A stretch of 64,000 nt of DNA from Chloranthus sessilifolius (Eukaryota > Streptophyta > Magnoliopsida > Chloranthales > Chloranthaceae), in NCBI GenBank assembly GCA_021018995.1, contig CM037585.1, positions 69,566,646 to 69,630,645 of the forward strand, read 5' to 3'. The translations under genes and the position numbers were made by a program. The notes beneath the pieces were generated by a model that worked only from the letters and a program-made list of their open reading frames with translations, made no database searches and had not been told where the DNA came from. Below are positions 1 through 64,000 of the stretch, piece after piece. Every line of letters begins with the position of its first letter. The stretch's first letter is position 1.

Positions 1-264
1 ATTTGGGGTGACGTTATTTTATCACCGATGGTTCAGGCCGGTTCTTTTGCTCATGCAGTGGTATGGGATTAGAACTGTCTTTTGGATTCTTATTAGAATA
101 ATATATCATCAATGCATGAAGATTTAGTTAGATTCTGTTCTCATGCTTTATTTTGTTTCGTTGTTGCTTGGTTATACTAATGTTCTGTGCAGGATTAAGG
201 GGCACGACCTTGAGGGTCGTACTGATGGCACAGGTTTCGAGGTACTGAAATCCGGGCTGTCACA
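1..264 (-). mobile_element. Start of a Tekay-like LTR, cut by the window edge
   Basis: Read on the minus strand, the segment begins TGTGACAGCCCGGATTTC at 264, the same kind of start as the solo LTR at 48992 (TGTGACAGCTC). It ends abruptly against LTR sequence of element A. The five bases after it (ATTGA, 265-269) are the expected half of a target-site duplication, but the partner lies left of the window. Only the first 264 bp of this LTR are visible. The Tekay-like label rests on the TGTGACAG start shared with other long LTRs here; no coding domain supports it. Confidence 0.6.
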
Positions 265-422
265 ATTGATATTGTGAAATTCTTCGTTAATTATTCCTAT
301 ACTGAGGCCTCTTATTTATAGATCATAAGGAGTCAATTTACAGAGTTCTAATTCTAATAAAAGAAATAACTAAAATAAAAGATTCCTAATATAACTCTAA
401 TTCAAATTTTATTCTTCCTTGC

Positions 423-2949
423 TGTTGCTACCCCAGCTGTGCTTTCTTTACTTGTTTGTGGTAAAAGAAATTTAAAATCAAAATAAAACAGGGGATGAAA
501 TTAGCACAACTGGGGAGTCCTAGACCTGCAAGATATAGGGTCCATTGTGGCAAGTTTTGATAAGTAAGAGTTTGTCCCACAGGGAAAGGTGATCTACAGC
601 TCCAAGGGAGCCATCTCTAGTAGTCCCTCAAGATCTAACTACAGATATGACAGTCCTAAAAGGAGGGGAGTTTAAGGTCACTTATTCTAAGTATTCTAAG
701 GTAACCTAATGTCTAAACTACAGAAAGGGTTGAGAGGATGGATGGAGTGTGGAAAATAAATATAAAAGGGTGAGAAGTATGTTATTGAGCCTAGATCAGA
801 GGAGCTTTGTAACTCAGATTCAGATATGATGTTATAGAAATCCTGTCCAATGGCTACGTTATCACCACTGAGGAGAAAGGATCCAACCCATCTCTCTGCC
901 ATGATTCAATCCCTTAAGGTTATAACCTGTCCACTCAAATGGTCACAGACTATCCCATAGGGGAACCACAATCCAGGGATGGGTCAAAATAAGTTAATCA
1001 TTGTAGGCACTATTTCATCCAGGTTACCAGCTCAAGAATCCATAGGGAACCTCAACCTCTAAAGCTCTATGTGTGGGGCTAAGGCTGTATAGGACCATGA
1101 TAGCCCAGACACATAGAACCAACAAGATTTTGAGTACAACCTTCGATCTAGCTGTCCATTGCTTGAGTGAGGCTACAATGGTCCAGTCACAAGCCTACAA
1201 TCTCTATAACCAGATCAGATCTAACATCTGATAGCGGATCTATACAAATATAGGGGAGTCTGCCTTTGTACAATCTCCCACCAGGCTAATACAAGCTCAG
1301 GTTTAAAGAAGAAAGATCCATCTTGGATCGGTGGATTAGAATCACCCTAAGGCTATAACCTGTCCACTTGAATGGTCACAGACTATCCCAGAGGCTATCC
1401 TCCTCACGGAGCCCAAGACAAAACAAGAATATCACTGCCACCACCATGGTTACAAGGCTACCAGCTCAAGCTCCCACGGGGATTTTAGATCTAGTGGGTC
1501 CTGTGGTGGGGCTAAGGCTATATGGGACCATGATAGCCCAGACACATAGGTCACTTGGATCTGAGTGGCCCTTAGAATCAATCCCCCATTGCTTTGAATC
1601 ACAGCCAAAGCAACGGCGGATCACAAGGCAGCAGCTTTGCACAGAGCATCTCACATTCAAACACAAATCCCATAATGTAAAAAAAATCCTATTACAGAAC
1701 TTCCGTTAAACAAGTTCAAAATGCATACAAAGATATAGCCAGCAAGTGCTGGACTATGGAGAGAAGGAAAAAGAAAAAGGAAACTACTTACATCTACAAA
1801 AAGAAAAGAAAAATGATCTCAGATCAAGTCTCCAAGAAAATGAGATGTGTTCCCAGCTATTCCAGGATGCCTAAACCTAAGCTAAGTATGGGTTTATATA
1901 GTAGTGGTGTGGCGACGCATTAGGGTTAGGAAACCCTAATTTTAACGATGCCGCGTGGCCTAATAGTGATCCTTGGATGCCTCGAGGCGCGTGCACGGAG
2001 ATTTAAGCGTGGGAGTGCATGCCCTAATCACTGGAAATTCTTAAAAAGTCCTTTACTGAAGCGATGGAAATTGAAGTTTCGAGCTTCGCTAGGTAGCTAT
2101 TATTTCCCAGACTTGTCGCATGGTAGCTCTTGCTCTTCGCGAGGATGGTTTGACATTGAAGCTTCAACCGTCGCGAGGTTGCCTTAGTTTGCTCTTCAGG
2201 CAGTCGCGCAGTAGAGAATTGCGCTCTCGCTGGATTGGACTTCACGAGGTTGAGTAGACATCAAAGCCTCAGATATCGCGGGGTTGGAGTTCAAGCAGTC
2301 GCGAGGTAGCTGCGCATTCGCTGGGTTGATCTTCGCGAGGAAGGATTTGAATAGCGCGAGAACTGCACGATCACTTTTCTTCAATGGACTTTGCGAGTTA
2401 CCTCACAAGGCTTTAATGAGTTCTAAATTGTGCGAGGTTCCATGTCTTAATTGATCTTCGCTAGGCTGGCTCTGCCTTAGCGAGGATGCTTTCTTCTCGA
2501 ATGGCGCGAGAACTGTGCGAGGAGTTCTCTTCTGATAATTACATCCCGTGGCGACTATGCGACAGCTGTGCGAGGAGTCTTCTGAAGCTCTCTCTCTCCT
2601 TAGCTGCTCGGCGCGAGGTTGAGAGAGGTCTGAACTGCTCTACTCTTGAGTTTCGCGAGAGCTGCACGAGTTTATACTTCTGAAGCTCTTCAGTTACTCA
2701 ACTGCCCGAGAAGTTGTTGTAAAGTCTTGGGAAGCTCAGTTGGACTGTGCGAGGCTCATTTCAGGTCTGGATTCAGGGTTCATCCTTCTGAGGGACTTCT
2801 GGTGCCAAAACAGGCTCCTTAGCAGGATTCCTGGCCTTATTTCACTACTGATTATTACCTACATAAAATACTTCACATGAACTTATTAGATGGCTAAGGG
2901 TCTCATCAAAGGTTAAGGGGTGAAAAGTGGTACTTTTCATGTCTTAACA
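423..2949 (-). mobile_element. Solo LTR D (Athila-type), 2527 bp
   Basis: It starts TGTTGCTACC and ends CTTAACA, and is flanked by the 5-bp duplication CTTGC (418-422 and 2950-2954). The uninterrupted A-family copy near 26930 shows the empty site. Its sense strand (minus) starts TGTTAAGACATGAAAAGTACC-like sequence, close to the start of the LTRs of element B, so it is a related family. A TATA box lies at about 1893-1900 (minus). It contains an internal duplication of about 435 bp (near 905-1337 and 1338-1770) and an array of CGCGAGG-like motifs. There is no primer site or polypurine tract, so it is a solo LTR. Confidence 0.88.
2080..2760. promoter_or_regulatory. Motif array of solo LTR D (CGCGAGG type)
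   Basis: About twenty copies of TCGCGAGG or its variants (TGCGAGG, GCGCGAGAACTG, TTCGCTAGG) occur every 25-40 bases in otherwise non-repeated sequence. On the sense strand the array spans roughly bases 190-870 of the LTR, upstream of the TATA box. No function is shown; see findings. Confidence 0.7.
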
Positions 2950-3244
2950 CTTGCTTTCAACGATTGATGTATTCCAGATTTCTCTCCTTGATAACAACAG
3001 CAGAGATCTTACGAGTCTATCTTCATCAATCTTCTCAGATCCATGATTAGTCAAACTTCTAATTAAAGAGTTCTTCTAATTCTGTTCTTAGCGGTGATAG
3101 TCTTCACATGATCATCAACAATAAAAATAACAGGAAAGCTTCTATAATCATAATCACAATCCACAATTATCTTTTTTCAATACAGGAAAGCTTCTATAAT
3201 CATAATCACAATCCACAATTATCTTTTTTCTTCTTTTTCTTAGA

Positions 3245-3450
3245 AAATCGTAAATCACGATTTTCTATCTTTCATAGCTTCCATAGTAGACAACGATCGC
3301 TTTCTTCTATATCGCCTTTTACTCTTTTGTCACCTTCTGAAGAATCGTACATTACGATTTCTCATTTTTCTTTTATTTTTGGCTTCAGTATTAGCGCTCA
3401 GTTATAAAATATGATTTTTCAGCTTTCAATAAGTGACGAATCGTCTTCTT
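3245..3450. promoter_or_regulatory. Motif array of the left A LTR (AATCGTAAATCACGATT type)
   Basis: Near-palindromes AAATCGTAAATCACGATTTT (about 3245) and GAATCGTACATTACGATTTC (about 3342), plus shorter variants such as GACGAATCGTC. The right A LTR (27160-27400) and the solo copy (56400-56560) carry the same array, so it is a family feature. Confidence 0.65.
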
Positions 3451-3623
3451 ATGCTCAATCGCCTTTTTATTATTTTTTGAGTTCATTTTGATGAATATTA
3501 ACACTTTGACTCTCTTTTATTATTTTTCTTTAATATCTGCACATCAGCAACTTATTAGTAGCAAACTAAGTCCTAGAATCACTAAGTTAAGGGTGATAAA
3601 ATAGTATATTCTGTGACTGATCA

Positions 3624-3640
3624 CACCCCCAAACTTAAGC
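3624..3640 (-). other. Polypurine tract of element A
   Basis: Directly inside the left LTR the plus strand reads CACCCCCAAACTTAAGC. On the element's strand this is a G-rich purine run (AAGTTTGGGGGTG) ending at the LTR, the usual primer for plus-strand DNA in LTR elements. Element B has a matching tract at 12375-12390. Confidence 0.75.
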
Positions 3641-5395
3641 TTTGCTAATCCCTAACAAACAAGAAAATATAAACTAAGAAATTAAATTCCACTTTCGTAG
3701 GAAGTACGATTGCATTTAGCGGATGCAACAAGCCTTTAAACCCCTAGGTGATCCCTAATGGAGGAGTTGTAGTCTCCTGAAGGTTTTCAGTGAAGTTACC
3801 TACAAACTTCAAATATATATATCTTTTAATTCAAAAACTCACTATTGACATACTCTCAAAAAGATATCGAAACTTTTGGGTTCTCTCAGTATATTTTTCA
3901 AAAGAATTCAATCAAAGATAATTGCAAAAATGAATCTCATAGAAAAGATAATCCTATCCTATTCTTATGATTCCCAGTACAATCCATAATATCTCTTATC
4001 CTTATCTCTACTAGGCTTATTCTTTTGCAAATCGTAAATCAGAAAGGTCTTTCTTTCAACTTGTAATGAGGTTTTGGGTTTCAGAAGGTATCAAGGAAAG
4101 GTATAAAAGGGTTCAAAGTTTTTATGAGAATTTAGCTCTTCTTTTTCCTATCTTCTTCTACTATTCTACTTCAGTAAGTATCTATGATTGGAAAACTTCT
4201 TCCTATTTATTTCTTTTTTTTTTCTTTCTGCTTTTTCTGTTGTACTTTTTCTAACATTTCCTTCTCTATTTTTGTTTTACTCCTTTCACTCCTTCTTCCC
4301 TTCTTTCCTTCTAAACTCTCAGAAATTATAAGGGTTAAAAGTATAAAGCTTTGGATAATACATATGGTTAAAGATTTATAAAATTCTGGTATAAAGAAAT
4401 TTAGTTTAGGCTTCTAATATGGGTTCAAAAGGTAAAATGTTATGGGATTTTGACTTCTTGGCTCTGGTTTAAATAAAAGATGGCCTTAAATCATCTTCAT
4501 GATTTACTAGCATAGATGGCTTATTGCTTTGATATTTTTAATAGATAGTTCTAGACAAAAAATCAGTTCATCATGTTCATAGAATAATTCGATTCTAAAT
4601 TCAGCAATATGAGATTTCATATTAGTATAGAAGTTCAAAGAAATTCTGCGATTTGAATAGAAACAGTCTCTCTCAGAATAAAATAAGAAATATGGCTCAA
4701 AATCTCATTGGTTTATAATTTTTGAAATTATAGTCTAAATTTGTGCAGTTTAGATTAATCTATGTTTCAAAATTCATTCTAATACAATGTTTCAATGATC
4801 TAAGCATGAATTATAACTATTCTAAATTCTAATTATTAAACTTCTATTATAATAAATCGTAAGTTTTTGAGATTTGTAATTTCTTCTATCATAATTCCTA
4901 TGTACTGATCAGAAAAAAAAAATTAAAATTACTCAAAATAAATCTACTATACATAGAAATTGTGTATCCCCCCAAACTTAAATCGGATAATGCCCTCATT
5001 GGCACAAAAAATATGGGACACAAAATAAAAAATAAAAAAATTAGTGATATGCTAAGTAGTTACTGAAAAAATTCTGTTACCAGATATATACTCTCCCCAA
5101 ACTTGAGAGAAAATATCCATGGCTTATTCTCGGAGTATCAAGAGCAAAAATGTTAGTAAGGAAAAAAAATGGTAGTGATGTTAGTAACACACACTATTAG
5201 TAAAAAAATGAAAGTTAGTAAAAGGAAATTTTATATATAACTGAATATTTACAATGAACATAATTAAAATTACAAATAAAGAAAATAAATAAAAATCTAA
5301 TTACATAAAAGAGTGTAAACCTTGGAAAAATCTATGGAGATCATACCTATGGAGTTTGTAATTTTCTGTAATATTTTTACTCACTTATAGAATAT
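3641..5395 (-). other. Non-coding 3' interior of element A with two further PPT-like tracts
   Basis: AT-rich sequence with T-rich runs and no credible coding. Two further G-rich tracts on the element strand, at 4967-4980 (complement of CCCCCCAAACTTA) and 5092-5107 (complement of CTCCCCAAACTTGAG), resemble the terminal polypurine tract. The first is followed by a sequence (AATCGGATAATGCCCTCATT) that has a counterpart at the same place in element B (13991 onward). Confidence 0.55.
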
Positions 5396-7248
5396 GATAC
5401 AAGAGTAGAAGCAGTGGGTTCATCTTTCCCATCTAACATCTCGGCTGTAAAATAATCATCCTTATCTTTTTCTGTAGTTGAATCCCCTTGTGCTGCCAAT
5501 TCAGCCTCTTCTGTATGTCCTTAATTACGGCAGATTTTAGTTGAATTTCTGTCCCCAGCTTCTCTGCCATGGCTTGTTCCTTTGCTAATGCGATAAAGTA
5601 TTTCTTAGTTTAGGACTCAATCATTTTTACATGTTTATTATTGACTAAGCATAAGAAATCTCTATCCTCTTACAGCTGTTGGACTTTCTCTTCTGCTAAG
5701 GTCAGTAAGTGATTCTTTTCTCTTAGTTGTTGATGAACCATTTTCGGGTAGTCCTTAAGGGCCTTTTCTCTAATAGTTTCTTCATCATCAGGAACTATCA
5801 TCAAACCTCCAACTATTCAAGGATACTGGCAATTTTCTCTTCATATACTCTTTTCTCTTCTTCCCAATCTTGCTATTTTTCACTCATTTATGTAGTCTTC
5901 TGCACTAGTTGGGCTTGAAGGGTTGAAGTAGCATCCTGAACTCTCTTTTCTGTCTCTCCTGCCCATCTCATACCTTACTCTTGTATAGCTTTTCATTGCA
6001 AGCTGTCCATTATTTCTACCCGTTCTTGAGCTGTCAAGGTGGTATCATAAACTCTCTGTTTTAAATTTTGGAACTCCCCCATCCACTTTTTTACTATGCT
6101 TGGTAGTTGTATCAAAGGTGGGGCATTTGTAGAGATCCATTGTTCCAGTTTCCTCACCCTTCTTAGTACTTCAGGCAGTGGCAATAAATTTTATCCATGT
6201 GTGTGTTGCCATTGCTCTACTGCCCTCAATCTCCTTTCTATTTTGTGCAATGATGTGGTGCTGACTAGAGGATCCTAGGGGGGGTGCTTCTTCTCCATGT
6301 AATAAAGCTGTAAAGCTCTCTCATGGTAACTTTGAGCTTTGTTCTACTTCCACTTCTTGGGATATGATAGTTTGCTCAGTATTGGCTGCAAGTGTAGGTT
6401 GAGCAACAGGTTCTGCTAGTATAGGGGTATGGCTAGAAGTAGTCATTCTCGCAGCTTGTTGATTAATTTCGAAAAGAATTTCTTCTAATTTTTCAATAAT
6501 TTGGCTCACAGGGTCTGCTCTCGTGATGATTGGTAGTGTGCCTGCCTCTGTTGAAGGGGGTATAACAGGCTCTACTGGTGAGTCCAAAGTAGGGTCGCAC
6601 AGACTGGCTTGGTCTGCAATTGGGACTCTTAATTCGGTCATTCTTTCTGATATCGGAGAGCTGATCTCTGCTCTCTTATGAGATGGAGTAGAAGTACTCA
6701 CACATTCTTCTAGAACTGCTTCTTCTGGGGCTACGATTTCTGCTATCTGCTCTATGCCAGTCTCCTCTCTTTCCTCATAAATTTGGGAGATTTGTGGTAC
6801 AGAGGGGGTATTTTTGGTGCGAGGATCTAATGGAGTTTTCTTCTTATTTTCAACACCTAAAGTTCTCCTATTGGCTGAAACTGTTAAGCCTTCCTCTGGT
6901 CTTGGTAAAGCTTTTTCCTTGGGGTCTATACTATACCCCACATTCATCAGTAGATTCGTTATAAGTCCTTCAAATGGTAGGGTCAACTTTTTCGTCTGGT
7001 ATTTTTCTTGACTCAGCTTCTCCCTCACGACAGTGATTACTTCAAAAAGATAAGAGGGTACATTGAATCAATAGCGATTTGCCATTAAGTACAATGTCAT
7101 GGCAAATAATGCTCTTCTCTGTGTTTCATGCCTCGTGGAGTGAATAGTCTTATAGATAAGCACATCGAAAAAGTGAAGTGATAAACTCCTTGCTTCCAGG
7201 TCCTTTTTAAGGAAAAAGGACCTGTCTCGTAAAGCTTTGCCTAATAAT
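5396..7248 (-). pseudogene. Athila env-like region of element A, C-terminal part
   Basis: A minus-strand open stretch of 235 codons at 6321-7028 is rich in Glu, Pro, Ser and Thr (for example EEREETGIEQIAEI) and begins with a more ordered part (TLPFEGLITNLLMNVGYSID). Between about 5500 and 6200 the same strand encodes charged, probably coiled-coil sequence (LEQWISTNAPPLIQLPSIVK). Its place between gag and the LTR, in a region known in Athila-type elements to hold an env-like or plant-transposon-domain frame, is the main reason for the label. It is broken and is split from its N-terminal part by solo LTR C. No signal peptide or membrane segment was recognised. Confidence 0.5.
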
Positions 7249-8045
7249 TATGGCGACCCGACTTTTCCCCTTATCATATATAGGAAAGGTCGCGTCGTTG
7301 GATCACCTAACATGAACCTGCCATACAAGTGCATTGTGTTGTGTATAAAGTATTGCATATGCGGAAGCAATTTAATAACTCTGACATGAAATCATATGGC
7401 AAAAATTGATATTTACTCATCTAAATAGTAGACTAACAAGATATATAAACAAGAGCTAATTGATGCAATGCATAGCTTTCCACCAATGACGGCTACCCGT
7501 CATCTAAACAATAGAAAGAAAACCTATACATGAAGTACTAAATATCTCAAAACATTATACTGTGGTTTGTACAAGTGTTTAAAATAAATCTCTCTCTCTT
7601 AAACCTATTTCGGAAAGAATTCTTCCTCCTCGTCCTCTTCTTCTTCCTCCTCCTCCAGCTGATATGTGGGATCACCCTCGTGCTTTGGATCAATATCTGT
7701 AGCTAAGACATTAAAGTCATTGGATGAGCTATCATCGAAGCTCAGCAGGAAAATTTACAGTGCTAACTTATATGTTAGATTACCAATTCACGTCTTGATG
7801 CATAAAATACAAATCGAAGCATATTATATCTTTATTTGTATCTACTCTAGCAATATATCGTATAAATAAGTCATTATCATGCGAATAATTTATCATGCTG
7901 ACATGCTGAACAATCATGCTGAATAAATAGAAGGAAATCATGGTGCAACAGATACGAGGAATCATACTGAACAAGGAAGCATGCTGAAACAATCTTAGCT
8001 TAAACAAGCTATCAGATGTAAAACATATATGTACAAGAACAAAAG

Positions 8046-8185
8046 AATCAAGCTCCCGAGTTAGTGTGATCACATGGACCGAGATAAATCAAGCTCCCGA
8101 GTTGTCAAGATCCCAAGTTAGCGGGATCACTTAGACTAAGACATCAAGCTCCCGAGTTAGTAGGATCATTTGTGTTCAAGACGAA
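8046..8185 (+). repeat. Short tandem units in LTR C
   Basis: Three degenerate copies of a 40-55 base unit, each starting ATCAAGCTCCCGAGTTAG and containing GGGATCAC or a variant. LTR I carries unrelated tandem units at the same relative place (30836-31300). Confidence 0.6.
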
Positions 8186-9119
8186 GAAAAAATGTGTACA
8201 TGACATCAAGGATAATCAAAGATAACAGGGCATGACTATGCATGGTATCGTGTATGCGAGAACATTAGACGCCGATAACACATTTCAAAACAGACTAGTA
8301 TAATGGAAACTTGCATATCAAACATAAACTGCAATTTAGTAGCATCATGCATCATCATATATCGAAACTGAATCGTCATATCCATACAAAATTAGATGTC
8401 AAATCTAAACTTGTATCCTGATTCATAAACATTCATCTAACCTAATCTAGCATAAGCCTTCATAGTTATATTTCGAAACTAATTTTATCCTTATCCTACA
8501 TATCATGCAAAAACATATATTGACATTTACTCTATCATCATCATCAAAACTAACATGAGCACATTCATACAAAAGTATTCGTCTATAGCATTGATCATGA
8601 ATAGTACATCAAAACTGACTGGCATCATTATTCATCACTATGCATCAAAATTGACTAGCATCATTATAAATCTCTAATCATTATTCATCATTATGCATCA
8701 GAACTGCCTGGCATCATGTATACAAACTGAAACTAGTTCATCATATATAACCAAAATTGACATAAGTATAACTATACCTACCCATACATGATCATATAAT
8801 AGTCATCATCAATAATTTGCTATCTAAATGAGAATGAAGAAACAAAATAAAATTTAATAAGGTAAATTCCCTACCTTAATTGAAGCTTATGTGTATCTGC
8901 TTACACGCGCATGCGTGCATCCACGAAAACATCTGCTGTTATGAACGCATCATGTGCACCGAGCACCTATGAGTTTCGTTCAATTGTTTTGGCCTTTATA
9001 ATGGGTTACTGGGTCACCATAGACCCTATATATATATAAAATTTATGGTCACTACTCCTTAGAGTTAACACACAACAAAGTTAGTTAAACAGGAGGCATA
9101 ACAAAGCAAGAACAAAGCC

Positions 9120-9212
9120 CAGACACAGGCCTGCCTCGGCAAGCCATAGGGTTGCCGCGGCAAGCTCCCCAGCTGAGCACCTTGCCGCGGCAAGCTCAAG
9201 CCTGATGCTCAA
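9120..9212. promoter_or_regulatory. Motif array of LTR C (TTGCCGCGGCAAG type)
   Basis: Three copies of the palindrome half or whole: CCTCGGCAAG, GTTGCCGCGGCAAGC and CTTGCCGCGGCAAGC. They are GC-rich islands in AT-rich sequence, at about 57-60% of the LTR length, where LTRs I and J have their TCGATCGATCGA arrays. Confidence 0.6.
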
Positions 9213-10453
9213 CTTGTCATGGTGCCTTCTGGCTCCTCTTTTGCTTTCTGGGTCTTTTGGTTTGCTGGCCATTTACCCTATATGTAAATAGTATATTGCC
9301 TATTAACACTGATATATTGCCTATTCTCTATTGCACCTAGAGCTTAGTTTATATATTAAATCTGACATGAAAGATCCGGAGTGTGATAATCGGAGATTTC
9401 GACTCCGACACCCTTGTAAATTTATATTTCTGTGGGCTGCCAATTCGATCCTATAGAATTGACACCACAAACCTATACTTTCTCATAACATGAATCCAAA
9501 GGAAACTACTATATAGGTCATATTACAACATACCTTTTTGGTGGACTGTTTGTGTACGATAACGCCGAATTGGTATCGAGTTTGCCGAGCTCGTGAACGT
9601 TTTACCGAAGCTAGGTCCATAAAGATGCTCTGAGACCCCGGGTTTGTCTGTCGAAACTCTTATGACCGAATCGTAGGGTCGCCTTATTACTCAAGGTTTG
9701 AAGCCAAGGTTTGAAAAGATTGAATGGAGAATTGGATTTGGGAAGCTAGCAGCAGAGTTTAGTTTTTCTTATTTTACTTTGGCCGTTTTGCTGTGTGCTA
9801 TAGAGTTTGGAATTTGTTAAAGGTTGAAGCAGGAAGAAGAAGAAGGCTCTATCGAATTTTATAGTGGTTTAGCTGCACTTTGCGTGCATGGGAGTCAAGA
9901 ATGACTCATGTAGTCATGTTCATCTATTGGCAGAATAATCAACTTATAAGCCGTTTAGAGTTGAGCTCCCCTATTGAGCCCACACTAATCTGCGGTGTAC
10001 AAGCATATAAGCCAAATAAGGCTTACCTTTTATATAAATCTCATACACTATTTAAGTGTATCAGCTAGTAGGGGCTGGAATCCCATGCAGTGCCTACATG
10101 GGCTTTTCAGTGTAGATGCTTATAAGCCATTTAAGGCTTGGCTTTGCTATACTGCTAACATATGGTTTATGTATAAGGCAGCTGAAATTTGGCTTTAGTA
10201 TAAAGCAAATACTTAGTTACTATATATAATTATAGAGTAGCCCTTTTATTCTGTGTATTTGCTAATAAACTTTTATGATATATGGAAGATCATAATTCAA
10301 ATGTATGTGTAATACACTATATTTCTGTGTATGAATGACCGGGTTTGACGAACAAAATTTACTGGCCACTAAAGGCCTCCTATTCTTATCAGTGTTGAAC
10401 ACCACATTAATTAATTCTTTTGTGTCTCGTGTCAGGCACACGACTGACCCGAC

Positions 10454-12374
10454 TATTGGCTTCTTACCTTGTGTTCAAAAAGACGTTTAAAATCACACAA
10501 TTAAATGATCTATTGGTTGCGCACACTAAGACAAGTAGACACACAGACCTGCAAGTATTCAGGGCCTGTTGTAGCATGTTTTAAAGGGTAAGTAAGGGTA
10601 TGTCCACAGGGAAATGTAGCTGAAAATTAAGTAAATCTCCAAATCTAAGGCTGATCTGACACCCTACCTAATACTAAAATAGCAAAAGATAGAGGAGAAG
10701 TTTTAAGGGGTTATCACTTTAAACTAAACTACAGAAACACAATTAAATGCAGAAATGAATTGAGATTAAATCCAGAGTTCAGATCTTGCAAGTGAGGGGA
10801 ATATTTGGTGAAATTGGAAACAGAGAATGGAGAGGAACAACTTGGAGTTTGGTCTTGCTGCAATTGGATTGAGCTGACAGTGTCATAAAGAATTTAGAGT
10901 GCATCAATCCCTCATCTGGCTATAAGCACAGCTGCAGGGTAAAAGGATTTGATCTAAGCCAAAAATTTGAATTGATCTTAAGGCTATGATCTGTCAACTT
11001 CAATGGTCACGGATCATCCAATAGATTTACCTCATTCACAGGTTTCCATCAGAACATTATAATCACTACAAATGTTGCAACTGCCAGGCCACAGACAGAC
11101 AATTGTAGGAACATCAGATTTAGGGAGATCAAATGGTATCTAAGAGGTCTACCAGTTAAGTGGGTGAGCTATTCCCATCTACATAAATTCGATCGAGCAC
11201 GAAATAAAATCAGATGAACTATGGATCAAATTAAAATAATAAAACCAGCATTGCATTGAAACAAAATCACTATATAATGAAATTCTCTCAGATTTGTAGT
11301 CTGTGCATCATCTGACCCTCAATAACACTCTCAACTCTTCCCAATTACAGATTCAACCTCACTCCTTGTTGCTTCGAAGAAATTAGCTAACCATAGTTGG
11401 GCAAAAAGGAAGAATAGAGAATTTCGATGCAAGCTTTGATATCGAGAATTAATCCCCCTTTTTTCTGGCAGCTTCCCTCCTTATATAGCTCTCCCCTTCA
11501 GCCTCAGATATGTTTTTCCCACCAATCACAACTCAGCTAGAATAATTCTGTTATTCCCTCTTTTATTCTCCTTCTAGAAGGCTCTCTCAGTTAGTTAGAG
11601 TTGGGGGAGAGCACGTGGGTCGGTTAGGGTCTTCCAGGGCACTTCTAGCAACTTCGTGTCGGTCACCAGAGTGCCTCGGATTGCATGCAGCAGGTCACCA
11701 ACTTGCAGCGTGTGCACAACAGCTTTTCTGAGAAGTCCTTCAGTCAATTTTGATAGGTTCTTGAGGCTTTCGACAGGTTCCAAACAGGCCTTCTATTTCT
11801 TTCGCTAGGATTCAGGATCCTTTCGATCGGTTCCGATAGGTTGATGCTGAAAATAAAGCTCCAGCATCCACAGCCTTCATCTGGTGTGTTCGACAGGTTG
11901 GGGGATCCTTTCGATAGGTTGATTTCTGTGCAATAAGTTTCAATAGGTTCTCTTCTGGCTCCTATCGACAGGTTTTCAGACTTTTCGATAGGTTCTGTTC
12001 AAGCTCAGGCAACCATTCGATAGGATGCTCCCTTTTTATTTCCGACTGCGCGATAGGTTCCGGATCCTATCGAATTCTCCCATCCTCACGACTTTTTCCT
12101 TTTTTTAGCCTTCATATCCTATCGACAGGTTTCAGTAACCTCTCGACAGGTTGTTGTTAGCCTGTTTTCACTCCTTCAAAGTTGCTTTGCTATTGCTGTA
12201 TGCTCTAAGTGGGCCATTGTTGGGTTTGAACTACACTGAGAGATGGATTTCTGCACTATGACTTCCTTTTATTGCTATTTACAAGACATACTCAACAAAC
12301 ATTTATTAGTCCACTCATAGGTCTATCAAAGCTCATGTTAAGGGGTGAAAAGTGGTACTTTTCAGAGATTAACA
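10454..12374 (-). repeat. Left (3') LTR of element B
   Basis: Plus-strand ends are TATTGGCTTC and ...GAGATTAACA, so on the sense strand it runs TGTTAATC...GCCAATA: a TG start but a TA end. The right LTR shares that end, so the non-standard terminus predates insertion. The TATA box CTTATATAG (minus-strand TATATAAG) is near 11480-11488. A TATCGATAGG-type array at 11745-12150 lies upstream of it on the sense strand. Confidence 0.9.
11745..12150. promoter_or_regulatory. Motif array of left B LTR (TATCGATAGG type)
   Basis: About fourteen copies of TTTCGATAGGTT, TATCGACAGGTT or TTCGACAGGTT at intervals of 20-40 bases. The right LTR repeats the array at 22105-22515, and a third cluster of the same motif lies inside the element at 14345-14695. 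Confidence 0.75.
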
Positions 12375-12390
12375 CGCCCCCAAACCTAAG
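12375..12390 (-). other. Polypurine tract of element B
   Basis: Next to the left LTR the plus strand reads CGCCCCCAAACCTAAG. The element strand is therefore CTTAGGTTTGGGGGCG directly before the LTR start TGTTAATC. A similar tract sits at the matching place in element A. Confidence 0.8.
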
Positions 12391-15190
12391 CTTTGCTAGT
12401 CCCTGAGCAAAGGAAGAATAAAGAAAACTAAAATGCCACTTTTGTAGGGAGCACATATGTATTTAGCATATGCATCAAGCCTTTTGAACCCCTAGGTGAT
12501 CCCTAGTGGAGGAGTGGAGTCTCTTGAGGATTTTCAGTGAAGGAACCCCCAAACTTCTCCAATAAAATTAGTTAATAGTCATGCAACATGCTAAAACAGA
12601 GTTCAAGTAAAATAAAATAAATTCCACACCATGTCCCTTCAGTTTTAGAGGATTTTCTGTAGAAAAATCATCAGTTTAAAATATGAAATTCTGTTGTAAT
12701 TCTTTCATCATCAATCAGTCCATGTCAAAGCATTGTGCCTGAAAATTAATGCAGAGTTCACCTTTAATTTAAGAATTCTGTTTTGATAATGCCCCAATCA
12801 ATTTTTTTTTCAGACCCAAATCTTACCGGGGCTGTTCACTCATAACAAAAGTAGAAGGGTGCATCATTTCTCATACAGCTTAAGAACAGTTACAGCCCTT
12901 AAATAGGACTGCAAGCATGAGCATAGGCATTGCTCTAACTTCTAAAATTTTCTAACTCTTTTCACCATAGATTAAACAAATCCACGTCTCCACATGATAA
13001 CTCAATCCATTTCAGATCAGTAGGGTCTTTTTTTATTAGGTTGTAATGTGGCTTATGGGTGAAATTTGTAAAAGAATAATGGGGTAAAAAGGATTCAAAT
13101 TGAGAAATCAGTAAAAGTAAGGAGGTGGTCTAGACAACACCTTCTTCATTTCAGCACAATTCCATCTACTTATTGAAATTTTAGATTTGAAGTGGCCAGT
13201 TTCTAATCCTCTTTTCAATCTTTCAATGAAATGACTTCTCTTTCTCATTCCTTTTCTTTGATTTTCTATTTTTCCTTTTCTTTTTGTATGTTTTTCTTTT
13301 TCTTTTTCTTTTTTTTTCATTTTTCTTTTTATGGGTTGGAATGCCACAACACCACCAAATGTGCTTTCTTCTTTCTCAACCAACGATCAAACTAGCTCTA
13401 TCTTCTGAAATCTAAGAGTGAGGGTCAGGCTGTATCAGATCATTGAGGTTTTGGGTTCAAATTTTCTGGTTTTCATCAAAGAAAATTGGGATTTTAAGGC
13501 TCAAATAGTGTGTATCAAGGGCAGTTCAAAGGCCGGACATTTTAAGCTCAAACTGTCCAAGGGATGACCTTACTTCATGTTTTCAATATCATGAATGCTG
13601 TTAAGCTGTTTTAATTTAGATTTGCCTAACTTCTAGTGATCGAAACTAGATCTAATCAGTCCTTAGAGCAGAAAAATTGCCAAGACACTCTTCAAAGAAA
13701 ATTTTTTAGGCCCAAATCTCACTGGGTATGGCCTTCCATCAAATTTTTGGGGTGTATCCTCACAGTTTTCTCTCCTTTCAGGTTCACTAAATATCACTTT
13801 TTGAAAATTCTTGACATTTGCTTCATGAAAAATGCTAAAACTACAGCTCATTTTAGTTTTAAAAAGTTTTTAATTTCATTTTTTTTTCTCAAAAATCAGG
13901 TGGAAAATCACTTTATTTTCAAAAAGTTTTTCAACATTGCTGTACTAGCATTAACTCATTTCATTGGCATACCCGCCATACCCCCAAACCTAAATTAAAC
14001 AGTGTCCTCACTGTGCAGAGAGCATGGTAGCAATGAACAGGGTATATGAAGAAACAGATGGAAGAATAAGCACAAAGAAAGACTTAACATAATAAAGAAA
14101 TTACTATTAACATCTAAAATATGTACATGGTCCAAAGCAGTAAGAGAAAACAAACAAACATAAACTATATTTATTGACAGGCATCATTTGGCTAGTCATA
14201 CAAATCTGCCAAATTTGTGGGCTGAATGAACTTGAAGAATGGCAAACTGAGTGGCGAAAGGTCCTTAGAGTATTTGACAGAAAATGAGAGCAGCGACCAA
14301 TGAGGAAGAGAGAGCTAGGGTTTTACAGAAAGTGTTGAATGGAGAAAAGTGACCTATCGACAAGTATATAAAGAGTGAAAATCGATTTCGATAGGATGAG
14401 CTGAGTGATTTCGATAGGTCAAAGCGTCCTGTCGAACACTATAAAACATACAACGTGCAGATGAAATGCTTCGATAGGTCAAATCCTTCCTATCGATAGG
14501 TTCATGTAGCGCATGATTCATCCTTTCGGTAGGTTCCTAATAAGTATCCAGAACCTGTCGAAAACTTTTTTCTGACCTTTTGAACCTATCGAAGAGTTGT
14601 TTTCACCTATCGACAAGTCTCAGTGCCTATCGAAGTCCTCAAATGACCTATCAAAATCCTCAAATGACCTATCAAAAGGTCAAATGACCTATCGAAAGGT
14701 CCCATATACTCATAGAAACTTCATTTTGTGCTGTGTTCAGCCTCAACACCCAGTAAACTCCTTTGCTGTGCTTCCATTCACGTTGTTTTCATTATTGACA
14801 TACTCCCATGGTCCCTGGACTGCTGGCAAGATTGATATGTTGACCTAATTCTAGCATGGCAATTTTATTGTAAATGAATAAAATATCAAAACAAAAAGTA
14901 ATTACTTCAAACAGAACCAAAATATAGTACATATGATACACATTGAAATCAGGTATAAATTGGAGGGTCCTGAAGATCAATGGTCTCCTCAGGCTCACAA
15001 ATTTTTCAACACAAATTTTTAGCCTCTGCCCATTGACTTTCATGACCTACCATCTATAGGGTCCATGATTTCTACAACCCCAGATGGGGAAACATGTAAC
15101 ACTGTGTAAGGCCCATCCCATCTGGACTGTAATTTTCTTGGAAAGAATTTTAATCTTGAATTGAACAACCATACCTTGTCACCTATTTTG
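12391..15190 (-). other. Non-coding 3' interior of element B
   Basis: 2.8 kb between integrase and polypurine tract without recognisable env-like coding. A Lys/Glu-rich open stretch at 13108-13383 is a product of the purine-rich strand and is not called a gene. A second polypurine-like tract lies at 13981-13998 (CCCCCAAACCTAAATTAAAC on the plus strand). Confidence 0.6.
14345..14695. promoter_or_regulatory. Internal TATCGATAGG motif cluster in element B
   Basis: About thirteen copies of ACCTATCGA, TTCGATAGGTC and related forms between integrase and the second polypurine-like tract. They match the motif of the element's own LTR array, although the surrounding sequence is different. At 14640-14700 the copies are spaced about 18 bases apart (TCAAATGACCTATCAAAA). 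Confidence 0.7.
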
Positions 15191-15192
15191 AA

Positions 15193-16209
15193 TTATTTCC
15201 GTAGCAAGTGCCTGCCATGAAAGGCTTTAGTTTTTTCCTTGTAAATCCGGGCATTTGAATATGCTTCCAACCTTAACTCATCAAGCTCAAATAATTGCAA
15301 TTTCCTGTTCACACCAGCAGAAGTTAAGTCAGAATTTAATATTTTAATGGCCCAATATGCTCTATGTTCTAACTCAACAGGCAAGTGACATGCCTTGCCA
15401 TATACTAGCTTGAATGGGGACATCCCTATGGGGGTCTTATAGGCAGTCCTATAAGCCCACAAGGCATCTGACAGTTTTATGGACCAATCTCTCCTATCAG
15501 TTCACACAATTTTCTCTAGGATGTGTTTGATTTCCCTGTTGGAAATCTCTACTTGCTCACTGGTTTGTGAATAGTAGGGAGTAGCAACTCTGTGGGTCAC
15601 AGAGTATTTTTTCAACAGTTTTTCAAAAGGTTTATTGCAAAAGTGGCTTCCTCCATCACTAATAATAGCTTTAGGGGTGCCAAACCTAGAGAAGATGTTG
15701 TCCTTTAAGAACTTAATGACAACCTTATGATCATTTGTTCTTGTAGCTATGGCCTCTTCCCATTTGGACACATAGTCCATAGCTACAAGGATGAAATTAT
15801 ATCCATAGGAGGGGGAAAAAGGTTTCATAAAATCAATTCCCCATATGTCAAATAGTTCAACAACAAGCACAGGTTGCAAGGGCATGGAGTTTCTTTTTAT
15901 AATACTTCCCATTTGCTGGCATTTAGAACAAGCTTTGCAATGCTGTATGGCATCCTTGAACAGAGTGGGCCAATAGAAAACACTTTGAAGCACCTTTGCA
16001 GCAGTCTTGTTGCCACTGAAATGGCCCCCACGAGCCTGTTCATGATACATGGTTAGAATGTTTTCAAACTCAATTTCAGGTACACAACTTCTTATCACTT
16101 GGTTTGCATAATACTTAAAGAGGTGAGGATCCTCCCACATGTAATATCGAATTTGTGAGAAGAACATATTCCTATCATCCTTACTCCAATGTGGGGGTAC
16201 CCTTCCCAC
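15193..16209 (-). pseudogene. Integrase region of element B
   Basis: The N-terminal part contains the His/Cys zinc-binding set ([13 protein letters not shown] followed by [12 protein letters not shown]). The core follows with [24 protein letters not shown] and a downstream ISNREIK, consistent with the Asp-Asp-Glu triad. The C-terminal stretch [20 protein letters not shown] and the [13 protein letters not shown] segment are characteristic of plant Ty3/gypsy integrases. It is part of a broken gag-pol. Integrase would insert the DNA copy into the host genome. Confidence 0.85.
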
Positions 16210-16236
16210 AGCAAGATAGTTTACTATGTTAGCAAA

Positions 16237-18039
16237 CTAGGGCATACTTATCTCCACAGCAACAAGCTGCTCATCTGGGAAAGAATCATTGATGGGCAAG
16301 CTCTTTATTTCAGCATCTGGAATCCTTGATAAGTGGTCCGCAACCACATTTTCAACCCCCTTCTTGTCTTTGATTTCCAAGTTGAATTTCTGTAGAAAAA
16401 GAATACATCTAATTAATCTAGCTTTAGCCTCATTCTTAGATAAGGGGTATTTCAAGGCTGAATGGTCAGTAAACACAGTGATCTTGGATCCCAACACATA
16501 TGATCTGAACTTTTCTAAAGCAAATACAATGGCTAGCAGCTTCTTTTCAGTTGTGGTGTAGTTCAATTGAGCATTAACCATTGATTTACTAGCATATGCC
16601 ACCACACATGGTGCTTTGTCTTTCCTTTGTCCCAGCACTGCATCAATGGCAAAGTCTGATGCATCACACATCAGCTCAAATGGAAGAGAAAAATCAAAAG
16701 CTTGCAATATAAGAGTAGTAGTCAAACAGGTCTTCAATAGTTTAAAAGCAGCTAGGCATTCATCATTGAACACAAATGAAACCTCTTGGCACAACAAGTG
16801 GCAAAGAGGCTTGAAAATTTTACTAAAGTGTTTGATGAACCTCCTGCAGAAACCAGCATGGCCCAAGAATGACCTGACTTGTTTGACAGTTTTAGGAGGG
16901 GGTAAATGTGCTATTAAATCAATTTTAGCTTGATCAACCTCTATTCCTCTTCGGGAAACAACATGTCCTAAGATAATACCTTGAGTCACCATGAAATGAC
17001 TCTTTTCCCAACTCAAAACCAGGTAGTTCTCCTCACACCTTTGCAGCACAAGGCTGAGATGGTGCAGGCATTGGCTAAAATCATCTCCAAAAATAGAGAA
17101 ATCATCCATAAAAATCTCTAAAAACTTGTCAATCATGTCAGAAAAAATAACATACATACATCTTTGAAAAGTGGCAGGTGCATTACATAGTCCAAATGGC
17201 ATTCTTCTATATGCAAAGGTTCCAAATGGATAAGTAAATGTGGTTTTTTCTTGATCTTGAGGGTAAATAAGAATCTGGTTATATCCTGAATAATCATCAA
17301 GAAAATAGTAAAAAGCCTTACCTGCCAACTTATCTAAGATCTGATCTATAAAAGGCAATGGGAAGTGATCTTTGCTAGTTTTCTCATTGAGCTTGTGATA
17401 GTCTATGCATACCCTCCAACCAGTGGTCTGTCTGGTTGGAATTAGCTCACCTGAGTCTACTTCAACTACTGTGATCTCAGATTTCTTGGGCACCACCTGG
17501 GTAGGGGCCACCCATTGAGAATCTGAGATAGGGTAAATGACCCCAGCATTAAGAAGTTTGACTACTTCCTTCATTACAACTTCCTGCATGTGTGGGTTGA
17601 GCTTCCTTTGCATCTCTCTAAAAGTTTTAGAGCCCTCTTCAAGATGAATTTTGTGCATGAACACAGCTGGATTTATCCCCCCCAAATCTGCAATAGTCCA
17701 CCCTATTACTCTCTTATACCTTTTTAGCACACAAAGCAATTCTTCTTCCTGCTCAAGAGTGAGGGAAGAAGAGATTATCACTGACAGTTTGTGATTGGCT
17801 CCTAAAAAGGCATATTTTAAAGATTTTGGGAGTTGCTTTAACTCCACATTTGGGGGACTGATGAGTGAAGGCAGTAAGGGTGCCTTAAAAGGTGGTGGAA
17901 GAGGTAATAAAGTAGGAGTCCATGGGTGATGCTTTGCTGGCCCTGCTTCATAATTTACACTTTCCACTTGCTCAAGCTCAGATGTGGAAGCTTTCTCTTC
18001 CACTGTTTTATTCCACATTTCTTCAAAAACATTAAACAA
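16237..18039 (-). pseudogene. Reverse transcriptase and RNase H region of element B
   Basis: A 600-codon open stretch. The reverse transcriptase part includes WRVCIDYHKLNEKT, FYYFLDDYSGYNQI, YRRMPFGLCNAPATFQRCM and the active-site FMDDFSIFGDD, then LGHVVSRRGIEVD and VRSFLGHAGFCRRFIK. RNase H follows (LMCDASDFAIDAVLG, YTTTEKKLLAIVFALEKFR, VFTDHSALKY), ending with VADHLSRI. The order is standard for Ty3/gypsy Pol and the sequence is of Athila type. The long open stretch shows that this part has decayed little. Confidence 0.9.
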
Positions 18040-18057
18040 ATCATTATCATGCAGCAG

Positions 18058-18480
18058 CTAAGGTAGATTTTCTTGCACAAACTCATCCAGCACATCAATA
18101 GAAAAACAGTCCTTATTTTCTAAGTGGGGCTGATGGGTTGTATTGTACATGTTCAACTTGACTTTCATGTTGCCAAAAGATACTTCCATGACCCCTGATC
18201 TACATTGTATATAAGCATTTACAGTGGCAAAAAAGGGCCTGCCTAAGATCACAGGGATAGAAGTAGCATACTTGCTCGACTCCATATCCAGCACCAGGAA
18301 ATCAGCAGGATAAAAGAATTTATCAACCCCAACCAAGACATCTTCAATGATCCCCACAGGCTTCCTTTCAGATCTATCAGCTAGTTGTAAGACCACATGT
18401 GTGGGCTTCAACTCTCCTAAACTCAGCTTCTCATATACTGAATATGAAAGCAAATTCACACTAGCTCCTAGATCTAATAA
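18058..18480 (-). pseudogene. Aspartic protease region of element B
   Basis: The minus strand encodes a retroviral-type protease: an Asp-Leu-Gly-Ala-Ser active-site version just upstream of NLLSYSVYEKLSLGELKP, followed by FYPADFLVLDME and the Ile-Leu-Gly-Arg-Pro-Phe flap-end motif (SIPVILGRPFFATVNAYI). It lies between gag and reverse transcriptase, the usual order, and would cut the Gag-Pol polyprotein. Confidence 0.82.
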
Positions 18481-18671
18481 GGTTTTTCAATGGTATGATC
18501 CCCAATAATGCAGGGGATAGTGGGGACTCCAGGGTCTTGGAGTTTTGTTGGAGTTGTAATAGTCAGTATTTATTTCACTTTTTCTGCTGAAAAGACTTTC
18601 TTGGACAGATGTATCCTTGATTGTCTTTTGTGGGTGCAAAGGTCTTTTAAAAACTTGGCATAGGCTGGAAC

Positions 18672-20378
18672 CTACTTGATTGCATCAAGTAGAGGTAGGT
18701 TGGTCTTCACTTGCTTAAAAGTTTCCATCATTTCCTCTATTTTGGCATGCCCTTTATCAAAAGGGGAAGGTGCTTGCATTGCCTTAGGAAATGGCAAATG
18801 TGGGACTGTCCCCCCATTTGCAGCCTTAACCAACTCATCATCTCTATTTTTGATTTTATTTTTTTCTTGAGGACCATCATTATCCTTCTTATTCAATATG
18901 GGTTGCTCCTGTTGTGCCTTTTTAATAACCACTTCTTTTTCTTTTTCTGAAATTTTCAAAGGCCCACAGCCTACTTGATTGTCCACCAACCTTCCACTTC
19001 TTAATGTGGTGACAAATTTGGCTTCCTCATGGGAAGAAGAAACCTCACCTACCACATGTTGTCTCCTGGGGTTGTCCATGGGTTGGCTAGGCAGCCTCCC
19101 TTCCTCTCTCTTGGTCAAAGCATTAGACAGCAGACCAAGATGGTCTTCTATCTTTTTAATGCTTTGGCTATGAGAGTCCACAGTTTGAGACAAGGATCCT
19201 AAGTTCTGCAATGAGGCCAGAACTTGTTCCTCAAAAGAAAGTGATCTAGCAGCTGGAGGGGGTGCAACTTGTTGCACAGGCTGAGCCATGGGCTGAGTCA
19301 TGGGTTGTTGGTAGTGGAGCCTTGGAAAGTAATTCTGGTGGTATGGCTGAGCATTTTTATAAGACATTGACTGTTGTGGCTGCTGCTGCTGATTTGGAAA
19401 AGTATCTTGTCTCCACCTCAAGTTGGGGTGGTTCCTCCATTGGTAACCAGCAGTAGGCTGTTGCCCAAAAGACTGAGTGGCAGCCACATGCTCCATCATA
19501 AAATCTGAAAATTGAACAACTGAAGGGCATTCCTTAAGGGAGTGAGTGGGGGACTGACATATAACACATGCCTCCTCCACTTTAGCAGCCATGGGTGACT
19601 TCATTGCTCCCATGAACATATCAAACTTCTGGGTCAAACTGTCCACTTTCCTTTCCAAATCATTGTGCCCACTCACCTCATACATCTTTCCTCTTGTAGT
19701 ATTTTCTTTTACCATTCTAGGGATGTCCAAATCCCTGGACAATGTCTCTCTCTGCATGGAGTTCTCACTGATGATGTCAAACAATTCCCAAGAATCCTCA
19801 GCAGTTTTGTGGAGGTAAGTACCATCACAAGAGGCATCTACTATATCTCTGCTTTTAGAATCAATTCCCTGATAGAAACTTTGAACAAGTTGCCATTCAG
19901 GGATTTGATGATGGGGACATTTCTTCAAGAGTTCTTTGAATCTCTCCCATGCTTGGTGAAAGTCCTCAGTTGGGTCTTGAGCAAATGAGATAATGCCCTT
20001 CCTCAACTGGCTTGTCTTGGACATGGGAAAAAATTTGGCCAAAAACTGACATTGAAGATCACTCCAGCACTGAATATTGTTGGGTGGAAGCATTGACAAC
20101 CAAGTCCCGGCTCTATCCTTTAATGAAAAAGGAAAGAGTCTCATCTTGATTGCTTCGTCGCCCAAACCTGTAATATTGGATGTAGTGCACAGTCCTAGAA
20201 ATTCATCAATATATTTATATGGGTCTTCCTTGATTAGGCCATGGAATGAGGGTAGCATTTGAATTATGGAAGACTTGATCTCATAGTTCCCTTGAACAAC
20301 AGGGAATTGAATGCAGAAGGGGGAATTATAAACCCCTGGTGCATTGAATTCCTTCAAGGTTCTAGGTAGCTCACCCAT
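18672..20378 (-). pseudogene. Gag of element B
   Basis: A 568-codon open stretch. Residues about 50-175 form the plant retrotransposon gag domain (DPYKYIDEFLGLCTTSNI, FPFSLKDRAGTWLSMLPP, AWERFKELLKKCPHHQIPEW). A CCHC zinc knuckle of the form C-x2-C-x4-H-x4-C (CVICQSPTHSLKEC) is near residues 270-285. It is followed by a Gln/Pro-rich stretch and a Lys/Glu-rich tail toward protease. Gag would form the particle that packages the element's RNA. Confidence 0.88.
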
Positions 20379-20816
20379 TTCAGCTGATTCAGATGCAACA
20401 GATGTGGGTGAGATTTATTTAGACCTAAGAATTCTTTCAACCTCTGGATTTAACAATCTGAGGATTGAGAGTTTTCCTTCCAAACATACACCACTCACAA
20501 TCTTAATGCACACACAATGCAGAGCCACAACAATCAGGAATAACACAATTAACTAATACATCTACAAATTTACAGATCAGAAAAATAAAAGGAGTAGAGG
20601 GATGCAAACTTTAGCACAGCCTCTAGCACAATGCTCCTCCTTAGACATAGCTTTCAATATGTTAAAAATAACAAAAACTATTCCAAAATAGCAAAAACTT
20701 TCAAAAGCAGTTAGTGAAAAACTAAACAGTCTATTACAGATCTATAATCTATACTAAAACAAACTTAGATCTACCAATTTTAAGCACACAGATCCCCAAC
20801 AGTGACGCCAAAAACT
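20379..20816 (-). other. Leader and tRNA-Asp-type primer site of element B
   Basis: The primer site at 20793-20810 reads, on the element strand, TGGCGTCACTGTTGGGGA, a decayed version of the Athila tRNA-Asp site TGGCGCCGTTGCCGGGGA. It lies six bases inside the right LTR. The rest is untranslated leader and perhaps the beginning of gag. Confidence 0.75.
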
Positions 20817-22736
20817 TATTGGCTTCTTACCTTGTGTTCAAAAAGAGATTTAAAATCACAATTAAAGGATCTATTAGTTGCACACACCAAGGCAAGCAGA
20901 CACATAGACCTGCAAGTATTCAGGGCCTATTGTAACAAGTTTTAAAGGGTAAGTAAGGGTGTGTCCACAGGGAAATGTGAGCTAAAAATTAAGTAAATCT
21001 CCAGATCTAAGGCAGATCTGACACCCTACCTAATACTAAAATAGTAAAAGAGAGAGGAGAGGTTTTAAGGGGTTGTCACTTTAAACTAAACTACAGAAAC
21101 ACAATTAAATGCAGAAATGAATTGAGATTAAATCCAGAGTTCAGATCTTGCAAGTGAGGGGAATATTTGGTGAAATTCGAAACAAAAAATGGAGAGGAAC
21201 AACTTGGAGTTTGGTCATGTTGCAATTAGATTGAGCTGACAGTGTCACAAAGAATTCAGAGTGCATCAATCCCTCATCTGGCTATAAGCACAGCTGCAGG
21301 GTAAAAGGATCTGATCTAAGCCAGAGATTTGGATTGATCTTAAGGCTATGATCTGTACACTTCAATGGTCACAAATCATCCAATAGATTCACCCAATTCT
21401 CAGGTTTTCATCAGAACATTATAATCACTACAAATGCTACAACTGTCAGGCCACAGACACAGGCAATTGCAGAAACATCAGATCTAGGGAGATCAAATGG
21501 TATCCAAGAGGTCTACCAGTTAAGTGGGTGAGCTATTCCCATCTACACAAATCCGATTGAGCACCAAATGAAACCAGATGAACTATGGATCTAATTAAAA
21601 CAATAAAACCAGTATTGCATTGAAACAAAATCACTATACAATGAAATGCTCTTAGATTTGTAGTCTGCGCATCATCTGACCCTCAATAACACTCTTAACT
21701 CTCTCCAATTACAGATCCAACCTCACTTCTTGCTGCTCCGAAGAAATTAGCCAACTATAGTTGGGCAAAAAGGAAGAATAGAGAATTTTGATGCAAGCTC
21801 TGATCTTGAGAATTGATCCCCCTTTTTTCTGGCAGCTTCCCTCCTTATATAGCTCTCCCCTTCAGCCTCAGATCTAATTTTCCCGCCAATCATAGCTCAG
21901 CTGGAATAATTCTGCTTCCCTCGTTTATTCCCTTTCTAGAAGGCTCTCTCAGTTAGTTAGAGTTGGGGGAGAGCACGTAGGTCAGTTAGGGTTTCCCAGG
22001 GCACTTCTAGAAACTTCATGCCGATCACCAGAGTGCCTCAGATTGCATGCAGTAGGTCACCAACTTGCAGCGTGTGCACAATAACTTTTTTGAGAAGTCC
22101 TTCAGTCAATTTTGATAGGTTCTTGAGGTGCTCGACAGGTTCCAAACATGCCTTTTATTTCTTTCGCTAGGATTCAGGATCCTTTCGATAGGTTTCAACA
22201 GGTTGGTGCTGAAAATAAAGCTCCAACATCCACAGCCTTCATCTGGTGTGTTCGACAGGTTGGGGGATCCTTTTGATAGGTTGATTTCTGTGCAATAATT
22301 TTTGATAGGTTCTCTTCTGGCTCCTATCGACAGGTTTTCAAACTTTTCGATAGGTTCTTTTCAAGCTCAGGCAACCAGTTGATAGGATGCTCCCTTTTTA
22401 TTTCCGACTGCGCGATAGGTTTCGGATCCTATCAAATTCTCCCATCCTCACGACTTCTTCCTTTTTTCAACCTTCAGATCCTATCGACACATTTCAATAA
22501 CCTCTCGACAAGTTGTTTTTAGCCTATTTTCACTCCTTCAAAGCTGCTTTGCTGTTGCTGCATGCTCTAAGTGGGCCATTATTGGGTCTGAACTTCACTA
22601 AGAGATGGATTTCTGCACTATGACTTCCTTTTACTGCTATCTACAAGATATACTCAACAAGCATTTATTAGTCCACTCATAGGTTTATCAAAACTCATGT
22701 TAAGGGTGGAAAAGTGGTACTTTTCAGAGATTAACA
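20817..22736 (-). repeat. Right (5') LTR of element B
   Basis: 1920 bp, collinear with the left LTR. A TATA box (plus CTTATATAG, about 21844-21852) lies sense-downstream of the motif array at 22105-22515. It ends TTAACA before the duplication CCGAC. Confidence 0.9.
22105..22515. promoter_or_regulatory. Motif array of right B LTR (TATCGATAGG type)
   Basis: The same series as 11745-12150. Some copies differ between the two LTRs by single C-to-T or G-to-A type changes within the motif (TCGATAGG versus TTGATAGG), as expected for decay after insertion. Confidence 0.72.
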
Positions 22737-22795
22737 CCGACCCGTGTCCGTATAAAATATTTTAGGTTTTAAAATATTATAGTTGTTATAATAAT

Positions 22796-23290
22796 TTTAT
22801 TGCCATTTGGATAAAGTTGGGGAGGGTATCTGATGGTATCCTCAAAAGGTTTGCCTCTGGGTTATCTTGGGACAATTGTGGTATCTCTAGGGGTGCATTC
22901 ATAACCCTGACGACCATTTCCTTTGAAATTTTGATCGGAAGTCCATCAATACTGGTGGAGAGGGTAGGGGATGGTCCTTGGTTGCTTTTGGTCATATTTT
23001 TATAAAACAACCTCACCAATCTAAGATAGACTGGTGTGACTCTTGGCTCTAGGAAATAGGTCAGCCCGACATCCTTAAAATATTTAATGGCTTCTCCACC
23101 CATTACCAATTTTTCTAAAGACTCAATGTCTACTGTAATTTCAGTTCCCACGATATGATGTTTCATTGCAGTAGGGTGTTTATCTGCTGGCGTGGCAGAG
23201 GACGCTGGCCTTTTTCCTTTATCTAATTTTATCCCCTTTTTAGGGACATACACAAATTTTGTCTCATTTATGTCTTTAGGATTTTCTCTG
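22796..23290 (-). pseudogene. Athila env-like region of element A, N-terminal part
   Basis: A minus-strand open stretch with ordered sequence (VGTEITVDIESLEKLVMGGE, VTPVYLRLVRLFYKNM, SIDGLPIKISKEMVVRVMNA). This style matches the conserved domain found in the second frame of Athila-type elements, often annotated as a putative plant transposon protein domain. It begins with a Lys-rich, nuclear-localisation-like stretch (KKGIKLDKGKRPASS). Solo LTR C separates it from the C-terminal part. The label is inferred from position and style; no search was run. Confidence 0.5.
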
Positions 23291-24100
23291 ATAACTACCC
23301 CTTAAAATTTGATCTTCTTCTTGGGTGGGTCTGCTGCTTTTGATTTGGCCTTAGGAACAGCAGACCGTGCGATACGGTGAATGATTGGGATGTTATTAGA
23401 ACTATTACCTTCATCTTCTCCTTCCTCTTCCCTTGTTGTTTGCCTATTTTGTTCGCCATGCTCCAATTCTTTTTTCTGCAAAAATTAACACCAACACCAT
23501 TAATTAATCTTAAATTACATGTATTGAATAAAATGTCTTGCAGAAACCCTTCCACTCTATAATTAAAATCATCACCTTACCTCCTTGAAGATTGAAACCC
23601 TAATTTATAATTGTAGAATAAAATGCATGTAAGGTTCTCCAAAATAAAATAGAGGAAATAAGGGGTTTTTAAGAAAATAAATGGTTAGGTTGGGTGGAAG
23701 GATTGGTTAAGATTATGGACGATTTGAAAAAGAGAGAAAATGTAGGGGGAGAAAACTGGAAGGTTGAAAATGGGACCGACATATCCTTTTTATAAATATG
23801 TAGGTCCTGTTTTCAGTGACGACTTGCCAAGCCGGTCATCACATGAGTTTTAACCTAGAATTGTAAGTAGATTTCAGCCTTTTAAGAATCGCAATCGCTG
23901 TGTTTCTGATGAGCACAACTACGATCAATCATAAATCCATGCGTTTGTCCAATATAATATACAGTAGGTATGAATTACGACCTGTCGCTTTTCAACGAAA
24001 TGGGTCGTATTATAATACCTACACTAAGTAAAAAAATAAGTAGTTTACATAGTTTACAATTGGTGCTACGGATGAGTCGGTAGCTCGACAATCCAAGAGG
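23291..24100 (-). other. Spacer of element A where pol would be expected
   Basis: About 800 bases between the env-like and gag remnants with no protease, reverse transcriptase or integrase motif on either strand. It contains a near-palindrome around 23955-24025 (ACGACCTGTCGCTTTTC / GAAATGGGTCGTATT). Open stretches near 23295-23562 look like chance. Confidence 0.55.
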
Positions 24101-25500
24101 TTTTAATTTTTAATTTTGGGGAGGCGATGTCTCCCCCAGGAATACTTGTCCTCCAGGATTGTTTACTGACTGTGTAGGAAATTGACCACTTTCTCTCCTT
24201 GCCACTTGAGAAGCTAGCTAGCCTATCTGGCTTTCCAACTTCGTTATGGATTGCGTGTGTGAATTAAGTATTTGGGAGAACCGAGCAAGCTGGTGTAAGT
24301 CTTTTGAATGCTGATGCGATTGTTGCTGTAAATTCTGAAGGATCTGAACAACCATAGTATCAGGTGCATTGCTCTGTGGTCCATATTAGGGTTGCACGGC
24401 CAGTAATTTAGGTTTTTATTGAAAAATTTGAGTCTGGGGAAATCTGGGCTGAACAGCTCATTGGTGCTAGCTGCGCTCCTCCCGTGGAACTATAATTAAA
24501 TCCAGGATGGTTCCTCCATGATGAGGTATAAGTGTTCCCAGAATCTCCCCTCTGAAAAACCATTACTTGTTCATTTTTCATTGCCTCCTAGTATGATGGT
24601 GCAGCTGGGTTTTCAGTAAAATTATGAATCTGGCTATTATAGTACCCTGCTATAGAGCTGTCTAGAGTGCTAGATTTGGCTGTTATTAATGTCGCGATTT
24701 GCTGTTCCAAAGCTAAAATTTTTGCACTCATATCCTCCTCCTTTGCTTTATCTTTAGGGATATCGTAAAATCCACCTCTCGCTAGCGAGGTGTGGCGAGT
24801 AACATCAGGATCATATCTAAACAGAGCCTGCTTCTATTTTGAATTGTTTACTAGTTTTTTGAATAAATTCTAGAACTGCTGGTTGTTCTGAGCCATAAAG
24901 GCTCCCCCACTTACGGCATCGACTATAGACTTGTTGGTCTCAGTCAATCCTTGATAGAAACTTTACGCTATCGACCAATTTGGGACCTCGTGATGAGGAC
25001 ACCTCCATAACAGATCCTTCATCCGTTCCTAACTCTCATAAAATAATTCTCCTGACTTTTGCCTGAAGTTTTGAATTGCCTGACGAATTTGGTTAGTTTT
25101 ACCAATTGGGAAGTACTCGCTCAAGAACTTAGAATGCAATTCCTCCCATGTGGTAATACTTTTGGCAGGTAATGAAATTAATCATGCCTTTGCCTTGTCC
25201 TTGAGAGAGAAAGGAAACAGACATAGTTTTACAACCTCTTTATTGGCATTAGATGTTTGCAACACTGTGCAAAGTTTTATGAAGTCCCTTAGATGCTAGT
25301 AGGGATCTTCTTGATCAAGCCCATGAAAGGTCGGTACAGATTGAAGTGTATGGAGCTTGATTTCATAATTTTGACCCACAGGCACCTCTGGTGGAACTAT
25401 ACAAGAGGGCTCGGTCAACGCTATGGGACTGAAATGTTCTTGGATGGACAAATTGTCAGCCATTATTAAGGATTCTCTTGTAGAAATTTGGCTTGCTGCA
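24100..25500 (-). pseudogene. Gag remnant of element A
   Basis: Minus-strand similarity to plant Ty3/gypsy gag: a stretch reading ELFYESWERMKDLLWRCPHH, a clear cousin of AWERFKELLKKCPHH in element B, followed by FYQGLTETNKSIVDAVSGG. Further on it encodes EDMSAKILALEQQIATLI and a Ser/Asn-rich tail. The region carries roughly six or more breaks. It sits just inside the right LTR, as gag should for a minus-strand element. Confidence 0.7.
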
Positions 25501-25845
25501 AAATTACGTCAGAGAGTCCTTTCAATTTCTAGATCACACTCAAAGAAATCTAGACTTCGAGATCGGGTGTGATGAAGAAAAGGAAACTCTATTTTTAATA
25601 TTTTTAATTTTATATAATTTTTATTCTAGAACACAGGGAGAGAGAACAAATCTAAACCTCGAGCTTCGCTGATTTGGGGAAGTTGAGACTCTGAGTCGTC
25701 GCTCCGAATAAACCTGCGACAGATTAAGAAGTGATCAAAGAAAGTTAAAAATATAAAAAGAGAAAGATAAAGATTGATTTTTAAAAACGAAAATATAAAC
25801 AAAAATAAAAGATAAACCGCTTCCCCGGAAGCGGCGCATAAAATT
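25501..25845 (-). other. Leader and decayed tRNA-Asp-type primer site of element A
   Basis: At 25821-25838 the plus strand reads TTCCCCGGAAGCGGCGCA, the complement of a primer site close to the Athila tRNA-Asp consensus. It lies a few bases inside the right LTR start at 25846. The rest of the segment is untranslated leader. Confidence 0.6.
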
Positions 25846-26626
25846 TGACCGGCTTATAGTATGTATATATTTAAATTAAAATCAAGCCTTAACCTATTGC
25901 AAGCGCACAATGAAAATCCTAGCACTAGTGACAGGATTGATCCCACGAAGAAGTGATTATCTTCTTATAAATTCTTATATTCCTTTTTTGTAAACTATCT
26001 TTATCTTTTAAGAACTAAACTACTGGAGAAATATGAATAAAAGAATATTTTTTATACTAAATTGCAAAAAAATAAATCGTAATCCTCCTTCAGATTGAGG
26101 TTGTCAATCTTAACCTTCAGCTATCAGATGCTTACAAATTTAAAATACTATTACACCGTATTGTTGCATTCCAGAATTTGGTCATCAATCAAATACTAAA
26201 ATTCATCAACACAGATTTAATATAATCAACAATCTCCTAAAATCTGAGCGTCAATCAAATTCAAAAAAATTGAAGATGGAAAAGTAAAACCATTTCACTA
26301 ATCTGCAAACTTTAACCTGAGTCGTTAATTCAAATCAAAATTCGAAGATGTTTACAAAGCATATAAAATCTAAACTAAAAATAAAATCAAATCTAAACTA
26401 GAAAGCAAAAGTAGAACCATCCAAAGGGTTGATCTTTCAGCTTCCTCAGCCTTGGTTGTCAGGCAAGACCTCAGAGAACTATGGAAGATGTTACTTTATA
26501 AATTCTAAGCTACTTTGATCGAGAGAAAATACAGACCTCAGTTGTCAATTGATGCTATGAAATTCTTCGATAATTATTCCTATACCAAGCCCTCTTATTT
26601 ATAGATCATAAGGAGTTGGTTTACAG

Positions 26627-26841
26627 CATGGATCAAAATATCGTCCAATACCGATACGTATCGATATTGGACATGAACGATACATTGAATGTATCATTCG
26701 ATACATTCAATTGTATGGAATGTATCGAACGATACATTCAATGTATCGCTCGATACGGATCGGTACCGATACGTATCGTCCGATACGTATCGGTTTTCCG
26801 GCCGGACAATACGTACCGATTTTTCGGCATTTTGATCCATG
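26627..26841. mobile_element. hAT-type MITE, 215 bp
   Basis: Ends are inverted: CATGGATCAAAATATCG at the left, ATTTTGATCCATG at the right. It is flanked by an 8-bp duplication with one mismatch (GTTTACAG 26619-26626, GTTTATAG 26842-26849), and the other A-family LTRs show the empty site. The interior is built of small palindromes (CGATACATTCAATGTATCG, CCGATACGTATCGG). Its ends match those of the large hAT element at 40174-47217 at 15 of the first 18 positions, so that family may have moved it. No coding. Confidence 0.88.
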
Positions 26842-27159
26842 GTTTATAGAGTTCTAATTCTAATAAAAGGAATAACTAAAATAAAAGATTCATAATATAA
26901 CTCTAATTCTGATATTATTCTTCCTTGCTTTCAACGGTTGATGTATTCCAGATTTCTCTCCTTGATAACAGCAGCAGAGATCTTAGGAGTCTATCTTCAT
27001 CAATCTTCTCAGATCTGTGATTAGCCAAACTTCTAATTAAAGAGTTCTTCTAATTTTGTTCTTAGCGGTGATAGTCTTCACATGATCATCAGTAATAAAA
27101 ATAATAGGAAAGCTTCTATAATCATAATCATAATCCACGATTATTATTTTTCTTCTTTT

Positions 27160-27400
27160 TCTTAGAAAATTATAAATTACGATTTTCTATCTTTCATAAC
27201 TTCCTTAGTAGACAATGATCACTTTCTTCTGTATCGCCTTTTACTCTTTTGTCGTTTTCTGAAGATCGCCTTTTGAAGAATCGTAAATTACGATTTCTCA
27301 TCTTTCTTTTCTTTTTGGCTTCAGTATTAACGCTCAATCGTAAAATACGATTTCTCAGCTTTCAATAGGTGGCGAATCGTCTTCTTGCGCTCAATCATCT
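27160..27400. promoter_or_regulatory. Motif array of right A LTR (AATCGTAAATTACGATT type)
   Basis: Copies include AAATTATAAATTACGATTTT, GAATCGTAAATTACGATTTC and CAATCGTAAAATACGATTTC, with shorter ATCGCC and AATCGTC forms. On the sense strand the array precedes the TATA box. Confidence 0.68.
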
Positions 27401-27588
27401 TTTTACTACTTTTTGAGTTCATTTTGATGAATATTAACACTTTGGCTCTCTTTTATTATTTTTCTTTAATATCTGCACATCAACAACTTATTAGTAGCAA
27501 AATAAGTCCTAGAATCACTAAGTTAAGGGTGATAAAATGGTATATTCTGTGACTGATCAGTGATCCCCTTTCCCCAAGTTAATCCATT

Positions 27589-27740
27589 CACTATAAAAAA
27601 TAAGACTATTAGTGGCAACCAAAACTGTCGCTATTAACAAAAATCCTTGTTGTTTTAGTAGCAACAAGACTAGTAGCGGCAATTTTTTTTATTAATAGCG
27701 GCAACTTTGGCTGCTGCTGAAACACATTATTTTTGTAGTG
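27589..27740. mobile_element. CACTA-type MITE, 152 bp
   Basis: It starts CACTATAAAAAATAAG and ends ATTATTTTTGTAGTG: inverted CACTA ends, flanked by the 3-bp duplication ATT (27586-27588, 27741-27743). The interior has repeated TAGTGGCAAC, TAGCGGCAA and TAGTAGCAAC units, typical of small CACTA (EnSpm) derivatives. No coding. Confidence 0.85.
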
Positions 27741-27743
27741 ATT

Positions 27744-28300
27744 ATAGTGAAAGAGTTCCGTAATGAAGGGAACTCTAACCTTGTGTTGAAAGCTCAGTTT
27801 AGCCTAAATATCTCATTGACAAATATATTGTTCCAAATTCTCATGGTTTGCATTTATAAAATTTTAAGTATCTAAGTTATAGAAATCGGTGTGCCCATGG
27901 ATGCAACCAAACATGATAAATGCTAAGAGAGAGGTCACTCATAGGTTGCACAATTCTCTTACTCAAAATAATTGGAGGGGTATCAAACCTTTTATTAGAG
28001 CTCAAAATATACATATTTCAAAGGACATGCTATTTCATAAAGTAGCATCAAAAGGAGAATGAAACTTACGTGACAACCACTTTCTCACTTCCTTTCCCAA
28101 AATTTTGGTTAGAAAGAATGGTTTGTCAATACAATAATTCTTGAAATTTCTTGTCAGAGCTTGAAATCCAACTCATGACGCGTAAGGAATCTAATTATCA
28201 ATGCGTCATACTCAGATAAACACAAAATATATAAAAGGCAAATTCTAAGAGATTTCTTATTTATAATCTCAAAATGCTAAATCATTTGTCAATTATATGT
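27744..28300. other. Gene-free AT-rich segment
   Basis: I see no coding, no clear repeat and no transposon end here. This may be the non-element background into which the surrounding elements were inserted. Confidence 0.4.
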
Positions 28301-29179
28301 TCGTGAATCTTTACATGTGATGAAAAAAACTCTGACGATCTTGTCAGTTATGTGCACGTGTTTAATGACTGAGTGCGATCTATGCCTTCAGTAGAAACCA
28401 GTCGTGGTGTACACGCATAGAGTCATGAAATCGAGACCTGTTATCGAACACCGAGACCTTAACTTTAACAACGGCCTTAGGCATCTGATCTATAGACATC
28501 TCAATTTTATATTGGTCTTGGGAGCCCATACACCAATCTCCATGTAGGGGCTGCACACTAAGGCTAGACCACCTGATATATATACCCATATGTATATAAT
28601 CTAATTACATCCCTAAAACTCATGCAATCTATTAGAGTGAGAGAGAGGAACCGACTGGAAGAGTGAATAAGGAGAAGACCCTTTTTCCCTTCTTGATTGG
28701 TTCTTGTCTTTCGAGATCGCAACCATCTGATCCCTCTTGTCAATCCCTCTTTCTACATCGAGGTGAACTACATCTGATATGGTCATTGAAGGCTAGATCT
28801 TGACCCATCGTGATCAAAGAGAAGAAGCTCGAGAAATTGAAGGAGGATCACTTAAACAACGATAATCTCATCGCCGACGATTGTGAACCTTCGCATGAGT
28901 GGAAACTGAGAAAGGTAATTCCCATAACACAATCACGTGAGGTTAGAATCCTAACGTTAGTACTGATTACTGAGAATTGTGGTCGCATCCAGAGATTTCC
29001 GAGGATCAGACGTGTGGAAATCGTGAAAGCCGATACACCTCGATTCGATCATCTGAATCCTTGCATGTGTGTGAAAATTTATGAATGATGATCACCTTTG
29101 TGAATAAAACATACATAAGATAAATGAGGTATGAATTGGATGCTTTGAGTTAAGGATTTTCAAAAGCAAAAATGAGGAA

Positions 29180-29450
29180 CAAATCATGAAAGTTCGAGTG
29201 CTGTTGAGCCAGCTTGAGCTGCCTTAGAGGCTAGGTCAAGCTAGAATTACAAAGCCTTAAAAAGGCTATGTCTGAGAAACCCGCTTGAGCTCCCTTGACC
29301 CAGCTAGAGCGGGATCCTATCTGAAGCAGCCCGCTCGAGCAGGGTTCCCAGGCCAAAATTGGCTCGGGTAAAACCAGCTCGAGCTGGTTTGTGGGTGCCA
29401 CTGGAGGCAGCTCGAGCCGGAATGAACCTAACTCGAGTTGCCTTTCTTTC
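29180..29450. promoter_or_regulatory. Motif array of LTR H (GCTCGAGC type)
   Basis: About ten copies of CAGCTCGAGCTGG, CCGCTCGAGCAGG, CGCTTGAGCTCC or AACTCGAGTTGCC, each a palindrome or near-palindrome, spaced 20-40 bases. Confidence 0.65.
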
Positions 29451-30835
29451 TTTTACTTTGTGCGGTCTTCTTTCTTATGAGACTGTACAAACTTGAAAGT
29501 ACTATGGGCCATGTTTAATACGCATAATTTGGACTTCATGATTTAGGAGAAACACGAGAAACATCACGAGTGAGATTGGTTGAATTAAGACATAGGTGTT
29601 CGACCGTAAACCGAGGTAGGGAAATTTCATTGCAAAATTATAAATTTGACTTGATTCAGGGATGCTATGTTAATTTTGATCACATTTGAACAACATTTTC
29701 AGCAATGTAAGCGTGTGACTCATATTCAATAACTGATTCAAGTGAAGTTCAACATTAAAAAATTCTAATTACTCATTATAGGCATCACATACGAATGTAA
29801 ATATTTATGCAGTATGCAGTTTTAGAAAATAAGGTCATAGTCTCATGTTTGAAGTGATGGTTTTAGAAAAACCAAGTCCTAGAGTTAAATCATGCATCTT
29901 TAACCTAATATAAGATATAGACAATCGTATATCACTAATGCCACCACACCAGATTCTAATCACATGGTAAAAGGGGGTGGCATACAATCTAGCCCAATGG
30001 CACATAATGTGACAGCTCGATTTTCCTGACACTCATTTTTTTTTCTTTTCTTTAACATAGATACTCGGGAAAATCAGACCGCCAAATCGTAGATCACAAT
30101 CTGAATACAGAATACTTGGTACATCCACACACATGCAGAAATCAAAGCAGAATATACATGACATAATTAAAATCTCCAGTTCTAATATCCAACATGAACA
30201 TTAAACTAAGACAAACCACCGGTAATGGCCAACCATCACCTAACAGTGGTATACCATATATGTATGCACGAACGTACCAAGCCCGAACTTACTAAAATCT
30301 ATAATGTACTAATTCTACGATCTAGAAAATCTTACAAGTTCTCAAGTGTTATACCTATGACGTATAGTCAGGGTGAGCTAACAGTCTAGGCTCAGTGGAG
30401 AAAACTGATACCAATATATATCCAATCAGTCATGCATAGATTTAAAGGCAGATCAAAACATTTTCATATTCAAAATAGAAAATGAATTCAGAGGCATTTT
30501 TCCTATCAAAATCGAAACTGATTTCAAGGACATTTGCTTATCAAAACCGAGACTGATTTCAAAGGCAAACTAATTTCAAGGACATTTTCTTATCAAAATC
30601 GAAACTGATTTCAAAGATATTTTCTTATCAGAATCGAAACTGATTTCGAATCTCTTTTCTCACTAAAGCAAACTTCGTATCAAAACAGGGTGTCTTGTTT
30701 ATGTCAAAACGAAAAATAATCTAGTGAGCACACTCACTTACGTGTCTTATCTTTGATTTATTGAGTTCGATTCTCATTTACTTACATGTCTTATCTTGGT
30801 TTTATTGATTCGATTCTGCCCTAGCGGCTCACAGG

Positions 30836-30965
30836 GTACTTATAATCCGCCCATAGCGGTCTACAGACACACATAATCCGCCTATAGCGGTCCACATGCA
30901 CACATAATGCGCCCATAACGGTCCATACACACATAATCTGCCTATAGCGGTCCACTTCAAATTTC
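30836..30965 (+). repeat. Short tandem units in LTR I (about 30-35 bp)
   Basis: Four degenerate copies built around CATAATCCGCCTATAGCGGTC, each containing the small palindrome CCGCCTATAGCGG or a variant, directly before the 60-bp array. Confidence 0.7.
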
Positions 30966-31000
30966 TTAACTTATAGTTTGATTCACGGAGAGTGCGATCC

Positions 31001-31300
31001 AAGGCGTATGTAAATCCTGCCATAGCGGTCCAAGGGTGTACATAGATATAAAGATATACAAAGGCGTACGTAAATCCTGCCAAAGTGGTCCAAGGGTGTA
31101 CATAGATATAAAGATGTCCAAAGGAGTACGTAAATCCCGCCAAAGGGGTCCAAGGGCGTACATAGATATAAAAGTGTCCAAAGGAGTATGTAAATCCCGC
31201 AAAAGCGGTTCAAGGGCATACATAGATACAAAGGTGTCCAAAGGAGTACGTAAATCTCGTCAAAGCGGTCCAAGGGCATACATAGATACCACCATTGCGG
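31001..31300 (+). repeat. 60-bp tandem array in LTR I
   Basis: Nearly five copies of a 60-base unit starting AAGGCGTAYGTAAATCC at 31001, 31061, 31121, 31181 and 31241. The unit also contains GCGGTCCAAGGG and ACATAGATATAAA. Because 60 is divisible by three, several frames stay open across it on both strands; these are not genes. Confidence 0.9.
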
Positions 31301-31799
31301 TCCACTTGATAACCAGACTTATCATTTGATTCAAATTTAACTTCTGAGTTCAATTCAAAGTTTATATTCGATTTATGTTCATATTCATATATATTTTCAG
31401 CTTTGTGCATTGTACTTAGTTCATCGCAATTGTCATAAGTCAGGTATCAAATGAAATATAAGTTTTCGAAATCATATAAATAAAGCTCATCATTTAGATT
31501 AAAAATTCAAGTTCACTAATCATACTTCAAAAGCGGATTTGGATTTTGAATATCAACAAGTTCAAATACTAATTCATGTTCAAATAAAAACTTAACACAG
31601 TTCATTCAATCATGTCAAGCATCTATGATATTAAATCAGAAATGCAATTTTAGATGGAACTTTCTCCACCTTAACCTGAAGCCAAAACGAATATTTTCTT
31701 ATCAAGGCGACATGCCCATCACGTCCCCTTGATCACAACCTAGAACACACCAAATTACCTCTTATAAGTCAAAAGCAACGAAAAACAGAAAAATGCCAG

Positions 31800-32340
31800 A
31801 AACTGACCAAATCAATTGATCGAAACCCAGTTCGATCGATTGGTTTCTTTAGAAAAATACACATATCTTTGTTTGGTCCCATTCGATCGATCGGTTCCCA
31901 AAATTGATCAATCGAAACCCAGTTCGATTGATTGGTTTTTTTAGAAAATTCACATTTCTCTGCTATCATAATCCGATCGATCGGTTCCCTAACCGACCGA
32001 TTGATTTCCAAATTGATTGATCGAATTCTATTTCATTCGATCGATTTCTTTAGAAAATCACACACTTTTGGTGCCATAATCTGATCGATCGACTCCCAAA
32101 TCGATCAATCAAATTTTAAATTGATCGATCGAATTCTATTTCGATCGATCGATTTCTTCAGAAACTCCTAACACGCTCACTGTTTTTATAATCCGATCGA
32201 TCAATGTACAAATTGATCGATTAGTTTCACAAATCGATCGATCAAATTTCATTTTGATCGATCGGTTTCTCCAGAAACCTTCACATTTTTTTCCTATCAA
32301 AATGGATCGATTGGTTCCTAATTTCGATCGATCGGTTTTG
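31800..32340. promoter_or_regulatory. Motif array of LTR I (TCGATCGATCGA type)
   Basis: About twenty copies of TTCGATCGATTGG, AATCGATCGATC or AATTGATCGATCG, alternating with CAGAAACC or TTAGAAAA spacers of 15-30 bases. LTR J has the same motif at the same relative place. Confidence 0.75.
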
Positions 32341-33726
32341 ATAGATTCTTAGTAATACGGGCCTCTTCTTCCTTCCTCCAAACCATCCAAAAAAGCTCAT
32401 TGTACACATCCCCACTCACACGAATCAAACCTAAACTAATTCCACAAACCAAATCAAATCTTACCTTCTAATTTCGCGTATGCACCCCCACGGTGTTCGA
32501 CATCAAAGGAAAATCGGTGATTGCACCACACACCCATCTCATGGTTTGAAACCCCTTTCTTTCTTTTGATCGGATTCAAGTCGTAGATCGATTCTTATGG
32601 TTTGAAACCCTTTCTTTCTTGCATCAATCAAGGAGGATCTTGAGTGACCAAAGGAGTGAGGGTTTCTTAAAGAAACAAAGGAGGGCTTGGGAGAAATAGG
32701 GTTCCCTCACACTCGTGGATCGTTCCTGCGCCAAAAATTGACAAGCTCCTATGATAATTAATCAAAGGAGAAGAATTAAAGAGGGAGATCAACAACTCTT
32801 CAAGAAGATGGGCAAGGAGATGGAGCCCTCCTTCTCTTTCTCTTTTTCTAAGCACTCCCTTCCTCTCTCTCTCTTTCTCAAGTTTCCAAACGAGTGCAAC
32901 TTCTTTGAGAAGTTTCACATACAAATAGTGTGGGTTTGGCTCGGTGTTAAACTATAACACTGTAAAGTATATTAATCCCTATGCAAATCAACTCGGGCTT
33001 GGTGTGAAGCTCGCACACCCAAGTCGGTAATTGTTACATATCTAAAGATCCTAATTAAGGCCCAATGTCGGTCCAATTAGTCGGCCTAACTGGTTGGCTC
33101 AAATAGTCGACCCAATCAGTCGGCCCAATCAATTGAAAGGTTGCAAATTCATCAAGGTCAATGATTTAACATTGACAAAAATTTCGGGTTGTTACACATA
33201 ACCTAGCCCAATGACCTCATTCCTACTATTAGGGCAGTCTCGAATCTTGGTACATTGCCTAGCCAAATTTGCATGTTCTTGACTAAAGAAACAACCTAGT
33301 CACTTCCAGTTAAAGAATATCTAGGACCTAATCCGACTAAGTGGCTTTGTGGGAATCCCTTCAAAAGAAACAATATGATTAGTCTTTACAATATAAGATC
33401 ATTATCCTATGTTTTCATTATTACAATATACATAAGCACATCCCATCATCAACAGTATTTCATTTTAAACTATGCTTTTCATTAGTTTCGATCATAAACC
33501 ATGCAAGTCCTTTGAAAATCATGCTTAATGCGCTAGGCAACTAGTATAATGTAGTATTATCATTATGAGAGTGAACATTAACATTCAAGAATAAATACAA
33601 TTGTACAACGAAGTTAACATGGCAACTATCAACAATACTTTACATATATGTATCATTATCACACACCACCACATAGGAGGTTCAAGTTCTTATGTAGCGT
33701 CATTAGGGTATTAGGACATATACTGT

Positions 33727-33728
<2 letters not shown>

Positions 33729-33782
<54 letters not shown>
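33729..33782. repeat. (TA)n microsatellite
   Basis: About 26 uninterrupted TA units inside LTR H. Shorter TA runs occur at 33938-33953, 41097-41127, 42200-42228 and 43140-43161. Confidence 0.95.
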
Positions 33783-33783
<1 letters not shown>

Positions 33784-33979
33784 TTACATACATCATCGCA
33801 TTAACTTTATGATAAAGAGTTTAGTTACTTGCCTTATTTGTGACTGTGCGGGTCGAGATCCTGACAATTTGTCATGCTAACTTACACTTTCTTGAAGAAT
33901 TTAGAGACATTTCCAAAGAGTGAGGAAGACAACGACTATATATATATATATATAGATAAGTTTGGGTTGTCATACTAGA

Positions 33980-34211
33980 GCCGATAAAGGTGATAATGGG
34001 GACGAGTCAGGCTCTCCTCGGTTAAAATTTCGATATTGGGTCGATGGGTAATAATAATAATATTATAGTGAACAATTATCAAAGTATTAATAAACTGATA
34101 ATAACGTTATTGGTGATAATCTAATAGCAATTATATCACTTCCATCATAACACCAATGAGGGGTATTAATAAGAATACTATCAGGCAATGATAATATGGG
34201 TGGGTGGAGTA

Positions 34212-34249
<38 letters not shown>

Positions 34250-34300
34250 TGATTTGATTTAAAATTCTCAATATTAATAATGATGATAATAGTAATTTTC
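33980..34300. other. Gene-free segment with (TAA)n microsatellite
   Basis: AT-rich sequence with scattered AATAATAAT runs; the main (TAA)n tract is at about 34216-34250. No coding or element end was seen apart from the inverted-repeat arm that begins near 34300. Confidence 0.6.
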
Positions 34301-34421
34301 ACTCTCCCAGCCTTTGACTTGTACACCAACTCATCGGTCATGTCTCAGCGTACCGACTCACGAGCTAGGATGGGTGACAAGTAAAATATGATCCATATAA
34401 TCCAAAACTTGTCCAGGTTCA

Positions 34422-36012
34422 TGATCATTCACATAAAATACCTCTTTGCTACCCTAAACAAAGTTTTGTTAGCCCACGCTAAGGTACTAATGGCATCTCT
34501 TAAGTGATTATTTAGTCTTAACAGGAAGAAGATTACTAATGAGAAATCTGTGCAAAACCATACCCAGAATTCGCGATGAATCGTGAAGGCCATGACTTAA
34601 AGAACCAAAGGTCACGAATGATCGTGAAGTTGGGCGATTGCAATAGAACCATCCAAAGAAGAAAGCTTGACTGACTGTGAAGAATGATCTCAAAAGTATA
34701 AGAATCACGATTGATTGTGAGCAGAAGAAGACTGTCCAGAGATGAATGCCTTTACTATGGTAGATCACGATCTCACGAGAAGAAGTCACGATTGATCGTG
34801 ACTTAGTTAAAAGGACTCATAATTGAAGAAAAAGTGAATCACGATCAATCAAGGTGAAGTCATGATTGATCATGAATTGGATAAAAGACTCACGATTAGA
34901 GAAGATTAAAGCTATGATTGCACAAGACTTTGAGTTACAATTGATCGTAACAAAAAGAGAAGTTTCTCGAAAGAAAGAACCCTGCGATCGTAAGTCACAA
35001 TTTCAAGAGAAAAAAAAGCCGCGATTGATTGCAAGTCATGATTCCATCCTATTTTAAGTCAAGAGAAAGTCACGAAAGATGATGGCAAATTCAGAGATGT
35101 ATCCGGAGGACACGTATATTTAGGAAGTTTCAGTTTGAGTAAAATTCTATTTTTATTAGAATTATAATAGGAAGTTAGTATTTTAATTTAGCATGTACTA
35201 GGACTCCTATGAATCTATAAATAAGAGGGCTTGCGCACAAGAAAGACACATGCAGTATATACAATTCAGTAAATAAAGAGTTTTCATAGTAGTTTTTCTT
35301 AGTTTTTAGAATTCTAGTTTTGAGTTTTCATGATGGTTTCTATAAGTTGTTTTCAATTAATGAAAGTTATTATAAAGGTGTGTGGCTAAATTTCTAGAGT
35401 TTGAGAACCCGATATATTAAAGATAAGTATGCTTAGTTAGTTGTTTCTTATTCTTTTAAATTTGTATTGTAATTGGTTATTGAATATGACTTTTAAAGCT
35501 TGTTTATGAGTTTTAAAAGGATTTCAAGATTTCTATGATTTTAAATTCTATGTTACCGTTGTAGCCTTAGGTTTGGAATTACGAGACTTTCATCACCCGA
35601 CTATGTTGTCATTGCTGCATTAGTTTGTTTCATTAACGAGATTATTGATAGAGAAGTTTATGTTGTCGTTGTTACCTTAAACGAATCTTATCTTCTTCTA
35701 ATGTTGTCCTTGTCGCCTTAAGATAATTACAGAATTAAAAGGAATTAGAGATAATTAACTAGGATTACGAATCTGTGATCAGGGAACCTAGACTTATTTT
35801 TTAATCAGTTTTTACAACTTTACTTTTCATCATTAGTTACATTCAAATCTGTTTACTTTCTGCAATTTAGTTAAAACAAAACCAACCTATTTTCTAAGGC
35901 TTATAGACATATTCTTTTCGAAAGTTTTCCATGTGGATCCATACCCTTACATGTGCTACAATTCCTTGTACATTTGCGAGGTGATAATTTTTGTATAGTA
36001 AAAGAGCTATCA
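34422..36012 (+). mobile_element. Solo LTR F (Athila-type, A-related), 1591 bp
   Basis: It starts TGATCATTCACATAAAATACC-like sequence, close to the TGATCAGTCACA start of A-family LTRs, and ends GAGCTATCA. GTTCA flanks both sides (34417-34421, 36013-36017). The TATA box TATAAATA is near 35216-35223. The U5 part (ATGTGGATCCATACCCTTAC, CTTGTACATTTGCGAGGTG) is the form usual at the end of Athila and related LTRs. There is no interior, so it is a solo LTR. It lies in the left arm of the inverted repeat. Confidence 0.88.
34570..35085. promoter_or_regulatory. Motif array of LTR F (TCACGATTGATCGTGA type)
   Basis: About fourteen copies such as GTCACGAATGATCGTGAAG, TCACGATTGATTGTGA and GTCACGATTGATCGTGAC, upstream of the TATA box. 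The core ACGATT is shared with the A-family motif, but the palindrome centre differs. Confidence 0.72.
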
Positions 36013-36702
36013 GTTCATATAGATGCGAAAGGCATTGCGGAAACATATTTTATTAATCAAATTATTTCTAACAACCCAAGTTCAAAACCTCACACAAATT
36101 CTAATTCAAATCCATCTAATACATCAATTCAATATCACATGAATTCTAATTCAAATCCATCTAATACATCAATTCAGTATCTCAATAACACAAGGCAACC
36201 AAAATCGTGACTAGCTTCTATAGATTTTGTACTGTAGTTATTGGGCTGTCTCCAAATTCTAACTCCAAAAGGATCCAATTCATCTTTGTCATACAAGCTC
36301 TTCAATCCATGAGTTCTTGGGTTGTCTCCAAATTCTATAAGCTTGTAGGACAAAGATGAATTGGATCGTTTTGGAGTTAGAATTTGGAGACGACCCAAGA
36401 ACTAGAGTACAAAATCAATAGAAGCTAGTCACGATTTTGGCCACCTTGTGTTATTGAGATATTGAATTGATGTATTAAATGGATTTGAATTAGAATTCAT
36501 GTGAGATTTTGATCTCGGATTGCTAGAAATAATTTGACTAATAAAATACGTTTCCACAACCACTTCTGCAACTATATGAACATAAAGAAGTTTTGAATTA
36601 TTTGGATCATGATTTTACCTATTGCGCATCCCAACTCGTGGATCAATAAGCTGAGACATGACTGATGAGCCGGTGTACGAGTTAAGGGCTGGGTGCGTGA
36701 CA

Positions 36703-37386
36703 AAAAGTGGTAGTAGAGCCTTATTATAGATGATGATTAGAGCCTTGATGAAAACTTTAAGGATATTGGCTGCTTGAGAATCTATTTTAGAGAGGGAGTT
36801 TATGTGATGATGACCTTGAATCTTGAGAGAATTGATGACAAGGTATGAGCCATAGGACTTATAACATAAAAAATAGGACTCAACTTTGAATTTTAAGATT
36901 AATAATATTAAGGGCAAGATTGGATGGATAAGTTTTGGAGCCATAGAGAGCAGTTACCGAAATAGAGTTACAATTAAGTGGTCGAGAACATCAAAAGGAT
37001 TAGAATTGTGAATTCGAGAAGAATATGAGAAGTTTCTAGCATCTTGATTGCCTAGGTTGTAATTGGAAGAGAACCATTACAAGCGAAAGAAGTGAATTTA
37101 CCTAAAGTCTCGGTGTTGGTAGAATAGCATCAAAGTAGAGGTTTTGACTTTAATAAAGATTAGAATATGATAATATTGGCAATGATATGATAGAGTTAAG
37201 ATTCATTCCTAATTTCGCAACTCATTAAAAGTCTACGATTCTCTAATATTCTTGATCTTATTGCAACAAAAATTTTCAATTCTTAGACAACTTATGCTTT
37301 TTATTTGTTTGCATCTTGATAGACTCTTGATTTTGTTTGAAAACATGACTAGTTACCTTTTGTCGATTTTTTTCTTACGGATAAAT
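36703..37386 (+). other. Met-type primer site and leader of a decayed LTR element
   Basis: Directly after the LTR-like end at 36702, TGGTAGTAGAGC (36708-36719) matches the initiator-tRNA-Met site TGGTATCAGAGC at 10 of 12 bases. The following 650 bases look like untranslated leader; I recognise no gag. Chromovirus and many Copia elements use this primer, so the lineage is open. Confidence 0.5.
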
Positions 37387-38445
37387 TGATGCGGGAACTT
37401 ACTAAATGCAATGCTAGGGCTGAGATTAGGATTAAAATTAATTTAATCAATTAAAAAATAACAATTTCTCATAACAAATTACCACGAAAATTCTAGAAAT
37501 TCAATTAGGTGATTTAATTTTGGCTCAAAATAGCGTTACTTTCGTGTACGTTCCCTATCGCGGATCTAGAAGACTAGGGTTCTTATGAACGGCTAGATCT
37601 CCGATAGTTTTAGGGCGTCGAACGAACTCGCAAGCGGGTTCTCTCGATACCAAACGAAAATAAAAGGCTAATAAAATTAAAGATGAACAAAATATAATTA
37701 GGATTACGCTACTTACGCAAACCGTAGAACTAAAGAAGATAGAGATGAAAGAAGAGTTGGCCTCGCACCAAACCGCAAGCGGCAATCGAAGAATCGCTCT
37801 TCGTTTTGAGAGAATCACACCCTCACGAAAGTTAAAAACTCTCAATTTTGCATAAGCAATTTTCATTAACCAAAAAGTAATAATAAAAGTGTTTACAAGC
37901 CTTTAAATAGGCTAACCAATGCATAAAATTAGAAATCCTAGTATAACTCTAATTCCTAATTCAAATAAAAGAAATATTCTAATTCTTCTAAAACAATAAA
38001 GTCCTAAACAATAAGGAAACTAATCCTATTTCTAATAAAAGAAATATTCTAATTCTTCTAAAACAATAAAGTCTTAAACAATAAGGAAACTAATCCTATT
38101 TCTAATAAAAGAAACAACTCTTACTTTCTAAAATAAAATAATAAAAGAAACTAATCCTAATTCACTTAGGATTCATGAAATTCGTCACTTTATGTGTAGC
38201 CCCAAAAACTGACTATAACTTCTTCAATACTTGTCGGAATTGCCAAATTTTGGCTCGTTGGAAAGCTACTTCGATAAGCTTTCAAATATGATCAATTTCG
38301 TATCAATCCGACTTCGTTTGACACTTCAAAATAGGCCAAACATAAAAGTGACGGGATCATAAGTTACTCTTCTTTTGATAAGTTACGTTTCTTCTTTCGC
38401 CTCCGATATGTTATGGGCGGGTGCTTGAATCGGATGTCCCCATCA
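37387..38445 (-). mobile_element. Solo LTR E, 1059 bp
   Basis: It starts TGATGCGGGAAC and ends GTCCCCATCA, flanked by TAAAT (37382-37386, 38446-38450). It contains a perfect-period 70-bp tandem pair (37971-38040 and 38041-38110). TTTAAATAGG near 37901 (minus CCTATTTAAA) suggests transcription on the minus strand. The GTTGGAAAGCT / AGCTTTCAA hairpin near 38262-38285 also occurs in other LTRs here. No primer site or coding. The family was not recognised. Confidence 0.85.
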
Positions 38446-38450
38446 TAAAT

Positions 38451-39700
38451 GCACGATGTGTATGCATTTGAATTCCTTTCTAACACTATGATTTTGTTAG
38501 ATGTGTGGACGCATACTTACATGCAACTTAAGAGGATTCGTCAATTTATTGAAACTATGTTGATATGATTTTGATCCAGTCTTTCAGAATGTTTGACATG
38601 AAATTCTTTTACTTTCTTGATAGTTCTCTTGATCCTTCTTGTAATTAATTAGAAATCATATGTGGATCATTCTAGTTGTAATAGTCATTGATTGTATTGA
38701 AATCTCAAAAATTCTAATAAGAAATTAGCTTTATGAATAGTACTACGACTTTGAATCATTAATGATAGCTATTTTAGGAATAGGCTTGCAATAAAGAACT
38801 CAAATAAGAACTTCAACTTGGAAATTGAAATGAGAAATTAAGAATCCGAACTAAAATAAAACTTTTTATTTTAAAAATGACTCTGTTGGAAAGATTAGAT
38901 TGCTAGAATGAGCCAGTGAGAGAGTTATCCTTTCTAATCTTGTATTTGAAAAAATGAACTGAAATCGATATCTGCTATTGAACTTGAATTGATACGTACA
39001 TTTTGATATAAATGTTCATCTTAATAGTGATTTAATATTGATACATCCATTTCTCATCAGATTTTCAAAATATATAAATAAATTATGTTTGATAAACTTT
39101 CCAATGATATATAACTCACCCTCAAATTGTTCATATGGAGAGCCATATGATCTCCCAAAGCCTACTCAATATATCAGACTTGATAAGAGTTAGTTGATGC
39201 TGCAAGGGATTTGTGTTGTAGCTTCTTCATTTGACCACCAATACGAATGACATTGAGAGTGTTTGGAGAGAAATTTGATACCGTTTCTGAAGATATAGCG
39301 TTTGCTTTGAGGGTCGCTATGGAGAAAGAGATATGTACCCTTTAATATAGAGTTCACTCTTACAAAACGAATCTGTGAGAGGTAATCAATATCGTGAGAG
39401 TTTGAGTGGTAACTTTATTAACTTTCTTACGGTGAAGCAAATATAGGATATCCAAGTCCCATAGGAAAAAGGATTTGGTTTGTAAAAAAAAGTTTGCCAA
39501 AACCCCTTTATCCTTGCCTTTTCATTATTGCAGAGGAGGTTCTTAGTTGAGGCATTAACCGTTCTATGAATGTAATCATTTTGAGAGACTTTCTTCCTCC
39601 AAAAATTGCCTTGATCCTTCTCTTCTTTTTTATGCAAATGATCTCCTTGTATTTACAAAGTGCACGATGAAATCCCTTTGGGATCTCAATAAGTATTTTC
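38451..39700. other. Gene-free relic sequence
   Basis: AT-rich with no readable domain. 39430-39500 (GGATATCCAAGTCCCATAGG plus a poly-A/T run) is an inverted, diverged relative of 55840-55890, so at least that part is old repeat. Probably the interior of the element whose LTR ends at 36702, plus later relics. Confidence 0.4.
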
Positions 39701-40173
39701 AGACCTAGATCACCTCACCATTACCTCATCTCCTCCTCCTCAAGGCTATAAATACCCCACGTCCGAGTTTGGCGAACCGAATTTGGATATTTTCTAAGCC
39801 CTAATGGTGCTAGAGCCCCATGTCCGAGTTCTTTCACCAGGTAAAGACTCTCTTCCCTTCTTCTTTCTCTTAAGATAAGTTGGCCTATCCATAACTTGGC
39901 TCGTAAGGGATGAGGAGGTGTCAAACCGGCCAATAGGCTGGGATTGACTCCACCCATTTGGCTTGACACCGGCTAATAGGCTAGGGCTGACACCACCCAT
40001 GAGGGTCGTCACCGGCCAATAGACTGGGACTAACTCTGCCCATAAGACTTACCTCCACTAGGGGAAGGCTTGGTCATGCACACCAAGGGTTAGCCTTGTT
40101 CAACTTTGGGTTTCCCTCATGGTTCAGAGTTCTGATCTCCTTTCATTCGAAAGGGTCAAGCCCCCACCCTAGG
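39701..40173 (+). repeat. LTR-like relic left of the hAT element
   Basis: It contains a promoter-like GGCTATAAATACCCC near 39744 followed by degenerate repeats of CACCGGCCAATAGGCTGGGA (39930-40030). Together with 47226-48560 it formed one repeat-rich sequence before the hAT insertion: CTTGGGTTTCCC and GAAAGGGTCAAGCCC occur on both sides. It is possibly R-U5 sequence of an unclassified LTR element. Confidence 0.4.
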
Positions 40174-40479
40174 CAAGGATCAAAATCTCGGCCGAAAATT
40201 TAAATTTTCGGCCGAGTCGTCTCGGTATCGGCCAAGGCCGAAACCCAAAACATTAAAAAATGCCCCCCCCTTAAAAAAATCAAATTATCGGCCGATTATA
40301 TGATTGGACGGCTCTTTAGGGTTCTTTTGGAAATTTGAATGGGTATTATACCCATTTTCATAATTGCACCCCATTAATGAACGGTTTAAAAGCCATTTAA
40401 ACCTTTTTAATTGCAACCTATTCTTTAATGGCAACCCAAGTACATATAAACCCATTTAAGCTTCCTCATCCGCAGCCCA

Positions 40480-40990
40480 GCCAACTCGTCGCCGGATTTC
40501 GTCGATGCTTCGCCTGATTTCGTCGGAACTCGCCGGATTTTCTTCAAAAAATTAATATAGGTGTCGAATCTTTGCGTGATTCGCCATGTGAAGTCGGTTT
40601 TCGCCAACTTTCGCCGGATTTCTCTAGATCTAACATTTTTGGTCACCGGATTTCGTCGGGATTCGTCGGATTTTACGCAAAAAATATCATAAGTTGCCTA
40701 ATATACGTGTGGTTCGCCGTTTGGACTCGGATTTCACCCAAATCTCGTTGATTTCAAATCTAAATGGATCTAGGCGGATTCTCACGGATTTCCCAAACTT
40801 CATGGATTTCGCCCAAACTCGCCGGATTTTGCTTTAAAAAATTACGAGAGTTCTCAAATCTCAGCATGATTCGCTATCTCTACTCGGGTCTCGAAAAATA
40901 TTGCCGGAAAGTGACCAAATCTAGCCGGATTTCGTCGGAATTTACCCAAATTTCTCTAAAAAATTACGTGAGTTCGCCGTTCCTACTCGA
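40480..40990. repeat. Subterminal repeats of the hAT element
   Basis: About four degenerate units of 110-130 bases. Each contains CTCGCCGGATTTCGTCGG or a variant, an AAAAAATTA stretch, and ATTCGCCRT...CTACTCGGGTCTCG. Subterminal repeats of this kind bind transposase in Ac-like elements; that role is inferred here. The first 90 bases also hold a perfect palindrome centred at AAATTTAAATTT. Confidence 0.7.
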
Positions 40991-41039
40991 GTCTTGAAAA
41001 ATATATAATAATATATATTTTTTAATTATATTATTATTT

Positions 41040-41093
41040 TTTTATGTTTAGAGATAATTGCATTGATGGTGCCACATGGAATAATATTTTAAT

Positions 41094-41126
<33 letters not shown>

Positions 41127-42195
41127 CTGATGGGGACGCATGTAAGGGCAGTGCAGCGTCAGCATTGACTTTTAAAAGGGAAAAAAAAAAAAAATGGTTT
41201 GTTTATCTAAGAAGAGCCAGTAAAAAAAAATCTCCTCCATTTTGCGTTGGGTATCTATGTTCGCTCCTATGTCATCACTGAAAGCGTCCACATCTTAGAC
41301 TCTTTGAAGACTATTGATTGCTTCAGATTAACGATGGAGATCGTGTTTCAGCCTAATATTCCACATAATAGATCTTGGGGTTATGACGCACCTATCAGAC
41401 GATAAATTTTTTATTCTATATGTGGCTGATCCCAAAAACTGGCCCTAAATTGGCGTTTGCGCATAATGTTTGACATATGATTCAAAGACCATTTTTTGGA
41501 ATTTGTGACACTTGGAATAAAAACCGACCGTCTGATAAATGCGTCATGAACTCAAGATCTCTTGTGTGGAATATCGGGATGAAACATGACCTCCATCGTT
41601 TTATCCGACTTAATCAATGGTTATCAAGGGGTCTAAGATGTGGGCACAAACAAAGTACCCCTTTTGCTTTTCTTATAGAATAAAAGATTTCTATTTAGCA
41701 ATAATGTGGGCTCCACTTTCTTAATCGTTTTTAAACATAAAATCTTTAGCTAATATTTGAAGGCCACTAATTTACTTTAAATCCACCCATCAAATCTTTG
41801 AGTTCACCCACACTGAAACACATTGACTTGGTAGAATTAGATGATGATCATTGTTTATCCTCTCAATCTTTCACAAGATGTATCTTGAGATCATGGGTCT
41901 ACCATCAGACGGTTAGTGTTTAATTTCTCGTGGCACACATCTCAGAAAAATGACCTTAACATCACGTGCAAGCTCAAAATTGCTTTTAACGTCCCTTTTT
42001 TGGGTATGCACCACATGAAATAAAAATCCTACCGTCGGATGGTACGATCATATTCTCAAGATCCATCATGTGAAAGATTGGGACGATAAACAATCTCCAT
42101 CGTTCGATTCAATATAATCAAAGTGTTCCAGCATGTGTGAATTCAATTATATAATATAATATATTATATTATATAATCGATGGTGCCACACGGAA

Positions 42196-42226
<31 letters not shown>

Positions 42227-43670
42227 TTGGCATTGAATCGGCCTATAATATACAATATCTTATATTGTATATTGTATATTTAAGATATTGAATCGGCTTA
42301 TAATATACCCTCATTTAATAACTCTTTTTATATACAATATCTTATATTTAACAATATTTTTATAAAATAATTTATAAAGATATATAATTTAAAATAAATT
42401 ATTATAAAATAAATTATTATACTAACAATAATAAATATAATAATATATTAAATTATATAATTGATGGTGTCATAAATAAAAATTTATATAAAAAAATAGT
42501 ATATAAACATACTTAACATTTACAAATTTATTATTATCATTTACCATTTTTTGATATACTTAAAAATAATACAATTCTCTTTTAAAAACAACTATCCAAT
42601 TCATTTAATTTATATATTAAAATTGTATAAACTCTACATTATCATAAATATTTATCATACATATTTACATAATATTATATATTTTATATTTTTATATATT
42701 AAAAATACTAATATAACTTTAATCATCATAATTTAACTTAATATTAAATATAAACCAATAGCAATAAATTAATTATTAATAAAAATCATAAATATATTAC
42801 TATTTAAAACTATTATTCATAATATATATAATTAATATTTATAACGATATAATGATATTATTAAAATATAAAAATGAACAACTACTATATTTACATTACA
42901 TATTAATATTGTAATAATATACTTATTACAATATTATTACACTTAACTACAATACTATAAATAATTAAATAAATTTAATATTTTCATAATAAAACTATCA
43001 ATGTGAAAATTTTGAAATAATACTTAATAACAACAATAATAAAATATAATAATTATAACTATATTTATAATTAATTATAAATTTATTATACAAATATTAA
43101 TCATTATATTAACTATATTTTAAGATCATGTTATAATTAATATATATATATATATATATTAATTATATGTGAACACCAAAGAATGATCAAGATTGCTATA
43201 CAAAAGATTGGCACGAAACGTGATCTCTATCATCCGATGGAATAAAGTCAAAGGACATTATTTGATTCAATGGTTGTCTGTGAGAAATTAGATGATAGAG
43301 ATTGTTTTCGTGTTAATATTTTGCCCATGTGGCTTAGATGGGTATTCCATGTGGCACATATCCAAATGATAACAAAGTCTCTATTTTTAACCATATATAT
43401 ATGAATAATTTGGTTTTAGTTACATTTCACTGGGTTGCTACTTTTAAAGTTTCAATTATGTTATTATATTTAGGGATAATTTTTTTGATATCCCTATAAC
43501 TAACTTTCATCACTAAAATATTGGTATATTATTTTTGAAATAGCTAAATGATCTATAATTTAAAACTTTTATCTCCACTTTATCTATGGGGTTAATTTGA
43601 ATTTAATGATTTTTTAATTGGAATGACATTTCTTCTACAGATTCTATTATTTGATATATAAAAATAGTTC
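41040..43670. other. AT-rich 5' interior of the hAT element with dispersed-repeat pieces
   Basis: No coding. Three pieces of a dispersed family containing GATTGG(C/G)ACGAAACGTGATCT or a relative lie at about 41565-41615, 42070-42115 and 43200-43245; a fourth is at 53338-53380 outside the element. TGATGGTGCCACATGGAATA near 41065 and its relative near 42178 suggest an insertion or duplication between them. 42230-43150 is almost purely A and T. Confidence 0.5.
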
Positions 43671-43678
43671 GCGATCTT

Positions 43679-46600
43679 GATCCTGCATGACAGTATGGCA
43701 CTCCTTTGGGACCTAAGAGGCTTAATTCAAAATGTCATTTTTGTAATAAAGAACTAAATGGTGGCGGTGTCAGCAGACTTAAGGAACACGTAGCTGGCAA
43801 ACAGGGTGACGTGCAGCCATGTACTAGCGTGCCCAAGGAAATTAGGCAGCAAATAAAACAACAATTGCAGATCGCCAAAGGGAAGAGAGCAGAGGTTGAG
43901 AGAATGAATCAAGAATTAATGGAAACCATATCGCAACCTCACCGTACTTCAATTCCAGTAGACTTGGATGATGATGATGATGATGATGATGAAGATGATG
44001 AAGAGAGTCAACTTAGGAGGGTAATGAGGGACAGTTTGAATGAAAGGAGAAGACGAGAGGATGAACAATACGCTTCTCATAGATTTCGGTCTAATTTGCA
44101 TGGACCATCTACAGTAGCAGCTGGGGGAGGGTCAGGTCATAGCCAGGGCCATGGAGACATAGGTTTACGCAGGTCATCTACTATACGGGAGGGTGGTTCT
44201 AGACCTTCTGGTTCTGGTAGTGTTAGATGTCCAGTGGGACCTATAGATCCTTTCTTATATAAAATAGAGAGCTCCAAACAGTCCAAGTTGAGTACAACGT
44301 TTTTGAAGAGTTGGGGTAAAAGATTAGGTAAATCAGTAGCCAAATTAGCTCAAATATTCCAACTCAAGTGGTCGAATCATTGTACTTTAAGACCATGTTA
44401 GAGACTAGTGCGGCGGGACACAGGGGTAAAATCCCAACTTATGAGATAGTGGCCCATATTTAGACGATGAAGTGACCGAGATAATGTATCATGTAACGAG
44501 CTTTGAGAAAATATGGGACGAGAGAAAAATTATGTGCGATGGTTGGACGAGTGTTACTAAGAAGACCTTAATCAAGTTCTTAGTATACGGTGATCGTGGG
44601 ACAATCTTCAAGAAGTCTTGATGCTTCAAAAACAACAAAGGATGCCAACTATCTGTTTGGATTGATGGATGAGGTTGTAAGATCAGTTGGGCCGCAGGGA
44701 GTTGTATAAATCATCACTGATAACGCATCAAACTACAAGGCAGCTGGCAACAAACTTTCGTCCACATATAGTCACATCTTACGGACTCCTGCGACCCATT
44801 GTATTGATCTCATTCTCATCGACCTCGGAAAGATGGAAATCGTACATATATAAAGAACTGTAAGATGATAACCAGTTTCATCTATCAAAGTGCAAGCCTA
44901 GTCAATTTGCTGAGAACCTTTACAGACCAAAGAGACGTTATAAGGCCTGCAATAACTCGGTTTGCCACCCACTTCGTTGCCCTTCAAAGCTTATATAAGT
45001 ATAGGGCAGCCTTGAAGAGTCCGACCGATCTCCGAATGGGTGTTACGGCCAAAATTCCAAACACGAACGACCATTGGCCAACAATGTGGGCGATACTATC
45101 TTCACCGCATTCGATTATCGAATATTATTGAACCGCTAGTGCACGTACTAAGATTGGTAGATGGGGATGACAAACCCACAATGGGGTATGTCTATGAGGC
45201 CATGATTAAAGCAAAGTTGGCCATTAGAGGTAAGTTCCCCAAAAGTCACAAGAAATTTTGGAAGGTGATCGATAGAAGGTGGAATGAGCAGTTCCACCAA
45301 AATCTACATGCAGCAGGTAATTTATTACTTTAATTAATTGATAATCATACTTTCGTTACATTTATCTTTATAGTTTTAATTAATTGAGATATTTCAACAG
45401 GGTATTTCTTGAACCCCGTCTACCAATATAGTCGAAATATCAGTATAAATGATGAGGTCTACAGTGGCTTATTAAGCATGATCCAAAAGATGGAGTCAGA
45501 CATCAACATTCAAGGGAAGGCAATGAGAGAGGTAACAAATAATTAATTTTCCCGTATAATTGTTAAGATTATTGTTACCGATATTTGTAACATTGATCTT
45601 CCTTGTTTGACAATATTGTGCAGATTGAATTCTTTCGAAATAAAATTGGCTCTTTTGGAACGCCACTAGCATTATCTGAGATCCATAATTAGAAGCCAGG
45701 TAAATTAGATTTTATTTTACTTATGAAAGTTTATAGTCCATTAAATTTGATGCATCTATATTATTCAATGCAGCTGAATGGTAGATAAATTTCGGTGATG
45801 TGAAGAAGGCCCCTAATTTAAGAAGGATAGCAATTCGAGTGCTAAGTCAAACTACATCCTCCTCAAATTGCGAACGAAATTGGAGCACATTCTCTCTTAT
45901 CCATACCAAATCAAGGAATAGACTAACTATGGAGAGATTGGAAAGGATGGTCTATGTCCATTACAATATGAGGTTGAGGGTCAGAAATATTAAAAGAGCG
46001 AGCCGTGGTAAGAATATCTAATAAAATAAAGTTTACTTTCAAAGTGATTCATATATTTAAATTACAATGTTTATAAAATGTATTAATTAATTTTGTATTC
46101 TTCTTATGTAGATGAGGAATATTTTAATCCGATCGAATTGAATTACATTTTCTCGGAAGATGATCCTTTGAGAGAGTGGATTGAGGAGAGAGAAACTCCA
46201 GTTTTAGATAGTGAGAGCACAGAATGGTTAGATGAAGCCGAAAGAGCTGCCGAAGGCTAACCCTCACAATCTCGTAAAAAATGAAGGCTTGTTCACCAAG
46301 GAACACCTCTTAGAGATAACGGTGAGAGAGGTAGTAGTGGTGATGACGATGGTGGTGACGATGGTGGTGGTGGAGGTGATGATGATGACGAAGATGGTAC
46401 TGGGGGTGGTAGAGAGGGCACACAGTGGGGGGGTGAAACTTACAGTGGTGATTATGGTACTTTACATGGGCAGTCTTCAAGCGGTGTTTGACAGTGGACT
46501 GATGATGACATGACTATGTACGATACTCCCACATTTAGACACGGAGGGTTGGAAGGAAGAGGGCCATCAGAGTCCTACCAAACTCCACAAGATTCGCTCG

Positions 46601-46881
46601 ACGCCATTAACTCTACAATTAGTAGTTTTAGTGGGTTTGGGTTTCAACCTACCAACCAATCTTACAACCCACAATATCCTCAACCAAGCAACCTGGGAAA
46701 TGAGGGTTTCGTTTCTCAAATATTTGGTGGATCGTATGCTTCATACTACCCCCAATATAATCAACCACCAGAAACATCTCAGCACGGGGCATATGGCTAT
46801 CAATACGGACAATATTATAGGCCACGACAACAGAATGATACTGATGAAGAAGAACCACCCAGGAACTCTATGTGGCTTTGA
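43679..46881 (+). pseudogene. hAT transposase gene, multi-exon, broken
   Basis: The BED zinc finger starts in the frame DPA-stop-QYGTPLGPKRL (a TGA at 43688-43690 replaces the usual Trp codon) and continues CHFCNKELNGGGVSRLKEH. Next come an acidic Asp/Glu stretch, then a DUF659-like core (IMCDGWTSVTKKTLIKFLVY, IITDNASNYKAAGNKL, THCIDLILIDLGK), FIYQSASLVNLLRTFTDQRD and ITRFATHFVALQSLYKYRAA. The C-terminal hAT dimerisation domain lies at 45800-46000 (SSSNCERNWSTFSLIHTKSR). Plausible GT-AG introns: about 45318-45401, 45532-45624, 45700-45773 and 46009-46111. A Gly/Asp-rich then Tyr/Gln-rich tail ends at MWL (46881). Frame changes near 44345, 44455, 44619 and 45115 and stops near 44708 and 44852 show that it is dead. 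Confidence 0.85.
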
Positions 46882-47225
46882 GTAGGTGGCTGCTCGAGTT
46901 CAGGTAATGAAGTCATTTTTTGTCTATTTTATGTTCCATATTTTAAAATAAAAAACTCTATATGGCTTTGAATAGACATATAACTGTTTTAAACGGACAA
47001 AAATTAGTCTCACTAATGTATATATCTGTTATAATAATGTTAAATAGCTTAAAAAAACTAAGAAAATAAAGTTCGGCAAAGTTCGATAAAGTTCGGAGCA
47101 TATTTAAAAAAAAATCTAAAATTTACCGAAATTTTGACCGAAATTTCTGAAATTTTGACCAATTTACGGTTCGGGTCCTGACCGAAACCGAAACCAAAAT
47201 CGAGACTTTGATCCTTGACCCTAGG

Positions 47226-48560
47226 ACCCGGGAACTTAATGGTATAAACCTAGGGTCTTGCCCAAGGCTATGTAAGAGACCAAAGGCTGACCTAATCATG
47301 TCTTGGGTTTCCCCCGTGGTTTGTACCCGTGACCTTCTTTCAACTGAAAGGGTCAAGCCCTAACCCCGAGCGTCAGAAATTCACTACGATTGATGAAGGT
47401 CTACCCTAAGGCAACCCGATTAATCCTAATTCTAGGCTTAGATTAGGGAGGTCTAGACTCCACCATATTGCCCATAGTCTTACCCATGAGTGCTTGACTT
47501 AGGACTGTGCCATTTGAGCTTGACTCATGAGTTGAACCCTATGGTTTATATTAAAACATGGTTTAAATAACCTAGACCTAGTAGTATGAACCATATGAAC
47601 TCGACCATATTGACCCTTAACTGATACATGATTCGAACCATATGGACCTTAACTGACCCATGGTCCGAACTGTATGGACCCTAATTGACCTATGATCTGA
47701 ACCATATGGACCCTAACCGACCCATGGTCTGAACCATATGGACCCTAATTGACCTATAGTTCAAACCATATGGACCCTAACTGGCCCATTGTCTAAACCA
47801 TATGGACCCTACATGGTCTAAACCATATTGATCCTAACCAACCCATGGTCTAAACCATTCGAGCTCTAACTTATGTATTAAACCATTTGAACCCTATTTA
47901 CCATGATCTAACCCTAGGAACCATACCAATGGTCTACACCATTGTAGCTCTGACTCATGGTCTAAACTATATGAATCCTAACTGGCCCATGGAACCTAAT
48001 TGATCCATGGACCCTAATTTACCCATGATCCAAACCATAGGGACCTTAACTGACACATGGTCTAAACCATATTGACCCTAACCAACGCATGGTCTAAAAC
48101 TATTTCTCTTATTGTGAACCATTCGATTCCTAATTGACCCATGGTCTGCCCTTATGAACCATACTGCACCAACTCAACCCTGAGCCAAGGCTAACCCTAG
48201 TCTGAACTATTTAGACCTTAAAGGGATATAATTATCATGGCTAAGGCCAAAACCTAATTGGTGACATACATTATGGTTAAGGTCATATCCTAAGGGATAT
48301 GCGTATTTGACTAAGGTCAATCCCTAAGAGCCATAATTATTTAGCTATGGTTGAACTCTCACCCAAACGAGAACTAAACATATATGACTAAGATCAGATC
48401 ATAAGGGATCACAATTACCTAACCCTAAGGGGTCACACATATCTGAGCCAAGGCTAACCCTAGTCACATATGGGGATCACTTCAAACTTGACTAAGGCCA
48501 ACCTCAACCTAGAGAAAGTCACATCACAATCAGTAGAGACTCAAGCTGGATACATATACT
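47226..48560 (+). repeat. Degenerate tandem arrays right of the hAT element
   Basis: From about 47590 to 48130 roughly sixteen copies of a 32-bp unit (GGACCCTAACTGACCCATGG followed by TCTGAACCATAT) occur with much decay. From about 48200 to 48480 a second, longer unit follows (CTAAGGTCAATCCCTAAGGG plus ATATAATTAT). No coding. It is the continuation of the relic at 39701-40173, so it predates the hAT insertion. Confidence 0.7.
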
Positions 48561-48991
48561 CCGCGTGAAAACTCATTTGAAGACGAAAACTGTTACTTTA
48601 TTTCATTATATTTTTATAGATATGTAATTGTATATTTTATAAACTTGAATAAGAATTATTCATTTAAATCTCAGTTGGTAATTAACATACTTAATGGGGC
48701 ATCAAGAGCGATACCCGAAAGTGTCTAGTCCACCAAATTAACAAAACCCTCTCCAAGGAGGAAAATTTTGATACAAGTTATTTGTGAATGAAATTTACTA
48801 TTTCCATTCAAATTTATTTCACAAAGGCATCTTGCTTTTTAGAGAATAGAGGGAAGAACCGCAGGAAATCATGTAGCAATAACTTTAAACACATTTCTAT
48901 AGAAGAAATCGCACAAACCACTAAAATGAAATTAGAAAAGTTTAGAGGTACCTTTTCTTAGGAATAAGAGCAGTGAAAGTGGGGTTGACAA
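48561..48991. other. Gene-free AT-rich segment
   Basis: No gene recognised. The last 40 bases, and 51177-51250 beyond LTR J, can be read on the minus strand as a short piece resembling a LINE reverse transcriptase (see findings). Confidence 0.35.
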
Positions 48992-51176
48992 TGTGACAGC
49001 TCAGGTTTCGGCACCCTGAAGCCCGCAACGTCAGTGGGCTGGCGCTAAGGCCGAGCCCCCGAGCGAAGCACGTAACGTACAGTTTCACAGTGGAAAACAA
49101 AGCAGAACCATGCCCAATGAATCATCATAGCAAAAAAAGAGAACTAGTACTATTCTTCAAAAGATCAAAATGACGATTGTAATTCCATATGATTCCTTAT
49201 GAAAAAAGAACCGACAAGAACCACCGGTAAGGGTCGTACCTTACCGAAACATGATTCACAAAAAAAAATACAATCATTTACAAAATTTACATCCTTTACA
49301 ACCAAAGTTAAACCAACACATCCTGAATCCTAGGGCCGGACCTACTCTAGCCTAGTACAAAGAAAGCAGCTCTCAGGGTGAATCTCCTCCAAGTCCTCCC
49401 CCGAAGCTAGCTCAGAATCTTCCCTCTCGGAAATCCTGGTATTAATGTCTTCACCTGAACCTGTGACATATTGTCGAGGAATGAGCTTCATCCAAACACA
49501 GTAAGGAAAAACTTATAGCATGCTTATTATAACGACAAACATAGATCTTATGGCATAATGAAACAAAATAATTGGGACATATGCATAGTGTATGGTCATG
49601 GCATGAAACATAGGTACAAAGCTTGTTCGAAATTCAAAAGAGATAGGTCCACATCTTCTTCCAACACAAGAAAAGAAAAACTTAAAGTGGTATGCTTAAA
49701 TTAATAGAATGAGGAGCTATAGCCTTAAGCTCCTGATGGAATACCCACCATTGTCGCTCATATGAATCATTTTCACATATATCCAAGGTCCCATAAAGTT
49801 AGACGCTTGGTCGAAAATGCACGGATGCACATGTCCTTCCAAATTGAATTCGTAACCATACATATAATCGAATCAAAGAAAACGTCATGTCATAACACAC
49901 ATGTTAACATAACAATACACATGGTGTCAAGGTTTCCTTACCTCAAGATCTTAACCCGCACTAGCTCACACCGCCATTTGGGTTAGCCTCTTCATCATAC
50001 AATACTAAGTCACCTAAGATATAAAATCTAATGTTCACTCATTAGAACAATGCTAAACATGTTAGGATAACTCCCCTCAAAATCTCACAGTCAAAACTTA
50101 CCAAAATTCTGAATCTGAGAATTTTGATCAATCGAATCCCAATTTTGATCGATCAAAATCACGTTTTAATCGATCAAACTAAATTCGATCGGTCGAGCTC
50201 TCTTAGAAGTCAAAAATCAAACATAGTTCGATCGAACGAATCTCCTTTCGATCGATCAAAAACTTATAATTCGATCGATCGAAAATATTTCGATCGGTCG
50301 AATCTTCTAAAAGCAATTTAGCTATCACACAGATCGATCGAATGAATCTTACTTCGATCGGTCGAAAATCAAATTCGATCGATCGAATATATTTTTGATC
50401 GATCGAGTTCTCACAGAGGGTTTTTCCATGCTCCTGTTTATATACATTTTGATCGATCGAGTGTGAGATTTGATCAATCGAATATGCTTTGTTCGATCGA
50501 ATTTAACTTCGATCGAACGAATTTTACTCAACTTCGATTTTCATATATTTAAGTCCATTTCGATCGATCGAATTCAATTTTGATCAATCGAAATGAGCGG
50601 ACTCCAGCAGTTCTAGGGTTTTCACCCTCGTTCTCATCTCCTCTTCAAATCAAACCCGATTCTTGCGTGTTCTTGATCTTAAATTACATAAAAACAACCA
50701 CTAAACACACATTCAAGTTTAAGCCTTAGTTTATGTACCTTGATTTCCTCTGGATCTCCAATTCCTAGCGTCTAACCTTGCCTAGGGTTTCATCGAAAGA
50801 TCAACGGCTCGTTCGTTGCTTCAAATCTGTAAAACAATCTTCGAAAACGGATCAAACTCACATCCCTAAGCAATCAATGCCCTAGTTGCCCCTCTCTCTC
50901 TCTTCTTAACTCCCAGTGATCTGCAATAACTAGGGTATTGAATGGTTATAATTCCTTTTATAACCTAAGTCTTAGGCTTTGATACAAAGCGGTCACGCCT
51001 AGGTTGGGTGTACGAACATGCACTAACCCTCAACCTAGCCTACATACGTCAAATCCCATCCGTTGGATTTGATCTATAGACATTGCATAGACTATCGATA
51101 CTGTCTCTGACGTGTAGACCATCGGCACACATACCGAGGCAATTAGTTCTAGGTCTAAAATATTTGGGACGTTACA
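48992..51176 (+). mobile_element. Solo LTR J (Tekay-like), 2185 bp
   Basis: It starts TGTGACAGCTCAGG and ends GGGACGTTACA, flanked by GACAA (48987-48991, 51177-51181). It shares the start and end with LTR I and carries the same TCGATCGATCGA motif array, but lacks the 60-bp tandem array, which accounts for part of the length difference. No interior. Confidence 0.88.
50125..50600. promoter_or_regulatory. Motif array of LTR J (TCGATCGATCGA type)
   Basis: About twenty copies of TTCGATCGATCGAA or near forms (TTCGATCGGTCGA, TTTGATCAATCGA), spaced 15-30 bases, at 52-74% of the LTR length. Confidence 0.75.
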
Positions 51177-52570
51177 GACAACTTTAGGAATAGAACTCTC
51201 CTCGATTCTGAATGGCCGCAATGACGCCATCCTTAATAATAATAATATAACTAAATACTTAATCAATGCGAATAATGAAGCTCCCAATATTATAATATAA
51301 TTAAAATATTTTTAGAAAAGGAAAGTTAATGTCACATCCTTCATTGTTTTTTTTTTTTATAGTAATCCTTCATTGTTACATCAGGGTTGTCAACAAGAAA
51401 TGTTGACATAGAATATCCTTTTAAATTTATAAAAGAAAACATGGAAGGAGGTGAAATATCATTATTTTTACCAAACTCATTTAATATAACAATGAAAAGC
51501 ATGGGCTTTCGATAAGCCATCATTTCACAAGATAATTATTAAGGACACATATAGCAGACATAAGTAAGTTGATGAGGGCCAGATAACACAGTCCGTAAAA
51601 GAAGTTTCCTCCTATTTCCCTATTCTTTTGGTCTCTTCCATGCATATCGCATACATTTCTATGATATTGATAATTTTTTCCTTCAAAGTTGATTCTTCCT
51701 TTGATGATTTTCCCTTCAAAGATGATATACAACATGCATATTTACGATATCACTAATTTGCCCTATCTATGTAATTTTTTAGTAATTACAAGATTATCAA
51801 TGAGGTATTTTTACCAAAATAATCATATTCCACTTCAAGTTTAATTAACTCTTATAACTATACTAGGGTATTTAACGGTCCAATTTGTTATGGCCAAGTT
51901 TAATTTTGTACTGAAGGTTGTTACCTGAGCGTTTTGCTCTTTGAAAAGTTATAGCAACAGTATGAGAATGACCATCGATTCTTTTCCAAATGTCCTTCGT
52001 ACTTAACTCTTTGATATATTAAAGCAAGTGAAAACTTTAGTAAACTCATTTAAAGCAATAAGGCAAGTGAAAACTAAGGCAAACATAAATAGTTAGATGT
52101 AAGCAATACAGACATAGTATACTTCCTAAAAAAAATATATAGACTTTACAAATTATAAGAAACAATTATATATACAAGAAGATAAGAAAAGGTAATAGTC
52201 ATTAAAAAAAAATAGATAAAATATTTATGAGAAATGGATAAATTAATTTTTATAATATAGGTTTATTATATTTTATCGAGCAAATGTTAAACTATCTCAT
52301 TCTATGAGAATCAAGCACACACATATATATGAAAGAATTATAAAAGTTCAAAAAAACGTATATTAAAGATATATAAAAATCTCATTCTTTTTTAATATTT
52401 TATTTGTTATTCTTCCAATGATAAATTAAAGAAACATCCGTATGCAATTTTATAGTTTACATTAAAAATAAAAAACTGAAATATAAATGTGTAATAAAGC
52501 AAAGAGAGATATAAATTAAAAGAAAAATGTAGAGAGAGAATATAAAAGAATAGTAGTAAACCGTAGGATA

Positions 52571-52675
52571 GGGGTTGGGCAAGTAGCTCGATTGGACGAT
52601 GCACTATGTCACAAACTTGGAGCTGAAGGTTCTATCCCAGCTTACATAACCTACAAAAAAAAAAAAAAAAAAAAA
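52571..52675 (+). mobile_element. tRNA-derived SINE
   Basis: A box A-like TAGCTCGATTGG (52584-52595) and a box B-like GGTTCTATCCC (52628-52638), 32 bases apart as in tRNA genes, are followed by a short body and a pure A run (52655-52675). The start is placed at GGGGTTGGGC by comparison with plant SINE heads. I found no convincing flanking duplication. It would be copied by LINE machinery. Confidence 0.7.
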
Positions 52676-53229
52676 TCATGTGTTGCTCTAATGTGAAAGC
52701 ATTATGACCATGATTGTGTCAAATATCACTTTTATCTTTTAGGTTATAGTTTTATATAATAATAGTAATTTCACTTTTTTATATATGTAGATATATTAAA
52801 AGCCAATAATGAATGAAAAACCTCTCTAATTTTGGTTATAAGCATTATTAAGACTTCTCTATCCCAAACATCTCTGTAAACTTTTCCTTTATGGAAATAA
52901 CAAGAAACTTGTTTAATATCAAAAAGGAAAAACATAATACATGTATTTAACAAAAAAATTGCTTAAAATTAGGATTTGGCAAGGTAGGCCCTATCCCAAA
53001 CCTAACACATGTAGAAGGATTGTGCGGGCTAGGCTGAGCACTAGCTTGGCCCAAAATCCCTAGCCTGACCTAACTTGGTTGGATAGGGCTTCGGGCTCTT
53101 TATTTAGTTTTTTTGTTTATTTTATTAATGAGGGTACTCCCTAATTTATACTCGCAATTTTTTGTTTAATTTTTTTTCTTTAATAGTTCTAATATAAAAA
53201 AGGGAGCTAAAATTTGCACATGAGTTTTG

Positions 53230-53480
53230 TTTTGTGACCCAGGGTTAAAAAGAAAGACTATCATTTTTGGGATCTGTGCCACATGGAACCCCATCTAAGC
53301 GATCTGATTTAAAGACTATGATGGAAAGATGTTTGATACGAAAGATTGGCATGAAACGTGATCTCTATCATTTGATTGAAGGCTATTATTCAATTGAGTT
53401 GTTGACTATGACAAATCAGATGCAAAGATCATGTTTGGCATCAAAGAGCTTTACATCATATTATTAAAATCAAAAGACTT
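53230..53480. repeat. Piece of a dispersed non-autonomous repeat
   Basis: It contains GATTGGCATGAAACGTGATCT (as split words GATTGGCATG and AAACGTGATCT) and GTGCCACATGGAAC, shared with three places in the hAT element interior (about 41565, 42070, 43200). This suggests a non-autonomous DNA transposon family; ends and superfamily are unresolved. Confidence 0.5.
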
Positions 53481-55740
53481 AGATGGTGTTTCACATGTCA
53501 CAAATTCTAAAAATATTTCTAACCATGTGCAAATCTGATATGCAAGTTAAGCTCCCTATTAAAAATATATGAACTAATAGATGAGCATGAATTTTGATGT
53601 GGGAAAGACTAACAAAAAGAAACAAACTTAAAATATGATGTAAGAATAAATGTTTTATCGAGAAAGAAATAGGGTATAGATATAGTTGATTCGATGATTA
53701 TTTTGGGAAAGAAATTTATATACCAACATGGATGCGATGCAATTGTAGGTACCTGTATATAAATAGTAAATATGTACTAGAGTATAGTGAAAAATTATTT
53801 ATTTTAGAAATGATCCAGGCCAAGATTTAGGCTATCAATCTTTAGCCTGACTTGATCGTAAACAGTTTTTGGACCTTCCATATGTGGAGCCCTAGGGATC
53901 AAGCCCTCGTTTTTTGGGAGTCTGACTAGGCTACGGGCCTATGCAGCCTGTGGATACTCATGGATACTGACAATAAAATGAAAACAAAGAACTAAAATTC
54001 AACCAAATTAAGGAAAGATGCACGCGTATATTACATATAATATAATTTTTTAGTTTTGGGAATTCTTCAACCTTTCAAATCCCAATCAATTCAAGCTACA
54101 AAGAACAAGAGTATGCTTATGCATGAAAATCAAATTTGCCATATATACGACCTAATTAATGTGGGTTTACATGCTCTAGTGACTAGGGTAACTTGTTGGA
54201 CCCAAATCCTTATTCAAGCCTCGAGCTGATTTGGCCAATGGTAGATCCATGCCCAAGTTGAATCCACGATAGGCTCACGCTATGCTTCAGAGGATGTATT
54301 GGTGGACCTAATCACCACCTTCTTTAAACCTCATATGTTCCAATTTTAAATTTATAAAAGTTTAATAGCATAACAACAAAAATAAATGCTTATAGAAATG
54401 CGTAAAGGCATGCATATATGTCAATAAGCATATAGACTTGCAGACATACGCATATAAGAAAATTAGCAAGAGAAATATTTTAGAATGTAATCAATTTCAA
54501 AGTTCATAATATTATAGATGAAGAAAACAACCATAAAAAAAAAGACATTTAAGAACAATATAATAGAGATAGAAAATATAAATATTATACATGAAAATGA
54601 AATAATATAATATGTATAATCTAAGCATGAAACATAGATAAAATGAAATTGAGACTAAGTAAATCTTACAAAAAAAAATAAAAATACAAATTATATCGTA
54701 AGTATTTCAAATGAAAACATAACATATTCTTTTGATTTATGTAAAATCAAAGAAAAAGATACAAATTAATTTAAAAAAAAAAATCATCCTTTAAATGAAA
54801 TATTAATGGGATATCTCCTCAACTACATTGCTTCAACCTTCATGATCCAAATAACATTTAAAATCATAAGCTTAGCATTATTTTATTTTAATACAAAGTA
54901 TAATTAAGAGTAATTTCAAAAAACATAAAAAATAGAAATTTGAATAGAAACTGGAAATGAAAATTTTTAAAAACCTATAAATCCCTAAATTTTTGAATAA
55001 CCATACCATGGAACTCTTCTAAATCATTTTTATAAAAACTACACTAAAAATGATTAGTTTTAATCAGTTATGACCCAATCAAGTCTTATATAAAACTTAA
55101 GGTACTTAAAAATACTAACCAACTACTAATCTTTACGGTCATTACTTATAATGATCAAAGGAAAGCATAGATCCTTAGAAATATCATTCTCTTTTTAGGA
55201 GATTATATTTCAATTGATCTAATTTCACAAATTGCAAAGAGTAAAATATTAAATTGCAAAAAATAATAGTTTAAAATGATAATTTTTGAAAGTTTGAGAT
55301 TTTGACATATTTCATTTGATTTTTTTATATACCTGCTTCCTATATTTTGCATGTGCTTTTTTTTGCTGCAAGTTCTTAGGGCTTGAAGGAAGAAGAAAAG
55401 AAGAGGATGCAAAAAAGATGGGCTCATGTCTCAGTATAGTCAGTTAATATGTATTTGTTTCTATCCTTATCCTCCGTGATTCTTGGTTATAAACCTGTAA
55501 TCTTTATTACACGCGTTTATGCTTTCTATTTTTGGCCATCCTGTTCAATATTTCTTATTTGCTACCTGTTTTAGACGATGGTTACCAAATTCGATCTATA
55601 ATGCATGCACTTCTTCAAGTTCATTAAGGGACTAGAAGGATAGCAAAACTAACAGTTCTATTTTTATTAAAAAGCTTATTTTTTACTTATTTGAAAAACA
55701 AAAAGAGAGATGTAAAAAGACACTCATCGGAGAAACGAAG

Positions 55741-56199
55741 CATCTAGGAATAAGACTGGGGTGGCAAACCAATTTTGCTTTCAACTTTTATATGATAATG
55801 TGAAAGATACTCAAGACCTCAGACATGATTCTTGTTGTTACACTTTTTTTTGTAAAGCGAATCCTCTCCTATGTGACTTGGATATCTTTGATTTGATTTA
55901 TGGCAAAAGGGTTACAACTCAAAACGTTCTCGGCATTGGCTATCTCTCATCAAATCGTTTTGCCAATAGAACCCTCTTAGAGGATGCATATCTATTGCCC
56001 ATAGTAACCCTCCAAACAAAGAATATGTCATCGAAAGGGCATCAAATCATCTTTCTAAAATCTTTGATAACATGGAAACTTGAGTTCAAATGTAGAAGCC
56101 ATGACCCAAACTTCTTCGCCACATCAACTCTCACTGAGTTTTTTATACTAAATGGACTTTGAGATATCCTATCCTTCTTCATATTATGAATTTGAGGGT
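55741..56199. other. Relic repeat left of the solo A LTR
   Basis: 55840-55890 (CTCCTATGTGACTTGGATATC with a T run) is a diverged inverted relative of 39430-39500. A 133-codon open stretch (55761-56162, plus) overlaps it and is not called a gene. Confidence 0.4.
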
Positions 56200-57631
56200 T
56201 GATCAGTCACATAATTTATCATTTTATCACCCTTAACTTAGTGATGCTAGGCTATAGTTTGCTACTAACGAGTTACTGATGTGCAAATATTAAAGATAAG
56301 CAGTAAATTAGAGCCTAAGTATTAATCTTTGTCAAAATGAACTCAAAAAGTAATAAGAAAGATAATTAAGCAAAAAAGACGTTTTTTCGCCTACTGAAAG
56401 CCAAAGAATCGTAATTTACGATTCTTCAAAAGAGGCAAAAGGAGAAAAGCGATAAAACATAATTAAGAGAAATCGTCAACTATAAAGAAGCTATGAAAAA
56501 TAAAAAATCGTGAATTACGATTTTATAAAAATAGAAGCTTTTTTCTACTATTGCTGCTATTGCTAATTACGTGAGTTTAATACCGCCATATCCAAAATTA
56601 GAAGACTCCTGCAATTAGAAGTCTGATGAACCATGGATCTGAGAAGATTGATAAAGATCTAATCCGAAGGACTCTGCTGCTGCTTAATAAAGAATAATCC
56701 AGAAGCGCATCAACAAAAGAAAGTAAGGAAATATAAAATTAGAAATTAGAGTTATATTAGGAATCTTTTGTTTTTAGTAGTTTCTTTGGTTAGAACTAGA
56801 TTTTTGTAAACCGACCCCTTATGATCTATAAATAAAAGGGCTCGGCATAGGAATAAGCATCGAAGAATTTTAGTATCAATTGACGCTTGAGGTTAGATTT
56901 TCTTTCGATAAAAGTAGTGTATACTAGTTAGAGTAGATTAGATATCAGAGGTTTCTCAAGAGCAATTGATGACTGCAATTGAGTGCTGAAGATTAGTATA
57001 GATATCTGTAATTTCTCAGGAGCAATTGATGACTGTGGCTGAGGGGTGAAGGATATATTTTATTTTGCTTTCTAGTTTAAATTTTATTTGCTTGTAAACA
57101 TCGCCAAGTTTTATTTTAAATTGACGACTCCGGTTAGAATTTGCAGATTAGTGTAACAGTTTTTACTTTTCCATCTTCAGTTTTCTAGAGTTTGATTGAC
57201 GCCCAAATTTTTGATTAATTATTGATTAGATTAAATCTGTATTGATAGGATCTTAGACTTGATTGACGACCAATACTAGGAGACTAGAAATATAATATAA
57301 CAGTACTATTTATTTTCATAAATATCCAAAAGTTGAAGATTAAGATTGACGACCTTAATCTAAAGAAGGAGGATTAGGATTTATTTTTATGCACTTTAGT
57401 TTAATAACCCATTCTTTTATTTATATTTCTCCAGTAGATTAGAAAATCTTAAAGATAAATAAAAATTTTTATGATAGGGATTTAGATAAAAGGTATAAAC
57501 TAGGAATTAATAAGATAATGAACTTCTTTGTGGGAACGATCCTATGCTAGTAATATAATTTTCATTATACGCTTGCAATAGGTTAAGACTTGAATTTAAT
57601 ATAATTATAATACATAAAAAGAATCGAGTCA
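56200..57631 (+). mobile_element. Solo LTR of the A family, 1432 bp
   Basis: It starts TGATCAGTCACA and ends GAATCGAGTCA, flanked by AGGGT (56195-56199, 57632-57636). It aligns over its length with the LTRs of element A in the opposite orientation. TATA box TATAAATA at 56827-56834. The U5 part (GGGAACGATCCTATGC, TACGCTTGCAATAGG) is of the usual Athila kind. It defines the LTR ends of element A. Confidence 0.9.
56400..56560. promoter_or_regulatory. Motif array of the solo A LTR
   Basis: GAATCGTAATTTACGATTC and AAATCGTGAATTACGATTTT plus shorter GAAATCGTC forms, at bases 200-360 of the LTR, upstream of the TATA box. Confidence 0.68.
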
Positions 57632-57636
57632 AGGGT

Positions 57637-57922
57637 GAATTATAGATTATTGGAAAGCTTATCGAATTATCTTTCCAACTAGGGTGAAATCGCCCAAATT
57701 GAACGTCAGACAAAGATTATACGCCCAAGTTACTAGACGTCTACATGACTAAATTGCATGTGTCTTATATATCGAGGCTAATATGAGAGGACATATCTCT
57801 CGATGTCACGATTATTGAGGTAAGTTGTATGCCATTGGATAGATTTTTAAATACTGATCATTTTAAATCTAAACTTTGCAAGTGCACAAGTTCGAATGTA
57901 CTAGGGCAAGTACAAGGGTGTG
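57637..57922. other. Gene-free segment
   Basis: No coding. It contains a GGAAAGCTTATCG / ATTATCTTTCC hairpin (57653-57681) of a kind also seen in LTRs E and G, so it is probably older LTR sequence. Confidence 0.4.
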
Positions 57923-58533
57923 TGTAACACCCTACAAATTCCCGAACCCGAATATGCCGGGCATGTATTTGTGCTCGAGGCCAGCATCAATCTGCGCTGA
58001 GTGTGTTTAGATCAAGTCAGGTCACTAATTCAAAATAGGTACCCTTATAATAAAGGTTAAATATTTAAGTATGTAATTACCACAAAAGCACCTTGAGAGC
58101 ACCCCATTGGTAAAAAGCTTGGGTTGTAACCAAGGGGTCACGACATCAAAACATGCGAGGAACACTAGGCCTTATAATTTTGTTTTATTTTATAAGCCTG
58201 TATACCATATTAGATGTGCTGGCTACCCACCGGAACATGGCTCTCAATAAAAAGAAAACTCCCACGCATTAGTTTGCGTGCGTTTTATCAAGAGACCTTG
58301 ATTGAGAAAGAGAGAAACCAGCCAAAAGAGAAGAGAAAGCCATCTCCCTCTCCTCAATTCCTTGTAAAAATCTTACCTGTTAGATCACTTTCAAATCGTT
58401 CTCCTTCTGCAACTTGAACATCTGTTCACTCCGATCATATCAGAACTTTGATTTCCACACGTCACGATCGAAGAGGAGAGAGATTGAACCATTGAACATG
58501 AGAAACCTCAACATCGGCAATCAGAGACCATGC
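57923..58533 (+). mobile_element. Start of Tekay-like LTR K, invaded by a Tat element
   Basis: It starts TGTAACACCCTACAAATTCC after a GTGTG repeat. It runs 611 bases to the start of the Tat-type LTR at 58534; the remainder would lie right of the window. The label rests on the TGTAACACCC start, common in long chromovirus LTRs. Confidence 0.45.
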
Positions 58534-59960
58534 TGTAGACACCCCAATTTTGCCCTCTTAGAGTATACAAACCTATTCGATCAAACTTTGACCTTACCCA
58601 CGATCTCTGATAAAAGACTGACTTTCTTTGAAGACCTTAAAACCCTAAATACGGGGACCATTATTGAAACAAAAGTATATGGTTGATCCTAGGCTGTAAC
58701 AATAGATTTATAGTTCGGACCCGACTTAGCTCGAGGAAGATCCCGATTTCTGCACCCTCACAGGAGCACGCAATTCGATTGCACGCATGGACACATGTGC
58801 GCAATTGGTCCCCTTTGGACCAAATTTATCCTTCCCATGGGCTGCCTTACGATTTGATTACCCGCCATATATAGTGTGCGCAATCAGATTGCACGCCACA
58901 TCACTGGCGAGCAATTAGTCCAGCTGGGACCGAAACTCCACCTTCCGTAGACCGCCTTGAGACTTGATTACATGCTCTCACCAGTGCGGGTAATCGATTA
59001 TGCGCTCTGACACCCGTGCGTGGTTGGTCCCTAGTTGGATTGGGCCTCTAATTCCCATGACCACCCAATTCTCCTATTATGCACTTGTGAACTGACGCTT
59101 AATTGGATTGCGCGCACTGTACAGGGCACGCAATTAGTTCCAATTAGACTGGAACTAGGATACCCGGCTAAGTTAGTCAGCCGGTCACTCACTGAGTCGG
59201 TCACCGACTCAGAGTGGTTAAGCGCCCGGTACATGGCGCGTAATTCAATTAGGTGCACGAGATAGGGCTCGTAATTGGATTTGACCGACCAATTACGCAC
59301 CTCCCACAGGGCGCGTAATTACCCGTATACCTATAAATAGACCCCCTACCTCATCCAAAACACAATTCACATTCAGGCCTTGAGTCCCTCTCTTCCTAGC
59401 TTAGGATTTGGAGACCCCCTTCTACGGTGATCAGCTTCAAGTAATCTCTTTTAGTTTCTAATTTCTAGTTCTAGTTCTTAGTTCTAGCTTCTAGTTCATA
59501 GTTCTAGTTTCTAATTCTAAGTTTCTAGTTTTAGATCTTAGGTTTTGATTCGTAATTCTTAATTTCTAAGTCTAGTTTCTAGTTTTAATTTCCAATTTCT
59601 AGTTCTCAGTTTCTGGTTCTAGTTCTTAGTCACTAGAACCAGTTCTTAGCCTTTAGTTATTAATTTCTAGATTTTTAATCCTAAGTTCTAAATCTCAATT
59701 ATTTTTTTAAAATTTTTAGTTCTTTATACCTAATTCTAGTTCCTAAATTTTCAAAATTCTTAGTTCTAACTTTAAATCCTAATCTTTAAAATTCCTAAAT
59801 TTCGATCTTCAAAATCTTAACTTTTCAATTCAAATTTAGTTTTCCAATCTCTAATATTTATAAAACAATCCTTAGCCACCTGATTTGCTCAAGCGAGCTT
59901 ATGGAGGGCACTCAGGAACGGGGCTGATCCTCCTTAGCGTAATGGGTCACAACTCTTTTT
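58534..59960 (+). repeat. 5' LTR of the plus-strand Tat element (right end uncertain)
   Basis: U3 from 58534 to the TATA box at 59332-59339 (CCTATAAATAGACCCC), then R-U5 with a low-complexity stretch of TTCTAGTT words (59447-59840). The LTR end could not be placed; a primer site is not recognisable. Confidence 0.55.
58760..59320. promoter_or_regulatory. Motif array of the Tat LTR (GCGCAATTGGATTGCGC type)
   Basis: About twelve copies: GCACGCAATTCGATTGCACGC, TGTGCGCAATTGGTCCC, GTGCGCAATCAGATTGCACGC (each written in parts: a half GCGCAATT and its inverse ATTGCACGC), GGCGCGTAATTCAATT and others. The last copy ends just before the TATA box. Confidence 0.7.
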
Positions 59961-59974
59961 TTATATTATTTTTA

Positions 59975-60225
59975 TTATATTTCCAGTAGAATTAGGAGAC
60001 TAATACTAATTAGACTTCTAATAGAATTAAGATATTTAAATTAATCAGATTCCTAGTAGCAACAAAAAACCAAATTAATTAGAATTATAATAGTATAAAT
60101 TAGAGTTAGAATACAATTAGGAAATCAGATTAATTAGACTCCTGGTAGGACTAGAGAAACCAGAGCAATTAGACTTAGAATAAGATTAGGAAAACTATAT
60201 AAATTAAACTCCCAGGTGACCCAGA
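59975..60225 (+). repeat. Degenerate short repeats of the Tat leader
   Basis: Four to five copies of a unit of about 45-55 bases around AATTAGACTCCTGGTAGGA and AATTAGACTTCTAATAGAA. No coding. Confidence 0.5.
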
Positions 60226-60600
60226 GCTACTGATGTTGGCCGGCCGACGATTCAGTAAAGAGAACAACCCATTTACTATTTCATCGCCTTTGCCAGAGTT
60301 CACTTGGACCGAATTGGGCCACTCTTTCCGGGGATCGAAAGGAACCCAGAAAAAGCGCGTACCAATAGACTGGAGATCGCGATGGGACTTCTTGCCGCAA
60401 AAGTTGCCTTCGTTTGGTTTTCTTGTAGTATATATGTAGTTTTCTTTTTTCCGTTGTACTTCTTTTCTGCACCTACTCGTACTATCGGAAATTTCCCAAG
60501 AGTACATGAAATTCCACCGGAGACTCGAGATATCCAGAATATGAAGGATAAAGCTCCTTGACCCACCGTTATGGGGGTACCACACCAACCCCGTATACGA
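60226..60600. other. GC-normal island of unknown origin
   Basis: It begins TTGGCCGGCCGACG and is clearly less AT-rich than its flanks. Several frames are open on both strands, including a plus-strand stretch at 60382-60561 with one hydrophobic segment (VAFVWFSCSIYVVFFFPLYF) and a minus-strand stretch of 137 codons. I recognise no family. It lies between the Tat LTR and gag, where only leader is expected. Confidence 0.35.
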
Positions 60601-61850
60601 GGAAGACCCATCTTAAGAATCAGCTCAATATCACTCAGAAATCAATCACAAGCAACAACAACAGAAGTGGCATCAGGCAAAACATCACGGCCTGACAACT
60701 TGTGGAGCTCAGTGTTCAGAAACTACAAAGGGGAGGAGAAGAGGCCGACGAACTGCTTCAAGGTCTAGCCACAGCATATGAGACCATCAAGGAACGACGA
60801 GATCAGGAGTCAGAGTGACAAAGGGAAGAGAAACCACCGCCTACTCCAAGCACGATATATCCGCACATGTCACCACCCAGGCACGCGCTTCGCACACTAC
60901 TCAGCAACAATCGACCAGAAAGGGTTTATCCCCAGACGATCAAACAAGACGCCACTATAAGAGTAGAGGATCTTCCTAAGATCCTCGACGAGTATATGGC
61001 TAAGAGAGAGCGCCCTAGTTGCTCATTCAAATTTGATAAATTTGGTCAGGACCTTGAGTTCAGCTTACCCGCAGGGTTCAAGCCACCCAAATACAATAAG
61101 TACAATGGTACTGGGAATCTGAATCACCACCTGGCACTTTTTTGCAATGATTGCTGACCCATTCGCGATAATCAAGGGCTCCTGATACATTACTTTTAAG
61201 AGGACATTAGAAGGGATAACTCTTGATTGGTTCATCGGACTCCACTTCACAAGATTGACACATTCAAAAATCTGGCCGAATAATTCCTGGACCAATATAA
61301 GCACCAGAAGCCATATGAAGAAAAAAGACGCAATCGACATCATCATAGACAACGTCAAAGTGCCCCTTCAAAGCGCTCTCATTATCAACGATTGCCTGGA
61401 CTTTGCTATCCTTCACTTGTGCGCTAGCCACATCTAGTGACATATAAAAGGGTGAGACCTCGCCTTTTCAATAATAACATCAAAAGTCGCTGCTTATGGT
61501 AACTCAAAGCCAAGGAACAATAAGAAAGCCTCTAAATTTGAGCAAGTCAACACGATTTTCAACCAGGGCCAAAGCCCTGGAAATGGAAATAATCAACCGA
61601 GGAACTCCGGTCAAAGTCAATATCAGAACCAGAATCAACAGCGGTACCCCAATCAGAACCAAAACCAGTTTCAAAAATGAAACCAATACCCTAACCAGAA
61701 TGCTCACCAGAACCAGAATGCCACTCCAAATCGGCTAGTCAATACCCAAAATTTCAATAATATGCCCCCGCCTCATAATTTCAACTAGTAAACTAGGGGC
61801 CCTTACCACCCTAAACTTGATCACTATCCCCCATTGCCTAACACCAGCCC
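60601..61850 (+). pseudogene. Gag remnant of the plus-strand Tat element
   Basis: Best preserved at 60970-61140: LPKILDEYMAKRERPSCSFK and FSLPAGFKPPKYNKYNGTGN, the start of a Tat/Ogre gag domain (known form: F-x-P-P-K-x-x-x-Y-x-G-T-x-D). Farther on are other gag-like fragments and an Asn/Gln-rich tail (61560-61740). It shows more than ten breaks. Only gag is seen. Confidence 0.65.
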
Positions 61851-62025
61851 CAACATATTTTGCCTTCTTAGTGGCTAAAATCTCATCTGATTCCCACCAG
61901 AACGACCACGACTTTGGCCTGCCAACCTTGACTATAGTAAGTTCTGCGCTTTTCATTGATACACAGGTGTGCGACCGTGGATCCTCTCGAACCCGTCGCG
62001 GCAATGCGCTCACTTTTAATGAAAA

Positions 62026-63560
62026 TGTAGAGTCACCACCCGGAGCTTTTGGTGACCCGGGAAACCTTCAAATCGATATTTTGAGCACCGAAGTGCTAAA
62101 TATGACTCTGATTTACCGGTCTTTGACAAAGGCTCTAGGGTAGGGGCTTTGGTTATCGATCGGAAAGGGTTTAGGCACCCGATCAACCCGCACGTAGCGG
62201 TCTCTATCTATGGCCAAAATAAAAAAAAAAAGGGCGGAGCTTCCCCTTGCCCGAAGGCAATACGGTCCTATCAAGCTTTGAGCCAAACCGAAATTTCGGC
62301 GGCGTAACGGCTTGAATCCTTGGACGAAGGAGACACCAAGAAGGTAGAGGAAGAGAGGGGTGAGCCGGAGCTCATGGGCCCTTGTTGCACCGTGGAAGAT
62401 CTTCGCTTTGGCGTGCTTCCGATGGCTTAAATGGTGTGAAAATGGATTCTAATGCTAGGATTCAATAAAATAGGAAGTGTAGGGTAAGGCCAAAGACTAG
62501 ACTTTAGCTAAAAGGAGTGATCTAATGGTTGAAATGAATTGGAAAAGATGAACTAAGCTTGCTGAAATTCTGGAAAATAAGTGCATTTTCTTTCACTAGG
62601 GTTCTCTCTTGAGCTCCAAATCCTTAACCTCCAATTTTTTCTAACCCTTAAGGAAGAGGGGGGCCTCTCTATTTATAGAGAAGAGGTGGATTAGGGGCTT
62701 ACTTAAGAGCTAATGGGTTCAGCAATTAGGTAATCCCCCATCTAAGGTTTTCTAGGTTTTCAAGGTCCTTGGGTTTTGGGAGATTGATTTTAATGGCAGA
62801 TGATGGGGTGAGACCATGGGTGACTTAAGGGTTGCCAATAAGCTCCAAGAGGGTGCAATCAAGCTCATGACACCCACCTTAACTAAGGGGATGGTCAAAG
62901 GGTCAAACTAGATGGAGGAAATTTGAGCAACCGATGATAGTTACTGTAGCTAAGCTGGGCGTATATATTATATACGCCCAATTTAGGAACAGTAAATTTC
63001 ACCAAAATTAGGGGAGTTTTGAGAAGATGAAGCCCGTGGTGGGTCCCACCTATACTAGGCGTATATATTATATACGCCCGGCCAAATTTTCCCCAAAATA
63101 GGCAGGTGTATATAATATATACGCCTGACTAATCTGGGGCAAAAATGGCTGGGCGTATGTAATATGTATGCCTGAGTAAAAGTCTTATGATTTTATGTGA
63201 AACTTCAATCAGCCATAACTTTCGAACCGTAGCTCCAAATTGGGTGATCGTTGGCTTGTTGGAAAGCTAGAGAAGTCCTCTTTCCAATGATATATGGCTC
63301 ACCCTTGGTAATGGTCTATGTAAAATTCTATAGCCCTCCTCCCATCAACTGCCAGAAGGGTTTAAGGTAGGTCTGGGAAGGGATTCTAGGGTGTAGGGGT
63401 GACTTCTAAGGATTGGGGGAATGGCTCTAAAGGTCTTAGGGTGATTTCTACTGGTCTAGGTAGGTTCCTAAGGGCTCAGGGGGTGCCATCGGGAGCACAG
63501 GCGTACATCTCTCCCGAAGTACAGATTTATCGGGCCTTGGGCCGAATTTGGGTGTCTACA
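62026..63560 (-). repeat. 3' LTR (G) of a second Tat/Ogre element, minus strand, 1535 bp
   Basis: Sense start TGTAGACACCCAAATTCGG at 63560, sense end GGTGGTGACTCTACA at 62026. Plus-strand 62026-62200 is the complement of the conserved U5 segment of Tat elements (GGGTGCCTAAACCC, CCCGGGTCACC, GGGTGGTGACTC). The TATA box complement TATTTATA lies at 62670-62677. The motif array is at 62940-63185. The right side joins a polypurine tract, so the interior continues right. Confidence 0.8.
62940..63185. promoter_or_regulatory. Motif array of LTR G (GGCGTATA / TATACGCC palindrome)
   Basis: Four copies of an extended palindrome GGGCGTATATA-TTATATACGCC or variants, centred near 62968, 63069, 63121 and 63162. 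They are spaced 40-100 bases and separated by C/G-poor sequence containing CCAAAATTAGG-like words. On the sense strand they precede the TATA box. Confidence 0.78.
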
Positions 63561-64000
63561 GATGCCCCTCTTTGGTATTCGATCACTAATGATCAGATGC
63601 CAAAGACAAGAGACATCCGAAGAGGTCCAAGGCACGTTTGATGGGTCCGTCTGGTTCAACTCAATTCTCAAACATTCATGGCGATGGTGAGTGTACGTAA
63701 GCCCTCTCATTTCGGGATATCGTCCATACCTCAAGGCTAGCAGTCTCCAAGCGCATTGCGACATTACTGGGTATAACTGCGATGATCACAAAAAGTGTAA
63801 GCCCGCTAGCCGGGATATCGTCCACTTCCTGGGGGAAATTATAGATTTGTGATGTTGAGTGTTAATCTGAACCAGACAGCTCCATGAAACGGGATGATCG
63901 ATCTATGCTTCGGAATTGATGCGAAGCATACAAAGCGAAGGCCTTCAAACTGTGTCCAATCCTATGGAATATCGACAGCTCCATTGGATTGGGCCCGGGT
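63561..64000 (-). mobile_element. Polypurine tract and 3' interior of the second Tat element
   Basis: GATGCCCCTCTTTGG at 63561-63575 is, on the element strand, the purine-rich CCAAAGAGGGGCATC directly before the LTR start: the polypurine tract. The rest contains two copies of a CCGGGATATCGTCCA-like word (63708-63730, 63808-63828) and no recognisable coding. The element runs off the window. Confidence 0.7.

Follow-up and report, generated by a model that had tools for sequence, protein, structure and literature searches.

Family-specific word arrays in LTRs of Chloranthus sessilifolius and matching arrays ahead of an internal TATA box in Ty3/gypsy-type elements

The closest documented case of the arrays studied here is the repeated motif of the Sireviruses (Ty1/copia). 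As described in the available sections of PMC2829016, the LTRs of each Sirevirus family contain numerous copies of a word of their own, usually a palindrome, upstream of the TATA box, with CpG clustering and a CGG-CCG core in all words except that of Tnd-1. In the linker, 77 of 79 extra word copies lie upstream of ENV, an arrangement that, in the authors' view, supports an internal ENV promoter (PMC2829016).

Several other systems share parts of this picture. In VANDAL elements, short words accumulate in non-coding parts, differ between families and are recognised by a protein that the element encodes, with tandem-repeat formation, according to excerpts of PMC5735166. The portions seen of PMC11728184, PMC7264820 and PMC11963269 describe a sense ORF with Transposase_32 similarity in sunflower Athila, a nuclear protein encoded in antisense under its own promoter in Grande, and, in Retand, family-specific tandem repeats in the region from pol to the 3' LTR. 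For the LTRs of Del (gypsy), a variable CpG-rich part termed 'plastic CpG islands' was proposed to avoid silencing (PMC4029996, in part), and a sunflower Athila clade shows a marked drop in LTR methylation, a role of Athila proteins in methylation being left open in the consulted part of PMC12844716.

In this study, a stretch of 64,000 nucleotides of Chloranthus sessilifolius (the window) was analysed. Direct reading recovered the ten motif groups where an initial annotation had placed them, and their density was confirmed with refined matrices against 200 dinucleotide shuffles per stretch: the site count exceeded every shuffle in 12 of 14 stretches (0/200 each; site numbers in Table 1), the three sites of C and of A3 being equalled by 4/200 and 1/200 shuffles. 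This test was not blind, since the seed words came from that annotation and each matrix was tuned on the very stretch that it scored. A blind scan compared the best 8-mer (both strands counted) in each of 319 windows, 400 bases long, with 60 shuffles; z was at least 4 in 28 windows. The scan picked up D, both B LTRs, F, H, I and J and missed the A, C, T and G arrays, whose copies are few and long. The scan also flagged ordinary repeats, namely coding GAT repeats at 43.6-44.2 kb and the T leader, as well as a foldback element at 26.4-27.0 kb and a 60-base tandem repeat in I; therefore, a repeated word by itself is not special. Two arrays, in the B linker and in LTR K, had been overlooked by the annotation. 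Its expectation that array stretches persist among copies of the same family was borne out in the families looked up, namely A, B LTR, B linker, F, J and T (best 40 or so genomic copies scored per family) and D-type.

Table 1. Positions of the arrays and element parts in the window, with strand and supporting observation.
Feature	Position	Strand	Observation
D LTR, apparently solo, nested in A LTR	435..2949	-	start aligns with B; target-site duplication by eye
D array (TTCGCGAGG-type words), upstream of TATA	2060..2780	-	15 sites, 0/200
A array, copy A1	3140..3470	-	7 sites, 0/200
C array (TTGCCGCGGCAAG), downstream of TATA (inferred sense)	9110..9220	-	3 sites, 4/200
3' LTR of B element	10454..12376	-	self-alignment with 20817-22737, 92%
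Array in B 3' LTR	about 11740-12160	-	15 sites, 0/200
B linker array, pol to 3' LTR	14340..14720	-	blind scan z 7.7; 15 sites, 0/200
Internal TATA CTTTATATAC, end of linker array	14364..14373	-	exact in 19/30 loci
gag-pol pieces of B element (gag, RT-RNaseH, integrase)	15193..20414	-	ORFs, Pfam
5' LTR of B element	20817..22738	-	self-alignment, 92% to 3' LTR
Array in B 5' LTR	about 22080-22530	-	16 sites, 0/200
Accessory ORF fragment of A element	22786..23301	-	distant relative of B-type accessory protein
A array, copy A2 (LTR about 25860-27559)	27100..27420	-	5 sites, 0/200
H array (AGCTCGAGCT), downstream of TATA	29160..29460	+	9 sites, 0/200
I array (TCGATCGATCGA), partly tandem repeat	31790..32350	-	18 sites, 0/200
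F array (TCACGATTGATCGTGA), upstream of TATA	34550..35100	+	11 sites, 0/200; 16 copies compared
LTR 'K' tandem array (ACCATATGG, CCATGG), CpG-poor	47600..48100	+	LTR status by eye
J array (TCGATCGATCGA), downstream of TATA (inferred sense)	50100..50610	-	14 sites, 0/200
A array, copy A3	56390..56560	+	3 sites, 1/200
T (Tat-like, presumably) array, upstream of TATA	58740..59330	+	7 sites, 0/200
G array (GGCGTATA..TATACGCC), upstream of TATA	62930..63190	-	4 sites, 0/200

The annotation had described the words as near-palindromes and had placed those of A, B, D, F, Tat and G in U3. Palindromic words with dyad symmetry are present in A, C, F, G, H, I/J and T, and D comes near: its 15 sites in the window lie on a single strand (15+/0-), and its D-type relatives carry near-palindromic CTTCGCGAAG/GG. 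The B word is mainly directional, palindromic in its TCGA core only (14+/1- and 12+/4- in the two LTRs). The array lies upstream of the TATA box, as supposed, in A2, B, D, F, T and G, and downstream of it in C, H and J; in I, a canonical TATA is missing from the region where one would be expected. A splice donor before the arrays downstream of TATA was rejected as a general feature, the best-scoring donor of the stretch preceding the array in C, H and I and following it in J; the donor weights were approximate, and donor placement is a lead only. The label Tat-like for T, like the labels hAT and telo-box, is our assumption, made in part by eye.

Gaps between neighbouring words, pooled over the window, show a peak near 10.2-10.3 bases, but general helical phasing was rejected, the signal being weak once gaps of 18-24 bases were removed (p 0.03 to 0.34 over sets). 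Among genomic copies, which are homologous and non-independent, coherence at 10.5 bases falls from 0.55 in F to 0.27 in the B linker, 0.15 in E and -0.02 in D. What is retained is a preference for 20-21-base spacing in some families: among the 22 gaps of 12-30 bases seen in D, C, B, H and F, 14 measure 19-22 (binomial p 1.9e-05; two of them from D and five from B).

In the B element, RT-RNaseH precedes the integrase and the domains are of gypsy type, which is the Ty3/gypsy order (protein typing covered B only); a gag search gave relatives in many angiosperms, none above 44% identity apart from a short piece at 53%, and we take the B/D lineage to be Athila-like. The B word is found in the LTR and again in the linker, immediately ahead of a TATA box, where it occurs on both strands (5+/10-); 40 further genomic copies of the linker match at 87-94% (best 40 scored). 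As the LTR and linker arrays share a single match of 54 bases at 72%, neither is a recent copy of the other.

The words change between sister families of this lineage. The starts and 3' parts of B and D LTRs align and the arrays do not; in the D LTR, which is flanked by the target-site duplication CTTGC (read by eye), the array occupies LTR positions 189-869 and the TATA box lies at 1050. Thus, the claim that position is kept while sequence differs stands for B and D, with the limits that their words are related (TTCGATAGGTT, TTCGCGAGGTT) and that A and F have a half-site in common (ATCGTAA, ATCGTGA). Exact counts of CGAYAGG/TCGCGM were 13/1 in the B LTR, 12/0 in the B linker and 11/0 in the L045 LTR, against 0/13 and 0/8 in D LTRs, 0/11 in a D linker, 0/3 and 0/4 in E LTRs and 0/4 in an E linker; the words therefore differ across the whole array, LTR and linker alike. 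A second E linker holds 11 TCGCGMRATT-like sites (shuffle mean 1.6, maximum 6) and no B word. Since TCGCG words occur in both the linker and LTR arrays of three D/E-type elements, the two arrays differ jointly between families (four elements compared, three from one contig). Among 30 B/D LTR starts drawn from one contig, TCGCG-type arrays occur in 26 and TCGATAGG in one. Fast evolution of the words, as the annotation had proposed, is thus seen within the B/D lineage, the one place where rapid change is shown.

We consider it reasonably probable (about 0.6), judging from sequence, that the arrays work as operators in double-stranded DNA, recognised by a single sequence-specific DNA-binding factor that would control element transcription. 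Many copies of a short recognition word would act in an enhancer-like manner through this predicted factor; in the Athila-like B/D lineage, the LTR array would serve the LTR promoter (gag-pol), and the linker array, on the 3' side of pol, would serve an internal promoter of the accessory gene. Because both arrays of an element share a word type and both differ between sister families, a single changed specificity is the simplest account. We infer that a protein binds the words, that binding may activate the element or protect it from silencing, and that the reader may be a host factor or the accessory protein.

That the words are sites of host transcription factors active in stress or the germline, the reader never being the element's own protein, is a serious possibility, if short of an even chance; it is the other half of the operator reading rather than its opposite. 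It agrees with the placement of the array ahead of TATA in six families, and with the single word common to I and J, whose LTR likeness by blastn is restricted to the arrays. The same proposal was made for the Sirevirus motifs, for which database look-ups returned mainly stress-related sites in the part of PMC2829016 considered. Against it, one genome has many different words and two arrays change together between sister families, which would be expected of a changing reader more than of a conserved host factor.

The accessory gene itself follows the linker array and internal TATA in 27 of 30 B-type loci, the B copy in the window being without it. Upstream of it, 6-12 B words were counted in 20 of 20 loci fetched, and linker words precede the third gene in B-type and in three D/E-type elements. 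We know of no established role for the third ('env-like') gene of Athila-type elements. Similarity of the accessory proteins to Transposase_32 (PF20167) is weak (L032, E 0.00065, 20.1 bits; L038, E 0.0057, 17 bits; L033, E 0.19; no match for two L034 pieces), all scores lying below the 45-bit cut-off of the family. The accessory fragment of the A element resembles the B-type protein at 33% over 52 residues (E 2e-05, a single comparison) and matches PF20167 at E 0.03, under the cut-off. Searches with the A and B accessory ORFs gave no protein relatives at E<=0.001; a search of PDB sequences gave two meaningless matches at E 0.9, and one of viral contigs gave no result. In the A-element linker, three TCGTA/TACGA half-sites ahead of an internal TATA, equalled by 48/2000 shuffles, are no more than suggestive. 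It is conceivable, though somewhat unlikely, that the lysine-rich, Transposase_32-like protein reads the words before its own promoter and the LTR promoter; such a self-recognition circuit would have the candidate protein activate both promoters or strip silencing from them.

Divergence among copies was compared between motif and spacer columns. As the first constraint tests took motif columns from window sites or the copy majority, which may favour conserved columns, they were repeated with the motif mask drawn from one copy at a time, CpG-type columns excluded and, for the families other than A, scrambled decoys. Motif/spacer divergence was 0.062/0.126 in A (10/10 references), 0.058/0.098 in the B linker (30/30) and 0.197/0.294 in F (16/16, one scrambled decoy also being one-directional in all references, with a weaker shift test). 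Constraint on D motif columns is weak (0.172/0.217, 15/16 references, four scrambled decoys agreeing in 11-14/16), and the difference in E copies was not significant. Between A1 and A2, which are closely similar, the direction is reversed, with differences in 8/51 motif columns against 13/161 in spacers. These data bear on neutral minisatellites, grown by slippage, then decaying and kept by descent only. Such an origin would suit the tandem units seen in K, I and J and in part of the B arrays, which measure 20-21 and about 106-108 bases. This explanation, already weakened, is nevertheless very improbable, since motif columns are less divergent than spacers in A, F and the B linker, one word stands at two promoters without common spacers, and few tandem units were called in the D, F and H arrays.

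With CpG columns included, the B-linker difference was gone (0.085/0.098; 89/355 shifts equally extreme). The ratio of observed to expected CpG is higher inside the array than outside it in 11 of 14 stretches, with no such excess in C, H and K. Yet of the 14 motif differences that separate the two B LTRs, 7 are of CpG type: the words decay after insertion, pointing to upkeep in active lineages. The CpG excess and this decay could also reflect a cluster of methylatable CG sites, recognised by methyl-CG readers irrespective of the word. We regard this as the least probable account, as non-CpG word positions are conserved as well and C, H and K are not CpG-enriched.

Transcribed palindromes might instead fold and feed or attract small RNAs; a small-RNA role has reportedly been assigned to palindrome-rich LTR regions of maize Sireviruses. 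Folding energy was below the mean of 60 shuffles in 14 of 14 arrays (z -2.1 to -10.9; eight controls, 0.0 to -3.7). Compensatory covariation between arms was absent (10 double changes, permutation expectation 10.7), on which ground selection for hairpins was rejected, and the B word is not palindromic, so that a hairpin or small-RNA function is improbable. The earlier proposal of protein-binding arrays gains from this lack of covariation, from conserved motif columns in A, F and the B linker and from the word at a second promoter, where it varies between sister families jointly with the LTR word, short of proof.

The arrangement found here has the layout of the Sirevirus motif, an LTR array plus a linker array before a third gene, so far as PMC2829016 covers it, and CpG clustering is shared except in C, H and K. 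The B element, the one typed by its proteins, is Ty3/gypsy rather than Ty1/copia; among the families of the window only C (CCGCGG) comes near the CGG-CCG core; B is hardly palindromic; and some arrays lie downstream of TATA. Our search of open-licence PMC literature found no such word arrays in Athila or other gypsy elements and no joint LTR/linker word difference, and the latter is not described for Sireviruses in the sections of PMC2829016 compared. The relevant parts of PMC11728184, PMC7264820 and PMC11963269 make no mention of an LTR-matching word array before the accessory gene of Athila or Grande/Retand, and that of PMC4029996 mentions no palindromic word in Del LTRs and reports no islands in the eudicot group.

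The likeness to VANDAL and VANC drawn by the annotation holds as logic, not as membership: VANDALs of Arabidopsis are DNA transposons, whereas the elements here have LTRs and gypsy pol and are not Mutator-like, and VANC binding and demethylation are demonstrated (PMC5735166, as excerpted), whereas the Transposase_32-like accessory protein is a candidate reader. The B/D LTR start has 34,466 genomic occurrences at up to three mismatches, so that a large share of the genome is concerned, and this one genome supplies cognate and non-cognate target pairs. Matching, jointly differing arrays would give the third gene of Athila-type elements a concrete, testable role, and the motif phenomenon described for Sireviruses, in the sections compared here, would reach Ty3/gypsy elements too. 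If the accessory protein is the reader, a VANC-like system would exist in LTR retrotransposons, its specificity splitting as families split.

The window consists of nested retrotransposon DNA, and its host genome comprises 2.17 Gb. All 64 kb were read, and the arrays of short words in the LTR families A to D, F to J and T (Tat-like) were tested in three ways: a word scan run blind, lists of sites for the words of the initial annotation, and refined matrices, whose site counts were compared with 200 dinucleotide shuffles for each of 14 stretches. In 12 stretches the count lay above every shuffle; the exceptions were C (count reached in 4/200 shuffles) and A3, the third copy of A (1/200). The blind word scan picked up D, both B LTRs, F, H, I and J, and flagged ordinary repeats in the window as well; it did not pick up the A, C, T and G arrays. 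Overall, the initial observation was partly confirmed and also extended. The coding-like stretches of the insertion in LTR K look hAT transposase-like by eye; the one Pfam match stayed below threshold and was to a family other than hAT.

Features located in the window and in one genomic locus (L105)
Feature	Position	Strand	Remarks
Good 5' splice-site-like words (C, H, I)	~9536, ~28915, ~32474		between inferred start region and array
B-linker array (B word)	14340-14720		between pol pieces and 3' LTR; found by blind scan
Internal TATA (CTTTATATAC)	14364-14373	minus	B-linker array runs up to it
Half-sites in A element	23800-24050		three A-type TCGTA/TACGA upstream of internal TATA; 48/2000 shuffles reach this
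Foldback-like insertion	26640-26836		ACGTATCG-rich; near TATA of A2; flagged by blind scan
Tandem repeat, I LTR	31001-31288		60 bases, 4.8 copies; apart from I motif array
Self-complementary stretch	36131-36508		inverted repeat, 387 aligned bases
Insertion splitting LTR K	40190-47220		ORF 43691-44401 and later coding-like stretches
Self-complementary stretch	41288-41643		inverted repeat, 362 aligned bases
Short CTAGTTCT repeats, T leader	59452-59626		control stretch there folds better than shuffles (z -3.7)
GATTGATC/ATCGATCA arrays, L105	1-1000, 5601-6800		long, I/J-type; carrier element nested inside D-type element

The B word (CGAYAGG type), which had been described as a near-palindrome, proved to be directional in the LTRs, with a TCGA core and strand counts of 14+/1- and 12+/4- in the two copies; the D sites in the window also lie on one strand only. 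The arrays of A2, B, D, F, T and G lie upstream of the TATA box, those of C, H and J downstream; I lacks a canonical TATA box where one would be expected, and its array is assigned to neither side. The best 5' splice-site-like word of J, scored with approximate site weights, stands behind the array. It had further been proposed that position is kept while sequence differs; the start and the 3' part of the B and D LTRs do align and their arrays do not, but the two words are related (TTCGATAGGTT, TTCGCGAGGTT). I and J have a common word, though the blastn likeness of their LTRs is confined to the arrays.

In the linker of the B element, the B word occurs in both orientations (5+/10-), and a leader with AAACCCTAGC lies beyond the internal TATA. 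Only one match at E<=0.01, of 54 bases (72%), connects the LTR array of B with its linker array. The genome search with the linker stretch gave 2,087 first-look candidates, and 39 of the 40 scored were other copies (87-94%). Among 30 linker loci, the window's own included, the internal TATA is exact in 19 and a match to the accessory protein (E<=1e-4) is present in 27; the window copy (L009), L011 and L019 show none. This protein is lysine-rich in its N-terminal part, contains a Transposase_32-resembling stretch under the Pfam cut-off and, in L032, has a proline-rich tail; no membrane-like segment was found in the pieces read, which lack the full C-terminus. More distantly related is an ORF of the A element, at 33% identity over 52 residues. 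When the genome was searched with an accessory ORF, 46,426 first-look candidates came up, of which 127 were scored; 20 places of 75-86% identity were fetched from the list, seven picked as being without in-frame stops and 13 from its lower end, and in 20/20 the upstream sequence holds 6-12 B words and 0-1 D words, TTTATATAC being present at 10/20.

The 25-base LTR start common to B and D has 34,466 occurrences at <=3 mismatches, and its reversed control has 0 in the same search. Among 30 such loci, which were taken from the head of the list, lie on a single contig (C1) and hence do not form a random sample, a TCGCG-type word ranks first in the best stretch of 26, TCGATAGG in that of L045 and another word in those of L051 (next word ATCCCGCG), L057 and L065. 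The repeated word of L057, of AAGCTGCA type at first look and ATTTCAGC at second, possibly represents a further motif class. Two further elements, one of D type (LTRs L047/L048, 3' half L104) and one of E type (LTRs L065/L066, 3' half L106), have TCGCG words in the linker and lack the B word there; the homologous accessory gene comes next. Exact counts of CGAYAGG/TCGCGM were 13/1 in the B LTR and 12/0 in its linker, 0/13 and 0/8 in the D LTRs and 0/11 in the linker, and 0/3 and 0/4 in the E LTRs and 0/4 in the linker. A further linker stretch (L107), assigned by distance from an LTR of TCGCGCGA type (L063), holds 11 TCGCGMRATT-like sites, where shuffles gave 1.6 on average and at most 6; the B word is absent, and the start of a D-like accessory gene adjoins. 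The fourth 3' half, L105, is occupied by another element and hence uninformative. LTR and linker words agree in 4/4 informative elements, B included.

For the test of constraint, each mask came from an individual copy and CpG-type columns were omitted; scrambled decoys were used for D, B-linker and F and none for A. Motif/spacer divergence was 0.062/0.126 in A (10/10 references), 0.058/0.098 in B-linker (30/30), 0.172/0.217 in D (15/16) and 0.197/0.294 in F (16/16; 0.183 outside the array). Decoys went in the same direction in 11-14 of 16 for D, with weaker shift tests, in 0/2, 25/29 and 9/13 for B-linker, and in 15/15, 5/6, 6/8 and 2/9 for the four F decoys with sites. With CpG columns kept, the contrast was not significant in B-linker, D and E. 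CpG-type changes account for 7/14 differences between the two B LTRs in motifs, 1/16 in spacers and 11/117 elsewhere; the words decay through CpG once inserted. Motif columns differ less than spacers between A subfamilies (2/34 vs 37/114, p 0.001; 4/34 vs 39/114, p 0.008) and more between the close copies A1 and A2 (8/51 vs 13/161).

Most likely, many words near two promoters of one element would be bound by a factor that recognizes a short sequence. The earlier interpretation as protein-binding arrays is partly supported. The words are conserved and their arms do not covary, which fits protein binding better than hairpins, though the folding energy of the arrays leaves hairpins as a less likely alternative. 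A shared word at the two promoters, which differs at both of them between sister families, points to a single reader that would have changed its specificity. The accessory protein is an attractive candidate for this reader: the array precedes its gene, lysine abounds in its N-terminus, and families whose words differ also have strongly diverged versions of it. The B and D versions are 32% identical over 194 residues. Word arrays at two promoters, with an accessory gene behind one array, would constitute a directly testable circuit.

The boldest reading, in which the accessory protein would be the reader, takes its logic from VANC/VANDAL (PMC5735166). Athila accessory ORFs with Transposase_32 similarity are known (PMC11728184), as is a nuclear Grande protein that has a promoter of its own (PMC7264820). 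The joint LTR-linker word difference between sister families was not found in the open-licence PMC literature searched. The same layout is reported for Sirevirus LTRs, where additional words also precede ENV and an internal promoter has been suggested (PMC2829016). The elements described here are Ty3/gypsy and without the CGG-CCG core; they work like the Sirevirus system and are not members of it.
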